Shown one piece after another: positions 1 to 64,000 of a DNA stretch of 64,000 nt; positions within the stretch are counted from its first letter, which is position 1; each line of letters begins with the position of its first letter. The translations under genes and the position numbers were made by a program. This DNA comes from a virus. The notes under the pieces are model-generated. The model searched no databases and was not told the DNA's origin. It saw nothing but the letters and a program-made list of their open reading frames with translations. The DNA is taken from positions 62,001-126,000 of IMG/VR virus record IMGVR_UViG_3300009593_000010. One strand, 5' to 3'.

Positions 1-417
1 ATAGTAGAACAAATTTTACCATTCTTTACTCCAGACTTTACTGTTACAATAACAACAGTTCCTAATACTCTGGAAAAAAGAGATGTTCCTATCATACTAG
101 ACTCAGTGACATATGCTGATGAGTATGAAGGAGACTTCCAGTCCAGAAGGGTTATAACTTGGACGATGAGTTTTACAATGAAAACTTATCTATATGGTAG
201 TATATCTAAATCCGAAGTCATCAGAGATGTTCGTGCAAGAACCTATATATCTGATGATGGTAAGATGGATGGTAATGCTGGTAGAACAATAGAACAGAAA
301 ATAGTACCCAATCCTACATCAGCAAATGTTGATGCGTCTCCATTAAGTTATACTGAGACGATGAACTTTTTTGATGATGGGTCATTTACATATAGTGATG
401 ATGACACAACAATTTAA
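1..417 (+). CDS. 15: gp15-like tail sheath stabiliser, C-terminal part (cut by window start)
   Basis: The reading frame is open from base 1 to a TAA at 415-417, giving 138 residues with no start in the window. In T4-like phages the gene just before the small terminase (gp16) is gp15, which caps the tail and stabilises the sheath next to the head. The visible C-terminus is beta-rich with a run of charged residues around YADEYEGDFQSRR, consistent with gp15. The identity rests mainly on gene order (gp16 follows 2 nt later), so a different neck protein is possible. Confidence 0.6.
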   Translation: MVEQILPFFTPDFTVTITTVPNTLEKRDVPIILDSVTYADEYEGDFQSRRVITWTMSFTMKTYLYGSISKSEVIRDVRARTYISDDGKMDGNAGRTIEQKIVPNPTSANVDASPLSYTETMNFFDDGSFTYSDDDTTI

Positions 418-419
418 TT

Positions 420-866
420 ATGAAAACCAAAGACACAGTAGATCAGAAGTTAGATCAACTTCTTGATGTTCAGAGGGAAGCCACTCAAGTAATTGAGACA
501 ATTCCTTCCGACAAAAAAACCACAAACCAATCATTGGTTAAAGGAAACTCAATAGTTCGTTCAGATGAACGAAACATCGATTACAAATACACTCGTAATA
601 CCCTCTATAACCTCGTAGAACGAGGACAGGATGCAGTGGAAGGAATCTTAGACCTTGCTAAAGAGGGTGAACATCCTCGTGCCTATGAGGTTGCAGGGCA
701 GTTAATTAAGACAGTTGCAGACACATCTGAGAAACTACTTTACATCCAACAACAAATGCAGAAGATGGATGACCACGAAGGAATAAACACAAAAACTACA
801 AACAATCTTTTTGTTGGTAGTACAGCAGAGTTACAAAAACTACTAAAGAAATCTAATGACGGATAG
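420..866 (+). CDS. 16: Terminase small subunit (gp16)
   Basis: This 148-aa protein is mostly helical and charged. It sits between gp15 and the large terminase and overlaps gp17 by 11 nt, the usual T4 arrangement. gp16 forms an oligomer that regulates DNA recognition and cutting by gp17 during headful packaging. A central segment (about residues 55-115) is a predicted helical hairpin suited to oligomerisation. The length is close to T4 gp16. There is no enzymatic motif, so the call rests on position and composition. Confidence 0.8.
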   Translation: MKTKDTVDQKLDQLLDVQREATQVIETIPSDKKTTNQSLVKGNSIVRSDERNIDYKYTRNTLYNLVERGQDAVEGILDLAKEGEHPRAYEVAGQLIKTVADTSEKLLYIQQQMQKMDDHEGINTKTTNNLFVGSTAELQKLLKKSNDG

Positions 867-2463
867 AAGAAACGAAGGATACTTGGGGAACATTAATGTC
901 AAGAGGGCGGGTGTTCAACAGGAGTGGTCAGAAGAAGAGGTTAAGGAATATGTTAAATGTTCCCAAGAACCTGCTTACTTCATCCAGAATTATGTTCAAA
1001 TCATATCACTAGATGAGGGGTTAGTACCCTTTGCTCTTTACAACTACCAAGAAGAATTAATAAGTCACTTTGATGAGAACAGGTTTTCTATCTGTTTAGC
1101 ATGTCGTCAAAGTGGAAAATCAATAACAGTATGTGCATACCTAGTTTGGTATCTCATGTTCCATCCAGAACAAACAGTAGCAATCCTTGCAAACAAGGGT
1201 GCAACTGCAAGAGAAATGTTAGCTCGTATAACGACAATGTTAGAACACATACCTTTTTTCCTACAGCCTGGGACTAAAGTATTAAATAAAGGGAGTATAG
1301 AGTTTGAAAACGATTCGAGAATTATTGCCAGTGCTACTTCTACCTCTTCAATTAGGGGCCTTTCTGTCAATCTTTTGTATCTTGACGAGTTTGCATTTGT
1401 CGAAAACGCAGAAGTGTTTTACACAGGAACCTATCCAGTAATTACATCTGGTTCTAAATCTAAGGTTATTGTTACCTCAACTGCAAATGGTGTAGGTAAT
1501 ATGTTCCATAAACTTTGGGAAGGTGCAACAACCGACTCAAATGAGTTTAAAAATTTCCAAGTAAACTGGTATGATGTACCAGGCCGTGACACGAAGTGGA
1601 AGAAACAGACCATTGCAAATACATCAGAGTTGCAGTTTGAACAAGAGTTTGGTAATAGTTTCTTAGGAACTGGTAGAACTTTAATTGCAGCTGACTGTCT
1701 GTTGGGTCTCACATCACTAAACCCAGAGGAGATGTATGGACAAGTTAAGGTCTACAAACGACCAGAAGAGAACCATTCCTATGTAATGACAGTCGATGTT
1801 GCAGAAGGTAAGGGGTTAGACTACTCTACCTTTAGTGTATTCGATGTCACTGATAGTGAAAGATTTGAACAGGTATGTGTTATGAGAGACAATACACTCT
1901 CTCCTATGTTACTTCCAGACATATGTTCTAAGTTTGGTAAGTTATATAATACTGCATTAATCATTGTAGAGAATAATAATCAAGGTTCTATGGTATGTAA
2001 TGAACTACACTATAACTTAGAATATGAAAATATGTTTATGACCAACTCCACAAAAGCAGATGGGTTGGGATTGAGGATGACCAAAAAGACAAAAGCAATA
2101 GGTTGTGCAAGGTTAAAAGAGATCATGGAAGAGGGTAAACTACATGTTCCAGACAGTATAACTATACAAGAGATGACAACCTTTGTATCTAAAGGGGTAT
2201 CTTGGGAAGCAGATGGTGGGAATCATGATGACATGGTAATGAATTGTGTCCTTTTTTCGTGGTTCGTTTCTACTCCATTGTTTACAGATATGACCGAAGT
2301 ACAATTAAAACAGATGTTGTTTGCAGAACAACAGAGGAATATACAAGATTCTATAGTTCCAATTGGGATTATAAATAATAACGAGGAAGAACAATTCGTA
2401 GATGCCGATGGGGATTTATGGACTGTAGATTCTCGTTGGAAAAATAATGTTAAGATATATTAA
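856..2463 (+). CDS. 17: Terminase large subunit, packaging ATPase/nuclease (gp17)
   Basis: This 535-aa packaging motor has an N-terminal ATPase and a C-terminal RNase H-like nuclease. Walker A is CRQSGKS at about residues 83-89. Walker B is LLYLDEF at about 173-179, and a coupling motif VIVTSTANG follows at about 204-212. The nuclease domain shows the metal-binding Asp in TVDVAEGKG (about 312-320), the acidic VENNNQGS segment, and HDDMV near residue 457. It translocates DNA into the prohead through the portal gp20 and makes headful cuts. The start overlaps the end of gp16. Confidence 0.97.
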   Translation: MTDRRNEGYLGNINVKRAGVQQEWSEEEVKEYVKCSQEPAYFIQNYVQIISLDEGLVPFALYNYQEELISHFDENRFSICLACRQSGKSITVCAYLVWYLMFHPEQTVAILANKGATAREMLARITTMLEHIPFFLQPGTKVLNKGSIEFENDSRIIASATSTSSIRGLSVNLLYLDEFAFVENAEVFYTGTYPVITSGSKSKVIVTSTANGVGNMFHKLWEGATTDSNEFKNFQVNWYDVPGRDTKWKKQTIANTSELQFEQEFGNSFLGTGRTLIAADCLLGLTSLNPEEMYGQVKVYKRPEENHSYVMTVDVAEGKGLDYSTFSVFDVTDSERFEQVCVMRDNTLSPMLLPDICSKFGKLYNTALIIVENNNQGSMVCNELHYNLEYENMFMTNSTKADGLGLRMTKKTKAIGCARLKEIMEEGKLHVPDSITIQEMTTFVSKGVSWEADGGNHDDMVMNCVLFSWFVSTPLFTDMTEVQLKQMLFAEQQRNIQDSIVPIGIINNNEEEQFVDADGDLWTVDSRWKNNVKIY

Positions 2464-2481
2464 TTAGAGGCTTTTTTTGTT

Positions 2482-3660
2482 ATGGATTTATTGAATTTAT
2501 CATATTCATTAAATACTTTTTACTTTCTTCTCTCTGGTGTCCTAGTCATGTGGATGGCTGCAGGGTTCACCATGTTAGAGGCTGGATCAGTAAGAAGTAA
2601 AAATGTTATTGAGATACTCCTAAAGAATGTTGCACTTTATAGTGTTGCATCGATAGGATTTTTATTGGGGGGATATTCCCTCATGTATGGGTGGGGAGAT
2701 ATAGAAACACATTCAGTGTATTCTGATTTCTTTTTCCAAGTTGTATTCGCTGCAACTGCAATGTCAGTGGTATCTGGTGCAGTAGCAGAAAGAAAGAAAC
2801 TCTGGTCATTCCTATTATTTGCAGCCATATTCACAACATTCATATACCCATTACAGGGTTCATGGTCGTGGGGTGGTGGATGGTTAAGTGAGAGAGGATT
2901 CTTTGACTTTGCTGGTTCTGGAATTGTTCATATGACAGGTGCTGCAGCTGCACTTGCTGGAGTATTAATACTTGGCCCCAGAAAAGGAAAGTACCTAAAG
3001 GACGGAACACCTAGACCAATTCATGGTTCTAATGCAGCTCAAGTTGCACTAGGAACATTAATTCTTTGGATGGGGTGGTTCGGATTCAATGGTGGTTCAC
3101 AACTTGCAATTACTGGTATAGAGAATGCAGATGCAGTTGCAAAGATATTTGTTAATACAAATGCAGCTGCTGCAGCAGGTCTTATATCTGCAATGATATT
3201 ATCCAAATTGTGGTTGGGTAAGACAGCATTAAATGCAACTACTAATGGTGCATTAGCAGGTTTAGTAGTTATTACTGCTGATCCTCTAACACCTTCACCA
3301 GAAATTGCAATGGTATATGGTGCAATGGGTGGACTTTTAGTTCCCTATGCAATGAGTTATATTGAGAAAAAAGGAATAGATGATCCAGTTGGTGCAATAT
3401 CAGTGCATGGATTAGCAGGGATATTAGGTCTTATGTTAGTTCCAATCCTAAATGCAGATGCAAGTTTTCAAGAACAGGCAATAGGAACTACTGCAATTTT
3501 TAGTTTCGTATTCGGAACCTCATACATTCTTTGGTTAATTTTAGATAAAACCATAGGTATTAGAGTGGGAGAACAGGAAGAAGTTGGTGGTTCAGATATG
3601 TGGGAAGCTGGTGTTAAGGCATATCCATACTTTATGAAAGGACATGGTGAGGAAAAATGA
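2482..3660 (+). CDS. amtB: Ammonium transporter, Amt/MEP family
   Basis: This 392-aa integral membrane protein has about 11 hydrophobic segments, the normal Amt size. The conserved Asp-8-His spacing of E. coli AmtB D160/H168 is present as D142/H150 (FDFAGSGIVHMTG), and the second pore histidine is H309 (ISVHGLAG). The twin-His pore is therefore intact and transport of NH3/NH4+ is plausible. It would act in the host inner membrane during infection, supporting nitrogen supply. It lies between gp17 and gp18, where T4 has no gene, so it is an inserted auxiliary metabolic gene. It overlaps the next gene by 4 nt. No GlnK partner is seen. Confidence 0.95.
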   Translation: MDLLNLSYSLNTFYFLLSGVLVMWMAAGFTMLEAGSVRSKNVIEILLKNVALYSVASIGFLLGGYSLMYGWGDIETHSVYSDFFFQVVFAATAMSVVSGAVAERKKLWSFLLFAAIFTTFIYPLQGSWSWGGGWLSERGFFDFAGSGIVHMTGAAAALAGVLILGPRKGKYLKDGTPRPIHGSNAAQVALGTLILWMGWFGFNGGSQLAITGIENADAVAKIFVNTNAAAAAGLISAMILSKLWLGKTALNATTNGALAGLVVITADPLTPSPEIAMVYGAMGGLLVPYAMSYIEKKGIDDPVGAISVHGLAGILGLMLVPILNADASFQEQAIGTTAIFSFVFGTSYILWLILDKTIGIRVGEQEEVGGSDMWEAGVKAYPYFMKGHGEEK

Positions 3661-4238
3661 ATCAAAAAAATCTAATAATCCCTATGGAAAACATCGAAGA
3701 TCATACAGATGACCTTAGAGAGTGGATATTAGACAACAGAAGTCAGATAGATAGGGAGTTATGGGTAGACCCTTTCATACCTTATAATGTATTTAAACTA
3801 CCACATCCTGCGTTCTTTGACTTATTTTTTGATATAAAAAATTCATTTTATGAGAAAGCCGAAGCAATTGGGGCTCATAATTACATACAATACTACATAC
3901 ATGGATGGGTAAATATCTTTAATAAGGGAGATAGAATCCATTGGCACAACCATTGTACAGATGAAAGACCAGATATGTTTCATGGAGTCTATTGTGTAGA
4001 CCCTGCTGGAGAGTCACATACTGAGTATAGAGACTTTGAGACAAAGGAAATAACAGAGACTATCACATCAAAACAAGGTAAAGGACACTTTGTATGTGAT
4101 ATGACTACTGATCATAGGTCATCTATAAACAATAGTGAAGAGCCAAGAATAACTATTGCATTTGATATTATACCATATTTTGCATATGAGAGAAGTCACG
4201 AAGAACCTCAAGGAAAGCATTTCATTCCTTTTGTGTAA
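3657..4238 (+). CDS. 2OG-Fe(II) oxygenase-like protein
   Basis: This 193-aa protein overlaps the Amt gene by 4 nt. It has a double-stranded beta-helix pattern with HWHNH (residues 95-99), a later His (about 153) and an Arg strand (EEPRITIAFDI, R164). These fit the His/His-Arg pattern of phage 2OG-Fe(II) oxygenases. A longer paralogue lies at 33480-34241 with matching YIHGW, W/H-x-H, HG(V/F)YC and R(I/V)T(I/V)AFDI blocks. The substrate is unknown. It is probably co-transcribed with amt. Confidence 0.7.
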   Translation: MNQKNLIIPMENIEDHTDDLREWILDNRSQIDRELWVDPFIPYNVFKLPHPAFFDLFFDIKNSFYEKAEAIGAHNYIQYYIHGWVNIFNKGDRIHWHNHCTDERPDMFHGVYCVDPAGESHTEYRDFETKEITETITSKQGKGHFVCDMTTDHRSSINNSEEPRITIAFDIIPYFAYERSHEEPQGKHFIPFV

Positions 4239-4256
4239 AGTGTAGAATGCAAGAAT

Positions 4257-4264
4257 ACTAAATA
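4257..4264 (+). promoter_or_regulatory. Late-promoter-like element upstream of gp18
   Basis: ACTAAATA is a two-base variant of the T4 late -10 element TATAAATA. It sits 72 nt before the gp18 start in the only sizeable gap between the inserted amt/2OG pair and gp18. Confidence 0.4.
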
Positions 4265-4335
4265 GATTATGACGAATTAAAATAATTTGGTTCGGCAATT
4301 AATGTTAACAATCACATTTTGGGAGATAAACTAAC

Positions 4336-6339
4336 ATGGCATTTCAAGTATCACCTGGCGTACAGGTAAAAGAAATAGATGTTACCAATGTAGTCCCAGC
4401 GGTTTCCACTTCAACAGGTGGATATGCTGGTCACTTTAGTTGGGGCCCAGTTGATGAAGTTAGAACTATAACCTCTGAAAAAGGATTAGCTCAAGTATTT
4501 GGTGAACCATCAGATACTAATACATCCAGAGAACATTTCTATAGTGTTGCATCTTTCTTAAAGTATGCTAATAATATAAAAGTTGTTCGTGCAAATACCA
4601 CAAACTTGCTTAATGCAACAACTGGTGCATCTGGACTATTAGTAAAAAATGATACTCACTGGTTTGAGACTTACTCTGATGGAAGTGGTACTGTAGGGGA
4701 CTGGTGTGCTAAATACGCTGGTGACTTAGGTAATAGTTTGAAAGTTTCAATGTGTTCTGGTTCAGCTGCTTTTTCAGAAGCAAGTGTAACTACTACAAAT
4801 GCAACTTCAAGTGTTGGTGACTCCAGTATTGGTGTTACTCTAGCTGAGAAGTTCGTTGTAGGAGATAAAGTAACTATCGCGGGAGACACAAGTGTCTACC
4901 AAGTTAGTGCTATTGCATTTGATTCTGGTTCGACAGGTGCTGGTGACCTAACCATTGCTATGGCTTCAGATTCTACTAAAAAAATACAGGTGGCGGTAGG
5001 AAGTGGTGTCAATGTTTCCAGAGAATGGGAATATGCATCTATTTTTGATATAGCCCCTGGCACATCACCTAATGCAACAAGTAAAGGTGCAACTCTTGAT
5101 GAGATGCATATTGTTGTAGTAGACGAAGATGGGTCAATAACAGGTCAAGTTGGAGAAATCCTTGAGACTTTTACTGGTCTTTCTAAAGCAAGTGATGCAA
5201 AAGATTCTTTTGGTGCAGGCAACTACTACAGAGATGTAACTAGAAATCAATCTAGTTATATTTTATGGTTAGATCACAACACTAACCTATCTACATGTGG
5301 GGTAACTTTACAAAACTCTGGTTCTGGTCGTACTTTCAGTACACACAGTTTACCAGTCACTAATAGTCTTACTAACGGAGACGATGGTAGAAATCCAACA
5401 ACAGCACAGAAGAACACTGCTTACACAACTTATTTGGGTGATGCAGAAACACTAGATGTAGACTTCTTAATTGCAGGCCCTAATAATGCCGACAATGGAA
5501 GTGGGGTTGACAGTTCTACAGTCTCAGAAGCAACAACACACATTAACAATCTAATAACCATTGCCGAGTCAAGAAAAGATTGTATCGTGGTTGCATCTCC
5601 GAGACGAGCAGATGTTGTCAATAACATAGGTTCTGAGCAAGTGGACATCGTAACACTAGCAAACACTATTACATCAAGTTCATATGCAATTATGGACTCT
5701 ACATGGTTATATCTTTACGACAAGTATAACGACCAATACTGCTACATTCCAGCAAGTGGATCAACTGCGGGACTCATGGCTAGAACTGATCTAGTTAGAG
5801 ATGCGTGGTATTCACCAGCAGGATTCAGCAGAGGTCAATACTTTGGAGTAACTAAACTTGCATTCAATCCTAATCAAGCAGAAAGGGACGAACTATACAA
5901 GAAGAGAGTTAACCCAGTAGTAACATTCCCAGGCGAGGGAACAGTATTGTTTGGAGACAAAACAATGTTGAGTTCTCCAAGTGCATTTGATAGAATCAAT
6001 GTACGAAGATTATTCATCGTATTAGAGAAAGCAATCTCAACTGCTGCCAAGTTCCAACTCTTTGAATTCAATGATGCATTCACAAGAGCAAACTTTAGAG
6101 CAACAATTGAACCTTTCTTAAGGGCGGTGCAAGGACGAAGAGGTGTCGTAGATTTCCAAGTGGTTTGTGATGAAACAAACAACACACAGGCAATCATCGA
6201 TGCTAACCAATTCCAAGCATCAATTTTCGTTAAACCTAATAAGTCAATCAACTTCATTACACTTAACTTTGTGGCTGCAAGGTCTGGAGTACAGTTTGAA
6301 GAAGTTTATGGTGCGACTAACACATTAGCTGGGAGCTAG
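4336..6339 (+). CDS. 18: Contractile tail sheath protein (gp18)
   Basis: This 667-aa protein begins MAFQVSPGVQVKEIDVTNV, the typical sheath N-terminus. It has the conserved C-terminal sheath region (about residues 490-660), including DAWYSPAGFSRG and VFVKPNKSINFITLNFVA-like blocks. Its length matches T4 gp18 (659 aa). Hexameric rings of this protein surround the gp19 tube and contract on infection. It is followed 10 nt later by gp19, as in T4. A Shine-Dalgarno GGGAG lies about 10 nt before the start. Confidence 0.97.
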   Translation: MAFQVSPGVQVKEIDVTNVVPAVSTSTGGYAGHFSWGPVDEVRTITSEKGLAQVFGEPSDTNTSREHFYSVASFLKYANNIKVVRANTTNLLNATTGASGLLVKNDTHWFETYSDGSGTVGDWCAKYAGDLGNSLKVSMCSGSAAFSEASVTTTNATSSVGDSSIGVTLAEKFVVGDKVTIAGDTSVYQVSAIAFDSGSTGAGDLTIAMASDSTKKIQVAVGSGVNVSREWEYASIFDIAPGTSPNATSKGATLDEMHIVVVDEDGSITGQVGEILETFTGLSKASDAKDSFGAGNYYRDVTRNQSSYILWLDHNTNLSTCGVTLQNSGSGRTFSTHSLPVTNSLTNGDDGRNPTTAQKNTAYTTYLGDAETLDVDFLIAGPNNADNGSGVDSSTVSEATTHINNLITIAESRKDCIVVASPRRADVVNNIGSEQVDIVTLANTITSSSYAIMDSTWLYLYDKYNDQYCYIPASGSTAGLMARTDLVRDAWYSPAGFSRGQYFGVTKLAFNPNQAERDELYKKRVNPVVTFPGEGTVLFGDKTMLSSPSAFDRINVRRLFIVLEKAISTAAKFQLFEFNDAFTRANFRATIEPFLRAVQGRRGVVDFQVVCDETNNTQAIIDANQFQASIFVKPNKSINFITLNFVAARSGVQFEEVYGATNTLAGS

Positions 6340-6349
6340 GGAGTAAAAA

Positions 6350-6844
6350 ATGGCAACAATAGATCAATTTAAAGCTCAACTAACTGCTGGTGGTGTTCGT
6401 TCAAATAGGTTCAAAGTCTTTATACCTCGTGTTGGTGATAAAGTAGAATTCTTAGTGAAGACTGCTGGAATACCAACTGAGGCAATAGGGATCATCGAAA
6501 GTAAATTTAGGGGTGCAACTCTTAAACTTGCTGGAGAAAGAACTTATGAAGACTGGACAGTTACAGTTATAAATGATGTTGACTTTTCAATCAGAACAGG
6601 TATAGAAAATTGGATGAGTGAAATTATAGATAGAGACGCAGGTACAGGTGCAACTGAACTCGACTATCTAGTATCTCGTGCGTCTGTTTCTCAACTTCAC
6701 AGGGATGACAGTGTTTTAGCAACTTATGAGTTCTACAACATGTTCCCTACTAACTTAGGTGCAATTGCACTTGACATGGATACAGAAGAAGTACAGACTT
6801 ACGATATTACATTTACTTACAGTCATTTTGAAAGAACAGTTTAA
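6350..6844 (+). CDS. 19: Tail tube protein (gp19)
   Basis: This 164-aa protein follows the sheath gene directly. Its length equals that of T4 gp19 (163 aa). It shows the family pattern of an N-terminal F-K-V-x-I-P strand, a central ANGERTYEDW-like strand and a C-terminal TYDITFTYSHFE strand. It polymerises into the inner tube through which DNA passes. A second, diverged gp19-like protein is encoded at 13081-13665. Confidence 0.95.
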   Translation: MATIDQFKAQLTAGGVRSNRFKVFIPRVGDKVEFLVKTAGIPTEAIGIIESKFRGATLKLAGERTYEDWTVTVINDVDFSIRTGIENWMSEIIDRDAGTGATELDYLVSRASVSQLHRDDSVLATYEFYNMFPTNLGAIALDMDTEEVQTYDITFTYSHFERTV

Positions 6845-6860
6845 TTAAACTGTACTTTTC
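6836..6860 (+). terminator. Palindromic hairpin after gp19
   Basis: A perfect 18-bp palindrome (ACAGTTTAATTAAACTGT, 6836-6853) overlaps the gp19 stop and is followed by ACTTTTC. It could fold into a short hairpin acting as a weak terminator or mRNA 3'-end stabiliser. The stem is A/T-rich and the T-run is short. Confidence 0.4.
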
Positions 6861-6866
6861 GAGTGA

Positions 6867-6874
6867 CCTAAATA
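6867..6874 (+). promoter_or_regulatory. Late-promoter-like element for gp20
   Basis: CCTAAATA ends 7 nt before the gp20 ATG (6882), so transcription from it would start at about the ATG. It matches 6 of 8 bases of TATAAATA. Confidence 0.35.
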
Positions 6875-6881
6875 CTTTATT

Positions 6882-8411
6882 ATGGACATATTTGGATTTG
6901 AAATAAATCGGAAGAAAGAGAAGGCTGAACAAAAGAATGCACCTTCTTTTGTGGCCCCTCTGAACGATGATGGTGCTCAAGTAATTGAAGCATCACCATC
7001 TGGTAGTCAGTTTGCTGGTGGAATGGCACTTGGTCAATATATTGACATGGAAGGTGCTATCAAGAGTGAGGTTGACCTCATTCAAAGATATCGTGCAATG
7101 TCACTCATTCCAGAAGTAGATGCAGCTATTGATGATGTAGTTCATGAGGCAATTTCCGTCAACGATCTCGACAATCCTGTTGGGATTAATCTGGATAGAG
7201 TTCCAGAATTATCAGAATCCATTAAGTCCACTATAAGGTCAGAATTTGGGGATGTCCTCTCCATGTTGAGATTTAATCACATGGGTGGGGATATTTTCAG
7301 AAAGTGGTATGTAGATGGTAGGATGTACTTCCATTTACTTACTGAAAAGGGTAATCCTAAGAAGGGTATTCAAGGGTTGAGATATATCGACCCAATGAAG
7401 ATCAAAAAGATTAGGGAAGTCCATAAGAAGAAGGACGACAAAACAGGGGTCGAAATAATCGACCATGTTGAAGAATACTTCCACTTTGCAGACGCAGGGT
7501 TTGACAAGACTGGTTCTAGTAACCAACAGATGTTAAAAATCTCTAAGGATGCAATAGTAATGACTACATCTGGAATGATGGATGCAAGTCGAACTCAGAT
7601 AATTGGTTATTTACATAAAGCATTAAAGGCTGGTAATCAATTACAGATGATGGAAGATGCACTTGTTATCTACAGGATATCAAGAGCCCCAGAACGAAGA
7701 ATTTTCTATATAGATGTAGGGAATCTTCCGAAGGTGAAGGCAGAACAGTATCTACAAGATACAATGACTAGGTACAAGAACAAACTAGTCTACAATGCTG
7801 ACACAGGGGAAATCAGAGATGATCGAAGACATATGAGTATGTTAGAAGATTTCTGGTTGCCTAGAAGGGAAGGTGGTAGAGGAACAGAGATAACTACTCT
7901 GCCAGGCGGACAGAATCTAGGGGAGATAGAAGATATAATCTATTTCCAGAAGAAACTATACAAAGCACTTAATGTGCCTATTAGTAGATTAGAGTCAGAT
8001 CAACAGTTCTCATTAGGTAGAACAAGTGAGATCACTAGAGACGAAGTGAAGTTCTCTAGGTTTGTGGACAAGTTAAGACATAAGTTCTCTAACTTATTCT
8101 TGGACATTCTAAGAACTCAATTAGTTCTTAAAGGTATAATAACTACCGAAGAATGGGAAGAAATAAAAGAAGAGATTAGTTTTGACTTCCAGAAAGACTC
8201 ACACTTTGTAGAAATGAAGGATGCTGAAATCTACAGAGAAAGGGTATCAACTCTTAGAGAGATGGATGAGTATGTAGGTAAATACTACTCAACCAACTGG
8301 ATAAGGAAGAATATTCTTAGACAATCCGAAGAAGAGATTGTACAAATTGATAAAGAAATTGAAAAGAATAAAGAAAATGACGATGGGGAAGGAGACGACC
8401 TCGACTATTAG
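6882..8411 (+). CDS. 20: Portal vertex protein (gp20)
   Basis: This 509-aa protein (T4 gp20 is 524 aa) has conserved portal segments such as LIQRYRAMSLIPEVDAAIDDVVHEA-type helices, ERRIFYIDVGNLPK and LPGGQNLGEIEDI. The C-terminal region is an acidic tail. The dodecameric portal nucleates prohead assembly and is the docking site for gp17. It lies in T4 order between gp19 and the prohead core genes. Confidence 0.96.
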   Translation: MDIFGFEINRKKEKAEQKNAPSFVAPLNDDGAQVIEASPSGSQFAGGMALGQYIDMEGAIKSEVDLIQRYRAMSLIPEVDAAIDDVVHEAISVNDLDNPVGINLDRVPELSESIKSTIRSEFGDVLSMLRFNHMGGDIFRKWYVDGRMYFHLLTEKGNPKKGIQGLRYIDPMKIKKIREVHKKKDDKTGVEIIDHVEEYFHFADAGFDKTGSSNQQMLKISKDAIVMTTSGMMDASRTQIIGYLHKALKAGNQLQMMEDALVIYRISRAPERRIFYIDVGNLPKVKAEQYLQDTMTRYKNKLVYNADTGEIRDDRRHMSMLEDFWLPRREGGRGTEITTLPGGQNLGEIEDIIYFQKKLYKALNVPISRLESDQQFSLGRTSEITRDEVKFSRFVDKLRHKFSNLFLDILRTQLVLKGIITTEEWEEIKEEISFDFQKDSHFVEMKDAEIYRERVSTLREMDEYVGKYYSTNWIRKNILRQSEEEIVQIDKEIEKNKENDDGEGDDLDY

Positions 8412-8437
8412 AACCAAATTTTGGAGACTAAAATATT

Positions 8438-8623
8438 ATGGCAAATAACGAAAATATCACTAAACTTATAAATTCAGTAGAGTCTGGAGACATGGTTGAT
8501 GCATCTGCATCATTCCAAGCTGCAATGGTAGATAAACAAAAAGAAGCTATCGATCAGAAGAGATTGGATATCCAGATGAATTGGATGGAGAAAGGCACTG
8601 ATGAAGTTCAAGGAACTAGTTAA
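8438..8623 (+). CDS. Small prohead core protein (gp67-like position)
   Basis: This 61-aa helical protein lies between the portal and a second small core protein, the place of T4 gp67. A Shine-Dalgarno GGAG lies about 12 nt upstream. It overlaps the next gene by 23 nt. Sequence alone does not prove homology. The assignment rests on position, size and the neighbouring protease/scaffold genes. Confidence 0.6.
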   Translation: MANNENITKLINSVESGDMVDASASFQAAMVDKQKEAIDQKRLDIQMNWMEKGTDEVQGTS

Positions 8624-8954
8624 GTCTTTAGACGAAGCCAAGTTTAAACTACCTCGTGGAGAGAAAGAGGTAGATTCTTATTTTGAGAAAGGTTCTAAGG
8701 GGAAGAGAGTACCTATAGTTATTTCTAAAAAAGGAAGTAAGTTCAAGGTCTATGTAGATGGAAATGAACTTGCAATCTACAAAAGTGAGAAAGAGGCACG
8801 AAAGAATGCAAAACAACTACTTGCATTATTAGGTGAAGACCTCGATGAGTTTATAGAACAGTTTAACATTGAGGACACTTTGGGGTTCTCAACTGGATTG
8901 GTTGGTAATCAGTCCTATAATGAACCAGAAGAAAAGGTTCACGAGATTAAGTAA
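8601..8954 (+). CDS. Prohead core protein (gp68-like)
   Basis: This 117-aa basic/acidic protein lies directly before the protease gp21, the place of T4 gp68. It opens with MKFKELVKSLDEAKF. This resembles the capsid-targeting N-termini of T4 internal head proteins and contains LDE followed by A, which fits the (L/I)-x-E cleavage rule of gp21. It is therefore likely packaged in the prohead core and processed. Residues 30-75 form a small beta-rich domain. Confidence 0.6.
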   Translation: MKFKELVKSLDEAKFKLPRGEKEVDSYFEKGSKGKRVPIVISKKGSKFKVYVDGNELAIYKSEKEARKNAKQLLALLGEDLDEFIEQFNIEDTLGFSTGLVGNQSYNEPEEKVHEIK

Positions 8955-8965
8955 AGGAGACAATT

Positions 8966-9619
8966 ATGTTTTTAATGTCAGAATCAAGTTGTGATGAAGT
9001 AAGTTTAATCACAGAGACTACCAAGTCTGGTAAAAAAGAACAATATATCGAAGGAGTTTTCCTTCAAGCGAACATTAAGAACAGAAATGGTCGTGTTTAC
9101 CCTATGGAAACGATGAGAAAAGAGGTAAAACGATATAATAAGGAATTCGTAAATAAAAAAAGAGCATATGGGGAACTGGGTCATCCAGAAGGCCCAACCA
9201 TCAATTTAGAGAGGGTATCACACTTGATAACTGATCTTAAAGAAGATGGCAAGAATAATTTTGTCGGTAAGGCAAAGATTCTCTCTACTCCAATGGGGAA
9301 AATAGTGGAAGGACTGTTGAATGATGGTGCAAAACTAGGCGTGTCCAGTAGGGGTATGGGTTCAATAGAACAAAAAGGAAGTGCTCAATATGTCCAAGAC
9401 GACTTCATGCTTGCTACCGCAGCTGATATCGTTGCAGACCCTTCTGCACCAGATGCCTTCGTAGATGGTATCATGGAAGGTGTAGAGTGGGTTCAAGAGA
9501 ACGGAATATTTAAAGCGAAACAGATCGAGTCTTGGAAAAGTCAGATTCGACAAACAAAACAGCGTCATTTAAGTGAGAAAAAGTTTCAGATTATGTCTGA
9601 CTTCTTCTCAAAATTATAA
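8966..9619 (+). CDS. 21: Prohead maturation protease (gp21)
   Basis: This 217-aa serine protease of the T4 prohead type has the catalytic His in AYGELGHPEGP and the Ser region in LGVSSRGMGS. It cleaves core and capsid proteins after (L/I)-x-E during maturation. Candidate sites are visible in the gp68-like and gp23 proteins of this window. The length equals T4 gp21 (212 aa). A Shine-Dalgarno AAAGGAG precedes the ATG. Confidence 0.93.
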   Translation: MFLMSESSCDEVSLITETTKSGKKEQYIEGVFLQANIKNRNGRVYPMETMRKEVKRYNKEFVNKKRAYGELGHPEGPTINLERVSHLITDLKEDGKNNFVGKAKILSTPMGKIVEGLLNDGAKLGVSSRGMGSIEQKGSAQYVQDDFMLATAADIVADPSAPDAFVDGIMEGVEWVQENGIFKAKQIESWKSQIRQTKQRHLSEKKFQIMSDFFSKL

Positions 9620-9623
9620 AACT

Positions 9624-9631
9624 TATAAATA
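9624..9631 (+). promoter_or_regulatory. T4-type late promoter for gp22
   Basis: A perfect TATAAATA lies just after the gp21 stop and 70 nt before the gp22 ATG. A gp55 late sigma factor is encoded at 16826-17377. Confidence 0.75.
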
Positions 9632-9639
9632 CTACTCGA

Positions 9640-9660
9640 AAGAACGAATTATTCGTTCTT
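9640..9660 (+). other. Hairpin in the gp22 leader
   Basis: AAGAACGAAT and ATTCGTTCTT form a perfect 10-bp inverted repeat around one T, followed by GTTTTAAAAT. It lies between the late promoter and gp22. It could stop transcripts from upstream or stabilise the 5' end of the gp22 mRNA. Confidence 0.55.
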
Positions 9661-9700
9661 GTTTTAAAATAAGTAGGATTTTATTTAGGGGAAAATAGAT

Positions 9701-11017
9701 ATGTCAGAAGATATACAAAACGAAACTATTAGTGAGGACGGAACGAAAGCTCCTGTACCTACAACTAGTGGTGCTGTAACCCCAGACTCAGATGCACCTA
9801 AGAAAGCAGTTGCTTCAGTTGATAAAGCTGGAGACGCAACTAAACCTTCTAAGAAGCGTAAAGGCGACAAAGATGGTGGAGACAAAGTTGCTCCTAAGCA
9901 AGAAGAGGTCGAGTCTGATGAGGAAGAAGTTGTAGTTGAAGAAATGACCAAAATGGAAGCACTTCGCTCTATGATTGAACACCTTAAAGGTCTGGAAAAA
10001 GCAGAAATCAAATCCCTCTATGCTGAAATGGTTAAAAAAGAAGAAGACGAAGATGATGAAGACGAAGACGATGAAGAAGTCGATGAGTCTACAAAAGCTG
10101 ACCTTTTAAGAAAAATAGCCGAACATTTCAAAACAGAGGACGAAGATGTTGTTAAGGAATCCTTAACTGCATTAACCGAAAAGAAAGTCAAAGAAGAAGA
10201 TGACGATGACGAAGATGATTCAGAAGACGATGAGTCTGATGATGAAGTTGACGAAAAAGTCAAAAAGGAAGAAGTTGAAGTAGACATGTCTGCTGATATC
10301 GAAGCCCTTATTTCTGGTGAAGACGATCTTTCCGAAGAATTTCAAGCAAAGGCAAAAACAATCTTTGAAGCTGCTGTTCAAGCAAAGGTAAAAGAAATAC
10401 AAACTTCATTAGAAGAGTCTAATAACGAATCTGTTAAATCATTAACAGAAGAAGTTAAGGCTGATCTAGTAGAGAAAGTAGATTCTTTCTTATCTTATGT
10501 TGCAGAAGAGTGGGTTAAAGATAACGAACTTGCAATTGAGAGAGGACTTAAATCCGAACTCACAGAAAATTTCATTACAGGTCTTAAAGACTTGTTTGAA
10601 GATCACTATGTTGAAGTACCTAACGAGAAGTTAGATGTAGTAGACGAACTTGCTGGTAGAATTGAAGACCTAGAGTCTAAATTAAACGAGGAAGTATCTA
10701 AGAACATCGACTTGTCAACTTCTAACGAAGAAATGGTAAAAAACGAAGTGGTTAGATCAGTGTCCAGTGACTTAACTGAAACTCAAGTTGAAAAACTAGG
10801 ACAACTTATTGAAGATTTAGAATTCGGTGACGAATATAAATCTCAAGTACAAACTATAAAAGAATCTTATTTCAATGACTCTAAAGAGAAAGTGGAATTA
10901 GAAGAATCTATAGTAGAGCAGAACGGCGAACAAAATACTTCGACTGAGATTCAAGAGAATCTTGACCCAAGTATGGCTGCTTACACTGCCGCAATCGGAA
11001 AAGTTAAACCTCTTTAA
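9701..11017 (+). CDS. 22: Major prohead scaffold protein (gp22)
   Basis: This 438-aa, very acidic protein is rich in Glu, Asp and Lys, with long Asp/Glu runs at about residues 110-190 and predicted coiled coil beyond 215. It lies between the protease and the major capsid protein, the invariant place of gp22. It is much longer than T4 gp22 (269 aa), mainly through the acidic low-complexity insertion. Scaffold is degraded by gp21 before DNA packaging. The leader has a late promoter and hairpin. Confidence 0.88.
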   Translation: MSEDIQNETISEDGTKAPVPTTSGAVTPDSDAPKKAVASVDKAGDATKPSKKRKGDKDGGDKVAPKQEEVESDEEEVVVEEMTKMEALRSMIEHLKGLEKAEIKSLYAEMVKKEEDEDDEDEDDEEVDESTKADLLRKIAEHFKTEDEDVVKESLTALTEKKVKEEDDDDEDDSEDDESDDEVDEKVKKEEVEVDMSADIEALISGEDDLSEEFQAKAKTIFEAAVQAKVKEIQTSLEESNNESVKSLTEEVKADLVEKVDSFLSYVAEEWVKDNELAIERGLKSELTENFITGLKDLFEDHYVEVPNEKLDVVDELAGRIEDLESKLNEEVSKNIDLSTSNEEMVKNEVVRSVSSDLTETQVEKLGQLIEDLEFGDEYKSQVQTIKESYFNDSKEKVELEESIVEQNGEQNTSTEIQENLDPSMAAYTAAIGKVKPL

Positions 11018-11052
11018 TTAGTGGTTGACTTTTTTAATATTAACTTTTCAAG

Positions 11053-11060
11053 TATAAAAA
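11053..11060 (+). promoter_or_regulatory. Late promoter (variant) for gp23
   Basis: TATAAAAA, one base off TATAAATA, lies 31 nt before the gp23 ATG. The major capsid gene normally has its own strong late promoter. Confidence 0.55.
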
Positions 11061-11091
11061 CTTGTTAATCTAAAATAGGAAACACACAATT

Positions 11092-12402
11092 ATGTTTATG
11101 TCAGAATCCTTACAAGAAAAGTGGCAGCCAGTATTGAATCACGCCGATCTCCCAGAGATCAGTGATCCGTACAAAAGAGCCGTTACTTCTGTAGTTTTAG
11201 AAAACCAAGAAAGAGCTTTAAACGAAGAAAGAGGATATATCTCTGAAGCTTCACCTGCCAACTCAGCAATGGGTGACGGAACTGGTGGAATTTCTAACTG
11301 GGATCCGATTCTTATCTCTTTGGTTAGACGATCTCTTCCAAACTTGGTAGCATATGACATCTGTGGTGTCCAACCTATGACTGGCCCTACTGGGTTAGTT
11401 TTCGCAATGAAAGCCCGTTACAACGATTCAACTTCAAGACTATCAATGACTGAAGCTATGTTTAACGAAGCAGACTCAGACTTCTCTGGTGCTGGAACAC
11501 AAGCAGGTACTGATCCATTTGGTGATGCAGCTGCTTATGCAACTGGTACTGGTATGACGACTGCTGCAGGTGAAGCAAAGGGAGATGTTGAAGCATCTAA
11601 CCCATTCGCTTCTATGGCTTTCACTATCGAAAAAGCAACTGTAACTGCAAAGACAAGAGCTCTTAAAGCAGAATACACAATCGAACTTGCACAAGACCTT
11701 AAAGCAATTCATGGTCTTGATGCTGAAACTGAACTTGCAAACATCTTGTCTGCTGAAATCCTCGCGGAAATCAACAGAGAAGTAGTAAGAACAGTTAACC
11801 TTCAAGCAAAAACTGGTGCTCAAACTGGTACTGCTAATGCTGGTAGGTTCGACTTAGATGTGGATTCTTCTGGTAGATGGTCTGTCGAGAAGTTCAAAGG
11901 TATGCTCTTCCATGTTGAAAGAGAAGCCAACACAATTGCAAGAGAATCAAGAAGAGGAAAAGGTAACTTTATCCTTTGTTCTTCTGATGTAGCATCTGCA
12001 CTAGCTATGGCTGGTGTTCTTGACTACGCTCCTGCGTTGAACACGAACTTAGCAGTTGATGATGCTGGTAACACTTTCGCTGGTGTTTTAAATGGTAAAT
12101 ATAAAGTTTATATTGACCCTTATTACACTCTTGATCCTGTTACTGGTCACAGTAACGAAGGTTACATGACTGTTGGATACAGAGGTTCAAATCCTTATGA
12201 TGCTGGTGTATTCTACTGCCCGTATGTTCCATTACAAATGGTTCGTGCAGTTGGTGAAAACACTTTCCAACCTAAGATCGGTTTCAAAACCAGATACGGA
12301 ATGATTTCTAATCCTTTCGTTGGTGCGACTCCTTCTGATGGTTTAGCGTCTGCTGGAACTAACTTCTACTACAGAAAAGTCGAAATAGAAAATATTCTAT
12401 AA
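11092..12402 (+). CDS. 23: Major capsid protein (gp23)
   Basis: This 436-aa HK97-fold T4-type capsid protein has recognisable blocks such as VRRSLPNLVAYDICGVQPMT, GPTGLVFAMKARY and the C-terminal GMISNPF. It forms the hexamers of the head. ISE followed by ASPANS at about residues 48-50 fits the (L/I)-x-E site for gp21 removal of the N-terminal propeptide. A second ATG two codons downstream could also serve as the start. It is followed by a strong terminator. Confidence 0.97.
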   Translation: MFMSESLQEKWQPVLNHADLPEISDPYKRAVTSVVLENQERALNEERGYISEASPANSAMGDGTGGISNWDPILISLVRRSLPNLVAYDICGVQPMTGPTGLVFAMKARYNDSTSRLSMTEAMFNEADSDFSGAGTQAGTDPFGDAAAYATGTGMTTAAGEAKGDVEASNPFASMAFTIEKATVTAKTRALKAEYTIELAQDLKAIHGLDAETELANILSAEILAEINREVVRTVNLQAKTGAQTGTANAGRFDLDVDSSGRWSVEKFKGMLFHVEREANTIARESRRGKGNFILCSSDVASALAMAGVLDYAPALNTNLAVDDAGNTFAGVLNGKYKVYIDPYYTLDPVTGHSNEGYMTVGYRGSNPYDAGVFYCPYVPLQMVRAVGENTFQPKIGFKTRYGMISNPFVGATPSDGLASAGTNFYYRKVEIENIL

Positions 12403-12425
12403 TCTACTATTCTTAACAGAACGAG

Positions 12426-12452
12426 AAAGGGACTCCTAGAGTCCCTTTTTTT
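12426..12452 (+). terminator. Rho-independent terminator after gp23
   Basis: AAAGGGACTC, loop CTA and GAGTCCCTTT form a perfect 10-bp G/C-containing stem ending in a seven-T run. It closes the head-gene transcription unit. Confidence 0.92.
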
Positions 12453-12456
12453 ATGG

Positions 12457-12464
12457 TATAAATA
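12457..12464 (+). promoter_or_regulatory. T4-type late promoter
   Basis: A perfect TATAAATA lies immediately downstream of the gp23 terminator and 57 nt upstream of the next gene, restarting late transcription. Confidence 0.7.
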
Positions 12465-12521
12465 TATTATAGGGAAGTCAAGGGGACAACCCATACACAC
12501 ACAAACACACAGGAGGCCAAA

Positions 12522-12737
12522 ATGGCTGATTCAAAATCTGGGTTCGAGATCAGAGCCGATTTACTTAATCAAGCACAAGGACTATTAGAAGGAAACATCT
12601 ATAGGTCTAATGAAGCTATTGGTGTACACAATGACAACTATCCTAACGACAAAAAATGTTGTGGAAGTCAAATTGTAATGCCAGACGATGTAGTTAAAGT
12701 TGCAAGACAACTTAATGAATTCGTAAACGAGAAGTAG
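12522..12737 (+). CDS. Hypothetical protein, 71 aa
   Basis: A strong AGGAGG lies 8 nt before the ATG and a late promoter lies upstream. The protein is soluble and charged, with a Cys pair in KKCCGSQ. No family is recognised. Expression late and next to head genes suggests a virion or assembly role. Confidence 0.7.
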   Translation: MADSKSGFEIRADLLNQAQGLLEGNIYRSNEAIGVHNDNYPNDKKCCGSQIVMPDDVVKVARQLNEFVNEK

Positions 12738-12768
12738 TTAACAACTCCTTTCCCACCTTACTTACTGT

Positions 12769-12776
12769 TATAAATA
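12769..12776 (+). promoter_or_regulatory. T4-type late promoter
   Basis: A perfect TATAAATA ends 7 nt before the ATG at 12784, so the predicted transcript is essentially leaderless. Confidence 0.65.
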
Positions 12777-12783
12777 CTAATAT

Positions 12784-12966
12784 ATGAAACAATGGCATGG
12801 TGGGAAAGGTAGTATAAGACGAAAAGAAACTGGGACTCAGTATCAAGAGAACTGGGATAAGATTTTTGGAAACGAGAAATCATGTGGTGGTACTCCAAGT
12901 GGATGGATACCAGAAGAAAAGTTTAAAAGAGATCGAACTGATTTCATAGAAGAGGAAGAAGAATAA
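12784..12966 (+). CDS. Hypothetical protein, 60 aa
   Basis: This small, charged protein begins MKQWHGGKGSIRRKE. A similar N-terminal pattern (K-W-H-G-G-K-G-S-x-R-R) occurs in conserved small proteins of T4-like marine phages, but I cannot name a function. It is coupled to the next ORF through a TAATG overlap and is transcribed from the late promoter just upstream. Confidence 0.65.
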   Translation: MKQWHGGKGSIRRKETGTQYQENWDKIFGNEKSCGGTPSGWIPEEKFKRDRTDFIEEEEE

Positions 12967-13091
12967 TGGAACAACCAGACTGGTATATACATCTTGTACA
13001 CTTCATATCAATAATAGGTCTTGCATTCTGTTCCTATAAAGTAGGAGAGTTGGTAGGACGAAGAACAATAGAGGATAGAGATGGCCAATAG
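12966..13091 (+). CDS. Small single-pass membrane protein, 41 aa
   Basis: Its ATG overlaps the previous stop (TAATG) and its end overlaps the following gene by 11 nt, so it is tightly embedded in the unit. The protein reads MEQPDWYIHLVHFISIIGLA and onward, with one hydrophobic helix (about residues 8-24) and a basic tail. Function unknown. Confidence 0.6.
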   Translation: MEQPDWYIHLVHFISIIGLAFCSYKVGELVGRRTIEDRDGQ

Positions 13092-13665
13092 AACAAGAAC
13101 TGTTGATGTTGCTGAGTGGCAAAATACTACTCCAGCAAACCTTAGTTATCTTGCACCTACTCAGTTTGAGTTGGTAGTTTCTAAGTTACCCAACACAAAA
13201 TACTTTGCAACAGGTGCTAACATACCATCTGTAAGTGCATCTGCACTTAACCAACCTACAACTCTAGGTATCGTTCCTAAGATGCCTGGCGATAAAGTAA
13301 ACTTCGATGAGTTTACTGTAAACTTTATCATCGATGAGAATTTAGAGAACTGGACTGAATTGTATAATTGGATTATATCAATTGCTCCAGGCTATGATAC
13401 AAAGGACTATAGAACACTAACTGGTGCAAACGATAGGAGTAACCGACCATTTGATGGTAGTGGAGACCCTATGAAAATGTATTCTGATATGACTATGGTT
13501 ATCACTACGGCTGCAAATAACCCTAACAGGTATGTTAGGTATCATGATTGTTTTCCTACAAGTCTTGCATCTGTAGAGATGGATACTACATCTACATCTA
13601 ACCCTTATGTTACTTGTACAGCATCATTTGCATTTACTTACTTTGAAATAGCAACCACCTCATAA
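13081..13665 (+). CDS. Second gp19-like tail tube-fold protein
   Basis: This 194-aa protein shares the gp19 layout: an N-terminal FELVVSKLP strand, VNFDEFTVNFIIDENLENWTELYNWI in the middle (compare the gp19 TVTVINDVDF segment), YHDCFPTSLASVEM, and an FAFTYFEI C-terminus like FTYSHFE in gp19. It is likely a paralogous tube or baseplate-tube initiator subunit. The location downstream of gp23 is common in T4-like marine phages. The exact position in the virion cannot be read. Confidence 0.75.
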   Translation: MANRTRTVDVAEWQNTTPANLSYLAPTQFELVVSKLPNTKYFATGANIPSVSASALNQPTTLGIVPKMPGDKVNFDEFTVNFIIDENLENWTELYNWIISIAPGYDTKDYRTLTGANDRSNRPFDGSGDPMKMYSDMTMVITTAANNPNRYVRYHDCFPTSLASVEMDTTSTSNPYVTCTASFAFTYFEIATTS

Positions 13666-13670
13666 AAAGG

Positions 13671-13698
13671 TGGACAAATACCACTTTTGTGGTATAAT
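13671..13698 (+). promoter_or_regulatory. Class B promoter for uvsY
   Basis: TGGACA (13671-13676), a 16-nt spacer ending TTTTGTGG, then TATAAT (13693-13698). The predicted start of transcription is about 13705, which is the uvsY ATG itself. Confidence 0.65.
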
Positions 13699-13704
13699 AA
13701 TATT

Positions 13705-14151
13705 ATGAACTTAGAACAAATTCAAGAGGAATGGAAGAAAGACTCTGTTATCGAGAAGATAGATATGGATGTTTCTTCAATGGAGACTCCAAGACTCCAT
13801 GCAAAATACCTAGAAGAACTCTCTTCTAAAAGACTTACCTATAAAAAATATGAAGTAGAATACAACAAACTACTTAAAAATAAGTGGTTATGGTTTACTG
13901 GCAAGATGGATTACGATCAAGTGGAGAGTCTAGGGTGGAACCAAGACCCATTTGATGGTTTAACTGTTCTTAAATCAGACTACCAATACTACTTTAATGC
14001 AGATGAAGACCTTACTAAACTCAAATTAAAGATGGAATATCTTGATGAGTGTATTAGTGTTTTAAAAGACATCCTAAATATTATTACTTGGAGACATCAA
14101 TCAATCAAAAATGCAATAGATTGGTTGAAATTCACTAACCCAGCAGGTTAA
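13705..14151 (+). CDS. uvsY: Recombination mediator UvsY
   Basis: This 148-aa protein begins MNLEQIQEEWKKDSVI, close to the T4 UvsY pattern MRLEDLQEELKKDVFI (137 aa). It is helical, with an internal Trp/Lys-rich loop (KNKWLWFTGKM) at about residues 58-68 matching the ssDNA-binding region. UvsY loads UvsX onto gp32-covered ssDNA. I chose ATG 13705 over the in-frame start 6 codons upstream because homology begins there and the promoter -10 lies in the upstream stretch. Confidence 0.9.
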   Translation: MNLEQIQEEWKKDSVIEKIDMDVSSMETPRLHAKYLEELSSKRLTYKKYEVEYNKLLKNKWLWFTGKMDYDQVESLGWNQDPFDGLTVLKSDYQYYFNADEDLTKLKLKMEYLDECISVLKDILNIITWRHQSIKNAIDWLKFTNPAG

Positions 14152-14157
14152 TATATT

Positions 14158-14817
14158 ATGCCATCTTTTCTGAAACAACCTTTAGTAACAATACCAGATG
14201 CACTCTCACCAGAAGTTTGTGAAGAGTTAATTCATATTGGAAAGAATACACAACTGAGTCATGGTGCAATTGGGGCTGCAGATACACCAACATTTGAACA
14301 GAATTCTAGGAAGAGTGTAATTTCTTGGATACCAGATAATTGTGCATTACAAAATGGGATGGAAATTCAAAAGGATATAATGTGGCCATTAGCAAATCAA
14401 GTCAATGATGACTACTTTGGTTTTGATTTGACATGGCACGAAGCAAATCAATTTACAACCTATACTGCACCAGATGAACATTATGATTGGCATTGTGATG
14501 GACATTTTGAGTTGTATGGGGAGAACGAAACCCCAACTCCACATCCAGATGCTAAAGGGTTGTATCGAAAACTGTCATACAGTGTCATACTTTCCCATCC
14601 AGACGATTCAGAGGGTGGAGACTTTTCATGGATAGATTTTACTTCACTTAATCCTCAAATGGATTGGGGTTTGATAGAGAATACAGTCCCAGCAAGTGCA
14701 AGAAATCAAGGAACAGTAATTTTCTTCCCTTCCTTTATGTATCATAAAGTGGGTAGAGTAAGCAGAGGAACACGACATTCGTTAGTAGGATGGATATCAG
14801 GCCCACGATTCAAATAA
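14158..14817 (+). CDS. 2OG-Fe(II) oxygenase, prolyl-4-hydroxylase/PKHD type
   Basis: This 219-aa protein has the full Fe(II)/2OG signature: H112-x-D114 (DWHCDGHF), distal H196 (FMYHKVGRV) and R206 (GTRHSLVGW). The family hydroxylates proteins or small molecules using 2-oxoglutarate and O2. No substrate is visible. It overlaps uvsW by 28 nt, so expression is coupled to the recombination genes. Confidence 0.88.
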   Translation: MPSFLKQPLVTIPDALSPEVCEELIHIGKNTQLSHGAIGAADTPTFEQNSRKSVISWIPDNCALQNGMEIQKDIMWPLANQVNDDYFGFDLTWHEANQFTTYTAPDEHYDWHCDGHFELYGENETPTPHPDAKGLYRKLSYSVILSHPDDSEGGDFSWIDFTSLNPQMDWGLIENTVPASARNQGTVIFFPSFMYHKVGRVSRGTRHSLVGWISGPRFK

Positions 14818-16223
14818 CCAAATTAGATAATACTTACTTGATGGTAAAGTCAGAAGACGGAATCAATCGAGAATTGTCAGACTATTTCACTTTCCCAGTT
14901 CCTGGCGCAAAGTTCATGCCTTCTGTTAGAAACAGATATTGGGATGGAAACATTAGATTATATTCATTAAGTGATGGTAAAATATACTCTGGATTGTTAT
15001 ATGCAGTTCAACAGTTTGCTAAGGATAGGGGATATCAATGTGAAGGATACCAGTGGGAAACAGAAGTTGAAGAGTCGAATCATATCGAAAACTTGGGATT
15101 ACCTTTTGAAGTTAGGGATTACCAAAGAGAAGCTATTTCTGTTGGGATTAAGAATAAACGATCCTTATTGGTATCACCTACTGCCAGTGGTAAGTCCCTT
15201 ATTATATATGCTCTTGCACGACATTTTTTAAAGACTAATAAGAAAAGAGTATTAGTTATTGTACCAACAACATCATTAGTAGAACAGATGGCAACAGATT
15301 TTGAGGATTATGGGTACACAAAACCCATTGATAAGATGTATGGTGGTAATAAAATTGGTGATACTGAGATAGTAGTTACTACATGGCAAACATTATCTAA
15401 GATGCCAAAATCATTTTACACTCATTTTGGTGCAGTCTTTGGAGATGAAGCACATCTCTTTAAGGCAAAAGTCCTATCTGGTATAATGAATAAGATGACA
15501 CATATAGGTCATAGGATAGGAACTACTGGTACTTTGGATGATACTCAATGCAATAAATTAGTATTAGAAGGTTTATTCGGCCCTACTCATTATGTCACAA
15601 CTTCTGCTGATCTTATGGATGAGGGTGTTCTTGCAGAGTTAAATATACAATGTTTAGTCCTAAAGTACCCTAAAGAGGTATCTAAAATAGTATCCCAGAT
15701 GGATTATCCCAGAGAAATGGAGTTTTTAGTCGATAATAAACGAAGGAATCGTTTTATTCGTAATTTAGTGCAAGATAGGGGTGGTAATACCCTTATTCTC
15801 TTCCAGTATGTAGAAAAACATGGAAAACAGTTATATGATGAGTTCCTACAACTAGGTGGTAACTTATTCTTCATATATGGTAAGACAGACACACTTGCAC
15901 GAGAAGAGGCCAGAAAGATTATGGAGAAGTCTGAAAGTGCAACAATAATTGCATCTTATGGAACTTTTTCTACTGGTATAAATATTGAGAACCTAGATAA
16001 CATTGTCTTTGCATCACCATCTAAATCTAAGATTAGAATTTTACAATCCATCGGAAGAGTTTTAAGGAGAGGGAAGACTGCAAAGGCAACAGTATACGAT
16101 ATTGCAGATGATCTTTCTTTTGGCAGAAAGCACAATTATACCCTAAAACACTTTAAAGAAAGAATAAATACCTATAGTAAAGAGAAGTTTTCTTACACAA
16201 TACACGACATAGAGTTTAAATGA
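14790..16223 (+). CDS. uvsW: DNA helicase UvsW
   Basis: This 477-aa SF2 helicase (T4 UvsW is 503 aa) has Walker A PTASGKS at about residues 130-136, DEAH in AVFGDEAHLF, TTGT motif III, and QSIGRVLRRG motif VI. UvsW unwinds R-loops and branched DNA and helps switch from origin- to recombination-dependent replication. The N-terminal about 95 residues form the DNA-binding region. Its neighbours uvsY and gp55 fit this role. Confidence 0.95.
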   Translation: MDIRPTIQITKLDNTYLMVKSEDGINRELSDYFTFPVPGAKFMPSVRNRYWDGNIRLYSLSDGKIYSGLLYAVQQFAKDRGYQCEGYQWETEVEESNHIENLGLPFEVRDYQREAISVGIKNKRSLLVSPTASGKSLIIYALARHFLKTNKKRVLVIVPTTSLVEQMATDFEDYGYTKPIDKMYGGNKIGDTEIVVTTWQTLSKMPKSFYTHFGAVFGDEAHLFKAKVLSGIMNKMTHIGHRIGTTGTLDDTQCNKLVLEGLFGPTHYVTTSADLMDEGVLAELNIQCLVLKYPKEVSKIVSQMDYPREMEFLVDNKRRNRFIRNLVQDRGGNTLILFQYVEKHGKQLYDEFLQLGGNLFFIYGKTDTLAREEARKIMEKSESATIIASYGTFSTGINIENLDNIVFASPSKSKIRILQSIGRVLRRGKTAKATVYDIADDLSFGRKHNYTLKHFKERINTYSKEKFSYTIHDIEFK

Positions 16224-16693
16224 ATTACAAATACATAAGACTATCTACAGGTGAAAATGTCATCTGTATTATAGAAAAGGTTGCACAAGGACAAGTCAAT
16301 CTTGTAATGCCTATGATTGCAGACTTAGTTCCTTCTTTATTAGGTACAGGAACAGTAATGAAACTCTCACCATTGATCCCCTATACAAAAGAATCAAGGA
16401 TCACAGTAAACACATCAGATATAGTATACTCCTCAGAGATAACAGACCAGTTTGTTGATTTCTATGATAAAGGGGTGAATGACTGGTTAAAGATTAGAGA
16501 TGAATTGGGAATCGAAATCCGATCTCCTAAAGATGAATTGAGAGAAGCTAGAGGAATGAAAGAAATGTTACGAGAACATGCGTCTCGTTTCATTGAAAAT
16601 GAATTAGGTGATGAACATAGGGACATGACCGATGAGGAACTAGAGATGGAGTTTAATGATCTAATAGATTCAAAAGAGAAGATACTGCACTAA
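16220..16693 (+). CDS. Conserved phage protein with small beta-barrel N-terminus
   Basis: This 157-aa protein overlaps uvsW by 4 nt. Its first about 75 residues (YIRLSTGENVICIIEKV and onward) match the start of the 107-aa protein at 51144 (LFQFVTGENVVGEIEM) and look like an Sm/LSm-like barrel. The C-terminal half is an acidic helical tail. No function is known to me. Confidence 0.75.
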   Translation: MNYKYIRLSTGENVICIIEKVAQGQVNLVMPMIADLVPSLLGTGTVMKLSPLIPYTKESRITVNTSDIVYSSEITDQFVDFYDKGVNDWLKIRDELGIEIRSPKDELREARGMKEMLREHASRFIENELGDEHRDMTDEELEMEFNDLIDSKEKILH

Positions 16694-16740
16694 TTGCTAT
16701 ATCTATCCCTTTTCTAAAAGGACATTAATATTATATCATC

Positions 16741-16768
16741 AGACCTCAAGGCTGTCAAGTCTTTTTTT
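16741..16768 (+). terminator. Weak terminator before gp55
   Basis: AGAC and GTCT flank a 14-nt loop and are followed by seven T. The stem is short. It lies in the 130-nt gap between an operon end and the gp55 promoter, where termination is expected. Confidence 0.4.
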
Positions 16769-16791
16769 ACTTAAATGTGAAAATACTTTAC

Positions 16792-16819
16792 TTGACAAAT
16801 ATCAATATTATGAGATAAT
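16792..16819 (+). promoter_or_regulatory. Class B promoter for gp55
   Basis: TTGACA (16792-16797), 16-nt spacer, GATAAT (16814-16819). The predicted transcription start coincides with the gp55 ATG at 16826, giving a leaderless mRNA. Confidence 0.7.
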
Positions 16820-16825
16820 AAGCTT

Positions 16826-17377
16826 ATGACTGAGAAAAAGAAACCAGAACATTATGTAAACAATAAAGAGTTTACTGCAGCCATTACTGCACATAACATT
16901 GCAGTGAAAGAAGCAGTTAAAGCTGGAAAAGAACCACCTCGTGTAACTGAATATATTGGGGAGTGTATCTATAAGATTGCAACTAGGTTATCAACCAAAC
17001 CAAACTTCATTAACTATTCCTATAGGGATGAAATGATTTGTGATGGTATTGAGAACTGTTTGCAGTATATAAACAACTTTAATCCAGAAAAATCTAGTAA
17101 TGCTTTTGCATATATTACTCAGATCATATATTATGCATTTCTTCGTAGGATACAGAAAGAAAAGAAACAATCTGCAATCAAGCAGAAAGCAATTATGCAA
17201 GCAGGTGTATTATTCGATGCCGTAGGTACTATGGACGGAGATGATAGACAATACACTAATTCATATGTAGACTTTCTTCAAGAGAACATGAACGAAGTGA
17301 ACTATAAACCAAGAGGCAAAAAACCAAAAGAGAAATCTAGTAAAGGCGTAGAGAACTTTTATCAGTCCACCAAATAA
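16826..17377 (+). CDS. 55: Late transcription sigma factor (gp55)
   Basis: This 183-aa protein is the size of T4 gp55 (185 aa). It has a sigma-region-2-like core around FINYSYRDEMICDGIENCLQ, then FAYITQIIYYAFLRRIQKE, which matches the gp55/sigma70 region 2 pattern for recognising the TATAAATA -10 element. It redirects host RNA polymerase to late promoters with gp33 and gp45. It shares its last base with the gp47 ATG. Confidence 0.92.
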   Translation: MTEKKKPEHYVNNKEFTAAITAHNIAVKEAVKAGKEPPRVTEYIGECIYKIATRLSTKPNFINYSYRDEMICDGIENCLQYINNFNPEKSSNAFAYITQIIYYAFLRRIQKEKKQSAIKQKAIMQAGVLFDAVGTMDGDDRQYTNSYVDFLQENMNEVNYKPRGKKPKEKSSKGVENFYQSTK

Positions 17378-18441
17378 TGAAGTTTGCAATTTTAAACGAC
17401 ACACATTGTGGTGTTCGTAATGACAATGTACAATTCCACGAATATCAAAGAAAATTCTATGAGGATATATTCTTTCCTTATCTTTTAGAGAATGATATTA
17501 AGCATATCGTTCATCTGGGAGATTACTTTGATAAACGAACTGGAATTAATTTCCTATCACTCCAAAAAAACAAAGAACACTTTATAGATCATCTAGTGAA
17601 GTATGATATATCTATGGACTTGATTCTCGGTAATCATGATCTATATTATAAGAATACATCAGAGGTTAATAGTCCACAGTCCCTATTAGAAGGTAAAGCA
17701 AAAATAGAAATCTATGGTGATATTATTACTAAGGATTATGATGGACTACTTATAACATTAGTGCCTTGGATTCATAGAAACAACATTGAAGAGACTGTAG
17801 AACACATTGAATTGACTAAAGGTCAAGTTGCAATGGGACACTTAGAAATTGAAGGTGCAATGATGATGCCAGGCTATTATAGTAGTCATGGTATGAACTT
17901 AGATACTTTCAAAAGGTTTGAACAAGTCTATAGTGGACACTTCCACACCAAATCAGAGATGGGTAATTTAAGATACTTGGGTGCTCAAATGCAGTTCACA
18001 TGGAACGACTTTGGTGATATTAAATCCTTCCACATCTATAATACAGACGATAGATCAATTTTTCCAGTAGTAAACCCTATTACAATGTTTGAAAAGGTAT
18101 TCTATGATGACAGTAAATGGGCATTAGAAGATATACAGGGAATGGAGTTCTCAGATTTAACAGATAAGTTTGTTAAGGTCATTGTACAAAGTAAAGACCA
18201 ACCTTATTGGTTTGATATGTACATCGATAAAATAACAAAAGCAAATCCTATTGATTTAAAAATTGTGGAAGATCATGGGAATATAGATTTACTAAACGAT
18301 GATGAAGCACTTGCAGATGCAGAAGACACATTAACAATTTTAACAAAACATATAGATCAAATGGAGATCAGTGGGGACAAAACAAAACTTGATACATTAA
18401 TGAGGTCGTTATATACGGAAGCATTAGATACGAGTTTTTAG
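17377..18441 (+). CDS. 47: Recombination nuclease subunit, Mre11-like (gp47)
   Basis: This 354-aa metallophosphoesterase shows all Mre11 motifs: NDTHCGVRND (residues 5-14), HLGDYFDKR (about 46-54), LGNHDLYY (about 84), HLEIEG, and SGHFHTK. With gp46 it forms the nuclease that resects ends for recombination-dependent replication. The length equals T4 gp47 (339 aa). Confidence 0.96.
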   Translation: MKFAILNDTHCGVRNDNVQFHEYQRKFYEDIFFPYLLENDIKHIVHLGDYFDKRTGINFLSLQKNKEHFIDHLVKYDISMDLILGNHDLYYKNTSEVNSPQSLLEGKAKIEIYGDIITKDYDGLLITLVPWIHRNNIEETVEHIELTKGQVAMGHLEIEGAMMMPGYYSSHGMNLDTFKRFEQVYSGHFHTKSEMGNLRYLGAQMQFTWNDFGDIKSFHIYNTDDRSIFPVVNPITMFEKVFYDDSKWALEDIQGMEFSDLTDKFVKVIVQSKDQPYWFDMYIDKITKANPIDLKIVEDHGNIDLLNDDEALADAEDTLTILTKHIDQMEISGDKTKLDTLMRSLYTEALDTSF

Positions 18442-18677
18442 TGAAAAAAGAAATGACAAGTAATGAACACGGCATAGTTTATTCTGGTACATGGGAACAG
18501 GAAGGTCATACAGTATCTTTCATGTTAACAGAACAGGGTGATTGTAAAATAACAGAAGCTCACACATCTAGTAGATGGTCAAACAGAGGATATTCTTTGT
18601 CAAGAACAGTTAGTATTGATGATGCAATAGAGGAACAAGAACAATTGATAAAATTTGGTTATGATAAAGTTTCATAG
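18441..18677 (+). CDS. Hypothetical protein, 78 aa, between gp47 and gp46
   Basis: It starts with GTG sharing a base with the gp47 stop (TAGTG); an in-frame ATG lies four codons later. It ends inside the gp46 start region. The pattern SSRWSNRGYSLSRTVSIDDA is not recognised. T4 also has small ORFs between 47 and 46. Confidence 0.65.
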   Translation: MKKEMTSNEHGIVYSGTWEQEGHTVSFMLTEQGDCKITEAHTSSRWSNRGYSLSRTVSIDDAIEEQEQLIKFGYDKVS

Positions 18678-20373
18678 TGTAAGATATAAAAATTTTCTAT
18701 CAACAGGTTCCCAATTTACAGAAGTCTATCTCGATAAGAGAAAGAGTTGTCTTGTAGTTGGAGAAAATGGTAGTGGTAAATCAACAATGTTGGATGCATT
18801 GTGTTTTGGTTTATTTGGTAAGGGATTTAGGAAAGTACCCAAAACTGCATTAATCAATTCTGTTAATGGCAGAATGATGGTGGTTGAAGTAGAGTTTGGT
18901 ATTGGTTCTAAACAGTATAAGATAGTCAGAGGTGCAAAACCTAATATCTTTGAAGTCTATATGAATGATAGACTAATCAATCAAGATGCAAACATGAGAG
19001 ATTACCAAGAGTATCTCGAAAAACAAATCCTAAAGATGAACTATAAGGCATTTACTCAAGTGGTTATACTTGGGTCTTCAACCTTTGTTCCTTTCATGCA
19101 AATGAATACAATAGATCGTAGGGGTATAATAGAAGATATTCTGGATATAAACATATTCTCTATCATGAATGACATCCTTAAACAAAGACAATCTGCTCTC
19201 AAAGTAGAACTTAAAGACTTAGATACAGAAATAAGAATCTCAGAAGATAGGATTGATACTTATAAAAAACATATTAGTGCATTAGGGGATAGTAGACGAA
19301 ACAAGATAAGAGATTTCAGACAATCTATTGAAAAATCAGAGAAAAATATCACCAAACTACAAGAAGAATGTACTATTTTCATAGAAAAAGTAGAGGAACG
19401 ACAGCTGGTGTCGTCTGATTTTGAGGAAATACAACATAAACTACAACATACTTTAGACATGGAGAAGAGATTATCGGATGCAAAACAACGAGGTAGGAAG
19501 GAAATTACCTTCTATGAAACCACAGATGAATGTCCCACCTGTCACCATGATCTGGAAGACGAGTTCAAAAAATCCAAAATCCAGAAAGTCAGTGGAACAA
19601 TATCTGATATTGAACAAGCACTACAAGAAATCGACCAAAACATTAAAGACATCAATACCCAACTTGAAGATATCAAGTCTATACAAGAGGAAATTAATGG
19701 TATCAACAGAGACATATCTAAGAACCAGAATGAAATTTCAGCATCTCAACAATACATTACTAAGATCACTACAGAAATTACCAAATTGGAAGAAGAGAAG
19801 AGTTCAGATGATACTACAAAGTTAGATGCAGAGAAGAAGGTATTAAAGAAACATGGTGAAGATAGAGAAGTTCATATAGATAGACGACATTACTTTGATC
19901 TTGCATCTTTCTTATTGAAGGATAGTGGTATTAAGACTAAGATTGTAAAACAGTATCTACCAATCATGAATAAATTGATTAATAAGTATCTTGCATCTAT
20001 GGAGTTTTTTATCCAGTTTGAATTGGACGAGAACTTTAATGAGACTATAAAGTCAAGATATAGAGACGAGTTTAAATACGCAAACTTCTCAGAGGGTGAG
20101 AAAATGAGAATTGACCTTGCATTACTATTCACATGGAGAAGTGTTGCAAGAATGAAGAATAGTGTTAATACTAACCTATTAATGCTGGATGAAGTGTTTG
20201 ATAGTTCCCTCGATGAAGGTGGAACAGATGAATTTATGAAGATATTAACCACACTAGGACAAGACACTAATGTGTTTATTATATCACATAAGGGTGATGT
20301 TTTGAACGAGAAGTTCAGACATGTAATGAAATTTGAGAAGGTAAAAAACTTTAGTAGGATAGCAGAGACATGA
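18661..20373 (+). CDS. 46: Recombination nuclease ATPase subunit, Rad50-like (gp46)
   Basis: This 570-aa SMC-type ATPase has Walker A GENGSGKST (about residues 34-42), long coiled coils (about 165-420) with a zinc hook CPTC at about 291-294, signature FSEGEKMRIDLALL, and Walker B LLMLDEVFDSS. It partners gp47. I start at ATG 18661 (MIKFHSVRYKNFLSTG) because the ABC N-terminus begins there; a TTG two codons upstream is less likely. The length matches T4 gp46 (560 aa). Confidence 0.96.
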   Translation: MIKFHSVRYKNFLSTGSQFTEVYLDKRKSCLVVGENGSGKSTMLDALCFGLFGKGFRKVPKTALINSVNGRMMVVEVEFGIGSKQYKIVRGAKPNIFEVYMNDRLINQDANMRDYQEYLEKQILKMNYKAFTQVVILGSSTFVPFMQMNTIDRRGIIEDILDINIFSIMNDILKQRQSALKVELKDLDTEIRISEDRIDTYKKHISALGDSRRNKIRDFRQSIEKSEKNITKLQEECTIFIEKVEERQLVSSDFEEIQHKLQHTLDMEKRLSDAKQRGRKEITFYETTDECPTCHHDLEDEFKKSKIQKVSGTISDIEQALQEIDQNIKDINTQLEDIKSIQEEINGINRDISKNQNEISASQQYITKITTEITKLEEEKSSDDTTKLDAEKKVLKKHGEDREVHIDRRHYFDLASFLLKDSGIKTKIVKQYLPIMNKLINKYLASMEFFIQFELDENFNETIKSRYRDEFKYANFSEGEKMRIDLALLFTWRSVARMKNSVNTNLLMLDEVFDSSLDEGGTDEFMKILTTLGQDTNVFIISHKGDVLNEKFRHVMKFEKVKNFSRIAET

Positions 20374-21326
20374 TAGGTACTAAACATATAATGAGAGCTG
20401 ATACAGAAAGAGAAAAGGAATTAGCAACGAGGGTAGATGTTGCACCAGAGACACAGGGAAGAGTAATATTACAATCACATTGTAGAACTGGACTGTATAA
20501 AGGGTGGCAAATGATAATGCATGGGTTAATAGAGAAAGACCCATACTCTGAATATTGGGATAAGTATAGGACAGATGCATTTAGACATATTCAAAATGCA
20601 ATGGATGGATATCCATCTAGTTCTCAATACTTTGATCATATAAAAAACCCAGTAGAACCATTAATAGGAATGGCACTTTCTACCTATGGTGGTGAAAATC
20701 CTTTTGGAACTAACTTTAAAGATATTGCAAAAGAGATTAAGACTCTAAAACACCAACCACCTTTTGGAGTATTTGGTGCATTCAATGAATGGACTCTTCT
20801 GGACAGAGAAGAAATGAGAGATATTGGATATAAGTTTGTCAATCTACATCGTGCAAACATGAAAGATTGGTTCATATCTGGTCAACTTTCAATGGCAATT
20901 GGTATAAAAGGATGGCATGCATGGGATGATGAAGGGTCAGATTGGTTATTTAATAAGAGAAAATCACTATATGGTAAGTTAATAATTAACAAAGTTGCAC
21001 TGCAAACCTTCTTTTATACAGTAGATAAGTATATGGATACCCTACCTTGTGATGCATATGTGTGTTACGAGTCCTTACAGGGTGCTCCACAGGTGTTTAT
21101 GGAAGAATGCAACTTTAGTGGTAATATACCATTATTAGGGGAAATTGATTCCGAAACCAGACAAATTAGCCACCCAAACAAGAAAACATATAATATCAAA
21201 GAGGGTGAGTATGGATCAGAGTATGTTGGATACCTTGCAATGAGTGAAGATGAATTTAATGGACTATGGGATGAAACAAAACCTCATAATTATCACGATA
21301 AATATGGTATAAGTGGAATAGACTAA
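20370..21326 (+). CDS. Uncharacterised protein, 318 aa
   Basis: It starts in an ATGA overlap with gp46 and its stop overlaps the next ATG, so it is translationally coupled on both sides. It is soluble and rich in aromatic residues (WHAWDDEGSDWLFNKR, FGAFNEWTLLD). No signal peptide, membrane segment or nucleotide-binding motif is seen. I do not recognise the family. The neighbouring gene is a 2OG oxygenase. Confidence 0.8.
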   Translation: MIGTKHIMRADTEREKELATRVDVAPETQGRVILQSHCRTGLYKGWQMIMHGLIEKDPYSEYWDKYRTDAFRHIQNAMDGYPSSSQYFDHIKNPVEPLIGMALSTYGGENPFGTNFKDIAKEIKTLKHQPPFGVFGAFNEWTLLDREEMRDIGYKFVNLHRANMKDWFISGQLSMAIGIKGWHAWDDEGSDWLFNKRKSLYGKLIINKVALQTFFYTVDKYMDTLPCDAYVCYESLQGAPQVFMEECNFSGNIPLLGEIDSETRQISHPNKKTYNIKEGEYGSEYVGYLAMSEDEFNGLWDETKPHNYHDKYGISGID

Positions 21327-21946
21327 TGGAACCGAAAAGAATTGATTTTATAGATGAAGATGGTGTTCTCTTATATGAGAATGTAGCATCTAAAGATCAA
21401 TTAGAGAATTGGTATAATAGAATTAAGAGTTATGCTCAATTTAGACAAATGGGAACTGCATCCAAAGGTGATTTGAAACAAGCATGGGCATGGATGGCAA
21501 ACTTTAACTCCGAAAAGATTATTGAGGAGATTAATAGTGACCCAACAATAAAATCTAAGGTTTCAGATGTGGATAAACAACTACCTCAAGGATTTTTAGT
21601 TTTGGAAGAAATATGGACAGTTATTTCTCTAAAGATTGATCATAAATTAGAAGTACAACAACAGTATATCAATGCATTTAATCATGGAGATAATACTTGG
21701 GGACATACAGACTGGTATGACTATACAGTTATCTTTTATCCAAACCCAGAGTGGGATTCTCAAGTTATGGGTGGTGAAACATTATTCTTTAATGATGACT
21801 ATGATTATATAAGATGTGCAGTTGCATGTAAGCCTGGAAATGTTGTAATCTTCAAAGGAGATATACCACATAAGGCTGGATTGGTTTCGAGGGAAACAAA
21901 CCTTGCAAGACTATCAGTTGTATATCAATGTAAAGGTGAAATATGA
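21326..21946 (+). CDS. 2OG-Fe(II) oxygenase
   Basis: This 206-aa protein has the metal site H127-x-D129 (WGHTDWYDY), distal H182 (GDIPHKAGL) and 2OG-binding R195 (LARLSVVYQ), with GGETLFF and GNVVIFKGDIPH blocks typical of phage P4H-like oxygenases. Substrate unknown. It overlaps the deformylase by 4 nt. Confidence 0.87.
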   Translation: MEPKRIDFIDEDGVLLYENVASKDQLENWYNRIKSYAQFRQMGTASKGDLKQAWAWMANFNSEKIIEEINSDPTIKSKVSDVDKQLPQGFLVLEEIWTVISLKIDHKLEVQQQYINAFNHGDNTWGHTDWYDYTVIFYPNPEWDSQVMGGETLFFNDDYDYIRCAVACKPGNVVIFKGDIPHKAGLVSRETNLARLSVVYQCKGEI

Positions 21947-22560
21947 AATTAATTGCAAAAGATGATACTACATTAAGAAGTGTAGCAAAGGTGTGGGACT
22001 TTGATAACCCACCAGAGAATTTATTAACTCTAAGGGACAAGTTAATTAATACCATGACAGAAGAAGGTGGTATAGGATTGGCTGCACCACAATGTGGTGT
22101 CCCCTATCGAGTATTTGTAATGAGAGGTGAATCAGAAGAAGAATGTATGTTAATGGTCAATCCAGAAATTGTAGACCATTCAATTGAGACGAGTGGAATG
22201 GAAGAAGGTTGCCTAACAGGTGGACTAGAAGGTATCTTTGCCATTCTCACTCGACCCTCATCAATTCGTGCAAGGTGGCAAAATGAGAATGGTGATGTGC
22301 AAGAGTTGTCTTTTGGTGGATACTCTGCAAGATGTTTTCAACACGAATTAGATCATCTTAATGGTATACTCTTCGTTGATCACTGTAGTCATATAAAATT
22401 AGAGAGAGCAATTAAGAAAAAAGATAAGAGAAAAAAGAAATATGAACGATTTGTTAAGCAACTCCGACAGTTCTCAGCCGAAAATCTTGTACCTCAAGAA
22501 TCTGTTGAGTCCGAAGGAGTGCAAACTTCTGATTCAGTACCACAAAGCAAATCAGAATAA
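21943..22560 (+). CDS. def: Peptide deformylase
   Basis: This 205-aa protein has all three deformylase motifs: GIGLAAPQ (43-50), EEGCLTGG (87-94, with the metal Cys) and QHELDH (133-138, metal His pair and catalytic Glu). It removes the formyl group from nascent protein N-termini. Marine T4-like phages are known to carry such genes. The C-terminal about 55 residues beyond the core are Lys/Ser-rich, and their coding region overlaps the next gene by 119 nt in another frame. Confidence 0.95.
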   Translation: MKLIAKDDTTLRSVAKVWDFDNPPENLLTLRDKLINTMTEEGGIGLAAPQCGVPYRVFVMRGESEEECMLMVNPEIVDHSIETSGMEEGCLTGGLEGIFAILTRPSSIRARWQNENGDVQELSFGGYSARCFQHELDHLNGILFVDHCSHIKLERAIKKKDKRKKKYERFVKQLRQFSAENLVPQESVESEGVQTSDSVPQSKSE

Positions 22561-23137
22561 AGTTACTTTTAATGATCCCGCGGGGCAATATAATGGTAGA
22601 AGGATACCTTTAGAAAGTATAAATAACTTAACAGTTAAAAGAATTATTGCCAAATATCAATATGATGTTTGTGCTGAAGTTTGGTCTGAAAGGAAAGAAA
22701 GAATCTATCCAGAACAGACTGAAATAATGCGATGGCCGATAGGTGTACCACAGGATATGCATATCGATGTCATGGCTCGAGACGATGGCAAGTGTACGAT
22801 CCCTTTTACGGATTTTGCATCCATCCTGTATCTCAACGATGACTTTGAGGGTGGTGAGACCTACTTTGAAGGTGGTGAAGAAATTAAACCACAAGAGGGT
22901 ATGGTTGCAGTCTTTGAAGGTATGAAGTATTGGCATGGAGTCAATGCAGCTACTGGAAAGGATAGATACACTGTTCCCATATGGTATACCACTGAGTGGA
23001 GAAATATGGAACTTCAAGATCATGGTGGCAAAGATAGACCTAGTGATTTATTTCGTGGGGTTATTGATGCTGGAGATGATGATACAGTAAGGTCTTGGTG
23101 GAAAGAAACCTATTTTCCACATGAAATTAAGGAATAG
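22442..23137 (+). CDS. 2OG-Fe(II) oxygenase, prolyl-4-hydroxylase type
   Basis: This 231-aa protein has H107-x-D109 (DMHIDVMARD), GGETYF, distal H165 (KYWHGVNA) and R175 (KDRYTVPIWY), plus the usual N-terminal LKNLLSPKECKLLIQYH. Because this N-terminus (residues 15-35) is typical of the family, the ATG at 22442 is credible even though it lies 119 nt inside the deformylase gene. Substrate unknown. Confidence 0.85.
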   Translation: MNDLLSNSDSSQPKILYLKNLLSPKECKLLIQYHKANQNKVTFNDPAGQYNGRRIPLESINNLTVKRIIAKYQYDVCAEVWSERKERIYPEQTEIMRWPIGVPQDMHIDVMARDDGKCTIPFTDFASILYLNDDFEGGETYFEGGEEIKPQEGMVAVFEGMKYWHGVNAATGKDRYTVPIWYTTEWRNMELQDHGGKDRPSDLFRGVIDAGDDDTVRSWWKETYFPHEIKE

Positions 23138-23159
23138 GTTATTTAAAAGGAAGCAAAAT

Positions 23160-23771
23160 ATGAAAAAATTAGCAATATTAATTATGGGTCTTATGACTAT
23201 GCCATTTATGGTACAAGCTGATGTAGATGGTCATGTGGGTTATACCTCAGACTATTTCTTTAGAGGTGTATCTCAAACGGCTGGACATGGGGCAGTTCAA
23301 GCAGGTTTAGAACTAGATAAAAATGGTTTCTATGTTGGTGCTTGGGGAAGTCAAGTTGACTTCGGTGACGATTCATCATATGAGTACGACCTTTATGGTG
23401 GTTACAGTCTGTCAATATCAGACAATGCAGCCATAGATGTTGGAGTAATACAGTATCGATACGATGGAGAAGGATACGACATGATAGAGGAAGTCTATGC
23501 AGTTGCATCTTACAGTGATCTTACAGTTGGATACTACAAGGATACAGATACAAAGGGTTCATTTATGAATGCAAAGTATGATATATCCAGATTCGTACCA
23601 GTTGTAGATGTTAGTCTTGAGTATGGAAACTTCGAAGGCGGGGACGACTATAAAGCACTTAACATATCAAAAGATTTTGGTAAGTGGACTATAGGTTCTC
23701 AAATTTTGAGTGGTGCAATAGATGATCAGTTCTCTGATTCTGTTGCCGTATATTTCAACTATAATATATAG
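23160..23771 (+). CDS. Outer-membrane beta-barrel protein (TIGR02001/Gcw_chp-like)
   Basis: This 203-aa protein has a clear signal peptide (MKKLAILIMGLMTMPFMVQA, cleaved before DVDG). It then has alternating hydrophobic strands with GHVGYTSDYFFRGVSQT, the hallmark start of the proteobacterial TIGR02001 family, and ends in a Tyr/Asn/Ile strand. RBS AAAAGGAAG precedes ATG 23160; the in-frame start 13 codons upstream would disrupt the signal peptide. It would be exported to the host outer membrane. A role in blocking receptors is only an inference. Confidence 0.82.
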   Translation: MKKLAILIMGLMTMPFMVQADVDGHVGYTSDYFFRGVSQTAGHGAVQAGLELDKNGFYVGAWGSQVDFGDDSSYEYDLYGGYSLSISDNAAIDVGVIQYRYDGEGYDMIEEVYAVASYSDLTVGYYKDTDTKGSFMNAKYDISRFVPVVDVSLEYGNFEGGDDYKALNISKDFGKWTIGSQILSGAIDDQFSDSVAVYFNYNI

Positions 23772-23780
23772 AACATGCAT

Positions 23781-23806
23781 GGGACATCACCAAGTGATGG
23801 TGTCCC
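23781..23806 (+). terminator. Hairpin after the outer-membrane protein gene
   Basis: GGGAC-ATCAC, loop CAA, then GTGAT-(GGT)-GTCCC form a bulged stem. There is no T-run, so this may be an mRNA 3'-end structure rather than an intrinsic terminator. Confidence 0.35.
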
Positions 23807-23824
23807 AACTTGAGTGGAGTAGAA

Positions 23825-23953
23825 GTGGAAACATTAATAAACATTTTAGACATACCATTTACCCTCTTTCAATGGGGATTTAATATTGGTATATGGGCGG
23901 GTCTCATCTTTTATGTATGGACAGAGATTCAAGATTATTTAGAAAATAGGTAA
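23825..23953 (+). CDS. Small membrane protein, 42 aa (GTG start)
   Basis: GTG 23825 is preceded by GGAG at a suitable distance. The product has an amphipathic N-terminus and one hydrophobic helix (GFNIGIWAGLIFYVW) before an acidic tail. It ends 5 nt before the COQ4-like gene. Function unknown. Confidence 0.5.
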   Translation: METLINILDIPFTLFQWGFNIGIWAGLIFYVWTEIQDYLENR

Positions 23954-23958
23954 TATTT

Positions 23959-24663
23959 ATGATATATCTCAAGGGTATCAACTTAAAAAAAGCAAGAGAA
24001 GGTGTCCAGAGTATAATGAAATCTAAAAGTGATACTAATAGTATTGCTAAGATTGTATTTGCATTTAATGGAAATTGTTTAGACAAAACCATTGATAAAT
24101 GGACAGAGACACCTATGGGTCAAAGATACATGAATGGTGAAAGATTATGTGATCTATTCCCAGAAGGTAAAAATATGCCCAAAAAGTCATTGGGTTATGT
24201 ACATTATGAATACCTAAACTACGACAAGATGGACGAGTTGAAGGTTAGAGTACCAATTAATAAAAATCTAATTACCAAAGATAAAGCTTTTGCAGATTGG
24301 AGTGTAGATTGTCATGACATAATGCACATCTTAACTGGATATGGTTCAGATGGTTTAGGTGAACTACTTAGAGCAGAGTACGAGATATCACAGAACTATA
24401 TGCAAGGATGGAGATTAATTCTAACTGCATTCAAACTAAAGATGTTCTTTATAAACCCCTTAATGTTATATAGAATTAGACATATAATAAGAGAACCTAA
24501 AATTAGGGCCAAGAATTCTAACAACTTCCTCTTTCAAAATTGGTTTGATCTTCTCGAAGAAGATGTTGATTGGATACGAGCTAGGATATTAATGTTAGCC
24601 CCAACTGAGCATTATGAATTTCAACATCCTAGATTTGCACCTTTCATAGAATCACACTTCTGA
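23959..24663 (+). CDS. COQ4-like protein
   Basis: This 234-aa protein carries the COQ4 metal motif H-D-x2-H-x11-E exactly: H119, D120, H123, E135 in CHDIMHILTGYGSDGLGE. COQ4 proteins act in ubiquinone synthesis, where they are implicated in the C1 step on the quinone ring. The rest of the protein is helical, as in COQ4. A second protein with the same motif lies at 40204-41220. Whether the phage proteins act on ubiquinone precursors is unknown. Confidence 0.8.
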   Translation: MIYLKGINLKKAREGVQSIMKSKSDTNSIAKIVFAFNGNCLDKTIDKWTETPMGQRYMNGERLCDLFPEGKNMPKKSLGYVHYEYLNYDKMDELKVRVPINKNLITKDKAFADWSVDCHDIMHILTGYGSDGLGELLRAEYEISQNYMQGWRLILTAFKLKMFFINPLMLYRIRHIIREPKIRAKNSNNFLFQNWFDLLEEDVDWIRARILMLAPTEHYEFQHPRFAPFIESHF

Positions 24664-24699
24664 TAATCCAACAGCACGAGTGACCTTGTGCATCCTACC

Positions 24700-24727
24700 A
24701 GATTTCATAAGTCTATGAAATCTTTTA
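24700..24727 (+). terminator. Terminator after the COQ4-like gene
   Basis: AGATTTCATA, loop AGTC and TATGAAATCT form a perfect 10-bp stem followed by TTTT. It lies 37 nt after the stop codon. Confidence 0.7.
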
Positions 24728-24756
24728 CATAAATTTCTCATACTATTATATATGAC

Positions 24757-24811
24757 TTTGTGTCACACAAATGTCACATTTCCATTATCTCTCCATTCTC
24801 AGCATGTCACA
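24757..24811 (+). repeat. Three TGTCACA repeats with a palindrome upstream of tRNA-Asp promoter
   Basis: TGTCACA occurs at 24761-24767, 24772-24778 and 24805-24811. The first is inside a perfect palindrome TTTGTGT-C-ACACAAA (24757-24771). The cluster ends 6 nt before a class A -35 element, a typical place for operators. Confidence 0.5.
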
Positions 24812-24816
24812 GTAAT

Positions 24817-24846
24817 TTGACTGTAGGGTACATTTTTTGATATAAT
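24817..24846 (+). promoter_or_regulatory. Class A promoter for tRNA-Asp
   Basis: TTGACT, then an 18-nt spacer beginning GTAGGGTACAT, then TATAAT (24841-24846). It lies 27 nt before the mature tRNA. Confidence 0.8.
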
Positions 24847-24873
24847 GTATCTAATGTGCAATGCAAAAATATC

Positions 24874-24950
24874 GGTCTGGTAGTTCAATTGGTTAGAATA
24901 CTGCCCTGTCACGGCAGTGGTTGTGGGTTCGAGTCCCATCCAGATCGCCA
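24874..24950 (+). tRNA. tRNA-Asp (GTC anticodon)
   Basis: This is a 77-nt cloverleaf. The 7-bp acceptor stem is GGTCTGG/CCAGATC (one G-U), the anticodon arm is CTGCC-CTGTCAC-GGCAG with GTC at 34-36, and the T loop is TTCGAGT. The 3' CCA is encoded. Confidence 0.95.
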
Positions 24951-24958
24951 CATTCTTA

Positions 24959-24988
24959 TTGACTGTAGGGTACATAAAATTGTATAAT
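24959..24988 (+). promoter_or_regulatory. Class A promoter for the VWA/metallopeptidase gene
   Basis: TTGACT, 18-nt spacer GTAGGGTACATAAAATTG, TATAAT (24983-24988). The predicted transcription start falls on the ATG at 24995. Confidence 0.82.
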
Positions 24989-24994
24989 AGGTAC

Positions 24995-27454
24995 ATGAGA
25001 GAAAACATCCCAAATATGGTAAATAGGAATCAAAAAGACAATCTTGCAAGACTCCTTGCATCAGAAGATTTAGTCATTGAACACAAAAAATGTCCTACTG
25101 CATACTTTGAATTGAAGGCAAGGAAACTTGTTTGTCCAATTCTTAAAGACGATATGTCGTCTAATCTTTATGACTTGTTTATGGGTCATGAAGTTGGTCA
25201 TGCATTAAATACTCCAGAAGAAGGATGGCATTCTGCAGCTTCTAAAAAAGGTGCAAAATATAGAGGATACCTTAATGTCCTAGAGGATGTTAGGATCGAA
25301 AAAGCAATCAAAGAAAAATATGCTGGACTTCGTAGATGTTTCTACGATGCATATAAAGAATTACATCATGATCTTGACTTCTTTGGAGTCAAAAAAATGA
25401 ATGTAAATAAACTTGCATTTATCGATAGAATCAATCTTTATTTTAAAGTTGGTCACTCCTTAATGGTAGATTTCTCTCCAACAGAATTAAAAATAATCAA
25501 CACTATAGCAACCAAAATGGATACTTGGGAAAAAGTTGTGATCATGGCAGATCACTTGTTTGAACTTTCCAAGTTAGAAGATGTTGAGCCTCAAGAACAA
25601 CCAAACCCAATGCAAGTTCCACAATTTGACGATGAAGATGGTACTCCAGAATCAGACGATGAATCTGAGTCTATGCCAATGGGTGGTGATGATGAAGAAA
25701 ATGAAGAAGGTGAAGATGGTGAATCTTCATCTGGTAATGAACCTTCGGATGAAGATGCTGAAGGAGAATCAGATAGTTCAGAATCTTCGGATGAAAAAGA
25801 TGAAGATGATAACACCACTGATGGTGAGGGTACTGAAAAATCAGATGAAGATGAACAAGTTGAATCATCTAAAGAAGGTGGTCAAGATGGTGGTGAGGCA
25901 AATGAGTCTATCACTGATAAGAATTCAAGAGAAAATGAGAAGGATTTCCTTCATGAAGATAATGATACTACTTACGGCACTGATAACGAATACTACGAGT
26001 TAAATACTTCCAATTGGAAATTTCAAGATCATAAAGTTGGGTACAAACAAATCTTTGCAGATTTTGATAATTACTGGAATACTAATACTTATACAAATGA
26101 ACAATACGATTCAGAGACAGACTCTTATGTAAGTGTAGGTCTTAACGATACTACTGATGCAGAAAGATATGTTAATGAGTTTATGTCTCATAACCAAAAG
26201 ATTGTCAATTACATGGCAAAAGAATTTGATATGAGAAAAGCTGCAGCAATGTACAAAAGATCAAGGTCTGCCAAGTCTGGTGAGATCGATATGAGTAAAA
26301 TCCAAAACTACTTAATTAAAGATGATATCTTTAAAAGAGTTAACATCGTTCCAGATGGTAAAAATCATGGTATGATCATGTTGCTTGACTGGTCTGGATC
26401 AATGAGTGATTGCATTAAAGAAACAGTTGAACAATGTGTGATCCTTGCAATGTTTTGCAGAAGAGTTGGTATTCCTCATAGAGTTTATGCATTCAGTGAT
26501 GCATACAACAAAAGAAATGGTAAAAGATTTCTTGGTCAAAAAATTTGGAATGAAGATGATCAAAAATTAGAAGGTGAAGAAAGAACTGCCCAAAGTGATT
26601 TTCGTCATGAAGAAGCAAGAGCAGAAGTTAAAGCTGTTATTGAAAGAGGTGATGCTTATGTTGGTAAAACAAGATTATTAGAATTCTTCTCAGACAAAAT
26701 GAATAATAACGATTTCAAAAAAATGTTAGTCAATGTTTTCTGTGCAGTCGAATCAATGAATTATAGCAGAAGAAAAGGTGAGTTTGCAAATCCAATGTCT
26801 TATGCTCCAGATAACTACAGACTCGGTGGAACACCACTTGATGAAAGTTTACTGATAATGAGAGATTACATTGTAGATTTCAAAATAAACTACAACCTTG
26901 ATAAACTTCAATTCGTGACTCTTACAGATGGATCAAGTTTTGATGCTAATGGACTGAACTACAAACATGGTAATTCAAAATTCCACGATAGAAAAGCAAG
27001 AAAAACTTACGAATACAATTCAAGATATGGTAGAAGGTATGGTGCCCTTAAAGGTTCTGGAACTGATACTTTACTTAACTGGATAGAAGATACCACTGGT
27101 GTTGATACAGTTGGGTTCTTTATTTGTGGTCAAGGGTACAGAGACTTTGATAGTGCTTGTAATCAGTTTTCAAAAATGGACTTGGATTACAGTGAAGAGT
27201 ACGAAAGAAACCAAGAAGGTCATAAAATCTTCAAAAAAGAAGGTGGATACAAATTAGAATGTGGGCCATTGTCTGGATACAAAGAGTTCTATCTTTTAAA
27301 CAAAAAGAAAATGCAGATCGATACTGATGCAGACAACCTCAATGTAGAAGAGGGTGCATCTAAACAAAAACTTAAAGGTGCAATGCTGAGAATGGGTAAA
27401 AACAAACTTGCTCAAAGAAAAATCCTTCAACACTTCATTAAGAAGGTTGCTTGA
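24995..27454 (+). CDS. Metallopeptidase-VWA protein (CobT-like)
   Basis: This 819-aa protein has three parts. The N-terminal domain has zinc-peptidase motif HEVGH (65-69) followed by a short helical region. A very acidic Glu/Asp/Ser linker covers about residues 195-320. The C-terminal von Willebrand A domain has the MIDAS motif DWSGSMS (from D465) and a TDGSS loop. The next gene is a MoxR/CobS-like AAA+ ATPase, and such VWA-ATPase pairs usually remodel or insert metals into a target. ATG 24995 is the first possible start after the promoter; ATG 25016 is an alternative. Confidence 0.85.
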   Translation: MRENIPNMVNRNQKDNLARLLASEDLVIEHKKCPTAYFELKARKLVCPILKDDMSSNLYDLFMGHEVGHALNTPEEGWHSAASKKGAKYRGYLNVLEDVRIEKAIKEKYAGLRRCFYDAYKELHHDLDFFGVKKMNVNKLAFIDRINLYFKVGHSLMVDFSPTELKIINTIATKMDTWEKVVIMADHLFELSKLEDVEPQEQPNPMQVPQFDDEDGTPESDDESESMPMGGDDEENEEGEDGESSSGNEPSDEDAEGESDSSESSDEKDEDDNTTDGEGTEKSDEDEQVESSKEGGQDGGEANESITDKNSRENEKDFLHEDNDTTYGTDNEYYELNTSNWKFQDHKVGYKQIFADFDNYWNTNTYTNEQYDSETDSYVSVGLNDTTDAERYVNEFMSHNQKIVNYMAKEFDMRKAAAMYKRSRSAKSGEIDMSKIQNYLIKDDIFKRVNIVPDGKNHGMIMLLDWSGSMSDCIKETVEQCVILAMFCRRVGIPHRVYAFSDAYNKRNGKRFLGQKIWNEDDQKLEGEERTAQSDFRHEEARAEVKAVIERGDAYVGKTRLLEFFSDKMNNNDFKKMLVNVFCAVESMNYSRRKGEFANPMSYAPDNYRLGGTPLDESLLIMRDYIVDFKINYNLDKLQFVTLTDGSSFDANGLNYKHGNSKFHDRKARKTYEYNSRYGRRYGALKGSGTDTLLNWIEDTTGVDTVGFFICGQGYRDFDSACNQFSKMDLDYSEEYERNQEGHKIFKKEGGYKLECGPLSGYKEFYLLNKKKMQIDTDADNLNVEEGASKQKLKGAMLRMGKNKLAQRKILQHFIKKVA

Positions 27455-27455
27455 T

Positions 27456-27485
27456 TTGACTGTAGGGTACATAAAAGTGTATAAT
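27456..27485 (+). promoter_or_regulatory. Class A promoter for the AAA+ gene
   Basis: TTGACT, 18-nt spacer GTAGGGTACATAAAAGTG, TATAAT (27480-27485). It starts directly after the VWA stop codon. The predicted start of transcription is at ATG 27492 of a 10-codon micro-ORF. Confidence 0.82.
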
Positions 27486-27491
27486 AGAAAC

Positions 27492-27524
27492 ATGAAAGAT
27501 TATTTAAAAAAAGGAGAACTATGA
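27492..27524 (+). CDS. Leader micro-ORF, 10 aa, overlapping the AAA+ start
   Basis: ATG 27492 lies at the predicted 5' end of the mRNA and opens MKDYLKKGEL, whose TGA overlaps the AAA+ ATG (ATGA). The micro-ORF contains the AAAAGGAG Shine-Dalgarno of the AAA+ gene. The same design recurs at 58828 and 49154. Confidence 0.5.
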   Translation: MKDYLKKGEL

Positions 27525-28714
27525 ATTTAAATGCAAATCATTATAGGTTCTTAGATGCTTGTGCAGAACAAATGCCCGGCACTACGGAATTTAGTAAATC
27601 AACAGTGAGGAAAGTATGTGATACTGCTGGTATCCCATTCCCATCATGGTTGATTAGAAAACCCCAGTTTAAAGCTGGTTATGGTACTTACTCGATTGAG
27701 AGTATTGTTTCGGCGGGTTATACCTCAACTCCAGCAGTTGCAAATGCAACTCCAACAACACCAAGTGTTGATGTGGTTCCTGTTCCACAGGCCCCAGTTG
27801 GGTTTAATGTTTTGGATGATAATATTAATATTATTCCTTCAAAGATTCCTAATTATGTCCCTTTTGGACATTTTAACGATTTAAAGAAAATCCTAAAATC
27901 TGGAATTTTCTTCCCAGTTTTCATAACTGGACTTTCTGGAAACGGAAAAACTTTAATGGTTGAACAATTATGTGCTCAAATCAGACGAGAACTTTTCAGA
28001 GTTAACTTTACAGAAGAAACTTGTGAAGATGATTTGATTGGTTCCAACACTTTGGTGAATGGAAACATCATGTTTAGAGAAGGCCCAGTCCTTAAAGCAA
28101 TGAGGAAAGGTGCTGTTCTTCTTCTTGATGAAGTCGATCTTGGTTCTAACAAGATCATGTGCTTACAATCCATCTTGGAAGGTAAAGGATACTTAATCAA
28201 AAAGACTGGTGAAATGGTCGAACCTGCTGAGGGTTTCACAATTTGTGCAACTGCAAATACAAAAGGTAAAGGTTCTGAGGATGGAAGGTTCATAGGAACC
28301 AACATCTTGAATGAAGCATTCCTTGAAAGGTTTGCAATCACTTTGGAACAAGAATATCCACCAGTGAGAACTGAACAAAAAATTGTCAAGAAAGAATTTG
28401 AACTTCTGGATTGTGTGGATGATGAATTTGCAGAGAACCTAGTTAACTGGGCTGATGTAATCAGAAAATCCTTCTACGAAGGTGCAGTTGATGAAGTGAT
28501 CTCAACTAGAAGACTGGTTCACATTGCAAAAGCATTCTCAATGTTCAATGACAAAATCAAAAGTATTGAGGTTTGTCTTAACAGATTTGATGATGATACT
28601 AAATCATCATTCGTTGATCTCTACACCAAAGTTGACGCTGGGGTGTTAGGATCGGATGAATCAGAGTTTGCCACTGATAATGTGGAAGGTGAAACAGACG
28701 ATGACATTATCTAA
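27521..28714 (+). CDS. MoxR/CobS-like AAA+ ATPase
   Basis: This 397-aa protein has an N-terminal helical domain (1-65), a Pro/Val linker, and an AAA+ core with Walker A GLSGNGKT (137-144), Walker B VLLLDEVDL (199-207), sensor I ATANTKG and an Arg-finger region LNEAFLERF. It resembles CbbQ/NorQ and CobS ATPases that work with VWA partners. The partner is most likely the upstream 819-aa VWA protein. The target in the infected cell is unknown. Confidence 0.87.
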   Translation: MNLNANHYRFLDACAEQMPGTTEFSKSTVRKVCDTAGIPFPSWLIRKPQFKAGYGTYSIESIVSAGYTSTPAVANATPTTPSVDVVPVPQAPVGFNVLDDNINIIPSKIPNYVPFGHFNDLKKILKSGIFFPVFITGLSGNGKTLMVEQLCAQIRRELFRVNFTEETCEDDLIGSNTLVNGNIMFREGPVLKAMRKGAVLLLDEVDLGSNKIMCLQSILEGKGYLIKKTGEMVEPAEGFTICATANTKGKGSEDGRFIGTNILNEAFLERFAITLEQEYPPVRTEQKIVKKEFELLDCVDDEFAENLVNWADVIRKSFYEGAVDEVISTRRLVHIAKAFSMFNDKIKSIEVCLNRFDDDTKSSFVDLYTKVDAGVLGSDESEFATDNVEGETDDDII

Positions 28715-28904
28715 TAAGAGTTTCTCTCCTTCGGATTTGAACCAACTCTCTATAAAAGAGTTGGTCAAATTCGTTTATGGTGACGAAAAGGGATGGAAGT
28801 TTGCTGGTGATATAGCAACTTCTCAATATGGAATAGAGATTAATCGAACAAGATTAATCACAAGTGCAGTGGAAAAAATCAATAATCCATATGCTAAGGA
28901 TTGA
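28701..28904 (+). CDS. Hypothetical protein, 67 aa
   Basis: ATG 28701 overlaps the AAA+ stop by 14 nt; an upstream in-frame start at 28656 would overlap by 59 nt and is less likely. The protein has a helical LNQLSIKELVKFVYGDEKG segment. No family recognised. Confidence 0.6.
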   Translation: MTLSNKSFSPSDLNQLSIKELVKFVYGDEKGWKFAGDIATSQYGIEINRTRLITSAVEKINNPYAKD

Positions 28905-28909
28905 AGTTT

Positions 28910-28993
28910 ATGAAACATGAACAAGAATTAAAATATCTAGTCCTGTTTATTTTAGGATTTTGCATCGGATACTGGTGCGGAATTAATATATGA
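28910..28993 (+). CDS. Small membrane peptide, 27 aa
   Basis: ATG 28910 gives MKHEQELKYLVLFILGFCIG and onward, a single hydrophobic helix, and its TGA overlaps the ATG of the next gene (ATGATGA). The coupling supports it as real. Function unknown. Confidence 0.45.
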   Translation: MKHEQELKYLVLFILGFCIGYWCGINI

Positions 28994-29244
28994 TGACAGA
29001 GTATTCAGATCGAGTTAGAAGGCATGCAGAAAGAATGGAAGCCGAAGAGTGGGGTAAAAAGGTAAAGTACCTTCTTGCTCAAAATGGACAGATCATTATT
29101 GAATTTAACAATGGTGATAAAAGAATTGAGAATACCAAGACTGGAGTACAGACTTGGGAAAGATCAGAAATATCAAGAGAATCTTTAATTGATAAGTTCG
29201 GAAGGATTATGACTGATATGAGTTCTGGAAAAAAAGATGATTAA
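28990..29244 (+). CDS. Hypothetical protein, 84 aa
   Basis: It starts in overlap with the membrane peptide above (two consecutive ATGs). It is a basic helix followed by a beta-rich segment (NGQIIIEFNNGDKRIENTKTG) and an acidic/basic tail. A family of small marine phage proteins has this strand pattern, but no function is known to me. Confidence 0.6.
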   Translation: MMTEYSDRVRRHAERMEAEEWGKKVKYLLAQNGQIIIEFNNGDKRIENTKTGVQTWERSEISRESLIDKFGRIMTDMSSGKKDD

Positions 29245-29266
29245 TAATAGGGGCTACGGCTCGGGT

Positions 29267-29359
29267 ATGGGACAGGGAAACGAGAACAACAAGGTGGACA
29301 CTTTTATATCAGCACTTGTGTTGAAACTGCTTTCCCATCCCACCAGTTTTGAATTATGA
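29267..29359 (+). CDS. Possible small ORF, 30 aa
   Basis: ATG 29267 reads MGQGNENNKVDTFISALVLK and onward, and its TGA overlaps the next ATG (ATGA). There is no clear Shine-Dalgarno, and the G-rich sequence before it could instead be part of a structured RNA. Support is weak. Confidence 0.3.
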   Translation: MGQGNENNKVDTFISALVLKLLSHPTSFEL

Positions 29360-29658
29360 AACAGATAGAAATGAATTTAGGAAAAAAGAAACCAGTAAGT
29401 GGTGGAATTGATAAGATGGAATTTGCAATTGCTATTGATGCAAGTGGTCAAGGTACATACAATCTCTTAGGAACATATGAAGAGATCGAATTTTACTGTG
29501 ACTCCAACAATCTTTGGGTGGATAGGTATTTAGATTATGTTGCCCCATCCACTGTAAGACAAGGTTTTAATTATGTGGGGTCTGGAAAGAATCCATATGA
29601 ATTGCAAAGAGGGTTTAATTATAATACCCACGAACCAATAGTAGACAACAGTTTTTAA
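29356..29658 (+). CDS. Hypothetical protein, 100 aa
   Basis: This soluble protein has a predicted beta-rich centre (MEFAIAIDASGQGTYNLLGTYEEIEFYC). No motif or family recognised. It sits in a run of small ORFs with no promoter of their own. Confidence 0.65.
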   Translation: MKQIEMNLGKKKPVSGGIDKMEFAIAIDASGQGTYNLLGTYEEIEFYCDSNNLWVDRYLDYVAPSTVRQGFNYVGSGKNPYELQRGFNYNTHEPIVDNSF

Positions 29659-29684
29659 CATACCATGCAGATAAGGAAAATAAC

Positions 29685-29816
29685 ATGGAAAACATTGAAA
29701 TGGAACATCAAGAACATCGTAATCGCTTTAATAGGAAAAAGGTCGATGATCAGAAGAAGGTGATTGAAGACCAGATCGAAAGGATTATGGAACTTTTATA
29801 CAAGAAAGATGAATAG
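29685..29816 (+). CDS. Small coiled-coil protein, 43 aa
   Basis: RBS AAGGAAAA precedes ATG 29685. The product is strongly helical and charged (KKVDDQKKVIEDQIERIMELL). Its end overlaps the start of the following gene by 8 nt. Function unknown. Confidence 0.5.
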   Translation: MENIEMEHQEHRNRFNRKKVDDQKKVIEDQIERIMELLYKKDE

Positions 29817-31068
29817 TAAACCAGAAGCTTATCTTTATTTAATAACAATTACATTTTTAGATGGATTGATAAAATATTATTTGGGATGGCACAAATTAGA
29901 TAGAGGACTCTATGATGATGGATACTTACATTCCTCAAAAGATAAAGAATTAATAAAAGATTTCACTAACCCAGACAATGAGGTTACAAGAAAAATAATT
30001 GCAGAAGGTACAGAAGAAGATATGGCATATATGGAATATTCCAGACTTCAAAAGGCCGATGCAATAAGGAATCCACTTTGGTACAACAAGTCTCATGGTG
30101 GTGGGGTTAATTTAAAAAAACATGGGAATATAAAAATGATAGATGAACTATGGGAAGATATAAAGGCTAAGAAGTATTTACAGGATACTCAAAGAGATAT
30201 GGACGATATACTTAAATGTAGAAGATGGCAAACTAGGTTAACACCTCTCATTCCATCACATGTTCAAGTTATCAATGATAAAATCGTTGCCCTAAACTAC
30301 AACATGTCTACATGGGAACCAATAATTTTCCTTAAAGATTTTGACGGGCCAGGTAAAGATTTGCTTTATCAAGGATGTCATACAACAGCAGCTGCAGAGA
30401 AAACAAAAAGAGTAGGCTCAATTCCTCAGCAACTAATTCCAAAAAAAGTTTGGAGTAAACTAAGTGAGATGGAATTAAAAACTCTTTGTAAAAGATTAAA
30501 TCCACAAATTGAAAAACCATCAGAACCAACATCACCAGATGAGGCTGCACAATGGATGGCAGACAACTGGGAAAAGAATGGTGTTTCTGTAGAAGCAGAA
30601 TCAAACTTTGTTGAATTAGAAAAATGGGGATTTGAAAGATATACTATCAAAAGGTCTTTGATTCCAAAAGCAGAGAAACTAATTGCAAAATTAAGAGCAA
30701 TCCCATCAGACCATATCCAAATTGATTATACTTCTGGAACAGATAAGAAACATTTAGATGGGTTGGTTGCTGATGCAAAACGAGGAAAAACACACTCTAT
30801 GGCATTTTCTTCTTCATGGTTTAAGATGGATGAAGTTTTAGCCTTCCTTCTTAGAAATAAAAAGAAAAAGCAGAAAGATAGAATGAACTTTATTAAATTT
30901 TATATACACCATACTGATGCTATAAACAAATCAAAATGGCAAAAAGAGTATGGTGCTAAAATTCATGAAGAATTAACAGAATTGAATGATTATGCAAAAG
31001 AAGAATACGCGGTTGAATTTGATATTGAAGAACTTGCATTCACAAGACCAAACCCTATTAAAATTTAA
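29809..31068 (+). CDS. Putative GIY-YIG-like nuclease with ParB-like segment
   Basis: This 419-aa protein starts at ATG 29809, overlapping the previous ORF; an upstream TTG is less likely. The N-terminus (EAYLYLITITFLDGLIKYYLGW, then EEDMAYMEYSRL and WYNKSHGGG) follows the layout of GIY-YIG/seg-like nucleases: a Y-x-Y strand, Y-L-G, a catalytic Glu helix and a YN...GG end. A middle segment (LLYQGCHTTAAAEK, about residue 190) resembles the ParB-type D-G-x-H-R helix. Both similarities are weak. It could be a homing endonuclease or another DNA-binding protein. Confidence 0.45.
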   Translation: MNSKPEAYLYLITITFLDGLIKYYLGWHKLDRGLYDDGYLHSSKDKELIKDFTNPDNEVTRKIIAEGTEEDMAYMEYSRLQKADAIRNPLWYNKSHGGGVNLKKHGNIKMIDELWEDIKAKKYLQDTQRDMDDILKCRRWQTRLTPLIPSHVQVINDKIVALNYNMSTWEPIIFLKDFDGPGKDLLYQGCHTTAAAEKTKRVGSIPQQLIPKKVWSKLSEMELKTLCKRLNPQIEKPSEPTSPDEAAQWMADNWEKNGVSVEAESNFVELEKWGFERYTIKRSLIPKAEKLIAKLRAIPSDHIQIDYTSGTDKKHLDGLVADAKRGKTHSMAFSSSWFKMDEVLAFLLRNKKKKQKDRMNFIKFYIHHTDAINKSKWQKEYGAKIHEELTELNDYAKEEYAVEFDIEELAFTRPNPIKI

Positions 31069-31069
31069 C

Positions 31070-31097
31070 TTGACAGATAAGGAATCTGTAGTATACT
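31070..31097 (+). promoter_or_regulatory. Class B promoter
   Basis: TTGACA (31070-31075), 16-nt spacer, TATACT (31092-31097). The spacer region contains the inverted repeat ACAGAT-AAGGA-ATCTGT. The predicted start lies at ATG 31105 of the next gene. Confidence 0.82.
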
Positions 31098-31104
31098 GAA
31101 TAGT

Positions 31105-31404
31105 ATGAATATAGAAATTAACTATAAATTTAATGAAGACAACCTTTTGGGTGAAATTAAAGATTATGTCGATGAAACTTATTCCCAACATTATGGTGGT
31201 GGTAAGTATCAAGCAACAGATATGATTCTTGATTCTGGACATGGGGAAGGCTTTGCAATCGGTAACATTATGAAGTACGCAATGAGGTATGGAAAAAAGG
31301 GTGGGAAGAATCGTCAAGATATTTTGAAGGTTGTTCACTATGCTTTGATCGCATTGCATAACCACGATGAAACTATAAATGAGGTAAATCATGAATCTAA
31401 GTAG
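31105..31404 (+). CDS. DUF3310-like protein, 99 aa
   Basis: SQHYGGGKYQATDMILDSGHGEG, FAIGNIMKYAMRYGKKGGKN and ILKVVHYALIAL match the layout of DUF3310 phage proteins (HYxG..., F...N..KY..R.GKK..., DL.K...YL). The family is often annotated as nucleotide kinase-like without firm proof. The ATG is at the predicted transcript 5' end. It overlaps gp45 by 14 nt, so gp45 is co-transcribed from this promoter. Confidence 0.75.
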   Translation: MNIEINYKFNEDNLLGEIKDYVDETYSQHYGGGKYQATDMILDSGHGEGFAIGNIMKYAMRYGKKGGKNRQDILKVVHYALIALHNHDETINEVNHESK

Positions 31405-32056
31405 TGAAACTATTAACCTTTTACAAAACTTCGGTAGTATCAATTCTGGTATTACAGTAAAAGTTGGGAATGAATTGAAAACAATTAGTCCCATGAAGAA
31501 TATATTTGGTAAGGCAACTATTGCTGAAGACTTTGATCGAGAGTTTTCAATTTATGACTTATCAGAATTTTTAGCAACCATATCATTATTTGATACACCA
31601 ACTTTCGATTTTGGTGACACTTCTGTGACTTTGAGTGGAGACTCTTCAAAAGCAGTTTATAATTATGCTGATTCAGCAATGATAATTTCTCCAGAGAAAG
31701 ATATCACTATGCCAAATCCAGAAATTATATTTGAACTTGATAAAGAAACTCTTACAAAAATGGTCAAAAGTTCTGCCGTACTATCTCTTCCAGACTTAGT
31801 GTTAGAATCTGATGGAACAGATGTAACCTTAACAGTTAAAGATCGTAAAAACTCTTCAACTAATAAGTATGGAGTTAGAGTTGCTGATGGAGATAACAGT
31901 GTATATTCAATGAATTTTAAGATAGAGAATCTTAAAGTTGTATCAGACGATTATACAGTTTATGTATCATCTAAAGGTATCTCACACTTTGTTGCAGTCA
32001 ACAAGGGTGTTGAATACTTTATTGCTTTGGAACCAGATTCAAAGTATGGTGTCTAA
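31391..32056 (+). CDS. 45: Sliding clamp (gp45)
   Basis: This 221-aa protein (T4 gp45 is 228 aa) begins MNLSSETINLLQNFGSINSG, typical of T4-type clamps, and contains the two beta-alpha-beta repeats. The trimer tethers gp43 to DNA and also activates late transcription through gp55/gp33. It is followed by gp44 after a 147-nt gap. Confidence 0.95.
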   Translation: MNLSSETINLLQNFGSINSGITVKVGNELKTISPMKNIFGKATIAEDFDREFSIYDLSEFLATISLFDTPTFDFGDTSVTLSGDSSKAVYNYADSAMIISPEKDITMPNPEIIFELDKETLTKMVKSSAVLSLPDLVLESDGTDVTLTVKDRKNSSTNKYGVRVADGDNSVYSMNFKIENLKVVSDDYTVYVSSKGISHFVAVNKGVEYFIALEPDSKYGV

Positions 32057-32060
32057 GTCA

Positions 32061-32068
32061 TATAAATA
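32061..32068 (+). promoter_or_regulatory. Late-promoter-like TATAAATA before gp44 leader
   Basis: A perfect TATAAATA lies 5 nt after the gp45 stop. A late promoter ahead of gp44 is unexpected, so this could be chance in A/T-rich DNA. Confidence 0.35.
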
Positions 32069-32203
32069 TGACTGTAGATACTAAGACATTGGTATTAAGG
32101 GATTTGCAATCAACTCTCATATCTAGGGATTGCATTCGTGCCTGAAAGGTGGGTTTCAGACATTTTACTAATAATGGAGTCGTAAAGACTAGGAAATTAT
32201 ATT
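32069..32203 (+). other. Structured leader between gp45 and gp44
   Basis: This gap contains a direct repeat (AGGGATTTGCA/AGGGATTGCA), a 6-bp hairpin CTGAAA-N6-TTTCAG (32142-32159), a small hairpin GAGTC-GTAAA-GACT, and a possible 25-aa ORF (ATG 32068 to TGA 32145). It could be a translational control region for gp44, for example a RegA target, or a small RNA. No known RNA family is recognised. Confidence 0.35.
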
Positions 32204-33133
32204 ATGAAAGACTTTTTATGGGTAGAAGAATATAGACCTCGTACAATCGAGGATTGTGTTCTGCCCTCTCAAATCAAACAAACCTTTTTTGATCTAAAGG
32301 ATGAAATTCCAAACATGATTTTATCTGGTTCTGCTGGAACTGGAAAAACTACTGTTGCAAGAGCATTGTGTGATCAAATAGGTGCAGATATGATGTTCAT
32401 CAATGGATCAGAGGAATCTGGTATTGATGTACTCAGAACCAAGATTAAAAACTTTGCCAGCACTGTGTCGTTACAGGGTGGGAACAAAGTTGTAATTATT
32501 GATGAAGCAGATTATCTAAATCCCCAATCAACTCAACCAGCCCTTCGTGGGTTCATCGAAGAATTTCACAAGAACTGTAGATTTATTCTTACTTGTAATT
32601 ACAAGAACAGAATCATACAACCTCTACATTCTCGATGTACTGTAATAGACTTTAAGATACCATCTGAGGAAAGACCAAGACTTGCAAGTGTATTTCTTGC
32701 TAGGATTATGACAATACTAACTGAGGAAGGTATCAAATTTAATGTGGAAGTATTACAGGAATTGGTACTCAAGTTCTTTCCAGACTTTCGTAGAACGATA
32801 AACGAACTACAAAGATATTCTGTAAGTGGAGAAATCGATGTAGGTATTCTCACTAATGTTGCAGAAGAAAGTATGAGAGAATTATTGTCTCATGTTAAAA
32901 CAAAAAGATTTACAGATATGAGAAAGTGGGTTGCACTGAATTCAGACAATGACCCAGTTATGTTATATCGTAAGTTATATGATACCTTGTATGATACAGT
33001 TGATAAATCTAGTATCCCACAAGCAGTATTGATCATTGCAGATTATCAATATAAATCTGCTTTCGTAGCAGACCAAGAGGTGAATCTGGTCGCATGTTTA
33101 ACTGAATTAATGATGGAGTGTAAATTCAAATGA
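32204..33133 (+). CDS. 44: Clamp loader large subunit (gp44)
   Basis: This 309-aa AAA+ protein (T4 gp44 is 319 aa) has Walker A SGSAGTGKTT (41-50), Walker B VVIIDEADYL and sensor TCNYKNRI. With gp62 it loads gp45 onto primer ends. In T4 gp62 follows at once. Here gp62 lies 5 kb away at 38167. Confidence 0.96.
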   Translation: MKDFLWVEEYRPRTIEDCVLPSQIKQTFFDLKDEIPNMILSGSAGTGKTTVARALCDQIGADMMFINGSEESGIDVLRTKIKNFASTVSLQGGNKVVIIDEADYLNPQSTQPALRGFIEEFHKNCRFILTCNYKNRIIQPLHSRCTVIDFKIPSEERPRLASVFLARIMTILTEEGIKFNVEVLQELVLKFFPDFRRTINELQRYSVSGEIDVGILTNVAEESMRELLSHVKTKRFTDMRKWVALNSDNDPVMLYRKLYDTLYDTVDKSSIPQAVLIIADYQYKSAFVADQEVNLVACLTELMMECKFK

Positions 33134-33288
33134 AAACTATTAGGAACCAAACTACTGGGGTAATTGAAAGAGTAAAAGATAATGTTGCATCTGAAAGGGT
33201 AAAAGGTAAATCACAGGCTTCGTCATTATCTGGTGGTTGGAAATATTGTTCTAAGGAAGAATGGAAGAAGGAAGTTCGTGATGTCTGA
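33130..33288 (+). CDS. Hypothetical protein, 52 aa
   Basis: It starts in an ATGA overlap with the gp44 stop and overlaps the next start by 8 nt. The basic sequence (MKTIRNQTTGVIERVKDNVA and onward) ends WKYCSKEEWKKEVRDV. Function unknown. It is the first gene of the insertion between gp44 and gp62. Confidence 0.55.
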   Translation: MKTIRNQTTGVIERVKDNVASERVKGKSQASSLSGGWKYCSKEEWKKEVRDV

Positions 33289-33478
33289 TTGGGATTTATT
33301 ATATTATGTTTGTTTTATAGGGGTTGTCGTTGGTGCCTATATACATGGACATAAGTTAGGAATTAAACAAGGTGCAGCCACAATGTATGAACACATATAT
33401 TCACAAGGAACTAGAAAGAATGATGTAGTCATTGTTGAATTGGAATATGAGTCAAGGGCAAAAACCAAAGAATTTTAA
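33281..33478 (+). CDS. Small membrane protein, 65 aa
   Basis: ATG 33281 gives MSDWDLLYYVCFIGVVVGAY and onward, one membrane helix followed by a polar region; an upstream in-frame GTG is unlikely. It overlaps the previous ORF. Function unknown. Confidence 0.55.
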   Translation: MSDWDLLYYVCFIGVVVGAYIHGHKLGIKQGAATMYEHIYSQGTRKNDVVIVELEYESRAKTKEF

Positions 33479-33479
33479 T

Positions 33480-34241
33480 ATGAAGAAGTTAACTTTAGAA
33501 AATGATTTCAATATAAGAATGAATCTGGGTATTGACTATAAATCAATGACAGGATGGTGTGTTGAAAACGAAAATCATCCAGCACTATCCCATCAAGAGG
33601 ATGGTATACAAGTACCAAACCAATTTAGTGATACTCTTAGATCATATGTAAGGGGTGCAACTGAGGGATCAAATCCAGATGAACATGATTGTATCGATGA
33701 TGAACAATCAAAAGAAATTCAATTCTACCAAACATACAATCCATTTACTTTTGGAATACCTTGTTTTGCAGACTTGTATTGGGCATTGAACAAGTTCTTT
33801 TATGAACATGATCAAGTCAAAGAGGCTGGAGAACCATATTACATACATGGGTGGTTTAATGTTTATCATTCAAAGGTGGGTGAAGAGGGTTACGATCATA
33901 TTCCGTGGCACAGGCATTTACATACTTTACATCCTCATATCTATCATGGATTTTATTGTGCAAATGTACAACCATCTGAAACTTGGTATCGATACTCTGC
34001 CCAATCACCAGAAGAAGATATCGTTAAGATTCCAGACTATGATGATATGTTAATCTTCTCTCAGAGTGGATATGAACATTGTTCATCTGCATGGAAGGGT
34101 GAAGTTCCACGAGTAACAGTTGCATTTGATATTATGCCAGAATCAGTCTATCTTGGACTCCAAGAGATAGGAGATTCAGATTATCATTGGAGTTTAGATA
34201 GTAAACAATACCAAGCAATACCATTTCCATATTTACCATGA
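33480..34241 (+). CDS. 2OG-Fe(II) oxygenase-like protein
   Basis: This 253-aa paralogue of the protein at 3657-4238 shares YYIHGWFNVY, H-x-H at 144-146 (PWHRHLH), HGFYC, distal H200 (SGYEHCSSAW) and R211 (VPRVTVAFDIMP). It lies directly before the cytosine methyltransferase and overlaps it by 4 nt. It may therefore belong to the DNA-modification cassette, but its substrate is unknown. Confidence 0.72.
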   Translation: MKKLTLENDFNIRMNLGIDYKSMTGWCVENENHPALSHQEDGIQVPNQFSDTLRSYVRGATEGSNPDEHDCIDDEQSKEIQFYQTYNPFTFGIPCFADLYWALNKFFYEHDQVKEAGEPYYIHGWFNVYHSKVGEEGYDHIPWHRHLHTLHPHIYHGFYCANVQPSETWYRYSAQSPEEDIVKIPDYDDMLIFSQSGYEHCSSAWKGEVPRVTVAFDIMPESVYLGLQEIGDSDYHWSLDSKQYQAIPFPYLP

Positions 34242-35503
34242 GATATTTTCAATACACATTAAAAGATTTAGAAACCAATTCTGCAAGGAAAGAATTTAAT
34301 TACATTACATTCTTTGCTGGTGGTGGTGGAAGTTCTTGTGCATATAAACTCTCTGGTGGTGATGTGAGGTATATGAATGAATTTCAACAGGTACATGTTG
34401 ATACTTATCTTGCAAACTTCCCAAATACAGTTCATGAATGTAAAGACATTAAACAAGTGACTGGTAAAGATATATTAGAAATGACTGGACTCAAGAAAGG
34501 TGAATTAGATATTATGGATGGTTCACCACCATGTCCACCATTCTCAGTTGCTGGAACTAAACGAGAAGGTTGGGGAAAAGAGAAAGTTGCATATGGAATG
34601 AAACAACAAAACATAGAAGACCTTACATGGGAAATGATTAGGATTGCAGAAGAAGTAATGCCTAAAGTTATCGTATGTGAAAATGTAAAAGGTCTATCAA
34701 TGGACTATGCAAGAGATCATCTTATTAGGATGATAACAGATTTTGAAAAACTTGGGTACTCAGTGACTTGGAAAGTTATGAAAGGACATGAACATGGAGT
34801 ACCTCAGAAAAGAGAAAGGGTATTCATGGTTGGTGTTCGTGATGATGTACTAGATGCAATTGGATTACCTTTTATGTGTTTAAGTGGATTGTTTCCAGAG
34901 GCAAGTGATGAAAGAATATCAATAGGTGAAGCAATAGATGATCTAATGCACGATGAAGAGAATATCTTTGTTGGTGCTGATCTTGAGACTGAAATGTTAA
35001 AATCATCTAAAGCACATTGGATAACTGGATTTGAAAAACATCCAGACCCAGACCTTGCACATTGTGGCCCATGTGAAGGATTAGACCCAGTTCTAAAAAG
35101 GAAATCTAATGCAGCCTATATATCTATAGGTGATGATATTGTTGGGCCATGGTTTCAAGAACAAGTCAAGAATGGTCATGTAAAACCAGAAGATGCAAAA
35201 CATTCTTATTACATGTCAAGGATTGTTCCAAAAACTCTTCCAGCACATTCATTAACTGAACAGGGTTGTCAACCAAAGTTTATGGGTGGTAATCATTTTC
35301 ATTACAATGGTAGGAGAATATACACACCAAGAGAAATGGTAAGGTTAATGACTCTACCAAACGATTATAAAATGACTGGAGACATTAACGAGAAAGGTGC
35401 AAGGATAGGTTTAATGGTTGCACCATTGTGTCTACATTATCTAGTAGAACAAATAAAAGAACAGGTATTAACGCCATGGAATTTACTGCAAGAAAAGACT
35501 TAG
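34238..35503 (+). CDS. DNA C5-cytosine methyltransferase
   Basis: This 421-aa Dcm-type enzyme has motif I FFAGGGGSS (25-33), motif IV GSPPCPPFS with catalytic Cys99, motif VI CENVKGL, motif VIII VPQKRERVFMVG and motif X GARIGLMVAPLC. It makes 5-methylcytosine in DNA. No restriction endonuclease is nearby. The next gene is a TET/JBP-like dioxygenase, so 5mC is probably an intermediate for further modification. Confidence 0.95.
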   Translation: MRYFQYTLKDLETNSARKEFNYITFFAGGGGSSCAYKLSGGDVRYMNEFQQVHVDTYLANFPNTVHECKDIKQVTGKDILEMTGLKKGELDIMDGSPPCPPFSVAGTKREGWGKEKVAYGMKQQNIEDLTWEMIRIAEEVMPKVIVCENVKGLSMDYARDHLIRMITDFEKLGYSVTWKVMKGHEHGVPQKRERVFMVGVRDDVLDAIGLPFMCLSGLFPEASDERISIGEAIDDLMHDEENIFVGADLETEMLKSSKAHWITGFEKHPDPDLAHCGPCEGLDPVLKRKSNAAYISIGDDIVGPWFQEQVKNGHVKPEDAKHSYYMSRIVPKTLPAHSLTEQGCQPKFMGGNHFHYNGRRIYTPREMVRLMTLPNDYKMTGDINEKGARIGLMVAPLCLHYLVEQIKEQVLTPWNLLQEKT

Positions 35504-36477
35504 GTAAAAAAGAAACTCACGAAGGATTTAATGGTCAGTGGTTAGGGACATCTTCATATGATGATGTAGTTAGTTCTATAGGAGTTGATGAAGAGATCAT
35601 AAAGATTTATAAACCTTTTGCATCACTGGGAGAGAAACCTCTCCTTGCATGTATTGTTAAAGGTCTGTATAAGGGTGACACATATAAAGAAGTTAAAGAT
35701 ACTTTAATGTCTATCGATGATACTTCTACCATGAGAGCAAATGCATCAGGGCCTATCGACCATAAAGAAATGGAAGATAAGGGTTTGGTTGAAGGTAAAG
35801 ATTACAAACTCAGAACAAAGAATTCCTATTATCCACTGAAAAAGAATGGACAGTGGAACATGATTGCAGAAGCAAATGCAATTCATTCAGTCTTTGCTGG
35901 TTATAAACGAGGTAGATTCACAGGTATGATAGGATTATCTAACTGGTGTGAGAAGAAATCTAATGTAGATAAGTGGGAAAAGATGAAAAAGATTGCACAG
36001 GTTAATGAGATTGCACTTAAAAAAGGTTGTCCAGATATCTGGAAACTACAAAGAACATATGCAGATGAATGTATTGATGAACAATATCAATTAGGTGGAG
36101 CTCCAATTACAACTCTATCTGCAAACAAATATACTACTGGTGGAACTCAAAAGATGTCTGCACATGTAGATGGTAAAGATTTAGAATTTGGTATGACTAC
36201 AATGTGTGTTTTCAGAGAAGGTAATTTTGGTGGGGCATACTTATGTTTCCCAAGATATGGAATTGCCATTGAGGCAGATGATGGTGATGTGCTGATTGCA
36301 GATTCAAATGAGATACATGGAGTCACTCCTATCACTGGAGAAGGTATAAGGTTATCTTGTGTTGCATATTGTTCAACTGATGTTGCAACTAAAGGTAGAG
36401 GTGGTAAACCAGAAAAACCTATTGGTCAACATGCAAACAAAAAACAGAATAGAGGAACATTAGGAGACTTCTTATGA
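35476..36477 (+). CDS. TET/JBP-like 5-methylcytosine dioxygenase
   Basis: This 333-aa 2OG-Fe(II) enzyme has metal ligands H230-x-D232 (SAHVDGKDLE) and H281 (SNEIHGVTP), and the 2OG-binding R292 (EGIRLSCVAY). The spacing and the GDVLIADSNEIHGV block are those of the TET/JBP family. It starts at ATG 35476, overlapping the methyltransferase by 28 nt. Phage TET-like enzymes next to C5-methyltransferases are known to oxidise 5mC to 5-hydroxymethylcytosine, which glycosyltransferases then extend. Confidence 0.85.
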   Translation: MEFTARKDLGKKETHEGFNGQWLGTSSYDDVVSSIGVDEEIIKIYKPFASLGEKPLLACIVKGLYKGDTYKEVKDTLMSIDDTSTMRANASGPIDHKEMEDKGLVEGKDYKLRTKNSYYPLKKNGQWNMIAEANAIHSVFAGYKRGRFTGMIGLSNWCEKKSNVDKWEKMKKIAQVNEIALKKGCPDIWKLQRTYADECIDEQYQLGGAPITTLSANKYTTGGTQKMSAHVDGKDLEFGMTTMCVFREGNFGGAYLCFPRYGIAIEADDGDVLIADSNEIHGVTPITGEGIRLSCVAYCSTDVATKGRGGKPEKPIGQHANKKQNRGTLGDFL

Positions 36478-37178
36478 AAATAGTAATTACAGGTTCTAGG
36501 GGATTTATAGGAACATACTTACTAAGTGCTTTAGATAAACATGAAATTGTAGAATGGGATAGAAAATTAGATAGGGATATAAAAAATTTCTACCTTGAAG
36601 GTGATGAAGATTTTGTTATTCATCTTGCTGGATTAATCTCACCAAGAGATTCTATTAATGAACCACATGATTACTGGTTGCAAAATGTAGAATACAGTAA
36701 AAAACTATTTGATGTATGTAAAGATGTTCCAATGGTTTATGCTTCAAGTGCAGCTGCAAAAGAATATTGGAGAAGTCCATATGGAACAACTAAAAAAGTT
36801 TTAGAAACACTTGCACATAAAGGTCATGTTGGATTAAGATTTGAAAGTATCTATGGTGATGGTGCATCAGACATAGGATTAATAACTAGAATCAAAAATG
36901 GAACTATTAAGTATCATACAAATCATATAAGAGACTTTGTTCATATAGATGATATCATAAATTCTATCTTATTGTTTATAGAACAAGGAACACGAGATAA
37001 ACTACCATATTATGAAGTTGGAACTGGTAAAGAACATTTAGTTTCAGATGTAGTAAAACATTTCGGAGTAGATGTTCCAGAAAAAGAAGGGGACAATATT
37101 GAAATATTTCGTAGTGTTGCAGATACAACAGAAATAGAAAAGTTAGGTTGGAAAGCGGAGAAGAGTGTTTATGATTGA
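36474..37178 (+). CDS. NAD-dependent sugar epimerase/dehydratase
   Basis: This 234-aa short extended-SDR protein has Rossmann motif GSRGFIG (7-13) and catalytic Y103-x3-K107 (PYGTTK). It is shorter than typical sugar-nucleotide epimerases (about 310 aa), missing part of the C-terminal domain. It overlaps both neighbours and probably supplies or modifies the sugar nucleotide used by the next gene. Confidence 0.85.
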   Translation: MKIVITGSRGFIGTYLLSALDKHEIVEWDRKLDRDIKNFYLEGDEDFVIHLAGLISPRDSINEPHDYWLQNVEYSKKLFDVCKDVPMVYASSAAAKEYWRSPYGTTKKVLETLAHKGHVGLRFESIYGDGASDIGLITRIKNGTIKYHTNHIRDFVHIDDIINSILLFIEQGTRDKLPYYEVGTGKEHLVSDVVKHFGVDVPEKEGDNIEIFRSVADTTEIEKLGWKAEKSVYD

Positions 37179-37989
37179 TTTAGTTATATGTACATTTAAG
37201 AGATTGGATAAACAGATTACTCTGGGAAATATTCCAGAGAAGTTTAGAGATAATGTAACTCTTGTAGTCCAACCACAAGAGGAAGAAGAAGCAAAAAAAG
37301 TTCATTCTAATATATTTGTTCTTAATGGGGATAATATTGGATATGCAAAAACTATCGAACAGACAACAAAAGAATTTGCAGTAAATCGTAATAATCATTT
37401 TTGGTTGTTTGATGATGATTTAACTTTTAGATTCAATGAGGAAATAGAAGTAGGGGTCAAGGGAAAGAAACATAAATTTACAGAACAACATTTTGAACAA
37501 ATGTTAATAGAAATTGAAAAAGAATTAGACTCTGGAATGATGCATGGTGCATTAGGAACAACTTGGGTATTTCCTTGGGGCAAACTTCCATATGTTGAAA
37601 ACAGTAGAATGTGTGGAAATAAAATCTACAATAAAGACCTTGCAAAAGTCTGGAACGATATTGACTGGGTTGGATGTTGTGGTGCAGAAGATTTCTTTGT
37701 AAACATACAATTATTAACTATGGGATATTCAAACAAGGTATGGTATAATTATGTTATTGATCCCGGCCACAGTTATCAAGATGGTGGTTGTTCTGATTAT
37801 AGAGATTTAGAATACCACAATAAAGCATGTAAAGACCTTGCAGAATTATATCCACAGTTTACTAGACTTAAAACTAATATTCAAAAGTCTGGGCCTTGGA
37901 AGGGTGTAGAAAAATTAGGAGTTCATGTGCAATGGAAAAAAGCATATGAATCATCAAAGGTCTCGACAATAACAGATTTTATGGTATAA
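37171..37989 (+). CDS. GT-A-type glycosyltransferase, probably TET-associated
   Basis: This 272-aa protein starts at ATG 37171 (MIDLVICTFKRL); an upstream GTG is weaker. It has a GT-A start, a D-N-I-G-Y-A segment, the metal/nucleotide motif FDDDL (DDD at 81-83) and GAEDFF near residue 175. The placement after methyltransferase, TET and epimerase fits TET-associated glycosyltransferases, which glycosylate 5hmC in phage DNA. The substrate is inferred from context. Confidence 0.75.
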   Translation: MIDLVICTFKRLDKQITLGNIPEKFRDNVTLVVQPQEEEEAKKVHSNIFVLNGDNIGYAKTIEQTTKEFAVNRNNHFWLFDDDLTFRFNEEIEVGVKGKKHKFTEQHFEQMLIEIEKELDSGMMHGALGTTWVFPWGKLPYVENSRMCGNKIYNKDLAKVWNDIDWVGCCGAEDFFVNIQLLTMGYSNKVWYNYVIDPGHSYQDGGCSDYRDLEYHNKACKDLAELYPQFTRLKTNIQKSGPWKGVEKLGVHVQWKKAYESSKVSTITDFMV

Positions 37990-37990
37990 T
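37963..37990 (+). promoter_or_regulatory. Class B-like promoter before gp62 unit
   Basis: TCGACA (37963-37968), 16-nt spacer, TATAAT (37985-37990). The predicted start is ATG 37997. The -35 has one mismatch and the inverted repeat is not kept. It lies within the end of the glycosyltransferase gene. Confidence 0.6.
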
Positions 37991-37996
37991 AGATAT

Positions 37997-38167
37997 ATGA
38001 ACTCAACAAACGAAAACATTCTTCAAATTATTCAATCATTTAAACTTCTTAATCCAGAGGATCAAGAAGTAGTTTTAAAGACTTTACAGAATGTAAAGAC
38101 AGATTCAAATCATTTTAAAAAAGATATTGATTCTTATCGTGCAAAGTTAGTAAGGTCTACTAAGTAA
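37997..38167 (+). CDS. Hypothetical protein, 56 aa
   Basis: ATG 37997 is at the predicted transcript start and the stop overlaps the gp62 ATG (TAATG). The protein is helical (ENILQIIQSFKLLNPEDQEV). Function unknown. Confidence 0.6.
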   Translation: MNSTNENILQIIQSFKLLNPEDQEVVLKTLQNVKTDSNHFKKDIDSYRAKLVRSTK

Positions 38168-38544
38168 TGAACCCATTTGATTATGTCAATGCATTGACCT
38201 TCACTAAGAAGGACATTATGGTTGACAGACAAGCAGAACGAGAGTACGCTCCCTTTATCACAAACAGGACACTTTCGTACCACCAAGATTGCATCATGTA
38301 TGCAAACGAAATAAATCGTAGACACCACCTAGATTCTCGTCTACAATTCCATTATTTCCTAAATACTCTAAGAAAACGAAAAAGGTTTGCCAAATGGATC
38401 AAACCAAATGTTTTGGAAGATATGAAGGTTATCCAATCATATTATGGATGTTCTAAATCTAAGGCAGAAGAATACTTAAATATTCTTTCTTCTGAACAGA
38501 TTGTAGAACTTAATGAGAGAATGAAAAAAGGTGGGAGACAATAA
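38167..38544 (+). CDS. 62: Clamp loader small subunit (gp62)
   Basis: This 125-aa protein begins MNPFDYVNALTFTKKDIMVD and contains YAPFITNRTLSYHQD and FLNTLRKRKRFAKW, the conserved pattern of short gp62 proteins in marine T4-like phages (T4 gp62 is longer, 187 aa). It forms the 4:1 loader with gp44. Here it is separated from gp44 by the modification island but still followed by regA. Confidence 0.9.
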   Translation: MNPFDYVNALTFTKKDIMVDRQAEREYAPFITNRTLSYHQDCIMYANEINRRHHLDSRLQFHYFLNTLRKRKRFAKWIKPNVLEDMKVIQSYYGCSKSKAEEYLNILSSEQIVELNERMKKGGRQ

Positions 38545-38547
38545 AAA

Positions 38548-38946
38548 ATGAGTTACGACCTCTCCGACATGGTAGAGGTAGAGTTGAAGGAATCCGATGA
38601 CTTTCTAAAAGTCAAAGAGACATTAACAAGAATTGGTGTTGCATCTCGGAAAGAGAAGATACTCTATCAATCGTGTCATATATTACACAAACGCGGGAAA
38701 TACTATCTCGTACATTTTAAAGAATTATTTGCCTTAGATGGTAAAGATTCTTCTATAACTGAGTCCGATTTAGGACGAAGGAATGCAATATCAAAGTTAT
38801 TACAGGAGTGGGGACTGTTAAAAGTCATTAGTAATAACATCGAAAGTCCAATGGCTCCAATGAGTCAGATCAAGGTTCTTCCATACAAAGATAAAGAAGA
38901 GTGGGAACTAGTACCAAAGTACAACATTGGTGTAGTTAACAAGTAA
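38548..38946 (+). CDS. regA: Translational repressor RegA
   Basis: This 132-aa protein is close to T4 RegA (122 aa), with VEVELKESDDFLKVKETLTRIG at the N-terminus, LYQSCHILHKRGKYYLVHFKELFALDG and a C-terminal WELVPKYNIG. RegA binds A/U-rich start regions of early mRNAs and represses them. It follows gp62 as in T4. Confidence 0.93.
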   Translation: MSYDLSDMVEVELKESDDFLKVKETLTRIGVASRKEKILYQSCHILHKRGKYYLVHFKELFALDGKDSSITESDLGRRNAISKLLQEWGLLKVISNNIESPMAPMSQIKVLPYKDKEEWELVPKYNIGVVNK

Positions 38947-38959
38947 GGGGGGATGCCTT

Positions 38960-39883
38960 ATGGCATTACTGAAATTCAACGACACATATAAAGGGGTGAC
39001 GAATTCTCCTACTATGGAAATTAAGAATAGAACTATGAGTAAGATATTCAAACTAAAAGAAGTAGAAAGAAGAGTTTTATTTGCAGAGTTTGCTCAAGCT
39101 GCATATTGGAATAGTGCAAAAGCAAAGACCTTTGGTAAGTCAAAGGGTATGACTGCACATACCTTAATCGACATAGAAGGTGCTCAGGTGCATGTATGGC
39201 ACTCTAATGAGGACTTAATTATAGGTGCAAGGGGTACAGAACCCACAGAAATGAATGACATTTATGCAGATTTAGAAGTATTTAAAGACGATGCATTTAC
39301 AGGTGTAGGACAAATACATCAAGGTTTCAGAGAAGAAGTAGATAAGGTCTGGGACAAAGTATTTGGAAGAGTAAACAAATACGGAATGAAAGGTAAGGTT
39401 GCAAAGAAAATGTGGGTATGTGGTCATTCACTAGGTGGTGCAATGGCAACCCTTATTGCATCCAGACTAGAATATAATGCAAAAGAAAAATTTAATAATG
39501 GTATGGAGTTAGTACATTCACCAATCAATGGTTGGGATGTTGATACTCTTTACACATATGGTTCACCAAGAGTTGGTGGCCCTGTGTTCTCGAAATGGTG
39601 TGATAAACATTTAAACCATCAAAGATTCGTGAACAATAACGATGTTGTACCTTGTGTACCATCTGTTCTCAGATGGAAACATAATGGTAATTGTAAGTAT
39701 ATAATGAGTACAGGTGAAGTAACAAATCTAGGTCGATGGTCTATGAAGAGAATCAAAGACAAGGGTTGGAGTTTACTAACTACCATCATCAAAGGAAGAT
39801 TAGATATCGTTGCCGATCATAATATACAAGATTACATTGATCATTTAACCAACGATATGGAAATAAAACAAGTACAGAGGTAG
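38960..39883 (+). CDS. Class 3 lipase-like alpha/beta hydrolase
   Basis: This 307-aa protein has nucleophile motif GHSLGG (Ser157), oxyanion GARGTEP (residues 89-95), and a later YGSPRVGGPVFSKW block typical of fungal/class 3 lipases. No signal peptide is seen, so it probably acts inside the cell, perhaps on membrane lipids or at lysis. It follows regA by 13 nt. Confidence 0.87.
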   Translation: MALLKFNDTYKGVTNSPTMEIKNRTMSKIFKLKEVERRVLFAEFAQAAYWNSAKAKTFGKSKGMTAHTLIDIEGAQVHVWHSNEDLIIGARGTEPTEMNDIYADLEVFKDDAFTGVGQIHQGFREEVDKVWDKVFGRVNKYGMKGKVAKKMWVCGHSLGGAMATLIASRLEYNAKEKFNNGMELVHSPINGWDVDTLYTYGSPRVGGPVFSKWCDKHLNHQRFVNNNDVVPCVPSVLRWKHNGNCKYIMSTGEVTNLGRWSMKRIKDKGWSLLTTIIKGRLDIVADHNIQDYIDHLTNDMEIKQVQR

Positions 39884-39887
39884 TAAC

Positions 39888-40226
39888 ATGTATATGTTAC
39901 TCATCCTCGCACTCAAGAGTATTCTCTCGACAGTTATAGGTTCAACATTTTACAAATGGTTCCAGTCAACTAAGGTTGGAGTTTGGTTTCAGCTTAAGGT
40001 GAACAAATTCATGGAATATTTGTCAACTAAATATGATATAGAGATTACCAAGAAAGACGCAAAGTGGAGACAAGATTATCCATTACTTGCAGATAGGGTC
40101 GATAAACTAGAATCTATGGCACATCCTAAATGTGGATTAGATGGTTTCGATGGTTATCAACCTCTTGTTAATCGAATTGAAAAACTTGAACAGGAACTTA
40201 AAAATGTCAAAAAAGGAAAAACCTAA
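39888..40226 (+). CDS. Membrane-anchored coiled-coil protein, 112 aa
   Basis: It has an N-terminal hydrophobic helix (MYMLLILALKSILSTVIGST) followed by a polar region and a C-terminal coiled coil (VNRIEKLEQELKNVKKG). It could be a membrane-tethered accessory. Function unknown. Its end overlaps the COQ4-like gene by 23 nt. Confidence 0.6.
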   Translation: MYMLLILALKSILSTVIGSTFYKWFQSTKVGVWFQLKVNKFMEYLSTKYDIEITKKDAKWRQDYPLLADRVDKLESMAHPKCGLDGFDGYQPLVNRIEKLEQELKNVKKGKT

Positions 40227-41220
40227 TCATTATGTCGTTGGAAGATGGACTTCTAACTGGCACCAACTTAAACTATTTCTAACAGTCTTATTCAAAAGAC
40301 TAGATACTTCAAAGAACGAATCTCAACACGAATTTGGTGATGCAGTCACAATGTTCTTTGGTATTGGAGAACAACAAGGCCGTGGAATTGCATTCAAATG
40401 GGCAACTGCACAACCACCTCAGGCAAAAAATATTACTGATGGTCATTGGTATGCAGATACAGAACTGTTAGAAGATTTCGATGCATTAAAAAAGTATAAG
40501 AAGAATACACTTGGTAAACGATATCAAGAATTTTTTCAATACTACAACGATTACATGAATAAGAAGTTGGGTATTAATAAATGGATACCACAAGTATCAA
40601 TGCATAGGAGATCCGCAGAGATGTTAGAAGCAGACCAAAGAAAATCTTTCTTAGGTCAAACTGCAAATGAAAAGAATACCAAGTCCTTTGATAATAAAAA
40701 GGATGACCCATTGAATATTGGATTGAACCCTGCTGTTGTAAACTACTATCTTACATCACCTACAGTACATCCTCATATGAAAAGAGATGTACAAAGACTG
40801 GGAATGATGAAGGCAGTTAGGAAAAGAATGGGAGATCGTTTCTTTGGAATCCATGATTTATATCATGTACTACTTGGAGTTGGTAGAGACCAACTTGGAG
40901 AGATGTGTATTCAATGTAAGAATGCTGTTGACTCTGGATTGTATGGATTACATCTAGTGACATGGTTAGAAGCATGTAGAGAAGCAGTAATACATTTATC
41001 ATTAACTCCATTCAAAATTAGAAAAGAAGCATATAGACTTGCAAAACTATCAGAGGATTTATTAGTTCAAGACTATAAAAAACTATTAAAGGTTGATGTT
41101 GATAAGATTCGTAAAGACCTCAACATACAAGAAAACAAAATCTATCAAGACTTTTGTGGGGTGACTCACGAGAATGATTTACCAAAAGGTAAGTATAGAG
41201 TAGGAGAATATGGTATTTAA
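40204..41220 (+). CDS. Second COQ4-like protein, 338 aa
   Basis: ATG 40204 is chosen because the 21 residues upstream would lie in the coiled-coil gene. The C-terminal half has the exact COQ4 metal motif H217-D218-x2-H221-x11-E233 (HDLYHVLLGVGRDQLGE). The N-terminal about 190 residues have no counterpart in the 234-aa COQ4-like protein at 23959. It may bind a lipid or quinone-like substrate. Activity is not shown by sequence. Confidence 0.72.
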   Translation: MSKKEKPNHYVVGRWTSNWHQLKLFLTVLFKRLDTSKNESQHEFGDAVTMFFGIGEQQGRGIAFKWATAQPPQAKNITDGHWYADTELLEDFDALKKYKKNTLGKRYQEFFQYYNDYMNKKLGINKWIPQVSMHRRSAEMLEADQRKSFLGQTANEKNTKSFDNKKDDPLNIGLNPAVVNYYLTSPTVHPHMKRDVQRLGMMKAVRKRMGDRFFGIHDLYHVLLGVGRDQLGEMCIQCKNAVDSGLYGLHLVTWLEACREAVIHLSLTPFKIRKEAYRLAKLSEDLLVQDYKKLLKVDVDKIRKDLNIQENKIYQDFCGVTHENDLPKGKYRVGEYGI

Positions 41221-41242
41221 GGGTTCTTAAAATCCTAAATGT

Positions 41243-41250
41243 TATAAATA
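41243..41250 (+). promoter_or_regulatory. T4-type late promoter
   Basis: A perfect TATAAATA lies 19 nt before the ATG at 41269. Confidence 0.6.
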
Positions 41251-41268
41251 AGACTACTGAGTGAAATT

Positions 41269-41502
41269 ATGTCTGTAAAATGGAAACCAGATAGTATCGA
41301 AGTCCTTCGGGGCGTAAGAGGTACTACTTCGAGAAAAGTGAGATTCCCAATAGCGGGAGTTAAGACTTCGGAGCTGTTGGAACTTGTTAACAAGAGTAAA
41401 GAGGATTGTAAACCCATTGAGCGTAAGCGAAGAGGGAAGGCGATCAAGGAACTCGATAAACGGAGAAAACTGTATGGACTTTCTAAAAGAAAGACTGTCT
41501 GA
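41269..41502 (+). CDS. Hypothetical basic protein, 77 aa
   Basis: This basic protein (many Lys/Arg, KPIERKRRGKAIKELDKRRK) could bind nucleic acid. A late promoter lies just upstream. It overlaps the next gene by 29 nt. No family recognised. Confidence 0.6.
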   Translation: MSVKWKPDSIEVLRGVRGTTSRKVRFPIAGVKTSELLELVNKSKEDCKPIERKRRGKAIKELDKRRKLYGLSKRKTV

Positions 41503-41632
41503 GGTTTCGACTTTAGATGGCGGTGTCATTTTGGCACTTAGTCTAGGTATCCTGTTTCTAGGCCCTATATTGAAATATTTAGCATATGCTGGTGTTTTAT
41601 ATGGTGCATGGAAAATGCTTAAAAAAGGATAA
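41474..41632 (+). CDS. Small membrane protein, 52 aa
   Basis: ATG 41474 gives MDFLKERLSEVSTLDGGVIL and onward, with a membrane segment (VILALSLGILFLGPILKYLAYAG split by Pro). It lies just before the holin-like genes and a terminator, and a lysis-related role is possible but unproven. Confidence 0.55.
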   Translation: MDFLKERLSEVSTLDGGVILALSLGILFLGPILKYLAYAGVLYGAWKMLKKG

Positions 41633-41717
41633 TCCTATGCTTTGATGGAGAGAAGAACCCATCCACAAAAACAAAAAGGAGAATTCCGTATAGGATACTT
41701 CCTTCATCGATTTTTCA

Positions 41718-41746
41718 AACCCACAGGAATGTGGGTTTTTTTTTTG
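41718..41746 (+). terminator. Rho-independent terminator
   Basis: AACCCACA, loop GGAA and TGTGGGTT form an 8-bp stem running into a T-run of about ten. It separates the late unit above from the holin/curli block. Confidence 0.92.
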
Positions 41747-41776
41747 ATAGAAAAACATAAATGAAAGGTCAAAAAA

Positions 41777-41784
41777 TATAAATA
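41777..41784 (+). promoter_or_regulatory. T4-type late promoter for the holin-like/curli block
   Basis: A perfect TATAAATA lies 22 nt before ATG 41806, with an AGGAG Shine-Dalgarno between. It is the only promoter seen before the curli genes, suggesting they are expressed late. Confidence 0.65.
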
Positions 41785-41805
41785 CTAGAGTAATTAGGAG
41801 ATATC

Positions 41806-42120
41806 ATGGACTTTGTACAATTTCTGAGTGATGTGGGAGTCCCAATTGGCGGTGCAGTAGTCATGGGGTTCTTTATATTTTTAGTATTAAAACAGATACT
41901 AGATGGACTGGTGGATACAATAAAAACCCTTACTGGGTTTGCAAAAATGCTTGAAGATCGTGCCCGAGTGGGTTGTAATGAGTTAGTTAAGATTGACTTG
42001 TTGGTTTCGTCTGCATTAGAACTTACTCCACCAATTGATAGGATTGCTCGTGCAGAGAATTACAGGACTAATGAGAAAGGTGAACCTCAGAATGTCAAAC
42101 TTGATGTGAGGAGAGACTAA
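41806..42120 (+). CDS. Holin-like membrane protein, 104 aa
   Basis: It has one N-terminal membrane helix (VPIGGAVVMGFFIFLVLKQIL) and a long soluble tail. Its layout matches the next gene. The single helix plus charged tail resembles BhlA/UviB-type holins. Gene position before the CsgF gene suggests it could instead be part of the curli unit. Confidence 0.6.
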   Translation: MDFVQFLSDVGVPIGGAVVMGFFIFLVLKQILDGLVDTIKTLTGFAKMLEDRARVGCNELVKIDLLVSSALELTPPIDRIARAENYRTNEKGEPQNVKLDVRRD

Positions 42121-42434
42121 TGGAAGAATTAGCAGCTGCTATATCAGAATTTGGTTTCCCAGTGGTCATGGCTGGTGGGATGGGGTATTTTATATACTTT
42201 GTATGGAAGTTTGTTGTAGACAAATTAGAACCAGAGTTAGACACTATGCACCTTGCACTTATAAAGTGTATTGATGCAAATAGAATGTTAGATAATGACA
42301 TGATAAGACTCCAACAGAAAGTGCAAGTGGTCTTGGAGTATCGAGAAAGACAGAACATGTTGGAAGATGCAGAAGAAAAAGAGGCACTAGCAGAGGTAAG
42401 AAAGAATGAAAAGAAAGGAAAAAATCCTAAGTAG
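42120..42434 (+). CDS. Holin-like membrane protein, 104 aa (paralogue)
   Basis: FGFPVVMAGGMGYFIYFVWKFVVDKLEPEL is a membrane helix followed by a coiled-coil tail (ends at 42434). The length and helix position match the preceding 104-aa protein, so the pair may have arisen by duplication. It overlaps the CsgF gene by 29 nt. Confidence 0.62.
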   Translation: MEELAAAISEFGFPVVMAGGMGYFIYFVWKFVVDKLEPELDTMHLALIKCIDANRMLDNDMIRLQQKVQVVLEYRERQNMLEDAEEKEALAEVRKNEKKGKNPK

Positions 42435-42912
42435 TATATTCATATTAGTTGTTTTATTTTTACATGCATCTAATGTGTATTCAGACGAGATAGTACATAA
42501 GTTCAAATCTCCAAGTTTTAGTGGAGTAGGAACTTCTGCACATTATCTTACAATCGATTCACAAGAACAGGGTCGAAGAGAGGCAATCAAGTCAGATATA
42601 GAAGCTGCACTATTGGCTGCAAAGAGAGAAGAAGATAACAGTACACTTGCTAAATTTATTAGAAATCTGGAGAGCAGAATTTATTCCCAACTTTCTAAAC
42701 AATTAGTTGAGTCACTATTCTCTGGAGATGGTGCATCATTTGGTAGTTTCATGTTAGAAGGTAGTACAATAACATACCAAGTACAACCTTGTGATAATCC
42801 AGCTGCATGTACTGTAGGTGAAGATGTAATTGTAATGACAATTACAGCTGAGGACGGAACAGTCACCTCTATAACTATTCCAATAGGAAGTGGAAACTGG
42901 GGAACTGGTTAG
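42406..42912 (+). CDS. csgF: CsgF-like curli assembly protein
   Basis: This 168-aa protein has a signal peptide (about residues 1-26, ending VYS) and then the CsgF pattern: KFKSPSFSG near the N-terminus, a helical middle with FIRNLESRIYSQLSKQLVESL, and a beta-rich C-terminus. CsgF binds the CsgG pore and links the secreted fibre to the outer membrane. It is followed directly by csgG. Confidence 0.82.
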   Translation: MKRKEKILSSIFILVVLFLHASNVYSDEIVHKFKSPSFSGVGTSAHYLTIDSQEQGRREAIKSDIEAALLAAKREEDNSTLAKFIRNLESRIYSQLSKQLVESLFSGDGASFGSFMLEGSTITYQVQPCDNPAACTVGEDVIVMTITAEDGTVTSITIPIGSGNWGTG

Positions 42913-43896
42913 GTGAATGTTAAACTTTTATCGTCATTAGCACTATTAGTCATCCTTACAACAGGGTGTGCTAGTATTCCCAGCACAAGAGATTCATGCA
43001 CCAAAATAGTCATGAAAGAATTCGGAATCTGCGTGGAAGAACCAGTAAGTTTGGAATTACCCACACACGAGAAATTAAAACAATTACCACCAGCGGAAAA
43101 ACAACCAGTAGTTGCAGTCTATTCATTCTTGGATAAGACTGGTCAAAGGAAACAGAAAGATGGTGCTGCTCTCTTTTCTACAGCAGTAACACAAGGTGCA
43201 GAAACAATGTTAATAGATGCATTGAAAACTGCTGGAGATGGGACATGGTTTAGAGTAGTTGAGAGAGTTGGTATAGATCACTTAACTAGAGAAAGACAAA
43301 TTGTAAAATCAACCAGACAGTCATTGGAAGAACCTACAGGGTTAGCTCCTTTGTTGTTTGCTGGGATGATTTTAGAGGGTGGTATCGTAGGCTTCGATAC
43401 GAACCTAGAGACAGGCGGTAGGGGTGCAAGAACATTAGGTGTTGGTGCTCAGAACGCATATAGAAAGGATGTTGTCACAATATCCCTTCGAGCAGTTAGT
43501 ACATTGACTGGAGAAATATTACTTAATGTACAGACAACTAAATCGATTTTGGCAGTCGCAAGCGGTTATGATGTCTTTAAATTTATCGATATGGATACTC
43601 AACTAATTGAGGTTGAGGATGGAATGACTGAGAATGAAAGTGTAACCAGAAGTGTTCGATCTGCGATTGAACAAGCTGTTTACGAATTAATTCTTCAAGG
43701 TGAGGAGAGAGATTTTTGGAAAATCAGTTGGGCAATACCAGAAAGTAAGATTAAAGAAGGTATTAACGAAATTATGGAAGATGTAGAAATTGAAGTAATT
43801 ACCGAAGAAGATATAATAGAAGTTGATCCACCAGATGAGTTACCATTAGGTATCCCAAATGTGGATGAAAAAACCCTCGAAGAAATACGAGGATAG
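42913..43896 (+). CDS. csgG: CsgG-like curli secretion pore lipoprotein
   Basis: This 327-aa protein uses a GTG start directly after the csgF stop. It has a lipoprotein signal with Cys19 (LTTGCAS). The CsgG core contains PVVAVYSFLDKTGQRK, FRVVERVGIDHLTRERQIVKS, GMILEGGIVGFDTN and GARTLGVGAQNAYRKDVVTISLRAVST-type blocks. CsgG forms the nonameric outer-membrane export channel. The C-terminal about 60 residues are acidic and extend beyond the usual E. coli length (277 aa). Confidence 0.93.
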   Translation: MNVKLLSSLALLVILTTGCASIPSTRDSCTKIVMKEFGICVEEPVSLELPTHEKLKQLPPAEKQPVVAVYSFLDKTGQRKQKDGAALFSTAVTQGAETMLIDALKTAGDGTWFRVVERVGIDHLTRERQIVKSTRQSLEEPTGLAPLLFAGMILEGGIVGFDTNLETGGRGARTLGVGAQNAYRKDVVTISLRAVSTLTGEILLNVQTTKSILAVASGYDVFKFIDMDTQLIEVEDGMTENESVTRSVRSAIEQAVYELILQGEERDFWKISWAIPESKIKEGINEIMEDVEIEVITEEDIIEVDPPDELPLGIPNVDEKTLEEIRG

Positions 43897-43906
43897 AGGA
43901 TAAGAA

Positions 43907-44632
43907 ATGAATAACTTCAAAAAAATAGTTATGATGTTATTATTGAGTCCTATGGCAGTGTTTGGTGCAGTCACAACAGATAATGAAATTGCTTTACAGC
44001 AAGTTGGTGATACCCTAACACTTACAATTGACCAAATCGGATATGGCAACAAGTTGGGTGGTACAATATCATCTGGAGTTGTTGGAAGTGATTGGATATT
44101 AACAGGTACAAGTTTAAATGTTAATATTGATATGATCGGAAACAGCAACCAAATCTTCGGGCCAACCATCTTAGATAGTTCTACATTATCAGTCACAATG
44201 ACTGGTTCTAGTAATATCTGGGATTGGACTGTTGGTGCTTCTGGAAGTGCAGATTCAAGTAATTTACTTGCTGCTATAACTGGTTCATCAAACACATTCG
44301 ATATCGATTGGGGTGCAGCTGCATCAGCTGAAAGGTTAGATATGGATTTAGATATTATTGGAAGTTCCAATGTATTTACAATCGATTGGGAGTCAGATGA
44401 TATTGACTGGAATGTTGATATTACAGGTGATTCAAATGATGTTTTAACTCACATATCTGATGGTGCTTACCATGAATTTAAACTAGATCACACTGGAGAC
44501 AGTGGAAACATTGACATTATAATGTCAAGTGGAACATGTTCTGGAATATCTTCGTGTAAGTCTACTATTGATATAGACTCGACAAGTGATAATGCTACAA
44601 TTACAATTAATCAAAAAGATACTGGGGATTAA
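43907..44632 (+). CDS. Curlin-like repeat protein 1
   Basis: This 241-aa protein has a signal peptide (to about residue 20, VFGA) and repeated strand motifs with conserved small polar ends: Q-I-G-x-G-N, M-I-G-N-S-N, M-T-G-S-S-N, I-T-G-S-S-N, I-I-G-S-S-N, I-T-G-D-S-N. This resembles the Gln/Asn-rich CsgA/CsgB repeats. It is likely exported through the adjacent CsgG. Fibre formation is inferred. Confidence 0.72.
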   Translation: MNNFKKIVMMLLLSPMAVFGAVTTDNEIALQQVGDTLTLTIDQIGYGNKLGGTISSGVVGSDWILTGTSLNVNIDMIGNSNQIFGPTILDSSTLSVTMTGSSNIWDWTVGASGSADSSNLLAAITGSSNTFDIDWGAAASAERLDMDLDIIGSSNVFTIDWESDDIDWNVDITGDSNDVLTHISDGAYHEFKLDHTGDSGNIDIIMSSGTCSGISSCKSTIDIDSTSDNATITINQKDTGD

Positions 44633-45752
44633 TCTCCTTCTACTATCTTTTGGTTCTTTCGTATATGCAGACTCCATAATAGGAGACATCACTGAACATA
44701 AAGGTAGTGGGGGATTAACCAGACAATCTGGGGAATCCCTAACTACTGCTGTGGATGTAGATATCGAGTCGTTAGACCATATCGAGACTGCAAATGGTAG
44801 GATGAAGATAAAGTTTGTTGATGATACAAACCTATCTTTAACTGAGCATACAGAAGTTACGATAGACGAATATTATTTTGATCCAAATCCATCAAAGTCA
44901 AAGATGACAATGAGATTTGTATCTGGAACTGCAAGGTTCTCTACTGGTAAATTGGGATTAGTTCCTAGAGAGAATATTGTAATTCAAACTCCAACTGCAA
45001 CCATTGGTGTGCGTGGAACAGATTTCACAACCACAGTGGATGAATTGGGAAGAAGCTTAGTGTTGTTGCTACCAGACGGCAAGTGTGAGTTTCCAATTTT
45101 GGGTGAATGTAAACCAAGTGGTGAAATTACAGTAACAAATGAAGGTGGAACTGTAAGTTTAACTGAGGCATATCAAGCAACTATGGTTGCAAGTATTGCT
45201 ACACCACCAATTCAACCCATAGTAATGGATAACATAAATGTATCCATGATAAACAATATGTTTATCGTAAGTCCACCTCAAAAGATTGTTGATGCACAAG
45301 AAGAACAATCTGATAGTGGAGATTCTTCTCAAGTTAGTTTATTAGACTTTACTGATTTAGATTTTGATGCACTAGAAGAAGATTGGGAAGGTGAAGACGA
45401 TTTAGAATTTACAGAACTCGATATTGATCTCCTCGATGTCGATTTCTTACAAGATGTGTTGGTCACACTAGAGGCAATCGATGTTTTAAGTCGATCGCGA
45501 GGTGGTGGTGGTGGAGATCAAGGGGACATTGTTGGTACAACTGTAGGGTTTGATAAAGAGACCCAGTACAATACCATCATTGATCAAGGTGCTGGAGAAA
45601 TCTGGTTCTATAGAGAGGTCAATGGTGTGATAAGTATCAGAATACCAATAACGACACAATTAACATTGGACAGTGAAAATGAAGGGAAGAAAAATACTAT
45701 TATTGTTGGGGATGGTCAGTCTGTTCTCATCACAATCCGTCAGAGCGGGTGA
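44592..45752 (+). CDS. FecR-domain secreted protein
   Basis: This 386-aa protein has a signal peptide (MLQLQLIKKILGINLLLLSF and onward, ending YADS) and a FecR domain (about 30-170: GDITEHKGSGGLTRQ, IETANGRMKIKFVDDTNLSL, SGTARFSTGK, TPTATIGVRGTDFT). An acidic linker and C-terminal strands follow. It starts 41 nt inside the upstream curlin-like gene. FecR-domain proteins with CHASE2-cyclases occur together in bacterial genomes, matching the gene 0.7 kb downstream. Confidence 0.82.
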   Translation: MLQLQLIKKILGINLLLLSFGSFVYADSIIGDITEHKGSGGLTRQSGESLTTAVDVDIESLDHIETANGRMKIKFVDDTNLSLTEHTEVTIDEYYFDPNPSKSKMTMRFVSGTARFSTGKLGLVPRENIVIQTPTATIGVRGTDFTTTVDELGRSLVLLLPDGKCEFPILGECKPSGEITVTNEGGTVSLTEAYQATMVASIATPPIQPIVMDNINVSMINNMFIVSPPQKIVDAQEEQSDSGDSSQVSLLDFTDLDFDALEEDWEGEDDLEFTELDIDLLDVDFLQDVLVTLEAIDVLSRSRGGGGGDQGDIVGTTVGFDKETQYNTIIDQGAGEIWFYREVNGVISIRIPITTQLTLDSENEGKKNTIIVGDGQSVLITIRQSG

Positions 45753-46488
45753 TAACGAAATAAAGATTGAACAATTATCATCAGATGGTGATAATTTAGT
45801 TCTTTTAATAGATCAGATCGGACATGACAATACAGTCGATTTTACTATAGATCATGCCTCTAATGAGATTGAAATAAAACAGACAGGTCAAAACAATATC
45901 ATTTCTTATGTCTCTTACTGGGGTTCTGGTAAGAATTGGGGTGGAGATTTAGATGGGTCTGGTAATGACCTATACTTTGAACAATTAAATACTTTAGGTT
46001 CAGAAACAAATAGAATTGGATTCCACATTCCAGGCGATAACAATACACTTAAAATAGGACAAGGTTGTACTTTCAATAGTATGGCTGATGTTTCATGTGG
46101 TGATAACTCATCATCAGAATATGGTGGTCATACATCAAATATAGATATCCATTCAGACAATGTGACTATAAAAGGTGGTCAACAAACAGGATCAGGCAGT
46201 GCAGAACATGATGCAAAAGCATACTTCTATGGTGCAGATAATTCTTCTTTCTTCTATAGACAAATGGGTAATGGAGATAAGACACTAACATATGTTACCT
46301 ACCAAGACAATAGTGAGGGAACAGTCCACCAACGAGGAGATGGTGATCATACTGCAACAATAACATTAACTGGATCACAACCTACCACTTTAAACCTAAA
46401 TCAAAATTCATCAACCAACCAGACATATTCACTATCACAAAATTGTCAGACCTCTGGTGGGTGTTCAGTCACAGTAACGCAGAACTAA
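45679..46488 (+). CDS. Curlin-like repeat protein 2
   Basis: This 269-aa protein has a signal peptide (to about residue 23, SVRA) and repeats such as LIDQIGHDNTV, IKQTGQNNII, QMGNGDKT and LSQNCQTSGGCSVTV, with Q-x-G-x-x-N spacing like curlin repeats. It overlaps the FecR gene by 74 nt. It is the second presumed substrate of the CsgG pore. Together with curlin-like protein 1 it may act as a major/minor subunit pair. Confidence 0.7.
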   Translation: MKGRKILLLLGMVSLFSSQSVRAGDNEIKIEQLSSDGDNLVLLIDQIGHDNTVDFTIDHASNEIEIKQTGQNNIISYVSYWGSGKNWGGDLDGSGNDLYFEQLNTLGSETNRIGFHIPGDNNTLKIGQGCTFNSMADVSCGDNSSSEYGGHTSNIDIHSDNVTIKGGQQTGSGSAEHDAKAYFYGADNSSFFYRQMGNGDKTLTYVTYQDNSEGTVHQRGDGDHTATITLTGSQPTTLNLNQNSSTNQTYSLSQNCQTSGGCSVTVTQN

Positions 46489-48375
46489 ATGGGTAAATTC
46501 CTAACATCCTTCTGGATGGTCATTTTAGTTCTAGGTGGATTAACAACTCTTAGAATTGCAGACCCAGAGCCAATACAAAAGTTGCGAAATATAAATTTCG
46601 ATTACTACCTTACATCTAAAGAAACTACCACTTCAAGTGACATTGTACTACTTGATGTTGCAGAAAGTAGTTTAGAACTCAAAGGTCAATATCCATTTCC
46701 CAGAACAGAATGGGCTCAAATGATTTCAGATTTAAGAAATGCAAATGCTGGAATGATTGGATTTACAGTAATGTATCCAGAAATTGATAGGTTTGGGGGT
46801 GATGAGGTTTTCGTCTCGTGGGTTAATGGTAATGGTATCATTTTATCCCAGACTTCATCACCTAAAGGTAGGAGTGATATTGCACCATTTGTAGGAACTG
46901 CCGTCTTAGGGGATGGAGACCCATATAATTTTGCATATGAATATCAAGGTGTAGTCACTAACATTCCAAAACTAGAAGAAGCTGCATGGGGTGTTGGTAT
47001 GTTAAATTCTGCACCAGAGGTGGATGGAATCGTAAGACGAATACCTTTAGTCACTCAAGTTAATAATCAATTATATCCAAGTTTCCCTATGGAAGTTATT
47101 CGTGCAACTCAACAGAATAAAGGATACACCATGAAGGTAGAACCTTCTGGGATAGAGAATTTTAGAATACCACCTTATGAACCAGTGGTGACAGATGAAA
47201 CTGGTAGTTTATATGTAGACTGGTCTAAGTCTTTTCCTCGACATGAGTACGGGCAACCACTTCCCAATCTTGAGGGACGAACAGTGATTGTTGGTTTGAC
47301 AGCAGAGGGCATAGTTCCCATTGTTTCGAGTCCGATGGGTGGGGTGTATCCTCATGATATTCAGGCATCTGCGATTCAGACAATATTGGATGGGGTCTCC
47401 ATTTCTCGTCCTTATTGGGGTTCCCTTCTGGAAATAGTTTTAACTCTAATTGGGTCTCTGGTCTTGGTATTTTCGATTTATCGATTCTCCGTTTTAACAT
47501 CTGCACTCGTCTCCGGCCTTGTCGTTGCTGGTGTAGGTTTCTTGCCCTTGTTCTTCTGGACTTCATCAAGTTTCCTTATTGATTTAACATTCCCAATTAT
47601 AACACTAATACTCATATTTAGTCAATCGAGTTTTAATAACTTCTATGTACAGTTCAAATTAAGACAACAAATTAAAGGTCAGTTTGGTACTTACCTATCA
47701 CCAGACATGGTAGACATGCTGGTCAAAGACCCATCATTAATGAAACTAGGTGGGGATAGAAAAGAGATGACATTCTTATTCGCAGACATTGTAGGGTTCA
47801 CTCCTATAAGCGAGTCTTATATGAAGAGGGATGATCCAGAAGGTTTAGTAGAACTTATCAATATGTTCTTAGATAGAATGACAAAGGTTATTCTCAAAAA
47901 TGGTGGAACCATCGACAAGTATATGGGCGATTGTATCATGGCTTTCTGGAATGCTCCTCTACCATGTGAAGATCATGCAACTTTAGCAGTTAAAACTGCA
48001 ATGGAAATAGAATTACTTACGGAACAAATGAATAAAGAGATTAAAGAGTCTGGATTAGAATTACCACCAGTGGTTATTGGTACAGGTATTAATACTGGCC
48101 CATGTATCGTAGGAAATATGGGAAGTGAATCCAGATTTGATTATTCAGTGGTCGGCGATGCTGTGAATCTGGGTGCTAGATTAGAAGTACAAACTAGGAC
48201 ATATGATACACCTATCCTACTATCTGAATACACTTACATGCAATCTGATGTACCTTGTAAAGAACTTGACACTATTAAGGTAAAGGGTAAGGATGAACCA
48301 GTTAAAATATTTGCACCATTGTTTGAAATGCCTTTTGGGAATAGAAAAGAAGTACGGAAGTTAATTAAAACTTGA
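46489..48375 (+). CDS. CHASE2-domain class III adenylate/guanylate cyclase
   Basis: This 628-aa membrane protein has an N-terminal membrane helix and an extracytoplasmic CHASE2 domain (about 35-310: VLLDVAESSLEL, YPFPRTEWAQMI, GFTVMYPEID). Three closely spaced helices follow (about 312-385), then a cytoplasmic cyclase domain (about 420-600). The cyclase keeps FADIVGFT (metal Asp, about 433), KYMGDCIMAFW (second metal Asp, about 480), and DAVNLGARLE (transition-state Asn/Arg). It should be catalytically competent and make cAMP or cGMP. The ligand is unknown. Confidence 0.9.
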   Translation: MGKFLTSFWMVILVLGGLTTLRIADPEPIQKLRNINFDYYLTSKETTTSSDIVLLDVAESSLELKGQYPFPRTEWAQMISDLRNANAGMIGFTVMYPEIDRFGGDEVFVSWVNGNGIILSQTSSPKGRSDIAPFVGTAVLGDGDPYNFAYEYQGVVTNIPKLEEAAWGVGMLNSAPEVDGIVRRIPLVTQVNNQLYPSFPMEVIRATQQNKGYTMKVEPSGIENFRIPPYEPVVTDETGSLYVDWSKSFPRHEYGQPLPNLEGRTVIVGLTAEGIVPIVSSPMGGVYPHDIQASAIQTILDGVSISRPYWGSLLEIVLTLIGSLVLVFSIYRFSVLTSALVSGLVVAGVGFLPLFFWTSSSFLIDLTFPIITLILIFSQSSFNNFYVQFKLRQQIKGQFGTYLSPDMVDMLVKDPSLMKLGGDRKEMTFLFADIVGFTPISESYMKRDDPEGLVELINMFLDRMTKVILKNGGTIDKYMGDCIMAFWNAPLPCEDHATLAVKTAMEIELLTEQMNKEIKESGLELPPVVIGTGINTGPCIVGNMGSESRFDYSVVGDAVNLGARLEVQTRTYDTPILLSEYTYMQSDVPCKELDTIKVKGKDEPVKIFAPLFEMPFGNRKEVRKLIKT

Positions 48376-48399
48376 CAGATCAAGAATCTGTAGTATACT
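48372..48399 (+). promoter_or_regulatory. Class B promoter
   Basis: TTGACA (48372-48377), 16-nt spacer, TATACT (48394-48399), with the inverted repeat ACAGAT-CAAGA-ATCTGT. The start of transcription is about 5 nt before ATG 48411. Confidence 0.82.
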
Positions 48400-48410
48400 G
48401 GTAAGTATAA

Positions 48411-48542
48411 ATGATAAAAGTAAAAGACCCTCTACTTGAATTTAGATTAGGTAGTCTAAAAAGAGCAGAGAAGAGAGCAAAAAATCCAGAATTTAAAGAA
48501 TTGTGGAAAAATATTGCAAAAAACTTGAAAAATAAGGATTAG
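48411..48542 (+). CDS. Small basic protein, 43 aa
   Basis: ATG 48411 reads MIKVKDPLLEFRLGSLKRAE and onward, a basic helical protein. It has its own class B promoter and a terminator 17 nt after its stop, so it is a single-gene unit. Function unknown. Confidence 0.6.
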   Translation: MIKVKDPLLEFRLGSLKRAEKRAKNPEFKELWKNIAKNLKNKD

Positions 48543-48558
48543 TCCTTATATATAATAG

Positions 48559-48582
48559 TAGGTATTAAGAAATACCTATTTT
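48559..48582 (+). terminator. Terminator after the 43-aa gene
   Basis: TAGGTATT, loop AAGA and AATACCTA form an 8-bp stem followed by TTTT. Confidence 0.6.
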
Positions 48583-48640
48583 AGAAGACTTGCCCATTTT
48601 TGGGGAGTCATATAACAACCTTGCTTAACAGGAGGCAATT

Positions 48641-49102
48641 ATGGTCAAATTAACGACTAATGATCTATTCGATCAAATGTGGAGAAGGTCTTCTCCATAC
48701 ACAATAGGGTTTGATAACATCTTTGAAGATTTAAAGTTTGTATCAAACAATCAACAACCCTCATATCCACCTTACAATATCGTAAAGAAAAGTGATGAAC
48801 TATTCTTAATCGAAATTGCAGTGGCAGGATTCGGAGAAGATGATCTGGATATCGAAGTTCAAGAAAACGAACTTAGAGTGACAGGTGAGATTCTCGATGA
48901 AGAGGAATCAGATGAAAATATCCATAAAGGTATTGCAAATAGAAAATTCAGAAGAATCTTCAAACTTGCAGAAGACCTTGTGGTTAATTCTCCATCATTA
49001 AAGAATGGAATGCTAAGTATTCCATGTGAGAGGATAATACCAGAGGAAAAGAAAGCAAGAAAACTAGAGATAGTAGATACTGCTGAATTTTTATCAGAAT
49101 AA
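48641..49102 (+). CDS. Small heat shock protein Hsp20
   Basis: This 153-aa protein has an alpha-crystallin domain (about 40-140): YNIVKKSDELFLIEIAVAGFGEDDLDIEV, then GIANRKFRRIFKLAEDL and LKNGMLSIPCER, ending in a conserved I-x-I-like tail (KLEIVD). It is an ATP-independent holdase that may protect virion or replication proteins. Hsp20 is common in marine T4-like phages. RBS AGGAGGC. Confidence 0.92.
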   Translation: MVKLTTNDLFDQMWRRSSPYTIGFDNIFEDLKFVSNNQQPSYPPYNIVKKSDELFLIEIAVAGFGEDDLDIEVQENELRVTGEILDEEESDENIHKGIANRKFRRIFKLAEDLVVNSPSLKNGMLSIPCERIIPEEKKARKLEIVDTAEFLSE

Positions 49103-49115
49103 GAGGATTTTTCCC

Positions 49116-49148
49116 TTGACAAATCTCCATTCTGTGGTATTATAAATA
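49116..49148 (+). promoter_or_regulatory. Overlapping class B and late promoter for the peroxiredoxin gene
   Basis: TTGACA (49116-49121), 16-nt spacer with ACAAAT...ATTCTGT, TATTAT (49138-49143). A perfect late element TATAAATA (49141-49148) overlaps the -10. The gene may be transcribed in both periods. Confidence 0.7.
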
Positions 49149-49153
49149 TAACT

Positions 49154-49198
49154 ATGAAATTAATTAAATATCGCAGAGTGGAGCTATGTCAACAATAA
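49154..49198 (+). CDS. Leader micro-ORF, 14 aa, overlapping the peroxiredoxin start
   Basis: ATG 49154 is a few nt from the predicted transcript start and reads MKLIKYRRVELCQQ. It contains the GGAG Shine-Dalgarno and overlaps the peroxiredoxin ATG (49186) by 13 nt. It matches the layout at 27492 and 58828. Confidence 0.45.
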   Translation: MKLIKYRRVELCQQ

Positions 49199-50133
49199 CA
49201 GAAGAAACAACATATTCAACCCCAACGGATGTACAACCAAAACATCAATCAATTCCTTCTATGGAATTTCACAACAGAACAGATGATAATTTTGAAATGA
49301 TACATTCACATTCAGCCTTTCTAGGTAAGAAAGTAATCGTATTTGGATTGCCTGGCGCATTTACACCAACTTGTTCAACACAACAAGTACCAGCATACGA
49401 AGACATGTATGATAAATTTATCGATGAAGGAATCGATGAAGTTTATGTCACCTCAGTCAATGATGGTTTCGTCATGAAATCATGGTTAGAATCACTGGGG
49501 ATAACCAAAGTTAAACCTCTATCAGATGGTAGTGGTGCATTTGCAAGAGCAATGGGTATGTTAGTTGCAAAGGATAATTTAGGATTTGGAATGAGATCAT
49601 GGAGATATTCTATGATGATCGATGATGGAATTATTCAACACTTTAATGCAGAACCTGGCCTGACAGATAATTGTCAAGACGATCCATACGGGCAATCTAT
49701 TCCAGAGGTAATTTTAGAACAAATAAAACAAGACAAAGTTATGACCCCATATGATACTCTACCCAGAGGAATTGGAACAGAGGATCACATGGAACTGATA
49801 GGTCAACCAACTCCACAACACGAACCTACATTTGAAAAGGGGAGTTTACATGGTGACTCAACAATCGATCACAAAACAAATATACACGATCTAATAGGGG
49901 ATGCTCAAATTAATGATGTAACCTTTGGATTAGTAGAAACTTATTTATTAGACAATGGACTCACTGATGAATGGGTTCAAGAATATAATGAGATGGTGCA
50001 ACAATTACCAGCATTTAATCTCGAAGAAACTCAATCAACTGAACATGATGAATCTGATGACTTAGAGGATGCAAAGAAAGTTGAAGAGGGTATACCAAGT
50101 GGAACCACATCAAGTGGATCACTAGGTATATAA
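49186..50133 (+). CDS. Peroxiredoxin, Prx5-like, with C-terminal extension
   Basis: This 315-aa protein has a Prx5 domain (about 20-185): PGAFTPTCS with peroxidatic Cys63, VTSVNDGFVMKSW and LSDGSGAFARAMGM. It reduces peroxides using thiols. The C-terminal about 130 residues are acidic and low in complexity, without an obvious glutaredoxin motif. Phage peroxiredoxins may protect the host during infection. Confidence 0.88.
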   Translation: MSTITEETTYSTPTDVQPKHQSIPSMEFHNRTDDNFEMIHSHSAFLGKKVIVFGLPGAFTPTCSTQQVPAYEDMYDKFIDEGIDEVYVTSVNDGFVMKSWLESLGITKVKPLSDGSGAFARAMGMLVAKDNLGFGMRSWRYSMMIDDGIIQHFNAEPGLTDNCQDDPYGQSIPEVILEQIKQDKVMTPYDTLPRGIGTEDHMELIGQPTPQHEPTFEKGSLHGDSTIDHKTNIHDLIGDAQINDVTFGLVETYLLDNGLTDEWVQEYNEMVQQLPAFNLEETQSTEHDESDDLEDAKKVEEGIPSGTTSSGSLGI

Positions 50134-50159
50134 TTTAATAATGATAAGAGGACTATATT

Positions 50160-50417
50160 ATGTCATTTTGGAAAAGCATAGTTGACTTTTTTAACGAACC
50201 AGTTCAGGCTCCTACTCCTAAACCACAATCAAAAGTGGCCAAGAAAGTTGCTAAAAAGACTGCACCAGTTGAAACAAAAGTCACAAGAACATCAAAGGCA
50301 AATCTAGGTAAACTTACTAAACTTCAATTAGAGAAGAAAGGTAGGGAACTAGGTATTGAAATTGATCGTAGAAAATTAAAAGCTACCCTAGTGAACGAAG
50401 TTTACAAGGCACAATAA
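50160..50417 (+). CDS. Basic protein with SAP-like C-terminus, 85 aa
   Basis: This Lys-rich protein has an Ala/Pro/Lys linker and a C-terminal LTKLQLEKKGRELGIEIDRRKLKATLVNEVYK, which resembles a SAP-type helix-turn-helix DNA-binding fold. Likely binds DNA. Exact role unknown. Confidence 0.55.
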   Translation: MSFWKSIVDFFNEPVQAPTPKPQSKVAKKVAKKTAPVETKVTRTSKANLGKLTKLQLEKKGRELGIEIDRRKLKATLVNEVYKAQ

Positions 50418-50723
50418 ATGAATCTCCCAGATTACAAAATTGTTGTTAATCAACAAGGCGAACAGGGAATTGAAATTTGTGAAGGGAATTATACAGGGGT
50501 TGTTTTCACCTATGGTAAGGTTGAATTCATACCTAAAGAGGAATCAGAACAACCCAGTATAAATTTTAGTCGTGCTGTCAGAGCATGTCCAGAAGAACTT
50601 AGAGAATCCATATCAGAGGATAAAGAATTTAATCAACTGATGGGAGATATTCTAGTCCAACTATTAGAACAGGAAGGCGATAACGCCGTGGAACTATTAA
50701 GAGATGAATCTACAGAAACTTAA
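50418..50723 (+). CDS. Hypothetical protein, 101 aa
   Basis: It starts directly after the previous stop. The N-terminus is beta-rich (YKIVVNQQGEQGIEICEGNYTGVVFTYGKVEF) and the C-terminus helical and acidic. It overlaps the lysozyme by 20 nt. No function recognised. Confidence 0.65.
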   Translation: MNLPDYKIVVNQQGEQGIEICEGNYTGVVFTYGKVEFIPKEESEQPSINFSRAVRACPEELRESISEDKEFNQLMGDILVQLLEQEGDNAVELLRDESTET

Positions 50724-51144
50724 AGAAGAAATCATAAGAGACGAAGGTGTCGTTTATGAAATTTATAAAGATCATTTGGGGTATCCTACATTTGGCATAG
50801 GTCATTTAGTTAAGGATGGAGACCCAGAACAGGGACAAGAGGTTGGAACACCAGTATCAAAAGAAAGATGCGATGAAGTGTTTGAACATGATTGTGCAGA
50901 ACACATACAAGAGTGTAAAAATTTATTTACAGAACTGGATTCATATCCAGATGATGTACAAAGAGTATTGGTCAATATGACCTTTAATATGGGAGTCACA
51001 AGACTATCGAAGTTTAAAAACTTTGGAGCTGCAATAAGATCGAATGATTGGAAAAAGGCTGCAGTCGAAGGTCGTGATTCTCGTTGGTATAATCAAGTAA
51101 CCAATCGTGCAGAACGATTAATGGTAATGTTAGAGAATATATAA
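50704..51144 (+). CDS. T4-type lysozyme (endolysin)
   Basis: This 146-aa GH24 muramidase has the catalytic triad E14/D23/T29 in EGVVYEIYKDHLGYPTFGIGH, with the same E-9-D-6-T spacing as T4 E11/D20/T26. It degrades peptidoglycan at lysis. No signal peptide is seen, so it would need a holin such as the membrane proteins at 41806-42434. T4 lysozyme is 164 aa. Confidence 0.93.
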   Translation: MNLQKLKEEIIRDEGVVYEIYKDHLGYPTFGIGHLVKDGDPEQGQEVGTPVSKERCDEVFEHDCAEHIQECKNLFTELDSYPDDVQRVLVNMTFNMGVTRLSKFKNFGAAIRSNDWKKAAVEGRDSRWYNQVTNRAERLMVMLENI

Positions 51145-51467
51145 TGAAAAGTGAAGTAAAATTATTCCAGTTTGTGACTGGAGAAAATGTAGTTGGTGAG
51201 ATAGAGATGAATAACTTCTCTTCTGATGCAATTGTCACAGTAAAGAACCCTTTATTTGTAGTTGCACAACCAACAGAAGATGGAAAGAGTGTTTCAATTC
51301 AATTGATGCCTTATTCCAATCTTGCAAAGGATAATACCATTGAGGTGGTATTCAAAAATGTAGTGTGGTATTCAACTCCAGAAGATAGACTTGCAAATCA
51401 ATATGCACAGATATTTTCTACAATAGTTAAACCATCACCAGAACAAACTAAGATAGTGTCATCATGA
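51144..51467 (+). CDS. Small beta-barrel protein, 107 aa
   Basis: It overlaps the lysozyme by one base. VKLFQFVTGENVVGEIEM and onward resembles the N-terminus of the 157-aa protein at 16220 (YIRLSTGENVICIIEKV) and suggests an Sm/LSm-like fold. It may bind RNA, by inference only. Confidence 0.65.
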   Translation: MKSEVKLFQFVTGENVVGEIEMNNFSSDAIVTVKNPLFVVAQPTEDGKSVSIQLMPYSNLAKDNTIEVVFKNVVWYSTPEDRLANQYAQIFSTIVKPSPEQTKIVSS

Positions 51468-51691
51468 GTAGAGAATATAGAGACGAAATCCTTAAAGCAA
51501 CTAAATTAAGGTATGAAAGTGAAATACTATCTTCTAAAGTAAATATTGATATTATATTGTCAAATGCACAAGGTGTTGCAGAACATCCAGATTTCATAGC
51601 AACAGTTGATGTTGAACTAGATAGAATTGCAAGTGCAGAAGATAAACTTGCAGTTATAAAAAATCATTTTACTCCACCTAAGATACCATAA
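51464..51691 (+). CDS. Hypothetical protein, 75 aa
   Basis: This helical protein overlaps the preceding gene by 4 nt. It resembles conserved small proteins next to gp43 in marine T4-like phages, but I cannot name it. It ends 5 nt before the gp43 promoter. Confidence 0.65.
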   Translation: MSREYRDEILKATKLRYESEILSSKVNIDIILSNAQGVAEHPDFIATVDVELDRIASAEDKLAVIKNHFTPPKIP

Positions 51692-51696
51692 ACCCC

Positions 51697-51724
51697 TTGA
51701 CAGATAGCAGTTCTGTAGTATAAT
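51697..51724 (+). promoter_or_regulatory. Class B promoter for DNA polymerase gp43
   Basis: TTGACA (51697-51702), 16-nt spacer with ACAGATAGCAGTTCTGT, TATAAT (51719-51724). The predicted start is within 1-2 nt of the gp43 ATG at 51732, giving a leaderless mRNA. Confidence 0.85.
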
Positions 51725-51731
51725 AGGTACT

Positions 51732-54218
51732 ATGCACTTTTATACTAATGTTTCACGATATAAGAACCTAATCCTTGTTCGAGAGTTCAAGGATGGGAAG
51801 AACACTCCTAGAAAGATTGAGTATAAACCTACTCTATATCTTCCAACCAACAAAGATAGTTCATTCAGAAGTATCTCTGGGCAAAACCTAGAACCTAAAA
51901 AGTTCAATAGCATTTCTTATACAAGACCCTTCATCCACAAATATGCTGATGTTGAGGGTTTTGATATACATGGGTTTGACAGATATGAATATACATGGGT
52001 GTCTGATACATTTAAAAATGATATTGAATGGAGTATGAGAAACATCAAGATAATGAATCTTGATATTGAGTGTGAATGTGAATATGGATTCCCAGAACCA
52101 ACTCTTGCACCAGAACCAATTAATGCAATAACCTTTAAGATGTTTGGTCAACCTACCAAGTATGTTTTTGGTACTCAAGAATGGGAACATGGGGATGAAA
52201 ATATCCAATACTTTCATTGTCAGAATGAAGTGCATCTTCTTAAAACTTTCATAGAAGAATATCGTAAAGTTATGCCAGATATTATTACTGGTTGGAATGT
52301 TGATACTTTTGATATTACATATTTAATGAATCGTATCACTAAGGTAATTGATGAAAGGACTGCAAATCAACTCAGCCCTTGGGCAATAACTTCAAGTAGG
52401 GAATGGGAAACTTTTGGAAACAAACAACAATCCTACAACCTTGTAGGAGTTGAGACGATAGACTACCTTAAACTATACAGAAACTTTACTTTCAAAAATA
52501 GAGATTCTTATAAACTGGAAAACATTTCCCAGATAGAATTGGGAACTGGTAAGATAGATTATTCAGAGTTTGGTGCAATGCATCTATTCTATAAAGAGAA
52601 CTATCAAAAGTTCTTAGAATATAATGTTCGTGATGTTGATCTAGTAGAACAACTTGATAATAAGTTGGGTCTTATGGGACTAATGTGTCAGATGGCATAT
52701 ACTGCAAAGTGTAATTATTCAGATACATTTGGTATGGTTAAGTATTGGGATATTCTTATATACAATCGTTTAAGACAACAGAATATTATGGTTCCACCTA
52801 AACCTCATGGGAATAAGAGTTCTAAGTTTATTGGTGCGTATGTCAAAGACCCACAAGTTGGTTTACATGAATGGGTTATGTCTTTTGATTTGAATTCACT
52901 ATATCCTCATTTGATTATGCAGTACAATATTAGTCCAGAGACTATGCATAAGAGAAGTCAAGTTGGTGGTTATGGTGTTGATGCATTCTTAAACAAACAA
53001 GTTGAAGTGACTGGTAGTGCAACTATATGTCCAAATGGTGCAAGATTTAATAAGAATAAACAAGGGTTCCTTCCAGAGATACTTGAGTCTTTATATGATG
53101 AAAGGGTAATTTGGAAGAATAAGATGCTTGAATATCAAAAAGAATTTCAAGATACTCAAGACCAGAGTAGAAAAAATGAGTTAAATCGTGAGATTGCAAT
53201 TGCACACAACAACCAGATGGTAAGAAAGATTGCATTGAACTCTGCATATGGTGCTATGGGTAATCAGTGGTTTAGATATTTTGATCTAAAACTTGCAGAG
53301 GCAGTAACAACAAGTGGTCAACTTGCAATTAAGTGGGTAGAGAAAGCAGTTAACCAGTGGTTAAATGGATTACTCAAAACAGATGATGTAGATTATGTTA
53401 TTGCAATCGATACAGATTCTATCTATGTAAGGTTTGATGAAGTAATTAAAAAGGTTAATCCACCAGACCCACTTCAATTTCTGGATGATATATCCATTAA
53501 ACATTTTGAACAGGTTGTTATTAAAGATGCATATCAAGAACTTGCAGAATATACCAACGCATACAAGAACAAGATGCAGATGGGTAGAGAAATTATTGCA
53601 GACAAGGGAATTTGGACTGCAAAGAAAAGATATATTCTTAATGTTCTCGACAATGAAGGTGTCAGATTAAAAGAACCTAAACTCAAGATGATGGGTATTG
53701 AAACTGCAAAGACTTCAACACCTCAGTGGGTTCGTGATAAACTCGAAGATGCACTTAAAGTTGTAATGTTGGGTGATGAAAATGCAATTCATACTTTTGT
53801 AAATGAGGCAAGAGAACAGTTTAGAAAATTACCAGTTGGTGATATTGCTTTCCCTCGTTCAGTAAATGGACTTGTTGAATATTCTAATCCCAAAACAATC
53901 TATAACAAATCTACACCAATGCATGTTAGAGCATCTTTATTATTTAATCATTATCTTAAAGAGAATAACCTTTTAAATGTTCATCCAAGTATTCAATCTG
54001 GTGAGAAAATTAGATTTGTACATCTAAAAATACCAAATCCAATTCAAGAGAATGTCATAGGTTTTATAAATACTTTACCAGAGGAGTTTGATTTGGATAA
54101 CTACCTTGATTATGATAAACAATTTGATAAATCTTTCATCGAACCACTAAAACTTATACTTGAGAAGATCGGATGGTCAACAGAACCACAATCTTCCTTA
54201 GAGGATTTTTTTGGTTGA
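51732..54218 (+). CDS. 43: Family B DNA polymerase (gp43)
   Basis: This 828-aa polymerase (T4 gp43 is 898 aa) has exonuclease motifs around MNLDIECE and TGWNVDTFD. Polymerase motif A is FDLNSLYPHL (about 384-393), motif B is KIALNSAYG (about 500-508), and motif C is IDTDSIY (about 559-565). A C-terminal LEDFFG matches the gp45-binding peptide of T4-type polymerases. It replicates phage DNA with gp45, 44/62 and 41. Confidence 0.97.
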   Translation: MHFYTNVSRYKNLILVREFKDGKNTPRKIEYKPTLYLPTNKDSSFRSISGQNLEPKKFNSISYTRPFIHKYADVEGFDIHGFDRYEYTWVSDTFKNDIEWSMRNIKIMNLDIECECEYGFPEPTLAPEPINAITFKMFGQPTKYVFGTQEWEHGDENIQYFHCQNEVHLLKTFIEEYRKVMPDIITGWNVDTFDITYLMNRITKVIDERTANQLSPWAITSSREWETFGNKQQSYNLVGVETIDYLKLYRNFTFKNRDSYKLENISQIELGTGKIDYSEFGAMHLFYKENYQKFLEYNVRDVDLVEQLDNKLGLMGLMCQMAYTAKCNYSDTFGMVKYWDILIYNRLRQQNIMVPPKPHGNKSSKFIGAYVKDPQVGLHEWVMSFDLNSLYPHLIMQYNISPETMHKRSQVGGYGVDAFLNKQVEVTGSATICPNGARFNKNKQGFLPEILESLYDERVIWKNKMLEYQKEFQDTQDQSRKNELNREIAIAHNNQMVRKIALNSAYGAMGNQWFRYFDLKLAEAVTTSGQLAIKWVEKAVNQWLNGLLKTDDVDYVIAIDTDSIYVRFDEVIKKVNPPDPLQFLDDISIKHFEQVVIKDAYQELAEYTNAYKNKMQMGREIIADKGIWTAKKRYILNVLDNEGVRLKEPKLKMMGIETAKTSTPQWVRDKLEDALKVVMLGDENAIHTFVNEAREQFRKLPVGDIAFPRSVNGLVEYSNPKTIYNKSTPMHVRASLLFNHYLKENNLLNVHPSIQSGEKIRFVHLKIPNPIQENVIGFINTLPEEFDLDNYLDYDKQFDKSFIEPLKLILEKIGWSTEPQSSLEDFFG

Positions 54219-54226
54219 CAATAATG

Positions 54227-54257
54227 TCTCTCCTTTAATACTTAACAAAAGGAGAGA
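54227..54257 (+). promoter_or_regulatory. Hairpin sequestering the nuclease ribosome-binding site
   Basis: TCTCTCCTTT (54227-54236) and AAAGGAGAGA (54248-54257) form a perfect 10-bp hairpin with an 11-nt loop. The right arm is the Shine-Dalgarno sequence of the gene starting at 54261, so translation should be blocked whenever the full hairpin is transcribed. Confidence 0.75.
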
Positions 54258-54260
54258 ATT

Positions 54261-54818
54261 ATGTATGAGTATAGAGTAAAAGTAGAAAGAGTTGTTGATG
54301 GCGATACTGTTGATGTTGATATCGATTTAGGCTTTGGAGTTCAACTAAATGATGAACGAGTTAGAATAATGGGAATAGATACGCCAGAGAGTCGAACTTC
54401 TGATAAGGTAGAAAAAGTATTTGGTAAAGCTGCAAAACAAGCATTAGTAGATATGTTGGGTGAAACTGCAATCTTAAAAACACAAATTAACAGAGATGGT
54501 GAAGACATGAAAGGAAAATTCGGAAGAATTCTCGGTGACTTTACTGTTGAACATAATGGTGTAATGAAAGGTGTGACAGAAGCACTAATAGAAGATGGAC
54601 ATGCAGTTCCATATTTCGGTGGGTCTAAAGATGATACTCAAGCACAACATATGATTAATCGTAAAAGATTGATTGATGAAGGTTTGGTTGAAATGTCTTA
54701 TGAAGATGCTGGTGTTGTGCAAGAACCTTCTGTATCAGAAGAGTTGCAAGCAGAGTTAGAACCAATAGACACTATGCATGCCCCAGTTGACGCAAACGGA
54801 AGTCCAGTCGAAGAATAA
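54261..54818 (+). CDS. Staphylococcal nuclease-like (SNase/TNase) nuclease
   Basis: This 185-aa protein has the SNase fold pattern: VKVERVVDGDTVDVDIDLGFG, VRIMGIDTPES, KFGRILGDF, and EDGHAVPYFGG. The catalytic Asp/Glu/Arg set appears present. It cleaves DNA or RNA. The C-terminal 40 residues are an acidic tail. Its start codon is controlled by the hairpin above. Confidence 0.88.
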   Translation: MYEYRVKVERVVDGDTVDVDIDLGFGVQLNDERVRIMGIDTPESRTSDKVEKVFGKAAKQALVDMLGETAILKTQINRDGEDMKGKFGRILGDFTVEHNGVMKGVTEALIEDGHAVPYFGGSKDDTQAQHMINRKRLIDEGLVEMSYEDAGVVQEPSVSEELQAELEPIDTMHAPVDANGSPVEE

Positions 54819-54822
54819 AGAC

Positions 54823-54850
54823 TTGACAGATGGGAGTTTCGTAGTATAAT
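54823..54850 (+). promoter_or_regulatory. Class B promoter for uvsX
   Basis: TTGACA (54823-54828), 16-nt spacer, TATAAT (54845-54850). It has the ACAGAT left arm but a changed right arm (TTTCGT). Unlike most class B promoters it leaves a leader of about 26 nt. Confidence 0.78.
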
Positions 54851-54882
54851 AGATATATTACTGAAAAATTTGAGACTATATT

Positions 54883-55941
54883 ATGGATTTATTAAAAGAC
54901 CTTGCAAAAGCAAGTGGAAATGACTTAGCAGGAAAAGTATCTGATGGAATCGTGGCAGGTGATGTCGATGGTTATTTGGATACTGGTTCCTATATTTTAA
55001 ATGCACTAGTAAGTGGTAGTATCTACAAGGGGATTCCCTCTAATAAGATTACTGCACTTGCTGGTGAATCTGCAACAGGTAAGACCTTCTTTGCACTAGG
55101 AATTTGTCAAAAGTTCCTTCAAGATAACCCAAAAGGTAATATCGTTTACTTTGAATCGGAATCTGCATTAACCAGAGAAATCATAGAAGAAAGAGGTATA
55201 GATTCCTCTCGTGTTCTATTGGTTCCAGTGACTACAATAGAAGAGTTCAGAACTCAAGCAGTTAACATCATAGATGAATATGATAAACAAAAAGGAGAAG
55301 ATGAAAAACTTCTATTTGTTTTAGATTCACTTGGTATGTTATCAACCAACAAAGAAACCCAAGACATAGCATCTGGAAAAGATGTTAGGGATATGACCAA
55401 AGCACAAGTTATCAAAGGAACATTTAGAGTGTTAACTTTGAAACTTGGAAGAGTAGGTATTCCAATGATTGTGACAAATCACACATATGATGTGATTGGT
55501 TCCATGTTTCCACAAAAGGAAATGGGTGGTGGAAGTGGTCTCAAATACGCAGCTTCATCTATTGTCTATCTTTCCAAAAGGAAAGAGAAGGATGGAACCA
55601 CAGTCATTGGTAATGTGATTCATTGTAAGAATCAAAAATCAAGACTCACAGTAGAGAACAAGATGGTTGATGTATTATTAACTTATGATAAAGGTTTATC
55701 AAAGTATTATGGTCTTCTTGATCTTGCAATCAAGTATAATATCTTTAAACAGGTATCGACAAGAATTGAACTTCCAGATGGTAAAACACAATTTGGAAAA
55801 ACTATCAACAACAATCCAGAGACTTATTTCACACCAGAAATCTTAGATCAATTGGATGAATGTGCTCAGAAAGAATTCAAGTATGGAACTTTTCAACAAG
55901 AGATCATTGACGAAGAAACTGGTGAAGTAATTGCAGACTAG
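54883..55941 (+). CDS. uvsX: RecA-like recombinase UvsX
   Basis: This 352-aa protein (T4 UvsX is 391 aa) has Walker A GESATGKT (61-68), Walker [12 protein letters not shown] and an L2-like loop. It forms filaments on ssDNA with help from UvsY and drives recombination-dependent replication. It is followed by gp41 with an 11-nt overlap, as in T4 uvsX-40-41 (gene 40 is absent). Confidence 0.96.
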
Positions 55942-57310
55942 ATTAGAACTATTAATATTAAAGAATCTATTTACTGAGGATGAATTTTCTCGTAAAGTAA
56001 TTCCATATATTAAAACAGATTTCTTTTCTGAACGAGAGGAGAGATTAGTATTTGATCAGATTAGGTCATACTTCGATAAGTATAACGAATGTCCTACCCA
56101 TGAAGCATTAACTATTCAAATGAATGAGACTAGTGGTCTTAATCAAGATGAATTGAATAGTGCAAATGGAGTAGTTAATCAATGTAAGTTATCTAAAGAA
56201 GATACACCACAAGAATTCTTAATAGACGAGACTGAGAAGTGGTGTAAAGATCGTGCAGTTTATAATGCAGTTATGGATTCAATTACAATACTGGATAAGG
56301 ACTCTAAGAGGGAGAAAGGTGAGATTCCAGACATCCTTAAAGAAGCACTTGCAGTATCTTTTGATGCACATATTGGTCACGACTTCTTAGATGATTCTGA
56401 GAATAGATTTGATTTCTATAATACAGAAGAAGATAAACTACCATTTGATCTTGATCTATTAAACAAGATCACTAAGGGTGGATTACCCAATAAGACTCTG
56501 AACATTTGTATGGCTGGAACAGGGGTTGGTAAATCTCTATTCATGTGTCATTGTGCAGCTAACAATCTAATGATGGGTAAGAATGTACTTTATATTACAT
56601 TAGAAATGGCAGAAGAGAAGATTGCAGAAAGAGTAGATGCAAATCTATTGAATGTTCCTATTCAACAACTTGCTGATCTTCCAAAGGATATGTACAATAA
56701 AAAGATCAAAGGTATCCGAGAGAAAACTACAGGTAAGTTGATTGTTAAAGAATATCCAACTGCATCTGCAAATACAGGACACTTTAGACATCTATTACAA
56801 GAGTTAAATCTCAAGAAAGATTTCAAACCAGACATCATCTATATTGATTACTTAAACATTTGTGGTTCATTTAGAATGAGAATGGGTGGTAGTGTTAACT
56901 CTTACATCTTAGTTAAGAGTATTGCAGAAGAACTCAGAGGACTTGCTGTAGAGTTTAATCTACCAATAGTATCTGCAACACAAACAAACAGAACTGGATT
57001 CGTATCTACAGATGTAGGTCTGGAAGATACATCAGAATCATTTGGATTACCAGCAACAGCAGACTTGATGTTTGCATTGATATCTACAGAAGAACTTGAA
57101 GAGTTAGATCAGATGATGGTAAAACAATTGAAGAATCGTTATAATGATCTATCATACTACAGAAGATTTGTAATTGGTGTAGATCGTTCAAGAATGAAAT
57201 TGTATGATGTAGAACAATCTGCACAGGATGATTTACATGATGTTAATGTCATGGATTCATCAGATACAGGTAAAAGGATTAAATCAGAAACATCTGATTG
57301 GGACATATAA
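55931..57310 (+). CDS. 41: Replicative helicase (gp41)
   Basis: This 459-aa DnaB-type helicase has Walker A GTGVGKS (about 194-200), Walker [14 protein letters not shown], and an Arg-finger region near [13 protein letters not shown]. It unwinds DNA ahead of the fork and interacts with the primase. The start codon is TTG (55931) inside uvsX. No ATG fits the conserved N-terminus [15 protein letters not shown]. Confidence 0.95.
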
Positions 57311-57984
57311 TGGGACAAAATCCAAAAATAGTAGAAGGTAAGAAACTTGAAGTAAATCTAATCGATGCAGTTGAGCATGATATTACTATTAAAGAAAGAC
57401 AAATTATTCATACCTTTCAAGCACCACCAGATATCATGAAATTAAATGAAAGAATAGTTGAAATAATTCATGAAGAAGATGGAAAAGGAGTAGGAACCAG
57501 TGATACCATCAATGCAAATGTATCTCTATTCACAGGATGGAAAACCTTTGAACCAGAAGAATTCCAAATATTAATGGAATGGGGTGGTGCATGTATCCAA
57601 GAGGTTTCTAGGTCAAGATTTTCCATAGAAATTCTTCCAATTTATACCCATTGTTGGGGTATGAAATATAATGATGGAGATTGCACTCCAGCACATGGCC
57701 ATTTTCCATCTCTCTGGAGTTGGACATATTATCCAAAAGTAGATGATAATACCAGTCCTCTACAAATATGTAGTAGTTTAGAAGGTCTGGAAAAGACAGA
57801 AAGGTTGGATAGTAAGAGATTTGATCAAAATCCAGCATTATCCATAACACCAAAAACAGGACAATTAGTCCTATTTCAATCCCACATATACCACCAAGTT
57901 CCATTGGTGGAAGGTCAATACGACAGATATTGTGTTGCTGCAAATGCATCTCATGATCTCTGGAGAGACGATCAACCATTTTAG
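57310..57984 (+). CDS. 2OG-Fe(II) oxygenase-like protein
   Basis: This 224-aa protein starts in a TAATG overlap with gp41; an earlier TTG is unlikely. It contains PAHGHFPSLWSWTYYPK (metal His pair) and LVLFQSHIYHQVPLVEGQYDRYCVAAN (distal His and Arg), the pattern of phage 2OG oxygenases of the DUF/PF13759-type. Substrate unknown. Confidence 0.8.
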   Translation: MGQNPKIVEGKKLEVNLIDAVEHDITIKERQIIHTFQAPPDIMKLNERIVEIIHEEDGKGVGTSDTINANVSLFTGWKTFEPEEFQILMEWGGACIQEVSRSRFSIEILPIYTHCWGMKYNDGDCTPAHGHFPSLWSWTYYPKVDDNTSPLQICSSLEGLEKTERLDSKRFDQNPALSITPKTGQLVLFQSHIYHQVPLVEGQYDRYCVAANASHDLWRDDQPF

Positions 57985-57988
57985 GTTA

Positions 57989-58064
57989 GGGGCTGTAGCT
58001 CAGTAGGGAGAGCGACTGGTTTGCATCCAGTAGGTCGTAGGTTCGATTCCTATCAGCTCCACCA
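57989..58064 (+). tRNA. tRNA-Ala (TGC anticodon)
   Basis: This is a 76-nt cloverleaf. The acceptor stem GGGGCTG/CAGCTCC includes the G3-U70 identity pair. The anticodon arm is ACTGG-TTTGCAT-CCAGT with TGC, the T loop is TTCGATT, and CCA is encoded. It starts 4 nt after the oxygenase stop. Confidence 0.95.
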
Positions 58065-58081
58065 AAATTCATCAAATAAGT

Positions 58082-58111
58082 TTGACACTAGGGTACATAA
58101 AAGTGTATAAT
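58082..58111 (+). promoter_or_regulatory. Class A promoter
   Basis: TTGACA (58082-58087), 18-nt spacer CTAGGGTACATAAAAGTG, TATAAT (58106-58111). The transcription start is about 4 nt before ATG 58122. Confidence 0.8.
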
Positions 58112-58121
58112 GTATACATAG

Positions 58122-58310
58122 ATGGAAAAAAGTATCAAGAAATTAACCAAAAAAGTCGTGGGTTCGTTGCCCATCCACCTTAGAGTTGGAACCAAAAGAT
58201 TAGTAACCCTAATTGAGGCAGACAAAATTGGTTTGATACCAGTCCTAACTTCGACGCCTTTGATGTGGTCTCTCAAGTTAGGGCTGAATTTCAACTTATT
58301 TAAGACATGA
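58122..58310 (+). CDS. Hypothetical basic protein, 62 aa
   Basis: This is the first gene after a class A promoter, with an almost leaderless start. The product is basic with a hydrophobic C-terminal half. No family recognised. The stop overlaps the next ATG. Confidence 0.5.
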   Translation: MEKSIKKLTKKVVGSLPIHLRVGTKRLVTLIEADKIGLIPVLTSTPLMWSLKLGLNFNLFKT

Positions 58311-58408
58311 GAGTTCCAAGAGCAAAAAAGGAAGTTATTAACTCTCTATCAAGGAAAGAAAAAAAGAAGAACAAAAAACTCTCAAATAAGAGAGTTCGTA
58401 AATTATGA
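58307..58408 (+). CDS. Very basic small peptide, 33 aa
   Basis: ATG 58307 gives MRVPRAKKEVINSLSRKEKK and onward. About half the residues are Lys/Arg, and the peptide may bind nucleic acid. It overlaps both neighbouring genes (ATGA junctions), which supports translation. Confidence 0.5.
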   Translation: MRVPRAKKEVINSLSRKEKKKNKKLSNKRVRKL

Positions 58409-58614
58409 ATAAATTGGTTGTATCAAAAAACGGAATTCCAAGAGATATCATTCTCAATTCAAAGGAATGTCAGTTGATTTCTGATAAAACAAATATCAAT
58501 GCATCATGGGATTTATGTTGTAAGTCCATAAAATCAAGGACAGGATTAGACATTATCGGAAATTTTGATCTAGTATCAGTAACTATTGAAGGAAATACAT
58601 GGCCTCTACACTAA
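58405..58614 (+). CDS. Hypothetical protein, 69 aa
   Basis: It is coupled to the basic peptide above. The sequence has Cys residues (ECQLIS, LCCKSI) and a short amphipathic pattern. It overlaps the next ORF by 16 nt. Function unknown. Confidence 0.55.
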   Translation: MNKLVVSKNGIPRDIILNSKECQLISDKTNINASWDLCCKSIKSRTGLDIIGNFDLVSVTIEGNTWPLH

Positions 58615-58820
58615 CATATTTAAAGGAAATTACAGTTTGGGATAAGTGTGATTTTAATGTCCCAAATCATACCTATATTTTTGATGAAAAAGGTAAGAAT
58701 GTTGGGTATATAAAAACAGGGACAAAGGAAGAAATATTCTTCCCAAAACCATCTATCCAGTTCTCTAAGGCAAGACGAAGGTTCATAAAACTTGACAGAG
58801 GGGTACATAAAATTGTATAA
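58599..58820 (+). CDS. Hypothetical protein, 73 aa
   Basis: It is beta-rich at the N-terminus and basic at the C-terminus (KARRRFIKLDRG). Its last 29 bases are shared with the class A promoter of the next unit. Function unknown. Confidence 0.55.
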   Translation: MASTLTYLKEITVWDKCDFNVPNHTYIFDEKGKNVGYIKTGTKEEIFFPKPSIQFSKARRRFIKLDRGVHKIV

Positions 58821-58821
58821 T
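58792..58821 (+). promoter_or_regulatory. Class A promoter
   Basis: TTGACA (58792-58797), 18-nt spacer GAGGGGTACATAAAATTG, TATAAT (58816-58821). Predicted transcription start at ATG 58828 of a micro-ORF. Confidence 0.8.
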
Positions 58822-58827
58822 ACTTGT

Positions 58828-58860
58828 ATGGTAAATAATTTTTTAATAAGGAGAAAATAG
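58828..58860 (+). CDS. Leader micro-ORF, 10 aa, overlapping the next gene's GTG start
   Basis: ATG 58828 at the predicted 5' end reads MVNNFLIRRK and ends in TAG, whose last base is the G of the following GTG start. The ORF includes AAGGAG, the Shine-Dalgarno of the next gene. Same layout and length as the micro-ORF at 27492. Confidence 0.5.
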   Translation: MVNNFLIRRK

Positions 58861-59135
58861 TGAAAAATATTATTAATGGTATAAACGGAATCGATAACAT
58901 GACAGATTTAAATGTCATAATTTCGGTGATAAAATCGAAACAAAAATCACTTAGGGCATCTAACAATGCAGTTGCTAAAGCTGGGTTTTCAGTTGGTGAT
59001 AAAGTTATAATTGATGGAAGACATGGTGACATGAACGGAGTGATCACCAAAATAAACAGAACAAGAGCAATTTGCTCAATTGGTGATGCTGGAATGTCAT
59101 ACAATGTTCCATTTTCAATAATGAGGGCTGCATAA
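58860..59135 (+). CDS. KOW/SH3-like protein, 91 aa
   Basis: It uses a GTG start in TAGTG overlap with the micro-ORF. The C-terminal half VGDKVIIDGRHGDMNGVITKINRTRAICSI resembles a KOW/SH3-like barrel as in NusG or L24. It may bind RNA or RNA polymerase, by inference. Confidence 0.6.
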   Translation: MKNIINGINGIDNMTDLNVIISVIKSKQKSLRASNNAVAKAGFSVGDKVIIDGRHGDMNGVITKINRTRAICSIGDAGMSYNVPFSIMRAA

Positions 59136-59521
59136 TGGCACAATATCCAAATTTAAATGATCTAAATGTCGATGACGACATGAAGGTGGCATTAGGAAAA
59201 ATGCAAGATAAGATGATCGATGATTACAATAGATTCATGCCTTTAACTGGTAGTGATAGTAAATGTAAAGTAAGAACAGACATGAGGAAAAGATATGCAA
59301 ACGGATTTGCATATTCCAAAGGTCAGAAGTATCTTAAAGTCATATCGATAGATAATCAAACAAGTGTCTTACACTTCATAAATTTAGGAAATCCTAACTT
59401 TAAAGTTGGAGACATTTTGAAATCTGCTGGATGGTCAACACCAGCATTAAACAAAGCAAGGGGTAATATCTTTGATGATCATTATCCAATAAACTGGACT
59501 GGAGCGGTCTACTTAACATGA
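59135..59521 (+). CDS. Hypothetical protein, 128 aa
   Basis: It shares one base with the upstream stop. An acidic helical N-terminus leads to a beta-rich C-terminal region (KYLKVISIDNQTSVLHFINLG, GDILKSAGWSTPA). Conserved-looking but not recognised. Confidence 0.65.
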   Translation: MAQYPNLNDLNVDDDMKVALGKMQDKMIDDYNRFMPLTGSDSKCKVRTDMRKRYANGFAYSKGQKYLKVISIDNQTSVLHFINLGNPNFKVGDILKSAGWSTPALNKARGNIFDDHYPINWTGAVYLT

Positions 59522-59682
59522 CTTTCTCAGAATATTGCAAACTCATGTATGATGAAAATTGCAGAGAAAGGTGGGTTCACAATCAAGTCCCATATGCTAA
59601 TGTTTCAGAGTATGTAAACTTTGGAAGTAACAGGAAATTTCTTAAAGATAAATTTAAGGAATCAATTTTAAAAAATGAATGA
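59518..59682 (+). CDS. Hypothetical protein, 54 aa
   Basis: It starts in an ATGA overlap with the previous gene and ends 8 nt inside the next. The sequence MTFSEYCKLMYDENCRERWV and onward is charged and helical. Function unknown. Confidence 0.55.
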   Translation: MTFSEYCKLMYDENCRERWVHNQVPYANVSEYVNFGSNRKFLKDKFKESILKNE

Positions 59683-60199
59683 AGTACAGGTAACAAAAGT
59701 GAAAAGAGTTTTTATAGACATGGATGGAGTTTTAACTGATTTTGTCGGTGGAGTTTCTCAAATGATAGGGATGCCTATGACGAATGATGATAAAGGTCAT
59801 TCTGAGTATGATAAAAGAAAACAAGAACTAACAGATAAAAGGTTGTTTAGAAATCTACCACCTATGCCCGATATGTGGGAATTGATAGGTTATCTAAAAC
59901 ACACTGGACTTCCTCTTGAAATACTAACTGCAGCTGGATATATAAACAGAGAGTTGGTAGTTTGGGATAAGAACGAGTGGGTTAAACAATTTGTAGACCC
60001 TACAATCGTTACAACTTGTGTTTATAGTGGTAGTGAGAAAGCAGTTTTTGCAAAGAAAGGACATGTTCTAATTGATGATAGGCAAAAGAATGTGGACTGT
60101 TGGGTTGCAGCTGGTGGAATTGGAATAGTCCACAAAACTGCACGAGATACTATTTCAGAAATGAAAAGATTACGAAATAATTTACAGGTAGTGGGGTAA
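59675..60199 (+). CDS. HAD-family phosphatase, 5'(3')-deoxyribonucleotidase-like
   Basis: This 174-aa protein has motif I DMDGVL (D15/D17), motif II LTAAG (about 87-91), and motif IV LIDDRQKN. Size and motif spacing fit 5'(3')-deoxyribonucleotidases, which dephosphorylate nucleotides and could recycle dNMPs. The C-terminal GGIGIVHKTA segment is typical. Confidence 0.85.
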   Translation: MNEVQVTKVKRVFIDMDGVLTDFVGGVSQMIGMPMTNDDKGHSEYDKRKQELTDKRLFRNLPPMPDMWELIGYLKHTGLPLEILTAAGYINRELVVWDKNEWVKQFVDPTIVTTCVYSGSEKAVFAKKGHVLIDDRQKNVDCWVAAGGIGIVHKTARDTISEMKRLRNNLQVVG

Positions 60200-60204
60200 T
60201 TTCT

Positions 60205-60363
60205 ATGTTTAGTCAGTATAAATACTATGGTGAGGTTGAAAACTTTCCTAAAGTTGGGGAAGATTTCTTACCTTATTTGAAGTGGCGTGAAAGTCAAAAA
60301 CGGGCCAGAAGAAATAAATGGTCATTAATTATAATAGTGGGTGCAATTTTATTGTTGGTATAA
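60205..60363 (+). CDS. Small tail-anchored membrane protein, 52 aa
   Basis: It has a soluble N-terminus and C-terminal hydrophobic helix (WSLIIIVGAILLLV) after a basic stretch. TAATG overlap with the next gene. It also contains a TATAAATA sequence that is part of the coding frame. Function unknown. Confidence 0.55.
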   Translation: MFSQYKYYGEVENFPKVGEDFLPYLKWRESQKRARRNKWSLIIIVGAILLLV

Positions 60364-60563
60364 TGAGTAAACATGATAGTTCCATAGACAAAGGTGTCTT
60401 AATAGGACATACAGTCGTAGATATCCTTCAACGCAAAGTCGAGTTGAAGAAGGAACTTATACACCTAAGAAAACTCCACATAAACGAAGAAAGACAAAAG
60501 AAACTAGAAGATAAACTAGCAGAGTATGATGATTATCTTCACAAACACAGATTACAAAAATGA
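60363..60563 (+). CDS. Coiled-coil protein, 66 aa
   Basis: ATG 60363 overlaps the previous stop. Most of the protein is one predicted coiled coil (VDILQRKVELKKELIHLRKLH, then LEDKLAEYDDYLHKH). Function unknown. Confidence 0.55.
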   Translation: MSKHDSSIDKGVLIGHTVVDILQRKVELKKELIHLRKLHINEERQKKLEDKLAEYDDYLHKHRLQK

Positions 60564-60660
60564 GACCCAGTGGAGTCGTATGGGTAAAAATAGAGTCGAT
60601 TGGCGTCCTTCCGCTGTAAGTAGATAATCTCCACATTAACCTACACAGTAAATTGCCACT

Positions 60661-60690
60661 AAGGGAACAATGCATTGTTCCCTTTTTTTA
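60661..60690 (+). terminator. Rho-independent terminator
   Basis: AAGGGAACAA, loop TGCA and TTGTTCCCTT form a perfect 10-bp stem ending in a seven-T run. It separates the small-ORF block from the late gene at 60708. Confidence 0.93.
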
Positions 60691-60694
60691 TATG

Positions 60695-60702
60695 TATAAA
60701 TA
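60695..60702 (+). promoter_or_regulatory. T4-type late promoter for the PAP2-domain gene
   Basis: A perfect TATAAATA ends 5 nt before the ATG at 60708, so transcription should start at the ATG. Confidence 0.7.
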
Positions 60703-60707
60703 GTATT

Positions 60708-62993
60708 ATGCAAACATTAAAATCATTTCAAGAATTTCAAGAGGATTTAAATGTCTTTGGACATGATAAACCATTACCACCTAAAAAGCAAAAAAAACTT
60801 GAGGGAGATAAAGGTGTATTCAAAGACTTTGATATTGAAGGATGGAAGTCCAGACCATTCCCAGCCAACGACAGTGAAGAAGTAATCAAAGAACTTCGTA
60901 TACTACAATCTATGGTTGCAGATCGTGACATGGAAGTTGCACGAGAGTTTATGTTCGAGGTAGATAAGAAGATAAAGGCACCATTTAAAAGGTATTTTAA
61001 ACAGAATGACCTAGACCTAAACCTCATTGATGATGCTAAAAAGATCATAGATGATGCATCACCAATCATTCTTGAACTCAAACAGTCATATAATAGAATA
61101 AGACCATATGCTCTTGCAAGTAAATTAAACTTTGAAAGGAAACTTGCATTCACTATTTCCCCACTAAAATCTGCAAACTCACCATCATATCCATCTGGAC
61201 ATGCAACACAAGGCAGACTTATGGCAAAGTACCTTGCATCTAAAGTTGATCTAAGACATCGTATGGATATCATGAAACTAGGTGACTATGTTGGTCAATC
61301 TAGGATGTTAGGTGGTGTTCACTATCCATCTGATACAGATTTCGGTAAACAACTAGCAGATTCACTATTTAATTACTTGACAGTTAACAAAGAATCATTT
61401 AAAATGAACTCATTTAAACAATTAAGTGAGGGTATGATTATGGAAGTAGCAGGTGGTTTGGCAGGAAGTTCTTTATTTGATAGAGATAACAAAGAAAGAT
61501 TTATAAAATTAACAGACAGTGGTAAACTGGTCGATACACAAGGTAATGAACTATCTGTAGATAAAGATTTATGGAAGATCATGAAGAAACAATTACAAGA
61601 TGCAGAAAGTTGGGATGAATTAAAACCTAAATGGACTAATTTTAAGTCTGCATTTGGAGTTTCTCTTGGTAGTGTAGCAAAAGGATTAAATGATATGTCT
61701 GGTGGTAAGGGTGGTGGTAAAGGCCCATCTGGTGAAGACTGGGAAGCAATGATTGTACTTGGCCAATTTAAAAAGGGTGATAAGAATTTTGTAGGTACTC
61801 CAGAATGGGATAGAATTGAACCTAAAGGATTCTGGGATGATGATTATAACAGAGAAACAGCACTTAAACTTGCAGATGCATTTGATGATGCTGGATTTCC
61901 AAACATGTATCAAACTGGAAGTGGAAAAGGTGGTGTACCATTAACTAAAAATTGGAAAGAATGGGGTGGTACAAATGCAACACCAAAGACTGATTTGAAA
62001 TCTGCTGAACGAAGAATATCACTTAAAAAGAAAGGTGGTTCACAGGTCATGAGTGCAAAGAAATTTGAAGCTGCTGCAACCTTCGAAGCTGCAAAGGTAA
62101 TCATGGGTGAAAATCATCCTAAAGAAGCATCAGATATGGTAGACACCATGCAGAAAATGGTATTAGCATTTGATGAAAAGATTGATAAGAAACTTGGAGT
62201 CGTTGATGCAAAGACTGGTGCATATAAAGGTGGTGTGGATGATTTAGAAAAATCAAAATCAAAAGACCCTATCACTATAGCACATAAAAAGAAAATGGCA
62301 GAGATACGAAAGAATGGTAGAGAATTAGATAAGAAAATGTCAGCATTATTTATGAAGAATCCCAAGTTTAAACAGTCTTTTGTTTTTGAGGCTGCAACTG
62401 GTCAACAAAAATTTGGAGATGCATCAAGTTCTCGTGCAGATGTTATGATAGAATTTGATGTTAATAAACAAAAAATTAATTTAAACCAACCTCTGAAAAC
62501 TTTAAATGATGTTGAGAAATTGGCAACAAAATATGCACTTTACTTTGCATTTAAGTCTACAGGTGGTTCTTCACCTTATATGTCACTTCGTGGAAATGTT
62601 TACGATAATCCAGATAAGGCACTTGCAAAACAAAAGAAAATGTTATCTAATAGTCATGAACCAATGACACTTAATGGTATTCTAACAGAAGGTCTTAAAC
62701 AGGAAGATGTTGGAAGAAAAGTATTACATGAAGGTTATGTAGAACAATTAGATGAATGGGGAATGTTAGATAAGGTCAAGAAAGGATTGAGTTCTATTGC
62801 AAAGAAAGTAAGAGACAAGTTTCAAAAGATGTGGAAATGGATGAAGGATAAAATTAATGCTTCATTTGATTGGATAAAGAAACAAGGTAAAAAGATGTTA
62901 AGTGCTTTGCAACAGTTCTTTGGTAAGGTACTTGATAAATGTAATCTGACTCCAAAGAGTGGAGCTCCAGAATTGTTTAGTGAGAAAGCATAA
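60708..62993 (+). CDS. PAP2-phosphatase fused to a head-protein-like region
   Basis: This 761-aa protein has an N-terminal PAP2 phosphatase (about 110-225) with K125-x6-RP (132-133), PSGH (162-165) and SR-x4-GVHYPSD (198-209). From residue 233 a second segment opens with MNSFKQLSEGMIMEV, like the capsid-targeting N-termini of T4 internal proteins, with an LSE-G gp21-type site. The remaining part is Lys-rich and helical. The start MQTLKSFQEFQEDL also resembles such a tag. It is expressed from a late promoter and is likely a virion or internal head protein. Confidence 0.75.
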   Translation: MQTLKSFQEFQEDLNVFGHDKPLPPKKQKKLEGDKGVFKDFDIEGWKSRPFPANDSEEVIKELRILQSMVADRDMEVAREFMFEVDKKIKAPFKRYFKQNDLDLNLIDDAKKIIDDASPIILELKQSYNRIRPYALASKLNFERKLAFTISPLKSANSPSYPSGHATQGRLMAKYLASKVDLRHRMDIMKLGDYVGQSRMLGGVHYPSDTDFGKQLADSLFNYLTVNKESFKMNSFKQLSEGMIMEVAGGLAGSSLFDRDNKERFIKLTDSGKLVDTQGNELSVDKDLWKIMKKQLQDAESWDELKPKWTNFKSAFGVSLGSVAKGLNDMSGGKGGGKGPSGEDWEAMIVLGQFKKGDKNFVGTPEWDRIEPKGFWDDDYNRETALKLADAFDDAGFPNMYQTGSGKGGVPLTKNWKEWGGTNATPKTDLKSAERRISLKKKGGSQVMSAKKFEAAATFEAAKVIMGENHPKEASDMVDTMQKMVLAFDEKIDKKLGVVDAKTGAYKGGVDDLEKSKSKDPITIAHKKKMAEIRKNGRELDKKMSALFMKNPKFKQSFVFEAATGQQKFGDASSSRADVMIEFDVNKQKINLNQPLKTLNDVEKLATKYALYFAFKSTGGSSPYMSLRGNVYDNPDKALAKQKKMLSNSHEPMTLNGILTEGLKQEDVGRKVLHEGYVEQLDEWGMLDKVKKGLSSIAKKVRDKFQKMWKWMKDKINASFDWIKKQGKKMLSALQQFFGKVLDKCNLTPKSGAPELFSEKA

Positions 62994-64000
62994 TGGCTGG
63001 TGCAAAGAATCTACATTTAGAACATATCGAAGATGAGATATTCAACGATGGTATTGATGGTGCAAGAGGTGCTATAAACTTTATCAGATCACTAAGGGAT
63101 ATGTTAGTCTCTAGTGCAAAAACCTCAATAAATGTCACTGTAAAGTGGGACGGGGCTCCAGCAGTATTTGTTGGTGAACATCCAGAAACAGGTAAATTTC
63201 TGGTTGCAAAGAAAAGTATATTTGCAAAGAAACAAGAATACTACACCACACATGCAGAGATAGATGATAAGTTGTCTGGAGACCTTGCAGATAAGTTTAA
63301 AGCATGTTTAGATAACTTCAAAGACTTAGGAATCAAGGGAATCATACAAGGGGACTTAATGTTCGTTAAGGGTGATCTCAAGAAAGAAAAGATTGATGGT
63401 GTTCAATACGATACCTTCGGGCCAAATACAATCATCTATGCAGTACCTTCTACATCTAAACTTGCAACTACAATGAGAAATGCACAAGTTGGTGTTGTCT
63501 GGCATACGACATATACAGGTGATACCCTAGAAGACATGACTGCATCTTTTGGTGTTGACATCTCTGGTCTTAGAAAGACATCTAAGGTATGGATGAACGA
63601 TGCAGAGTACACAGATGTATCTGGAACTGCAACCTTTACCCAAAAAGATAGTGCAGAGATAACCAGATTAATGTCCAGAACAGGAAAAGTATTTCGGAAA
63701 ATTAAGAAAATTCCACTCGATAAATTTCTGGAGCTGCAGAAGAGTATGCCACAGGGTGCAACATACAAAACCTACCACAACAGTGTAGTTCGTGAAGGAC
63801 AAGATTTACTTAGATTGAACTATAAAAAACATGCAGACGGATACTTCAAATTTGCAGAGATGAAATTGAAGAAAGAGGTTGATAAAGCAAAGTCCAAGAA
63901 AGGAAAAGATACCAAGACAAAGAACATGAATACATATTTAACAAGTATCAGAAAAAATTTGGTTCTATTAAAAACCATAGTCGAATTTCAGGCATTAATC
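62993..64000 (+). CDS. Putative nucleotidyltransferase/ligase-like protein (cut by window end)
   Basis: It shares one base with the previous stop and is open for 336 codons to the window end. The N-terminal half contains KWDGAPAVF (K51-x-D53-G54), the same pattern as the KxDG motif of DNA/RNA ligases, followed by VAKKSIFAKK and IIQGDLMF (about 117-124), which fits a later nucleotidyltransferase strand. Similar proteins are conserved in marine T4-like phages. Ligase activity is not proven, and the ligase motifs beyond KxDG are weak. Confidence 0.7.
   Translation, partial: MAGAKNLHLEHIEDEIFNDGIDGARGAINFIRSLRDMLVSSAKTSINVTVKWDGAPAVFVGEHPETGKFLVAKKSIFAKKQEYYTTHAEIDDKLSGDLADKFKACLDNFKDLGIKGIIQGDLMFVKGDLKKEKIDGVQYDTFGPNTIIYAVPSTSKLATTMRNAQVGVVWHTTYTGDTLEDMTASFGVDISGLRKTSKVWMNDAEYTDVSGTATFTQKDSAEITRLMSRTGKVFRKIKKIPLDKFLELQKSMPQGATYKTYHNSVVREGQDLLRLNYKKHADGYFKFAEMKLKKEVDKAKSKKGKDTKTKNMNTYLTSIRKNLVLLKTIVEFQALI

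Follow-up and report, generated by a model that had tools for sequence, protein, structure and literature searches.

Introduction

T4-like phages are the textbook example of translational control exerted through mRNA leaders, as seen for RegA, gp43 and gp32. In T4 itself, gp43 is SD-led and autoregulated via an RNA hairpin approximately 40 nt upstream of its start (PMC3014915). Leaderless translation is known elsewhere. The lambda cI mRNA from P_RM, which carries a 5'-terminal AUG and no SD, is named as leaderless (PMC9031893), and in Deinococcus-Thermus many genes have a -10 region adjacent to the ORF, with the ATG at +1 and no SD, a -10 motif 6-7 bp ahead of the ORF being the reported leaderless signature (PMC12340547). 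Additionally, in E. coli and mycobacteria the translation of an SD-led gene is influenced by a 5'-terminal AUG or leaderless uORF that precedes it (PMC9031893). For cyanophages and pelagiphages, a full-text literature search, with subscription papers mostly outside its reach, returned no report on point, and the conserved use of leaderless translation for T4-type core genes described here appears to be new.

The DNA analysed here, hereafter the window, comprises 64,000 nt (positions 62,001-126,000 of IMG/VR record IMGVR_UViG_3300009593_000010). It comes from an uncultured ocean phage that is a T4 relative: the core genes gp43, uvsY, gp55, uvsX and gp44/gp45 are present and the nearest isolates are Kyanoviridae, of which HTVC008M, Mosig, Melnitz, Syn9 and P-SSM3 share these core genes.

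Results

We define d as the number of bases that separate the end of the -10 hexamer from the A of the ATG. A preliminary description of this DNA had placed an ATG 7-8 nt after the -10 at six genes; all six sites were recovered, with d = 6-7 because the earlier figure counts the A of the ATG, and five of them lie within the range that it gave (16792-51735), whereas uvsY lies outside. The promoters fall into two near-consensus sigma70 families. Class A, with a 16-nt spacer and the pattern TTGACARAT...TYTGTRGTATAAT, drives five of the six genes, and class B, whose 18-nt spacer contains GGGTACAT, drives the sixth.

Specifically, all on the plus strand, the recombination mediator gene uvsY (13705..14151) follows a class A promoter (13671..13698, TGGACA-N16-TATAAT, d = 6) whose spacer contains the dyad ATACCAC-N4-GTGGTAT; the late sigma factor gene gp55 (16826..17377) follows TTGACA-N16-GATAAT (16792..16819, class A, d = 6); and the DNA polymerase gene gp43 (51732..54218) follows a 12/12 match, TTGACA-N16-TATAAT (51697..51724, class A, d = 7). 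The DUF3310-like phrog_480 gene (31105..31404) has a class A promoter with an ACAGAT-N5-ATCTGT dyad (31070..31097, d = 7), and a 56-aa gene (37997..38167) has TCGACA-N16-TATAAT (37963..37990, class A, d = 6). The class B site, TTGACT-N18-TATAAT (24959..24988, d = 6), precedes a VWA/peptidase-like gene (24995..27454, phrog_459). At each site the predicted +1 falls on the A of the ATG or on the base before it, and no SD is found at the six starts, except for an AGGT that lies before the predicted +1 of gp43, within the discriminator. All six genes are thus predicted to be leaderless.

The -35 hexamer matches the consensus at 5/6 or 6/6 positions at all six sites, and neither family resembles T4 MotA middle promoters. 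The comparison with T4 middle genes in the preliminary description therefore finds no MotA-type element in its favour, and a MotA/AsiA middle promoter was rejected as a candidate on the TTGACA-like -35. A search with PF09114 and PF09010 (MotA/AsiA) in four records gave no match, and the control genomes gave none either. The full TTGACA/TATAAT promoters of a restricted gene set in a lytic T4-like phage also differ from the bacterial, -10-dominated Deinococcus-Thermus arrangement, which needs no -35.

Within the window, 14 plus-strand promoters match at least 11 of 12 consensus positions, and in six of these an ATG that begins an ORF of 40 codons or more lies at d = 6 or 7, against a background of 2% per position (binomial p = 1.5e-7). 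A pattern search with a 17-nt spacer gave no excess over control, class A using 16 nt and class B 18 nt. When three related genomes are pooled, the distance from promoter to first ATG-ORF is bimodal: d = 6 in 20 cases, 7 in four and 8 in two, only three cases at 9-20 nt, and then 21 cases at 21-44 nt, so that starts lie 6-8 nt away or else 21 nt or more, the latter mostly with an SD. The nearly empty range of 9-20 nt implies that a gene has either no leader or one with room for an SD. This distribution bears on the idea that genome compaction gave rise to the spacing incidentally, with promoters squeezed into short gaps and no functional leaderless translation. Such phages do typically have small intergenic gaps, but with random packing d should range over 0-20, the gaps at uvsY and gp55 could fit a leader, and a 5' ATG is preserved even before SD-led CobS-like genes (see below); we regard compaction, already disfavoured, as very improbable.

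We then counted distinct homologues among relatives from IMG/VR, with expectations from dinucleotide-shuffled sequence; the relatives are not independent samples. The spacing is kept in all 14 uvsY homologues (at least 60% identity, d = 6; 0.22 expected), in 8 of 10 gp43 homologues (at least 50% identity, d = 6 or 7; 0.10 expected) and, under a strict test, in 12 of 14 distinct VWA homologues (d = 6; 0.24 expected). For gp55 it is found in 36/67 homologues at 50% identity or more, comprising 25/41 at 60% or more versus 0.76 expected and 11/26 at 50-60% versus 0.54 expected. Summed over these four genes, shuffling predicts fewer than two cases. ATG is the codon at 77/77 starts of this leaderless class. 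In relative G001, d is 6 for the phrog_480 orthologue, and relative G002 has one gene with a promoter near-identical to that of the 56-aa gene, also at d = 6. The spacing persists across homologues at 50-78% protein identity while the flanking DNA changes, and the promoter is the only upstream element conserved. Chance, which the preliminary description had already judged too weak an explanation for such regular spacing, is ruled out by the binomial test, the shuffled expectation and the conservation across lineages together. The arrangement is shared by several T4-like lineages of uncultured marine phages.

It does not extend uniformly to the isolates. Unlike here, gp55 in HTVC008M, Melnitz, Syn9 and P-SSM3 is SD-led or leadered, and uvsY in the isolates has no promoter adjoining its start; gp43 of HTVC008M (d = 12) and some Mosig promoters sit very near the starts. 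The peptidase and CobS-like genes in HTVC008M or Mosig are likewise preceded by promoters close to the start, and the leaders predicted for these genes and HTVC008M gp43 measure 0-6 nt. Slightly longer gaps also occur in one gp55 group (d = 9) and at a 43-aa gene of the window (48411; class A promoter 48372..48399, +, d = 11, predicted leader ~4 nt); a small gene in L028 that resembles it has d = 6. Short leaders hence seem to be tolerated. These cases, and the fact that start-site choice varies with RNA polymerase and sequence, would fit real promoters whose +1 lies a few bases off, giving SD-less leaders of 2-6 nt in place of strictly leaderless mRNAs. However, d has a sharp peak at 6, the exact position of the ATG in 20 of 26 close cases, and the normal -10 to +1 spacing is 6-7 nt with A as the preferred start base; a short leader as the general state is thus unlikely.

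The annotated starts could in principle be wrong, with downstream SD-led codons used and the +1 ATG left untranslated. No support for this was found at the six genes. Profile alignments begin at residue 1 for uvsY (phrog_231) and gp43 (phrog_262), at residue 2 for gp55 (phrog_234) and at residues 6-8 for the phrog_480 and VWA genes. Moreover, the N-termini of isolates match: UvsY aligns with UvsY of Syn9, HTVC008M and Melnitz from its N-terminus, and the gp43 start M-FYTNV is common to isolates. Wrong start codons are rejected on these grounds and are hardly credible. The first 45 nt have a mean predicted folding energy of -1.0 kcal/mol, whereas 401 internal Met codons average -5.9 kcal/mol, indicating that the predicted 5' ends are unstructured.

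Both promoter families also precede leadered genes, namely uvsX, a gp33-like gene (L061:8634) and a CobS-like gene (27521), as well as tRNAs, so that promoter class and leaderless class are not identical. The proposal of a leaderless class in the preliminary description is supported in this modified form: two promoter families, each only partly leaderless, in several lineages and not one phage. As a contrast case, uvsX (54883..55941, +) has a class A promoter (54823..54850, +) at d = 32, and an SD-like GAGG is present in relatives G001 and G002. Among relatives of the VWA region, 22/22 class B promoters before a tRNA or unknown RNA have no ATG at d = 5-8, which argues that the ATG is not merely promoter sequence and disfavours its being a promoter part, with two exceptions elsewhere. 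In these, tRNA promoters have a chance ATG near +1: one in G002 (d = 6), and one in the window (24817..24846, +, class B, d = 7), which precedes tRNA-Asp(GTC) (24874..24950, +) and no protein start.

A second arrangement is seen at the CobS/AAA-like gene (27521..28714, +, phrog_249), which is SD-led. Its class B promoter (27456..27485, +) has a 5'-terminal ATG at d = 6 that opens a predicted leaderless mini-ORF of 10 codons, MKDYLKKGEL* (27492..27524, +); this mini-ORF contains the SD of the CobS-like gene and overlaps its start (ATGA). All 14 relatives keep the 5'-terminal ATG at d = 6; its distance to the SD-led start varies from 29 to 39 nt. The 5' ATG is in frame in nine and opens an ATGA-ending mini-ORF in five; the third frame is never used (n = 14). 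Depending on the relative, the CobS-like 5' ATG is therefore predicted to extend the protein at its N-terminus or to open a mini-ORF that overlaps the start with its stop, and this conservation in two alternative frames sets the phage gene apart from the uORFs of E. coli and mycobacteria. Similarly, a class B promoter at 58792..58821 (+) has a 5'-terminal ATG at d = 6, and the predicted leaderless mini-ORF MVNNFLIRRK* (58828..58860, +) overlaps with its stop the GTG start (TAGTG) of the downstream gene (58860-59135). Further mini-ORFs from a 5' AUG end on the downstream start near 6996 on the minus strand of L062 and at a redoxin-like locus of G002 (d = 6), where a 13-codon ORF ends in ATGA. 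In the window, the redoxin gene (49186) is leadered from a class A promoter (49116..49143, +), and an out-of-frame mini-ORF begins at 49154.

Discussion

Taken together, these findings make it very probable that start-adjacent sigma70 promoters, selected for their spacing, give rise to leaderless mRNAs and coupled starts. Host sigma70 RNA polymerase would start at the near-consensus phage promoters with +1 on the A of the ATG or the base before, so that the mRNAs of uvsY, gp55, gp43, phrog_480, the 56-aa gene and the VWA/peptidase gene would bear a 5'-terminal AUG without an SD. Initiation would most likely involve 70S ribosomes, or 30S/IF2 with fMet-tRNA, reading the 5' AUG, and selection would hold the spacing at 6-7 nt in several uncultured marine T4-like lineages. 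In a few genes, the CobS-like one among them, the 5' AUG would either lengthen the protein at its N-terminus or begin a mini-ORF of 10-13 codons that ends on the SD-led start; from this meeting of two starts we infer that the two initiation modes are coupled.

uvsY, gp55 and gp43 come after other plus-strand genes, and such dense packing on one strand makes read-through likely; read-through from upstream promoters could add leadered transcripts of these genes. That such longer transcripts dominate, the start-proximal promoters being minor or temporal and translation relying on SD-less internal starts or coupling, is nevertheless improbable, as the six starts lack an SD and the promoter alone is conserved upstream in relatives.

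Lambda cI is one regulatory gene in a temperate phage, whereas the predicted leaderless set comprises several core genes for replication and transcription, conserved across lineages of T4-like phages. The predicted gp43 transcript, although from an orthologue of T4 gp43, would have no T4-type hairpin site. If true, the whole group would have changed the way in which key replication and transcription genes are translated: with the leaders of polymerase, late sigma and recombination genes lost in several marine lineages, leader-based T4 controls would be altered and act differently, and initiation would have to rely on recognition of the 5'-terminal AUG. More tentatively, and with rather less than even confidence, we propose a second, dedicated initiation channel, in which core genes (replication, late sigma factor, VWA/peptidase) are translated only from a 5'-terminal AUG and others (CobS-like ATPase) couple the 5' AUG to an SD. 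The ratio of leaderless to SD initiation, depending on the state of the ribosome, initiation factors or phage bS21, may then set timing or isoform, in place of the leader-based gp43 autorepression of T4.

As to the host, a scan for gp43 across bacterial genomes gave no match, and a lead from a tRNA-Ala match in a Rhodobacteraceae bin was set aside as a weak hint only, the matching contig being phage. Should the leaderless reading be correct, these lineages would offer natural leaderless/SD pairs of the same genes for studying why leaderless translation evolves, and gene-start prediction built around an SD may place such starts wrongly and overlook short leaderless ORFs.

Near-consensus promoters abut six start codons

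The preliminary description placed the ATG of six genes 7-8 nt after a -10 element, and a near-consensus sigma70 promoter is indeed present at each, ending 6 or 7 nt ahead of the ATG. Specifically, d, the count of bases separating the -10 hexamer from the A of ATG, is 6 for uvsY (ATG at 13705), gp55 (16826), the VWA/peptidase gene (24995) and a 56-aa gene (37997), and 7 for the phrog_480/DUF3310-like gene (31105) and gp43 (51732). At the usual spacing between the -10 and +1, transcription would start on the A of ATG when d = 6. Among the 14 window plus-strand promoters scoring at least 11/12 against the E. coli consensus, six have an ATG-ORF of at least 40 codons at d = 6 or 7 (expected 2%; p = 1.5e-7), bearing out the claim that the spacing is too consistent for chance. 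Across 82 promoter matches, chance matches included, from three genomes (this one and two relatives), d of the first ATG-ORF is 6 in 20 cases, 7 in four, 8 in two and 9-20 in only three; in 21 more it is 21-44 nt, many of these last carrying AAGGAG or GAGG. The leader is either missing or of a length that holds an SD.

Most likely, host sigma70 RNA polymerase would initiate at the A of ATG, and ribosomes would load onto the 5'-terminal AUG without an SD; read-through transcripts may also exist beside those from the start-proximal promoters. T4 gp43 blocks its own translation via a leader hairpin ~40 nt upstream of the start (PMC3014915), whereas the window gp43 mRNA, if leaderless, would offer no such T4-type autorepression site.

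The start-adjacent geometry is conserved among relatives

The window covers bases 62001-126000 of an IMG/VR virus record 129,558 bases long and belongs to a marine T4-like phage. Its nearest isolates, the Kyanoviridae P-TIM68, Melnitz, Mosig and HTVC008M, are all distant: gp43 DNA is ~64-68% identical in parts, and identity of the uvsY protein reaches 41% at most in the matches listed. We took homologues with flanking DNA and compared upstream regions, the relatives being phylogenetically linked. For uvsY, all 14 distinct upstream regions (≥60% identity) have d = 5-8, every one at d = 6, against a shuffle expectation of 0.22. The same range is found in 8/10 gp43 homologues (≥50% identity), 12/14 distinct VWA homologues, and 25/41 gp55 homologues at ≥60% identity (11/26 at 50-60%). 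The start codon is ATG in 77/77 homologue starts at d = 5-8, and homologues outside this range frequently carry an SD. In a 146-kb relative, d = 6 recurs at the phrog_480 orthologue, at a gp61-like gene of 330 aa and at several small genes. On the gp43 tree, the window clade scores as leaderless in 9/11 rows by a strict test, while the remaining two pair a weak -35 with TATAAT at d = 6; because the state requires at least five changes overall, it was gained or lost repeatedly. Distinct from the window gp55, which is predicted to be leaderless, gp55 of HTVC008M, Melnitz, Syn9 and P-SSM3 is leadered, and HTVC008M gp43 has d = 12 (predicted leader ~5 nt) rather than 7.

N-terminal comparisons indicate that the called starts of the genes tested are right. 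Profile matches begin at residue 1-2 for uvsY, gp55 and gp43, residue 6 for phrog_480 and residue 8 for VWA; the gp43 N-terminus M-FYTNV is common to isolates, and the UvsY N-terminus MNLEQIQEEWKKDSVI aligns with MNLETIQEMWKRDSVI of Syn9 UvsY, read from an ATG upstream of its annotated start. The deposited uvsY starts of Syn9 (L340:5800) and P-SSM3 (L344:20001) look eight codons short, the upstream in-frame ATG yielding the family-wide MNLE-type N-terminus. By folding energy, the six predicted mRNAs have almost no structure at their 5' ends (first 45 nt, mean -1.0 kcal/mol versus -5.9 at 401 internal Met codons). Taken together, the promoter geometry, its conservation, the start-codon bias, the N-termini and the lack of 5' structure support the leaderless class proposed earlier.

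Two promoter families

The six genes, listed as one class, divide between two promoter families, five in class A and VWA in class B. Class A (TTGACARAT-N5-WTYTGTRG-TATAAT, spacer 16 nt) serves uvsY, gp55, phrog_480, the 56-aa gene, gp43, uvsX, the redoxin gene and a gp33-like gene, so labelled by eye. Class B (TTGACW-N18 with GGGTACAT inside, then TATAAT) serves VWA, a CobS-like gene, gene 58860, tRNA-Asp and other genes elsewhere in the record. A likeness to T4 middle promoters is not supported: there a MotA box replaces the -35, whereas neither family has that layout. A MotA/AsiA profile search, which had no positive control, gave no match. Earlier studies of pelagimyophages and of Melnitz were unable to identify middle promoters (PMC7029224, PMC9004378).

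Several class A copies contain a dyad in the spacer between the -35 and the -10, ACAGAT-N5-ATCTGT (e.g. 31073-31089), and the uvsY promoter has ATACCAC-N4-GTGGTAT (13678-13695), retained in most relatives; such dyads are a possible operator for a regulator. The class A pattern is found too in other viral contigs, such as L060, where the leaders have an SD. In the gap ahead of gp55, a perfect 12/12 sigma70 promoter with a 17-nt spacer faces against the genes (minus strand, 16758-16730); because no ORF follows, it possibly drives an antisense or small RNA.

The ATG might simply be part of the promoter. In VWA-region relatives, however, none of 22 class B promoters ahead of tRNA-Asp/Arg or unassigned RNA has an ATG at d = 5-8, which argues against this reading; exceptions elsewhere are the window tRNA-Asp promoter (ATG at d = 7) and one in the related genome G002 (d = 6). 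In relatives, upstream of the tRNA/VWA region, class B promoters at L309:1046, L308:1071, L329:1072 and similar sites precede CGTGTGATTGAACTCCTCGTT in a conserved, transcribed-looking stretch, possibly a small RNA, in which no ORF or Rfam match was found.

A 5'-terminal AUG ahead of SD-led genes

In 14/14 distinct relatives, found through the gene's conserved start sequence, the CobS-like gene has an ATG at d = 6, its own SD and start lying 29-39 nt downstream; sites of this kind stand before the CobS-like gene in comparison sequences L306-L339. In nine relatives this ATG is in frame, at distances of 33, 36 or 39 (3-nt steps), adding 11-13 residues; in the other five, among them the window, it starts a mini-ORF of 10-12 codons, whose stop codon and the CobS-like start overlap as ATGA (distances 29, 35). 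Because the third frame occurs in 0/14, the pattern is that expected if ribosomes truly initiate at the 5'-terminal AUG, and the overlap suggests mini-ORF coupling. In G002 the gap is much longer, and a 37-codon ORF runs from the d = 6 ATG instead. The window mini-ORF lies at 27492-27524 (+); another at 58828-58860 (+), also at d = 6, has a stop overlapping the downstream start (TAGTG), and further examples occur near 6996 of comparison sequence L062 (minus strand) and ahead of the redoxin-like locus in G002.

Relation to known leaderless systems

In Deinococcus-Thermus, a -10 motif 6-7 bp ahead of ORFs is a documented leaderless signature (PMC12340547), a spacing shared by the six window genes. 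Among phages, lambda cI is a classic example of a leaderless mRNA; leaderless uORFs influence downstream genes in E. coli and mycobacteria (PMC9031893). According to the AR9 paper, leaderless transcripts are frequent in phages (PMC5312081). Among the open full texts searched, none was found to report leaderless use in T4-like or pelagic phages.

The phage encodes a homologue of ribosomal protein bS21 (9245-9376 of L061; record position 9245), as do two of three relatives searched (G001, G004), HTVC008M and Mosig; a link to leaderless initiation is speculative. The bS21 gene sits downstream of the gp33-like gene with the class A promoter. A contig from a bacterial bin (L367; FZLS01000065.1, Rhodobacteraceae Water_Bin34) is a related T4-like phage, and its tRNA-Ala, identical to the window tRNA-Ala across 77 nt, is a weak hint to the host.

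Follow-up and report, generated by a model that had tools for sequence, protein, structure and literature searches.

The window that we analyzed is a 64,000-nucleotide stretch of viral DNA, bases 62,001-126,000 of the 129,558-base IMG/VR record IMGVR_UViG_3300009593_000010. Because the record has profile matches to tail sheath, portal, scaffold, DNA polymerase, UvsX, and helicase, we assign it to a T4-like myovirus. The phage is marine, and among isolates, Pelagibacter phage Mosig has the most similar portal (55%). Four overlapping genes on the + strand of the window (34,238-37,989) encode a DNA cytosine C5-methyltransferase, a TET/JBP dioxygenase (TET), a nucleotide-sugar epimerase, and a TET-associated glycosyltransferase (TAGT). 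Their coordinates are those of the first-pass annotation, and their Pfam matches all exceed the Pfam cut-offs (for the TET and the glycosyltransferase, the gathering score). The first-pass annotation does not mention three features that are discussed below: the polymerase-like tails, the swapping of the sugar module between phages, and the similarity of the methyltransferase to CmoX.

Table 1. The modification island and related features of the window.
Feature	Start	End	Strand	Evidence
Sliding clamp (gp45-like), putative docking partner	31391	32056	+	Position and C-terminus, not a profile match
Clamp loader large subunit (gp44-like)	32204	33133	+	Position and similarity to relatives
2OG-Fe(II) oxygenase-like gene, flanking backbone	33480	34241	+	Weak phrog_81 match
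DNA cytosine C5-methyltransferase, 421 aa, predicted to make the 5mC substrate	34238	35503	+	PF00145, E = 3.8e-48
TET/JBP dioxygenase, 333 aa, predicted to convert 5mC to 5hmC	35476	36477	+	PF12851 (Tet_JBP), E = 5.3e-12
Recombination boundary	36441	36477	+	Sliding identity, homology blocks
TET C-terminal tail GTLGDFL, putative clamp-binding peptide	36454	36474	+	Polymerase-like; pattern census
Compact extended-SDR nucleotide-sugar epimerase, 234 aa	36474	37178	+	PF01370, E = 2.2e-18
GT-A glycosyltransferase, TAGT family, 272 aa	37171	37989	+	PF20691, E = 2.5e-7
Glycosyltransferase C-terminal tail STITDFMV, putative clamp-binding peptide	37963	37986	+	Polymerase-like; pattern census
Conserved 125-aa gene, downstream bound of the island	38167	38544	+	Kept in relatives
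T4-type DNA polymerase ending SSLEDFFG (reference tail 54192-54215)	51732	54218	+	PHROG 262, E = 2e-302

Upstream of the island are genes for a putative sliding clamp and its loader. The clamp gene precedes the clamp loader, as the annotated gp45 does in Methylophilales phage Melnitz and in S-CRM01, and its product ends in ALEPDS (T4's gp45 ends in ALEADS). The clamp loader is found in the same gene order as in T4-like phages, and it clusters with the same gene of relatives.

In the dioxygenase, H230 and D232 (the HxD motif), H281 (the distal histidine), and R292 (which binds 2OG) are present, as had been reported from the sequence, and all four are invariant in 30 aligned homologs. Searching the PDB by sequence with the TET or the glycosyltransferase gave chance matches only, so we compared the folds of these two proteins using structure models. 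The 25 best PDB matches of the AlphaFold2 model of the TET (pLDDT 88) are to CMD1, TET2, NgTET1, and CcTet, with E-values from 4.5e-12 downward; FTO and ALKBH rank below the TET/JBP structures. The structural search thus keeps the 333-aa protein inside the TET/JBP family. Given its homology and its modeled fold, we predict that it oxidizes 5mC in DNA.

T4 makes hydroxymethylcytosine before replication, by means of dCMP-hydroxymethylase. In contrast, we found no member of that family (dCMP-hydroxymethylase/thymidylate synthase, PF00303) in the 129.6-kb record of this phage or in the records of ten relatives, all of which are incomplete. This suggests that hydroxymethylcytosine would arise by oxidation within DNA and not by the T4 route. 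Also, in two related loci (L008 and L010), the position after the TET is occupied by a T4-type DNA alpha-glucosyltransferase (PF11440, E about 1e-75). Since the alpha-glucosyltransferase of T4 acts on 5hmC in DNA, this arrangement supports 5hmC as the product of the TET. The first-pass annotation had proposed a post-replicative route from 5mC through 5hmC to a glycosylated cytosine, and the fold matches of the TET and the missing dCMP-hydroxymethylase both support it. Judging from the sequences, the cassette most likely methylates, hydroxylates, and then glycosylates cytosines of the phage's DNA after it is copied.

We identified 57 related viral loci with a TET. In most of those that are long enough for both genes, the methyltransferase and the TET are adjacent or nearby, which argues that their pairing is not due to chance. 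The pair recurs in two different phage backbones, and the genes that follow the TET differ. This slot may hold the epimerase and TAGT, other glycosyltransferases, GT8, AGT, ParB-like proteins, or a cytidylyltransferase, and in some loci there is no tailoring gene between the TET and the next conserved gene. Melnitz, which is a cultured phage, has the same pair as its genes 5 and 6 (55% for the methyltransferase and 52% for the TET, which is annotated as hypothetical), but it has no homolog of the epimerase or of TAGT directly after the TET.

In the window itself, the closest relatives change within the cassette. Upstream of about 36.45 kb, the window is closest to loci L005 and L013; from there to 37.95 kb, it is closest to L040. 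The change falls at the stop codon of the TET. Similarly, the epimerase is 90-91% identical in L039-L041, while the TET there is only 69% identical. Such a mosaic break implies that the epimerase-glycosyltransferase module has been exchanged. The methyltransferase and the TET are a constant core, and phages exchange the sugar module downstream of it, much as one would a cartridge.

A 2OG oxygenase-like gene (at 33,480), which had been suggested as a fifth member of the cassette, separates the clamp loader from the island. In an alignment-based scan, seven relatives have this gene next to the clamp loader but contain neither the methyltransferase nor the TET in the sequence examined. (A scan with the single protein matched only a contig with identical sequence.) In these relatives, the site of the cassette holds FolE/QueD/QueE/QueC genes for 7-deazaguanine (L134 and L141), an N6/N4 methylase (L143 and L144), or glycosyltransferases and a cytidylyltransferase (L133, L140, and L156). 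Also, the 2OG gene is absent from the second phage backbone. Because seven relatives carry it without the cassette, we consider it part of the backbone and no longer a candidate member.

The C-termini of the TET and the glycosyltransferase resemble that of the phage's DNA polymerase (Table 1). Starting from the tails of the modification enzymes, we wrote the pattern [LIM]xx[FYW][FLIMVYW], followed by at most two residues at the C-terminus. Just three of the 78 ORFs in the window match it: the TET, the glycosyltransferase, and the polymerase. The census that followed covered 1,600 ORFs of the window and of related loci, including 35 clusters with at least 10 members. The tail was found in all polymerases (38/38), in almost all TETs (93/97), and in most glycosyltransferases of the TAGT cluster (14/19). 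Across the other 291 clusters, it was found in 1.3% on average, and among the 35 larger clusters, it is the rule only in these three. P-values of about 0.002 for the tail are descriptive, because the ends of the TET and the glycosyltransferase were already known when we wrote the pattern.

We also checked sequences from outside the set that defined the pattern, namely Melnitz, DLP6, and the loci that were fetched by the 2OG gene. Melnitz agrees with the pattern. In DLP6, the polymerase ends in ATLDSFFA, the TET in ATLGDFFV, and a relative of TAGT in DLSSFFN. The third group contributes an N6/N4 methylase and two GT-B enzymes with such tails, although one of the two GT-B tails matches only if V is allowed at the first position of the pattern.

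In T4, the polymerase (gp43), gp55, and gp33 bind the clamp through C-terminal motifs that can replace one another (PMC2988020). When compared with C-termini of this type, the window's peptides resemble the tail of their own polymerase. Since T4's polymerase binds the clamp through such a tail, the resemblance suggests that the TET and the glycosyltransferase are tethered to the clamp, so that modification may ride on the replication clamp. More broadly, we think it somewhat probable that, in this group of marine T4-like phages, TETs, GT-A and GT-B glycosyltransferases, and the N6/N4 methylase, whose folds are unrelated, gained polymerase-like clamp-binding tails independently. Their genes would lie in an exchangeable island next to the genes for the clamp and its loader, entire chemistries would be swapped while the enzymes dock on one and the same clamp, and enzymes that act on free sugars or nucleotides would remain tail-less.

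Alternatively, the methyltransferase, TET, and glycosyltransferase could form the same pathway while the tails do something else, such as capping the fold or contacting another enzyme. The argument for clamp binding is the similarity of the tails, and not every modification enzyme has one: the tail is absent from the window's methyltransferase, which would be the first to act on DNA, and from five of the 19 glycosyltransferases of the TAGT cluster. It is also absent from CmoX and CmoY of Synechococcus phage S-B43. Furthermore, T4's alpha-glucosyltransferase, which lacks a polymerase-like tail, binds gp45 (Sommer 2004, as cited in PMC13216743), and in T4, gp45 binding reportedly is not what chiefly determines glucosylation (PMC13216743). 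However, the tail is nearly confined to polymerases and to modification enzymes of unrelated folds. In favor of tethering, too, four TAGT relatives that are encoded beside hydroxymethylase-type genes lack it (T6's own TAGT is not one of the four). In many loci, the TET and the polymerase of the same contig even share an identical hexamer, SLDSFF. The tail of the TET follows a variable linker with indels and has low pLDDT, yet where the tail is present, G327, L329, and F332 are invariant; in the glycosyltransferase, the pLDDT is about 55 at the end. The flexible linker and the low pLDDT also speak against another role. Overall, we consider another role for the tails to be unlikely, and we favor clamp tethering.

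The first-pass annotation described the epimerase as truncated and took this as a hint of a specific, possibly unusual sugar. It is short, at 234 aa (epimerases typically have 310-340 aa), but it is not a broken gene: the related epimerases of other phages are almost equally short and retain Y103xxxK107, and both this motif and TGxxGxxG are invariant among the aligned relatives. We therefore view it as a compact form. Its best family profiles are heptose 6-epimerase and GalE-type, all far below the cut-off, and none of them assigns it a particular sugar.

Besides its match to PF20691, the glycosyltransferase has the DxD motif and the GT-A fold that are expected of TAGT. The DDD within the FDDDL motif that had been noticed earlier is at positions 81-83, and it is invariant in 15 aligned sequences, as are E173 and D174. 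The structure model (pLDDT 89) matches the GT-A/GT2-like proteins RmlT and TarP in the PDB. From the family and the modeled fold, we predict that this protein moves a sugar onto 5hmC or glycosyl-5hmC in DNA.

The latter substrate would imply that another enzyme adds the first sugar. PF20691 includes the TAGT of T6, which extends alpha-glucosyl-hmC with a second glucose (PMC13216743, PMC13390438); the T6 enzyme and the window's protein share a predicted GT-A fold as well. Solitary TAGTs have been noted as possible new transferases (PMC13216743). There is only one TAGT match in the phage's record, and no other glycosyltransferase adjoins the cassette (AGT, PF11440, was sought in the window). This makes a T6-like role in adding a second sugar improbable. 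It is less probable still that the epimerase and the glycosyltransferase work on glycans of the surface or of the host and lie beside the methyltransferase and TET by chance. Although GT2-like and epimerase folds are frequent in cell-surface sugar synthesis, the family TAGT is named for its association with TET, the epimerase-glycosyltransferase pair comes after the TET in both phage backbones as well as in distant relatives, and the tail of the glycosyltransferase matches those of the polymerase and the TET.

The methyltransferase was said to have all of the key motifs of C5-methyltransferases. The family is correct (the protein is also above the cut-off of TIGR00675), and PPCPP, with the catalytic PC, ENV, and QKRERV, which fits QxRxR, are present. 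However, the alignment shows that the asparagine of motif X (Asn304 in HhaI) is replaced by Leu392, which is invariant across all of the TET-linked relatives that we aligned. The closest solved structure, as identified by a PDB sequence search, is CmoX from S-B43 (8YF3, E = 2e-71). CmoX is a GC-specific carboxymethyltransferase, and its Arg350 replaces Asn304 of HhaI and binds the carboxylate of carboxy-SAM (PMC12783734). As CmoX also departs at this site, we regard the missing asparagine as a trait of the subclass.

The resemblance to CmoX, together with the CmoX gene island of the relative S-CRM01, which likewise adjoins clamp genes, raises the least probable alternative, that the first enzyme makes 5-carboxymethylcytosine from carboxy-SAM and that the TET and the glycosyltransferase act on something else; we rejected this chemistry, since the window's enzyme has Leu392 in place of Arg350, as do the TET-linked relatives, and since we found no match to CmoA (TIGR00740) in the phage's incomplete record or in its relatives, albeit with a strict search. 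For the same reasons, we read the methyltransferase, which unlike CmoX is followed by a TET, as belonging to a distinct subclass of SAM-dependent 5mC enzymes. It is likely specific for GpC: the related CmoX uses a GC motif, although the recognition domains of the two enzymes differ. The dinucleotide GC is rare in the window (0.69), but this is not diagnostic, as CG is lower still (0.39) and GC is also low (0.66) in S-CRM01 and L015.

The cassette itself belongs to a known kind. Phage TET cassettes, which Burke et al. are said to have described in 2021, also combine genes for a C5-methyltransferase, a TET, and a glycosyltransferase; the TETs are reportedly active on 5mC, with a preference for Gp5mC. 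What may set this one apart are its tails, which resemble that of the polymerase, and the exchangeable island. We found no description of such tails, or of an exchange boundary at the stop codon of the TET, in the literature that we searched, which did not cover that 2021 study. A parallel to the tethering that we suggest is T4's alpha-glucosyltransferase, a DNA glycosyltransferase that binds the clamp (as cited in PMC13216743), but the T4 enzyme is a GT-B protein and the window's enzyme is a GT-A protein with a tail.

Overall, we estimate a probability of about 0.7 that this is a post-replicative cytosine hypermodification cassette with a clamp-tethered TET and glycosyltransferase and an exchanged sugar module. 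We observed the protein families and their motifs, the fold of the TET, the order and conservation of the genes, the exchange of the module, and the shared tails; the reactions, the sugar, and the protection of the DNA are inferred, with clamp docking as a further step. The methyltransferase would make 5mC at a short motif, with GpC as the favored guess, and the TET would hydroxylate it to 5hmC within DNA. The short epimerase would prepare a nucleotide sugar, which the TAGT-family enzyme would transfer to the 5-hydroxymethyl group, and the sugar on cytosine would shield the phage's DNA from nucleases. By docking on the sliding clamp via their C-terminal peptides, the TET and the glycosyltransferase would reach newly copied DNA, and modification would thus follow the replication fork.

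How phages that modify their DNA after copying can do so fast enough, and across the genome, is unsettled. If our proposal is correct, then a common clamp-docking tail would be a simple answer. Sugar modules that can be exchanged next to the clamp genes would also explain how the coating of phage DNA can change rapidly in response to host nucleases. Finally, the tail can be used to search sequences for DNA-modifying enzymes that are still unknown; here, it led to the two GT-B enzymes and the N6/N4 methylase.

The exchangeable island beside the clamp and clamp-loader genes is filled by other enzymes in relatives (see table). In L143 and L144, an N6/N4 DNA methylase is the only gene of the island, and it ends in a polymerase-like tail. 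The island of another phage, L133, holds a Tsp45I-type restriction endonuclease, and no C5-methyltransferase is encoded nearby.

Genes at the island, its neighborhood, and related loci
Feature	Location	Remark
Class 3 lipase and Coq4-like protein genes	window:38960-41220	immediately 3' of island
N6/N4 DNA methylase, sole island gene	L143:1185-2591; L144:4655-6061	C-terminus GSLSSFFE
Tsp45I-type restriction endonuclease	L133:5762-6523	Pfam E 1.6e-66
CmoA and CmoX genes	L126:2364-7146, Synechococcus phage S-CRM01	directly downstream of gp45-gp44-gp62
TET gene	L002:5208-6194, Methylophilales phage Melnitz (cultured)	annotated hypothetical
TAGT-like protein and methyltransferase	L075:3628-5023, Nonlabens phage P12024L	C-termini NQLEIF and QQTLF, respectively
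QueD/QueE/QueC/FolE homologs, 7-deazaguanine pathway	L134:5805-7041; L141:6144-8510	island site

The methyltransferase of Melnitz is annotated as HhaI. Nonlabens phage P12024L is a 35-kb phage with a TET. The consensus of the bacterial beta-clamp motif is QLxLF, and judging by sequence, the ends of this phage's TAGT-like protein and methyltransferase resemble it.

The variable slot after TET is often occupied by ParB-like proteins of 330-420 amino acids (weak PF02195; L014-L037 and L088-L107); ParBc proteins are also reported to adjoin CmoX (PMC12783734). In backbone B, the second phage backbone with the methyltransferase-TET core, a small AAA_33 P-loop kinase-like protein (about 178 amino acids; L014-L049) is encoded 3' of TET or its slot. 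5hmC DNA might be its substrate.

In S-CRM01, the position of CmoA and CmoX implies that a different cytosine chemistry also lies beside the clamp genes. In L134 and L141, 7-deazaguanine genes replace the methyltransferase-TET cassette. Thus, at one locus, a predicted cytosine chemistry is exchanged for a guanine chemistry.
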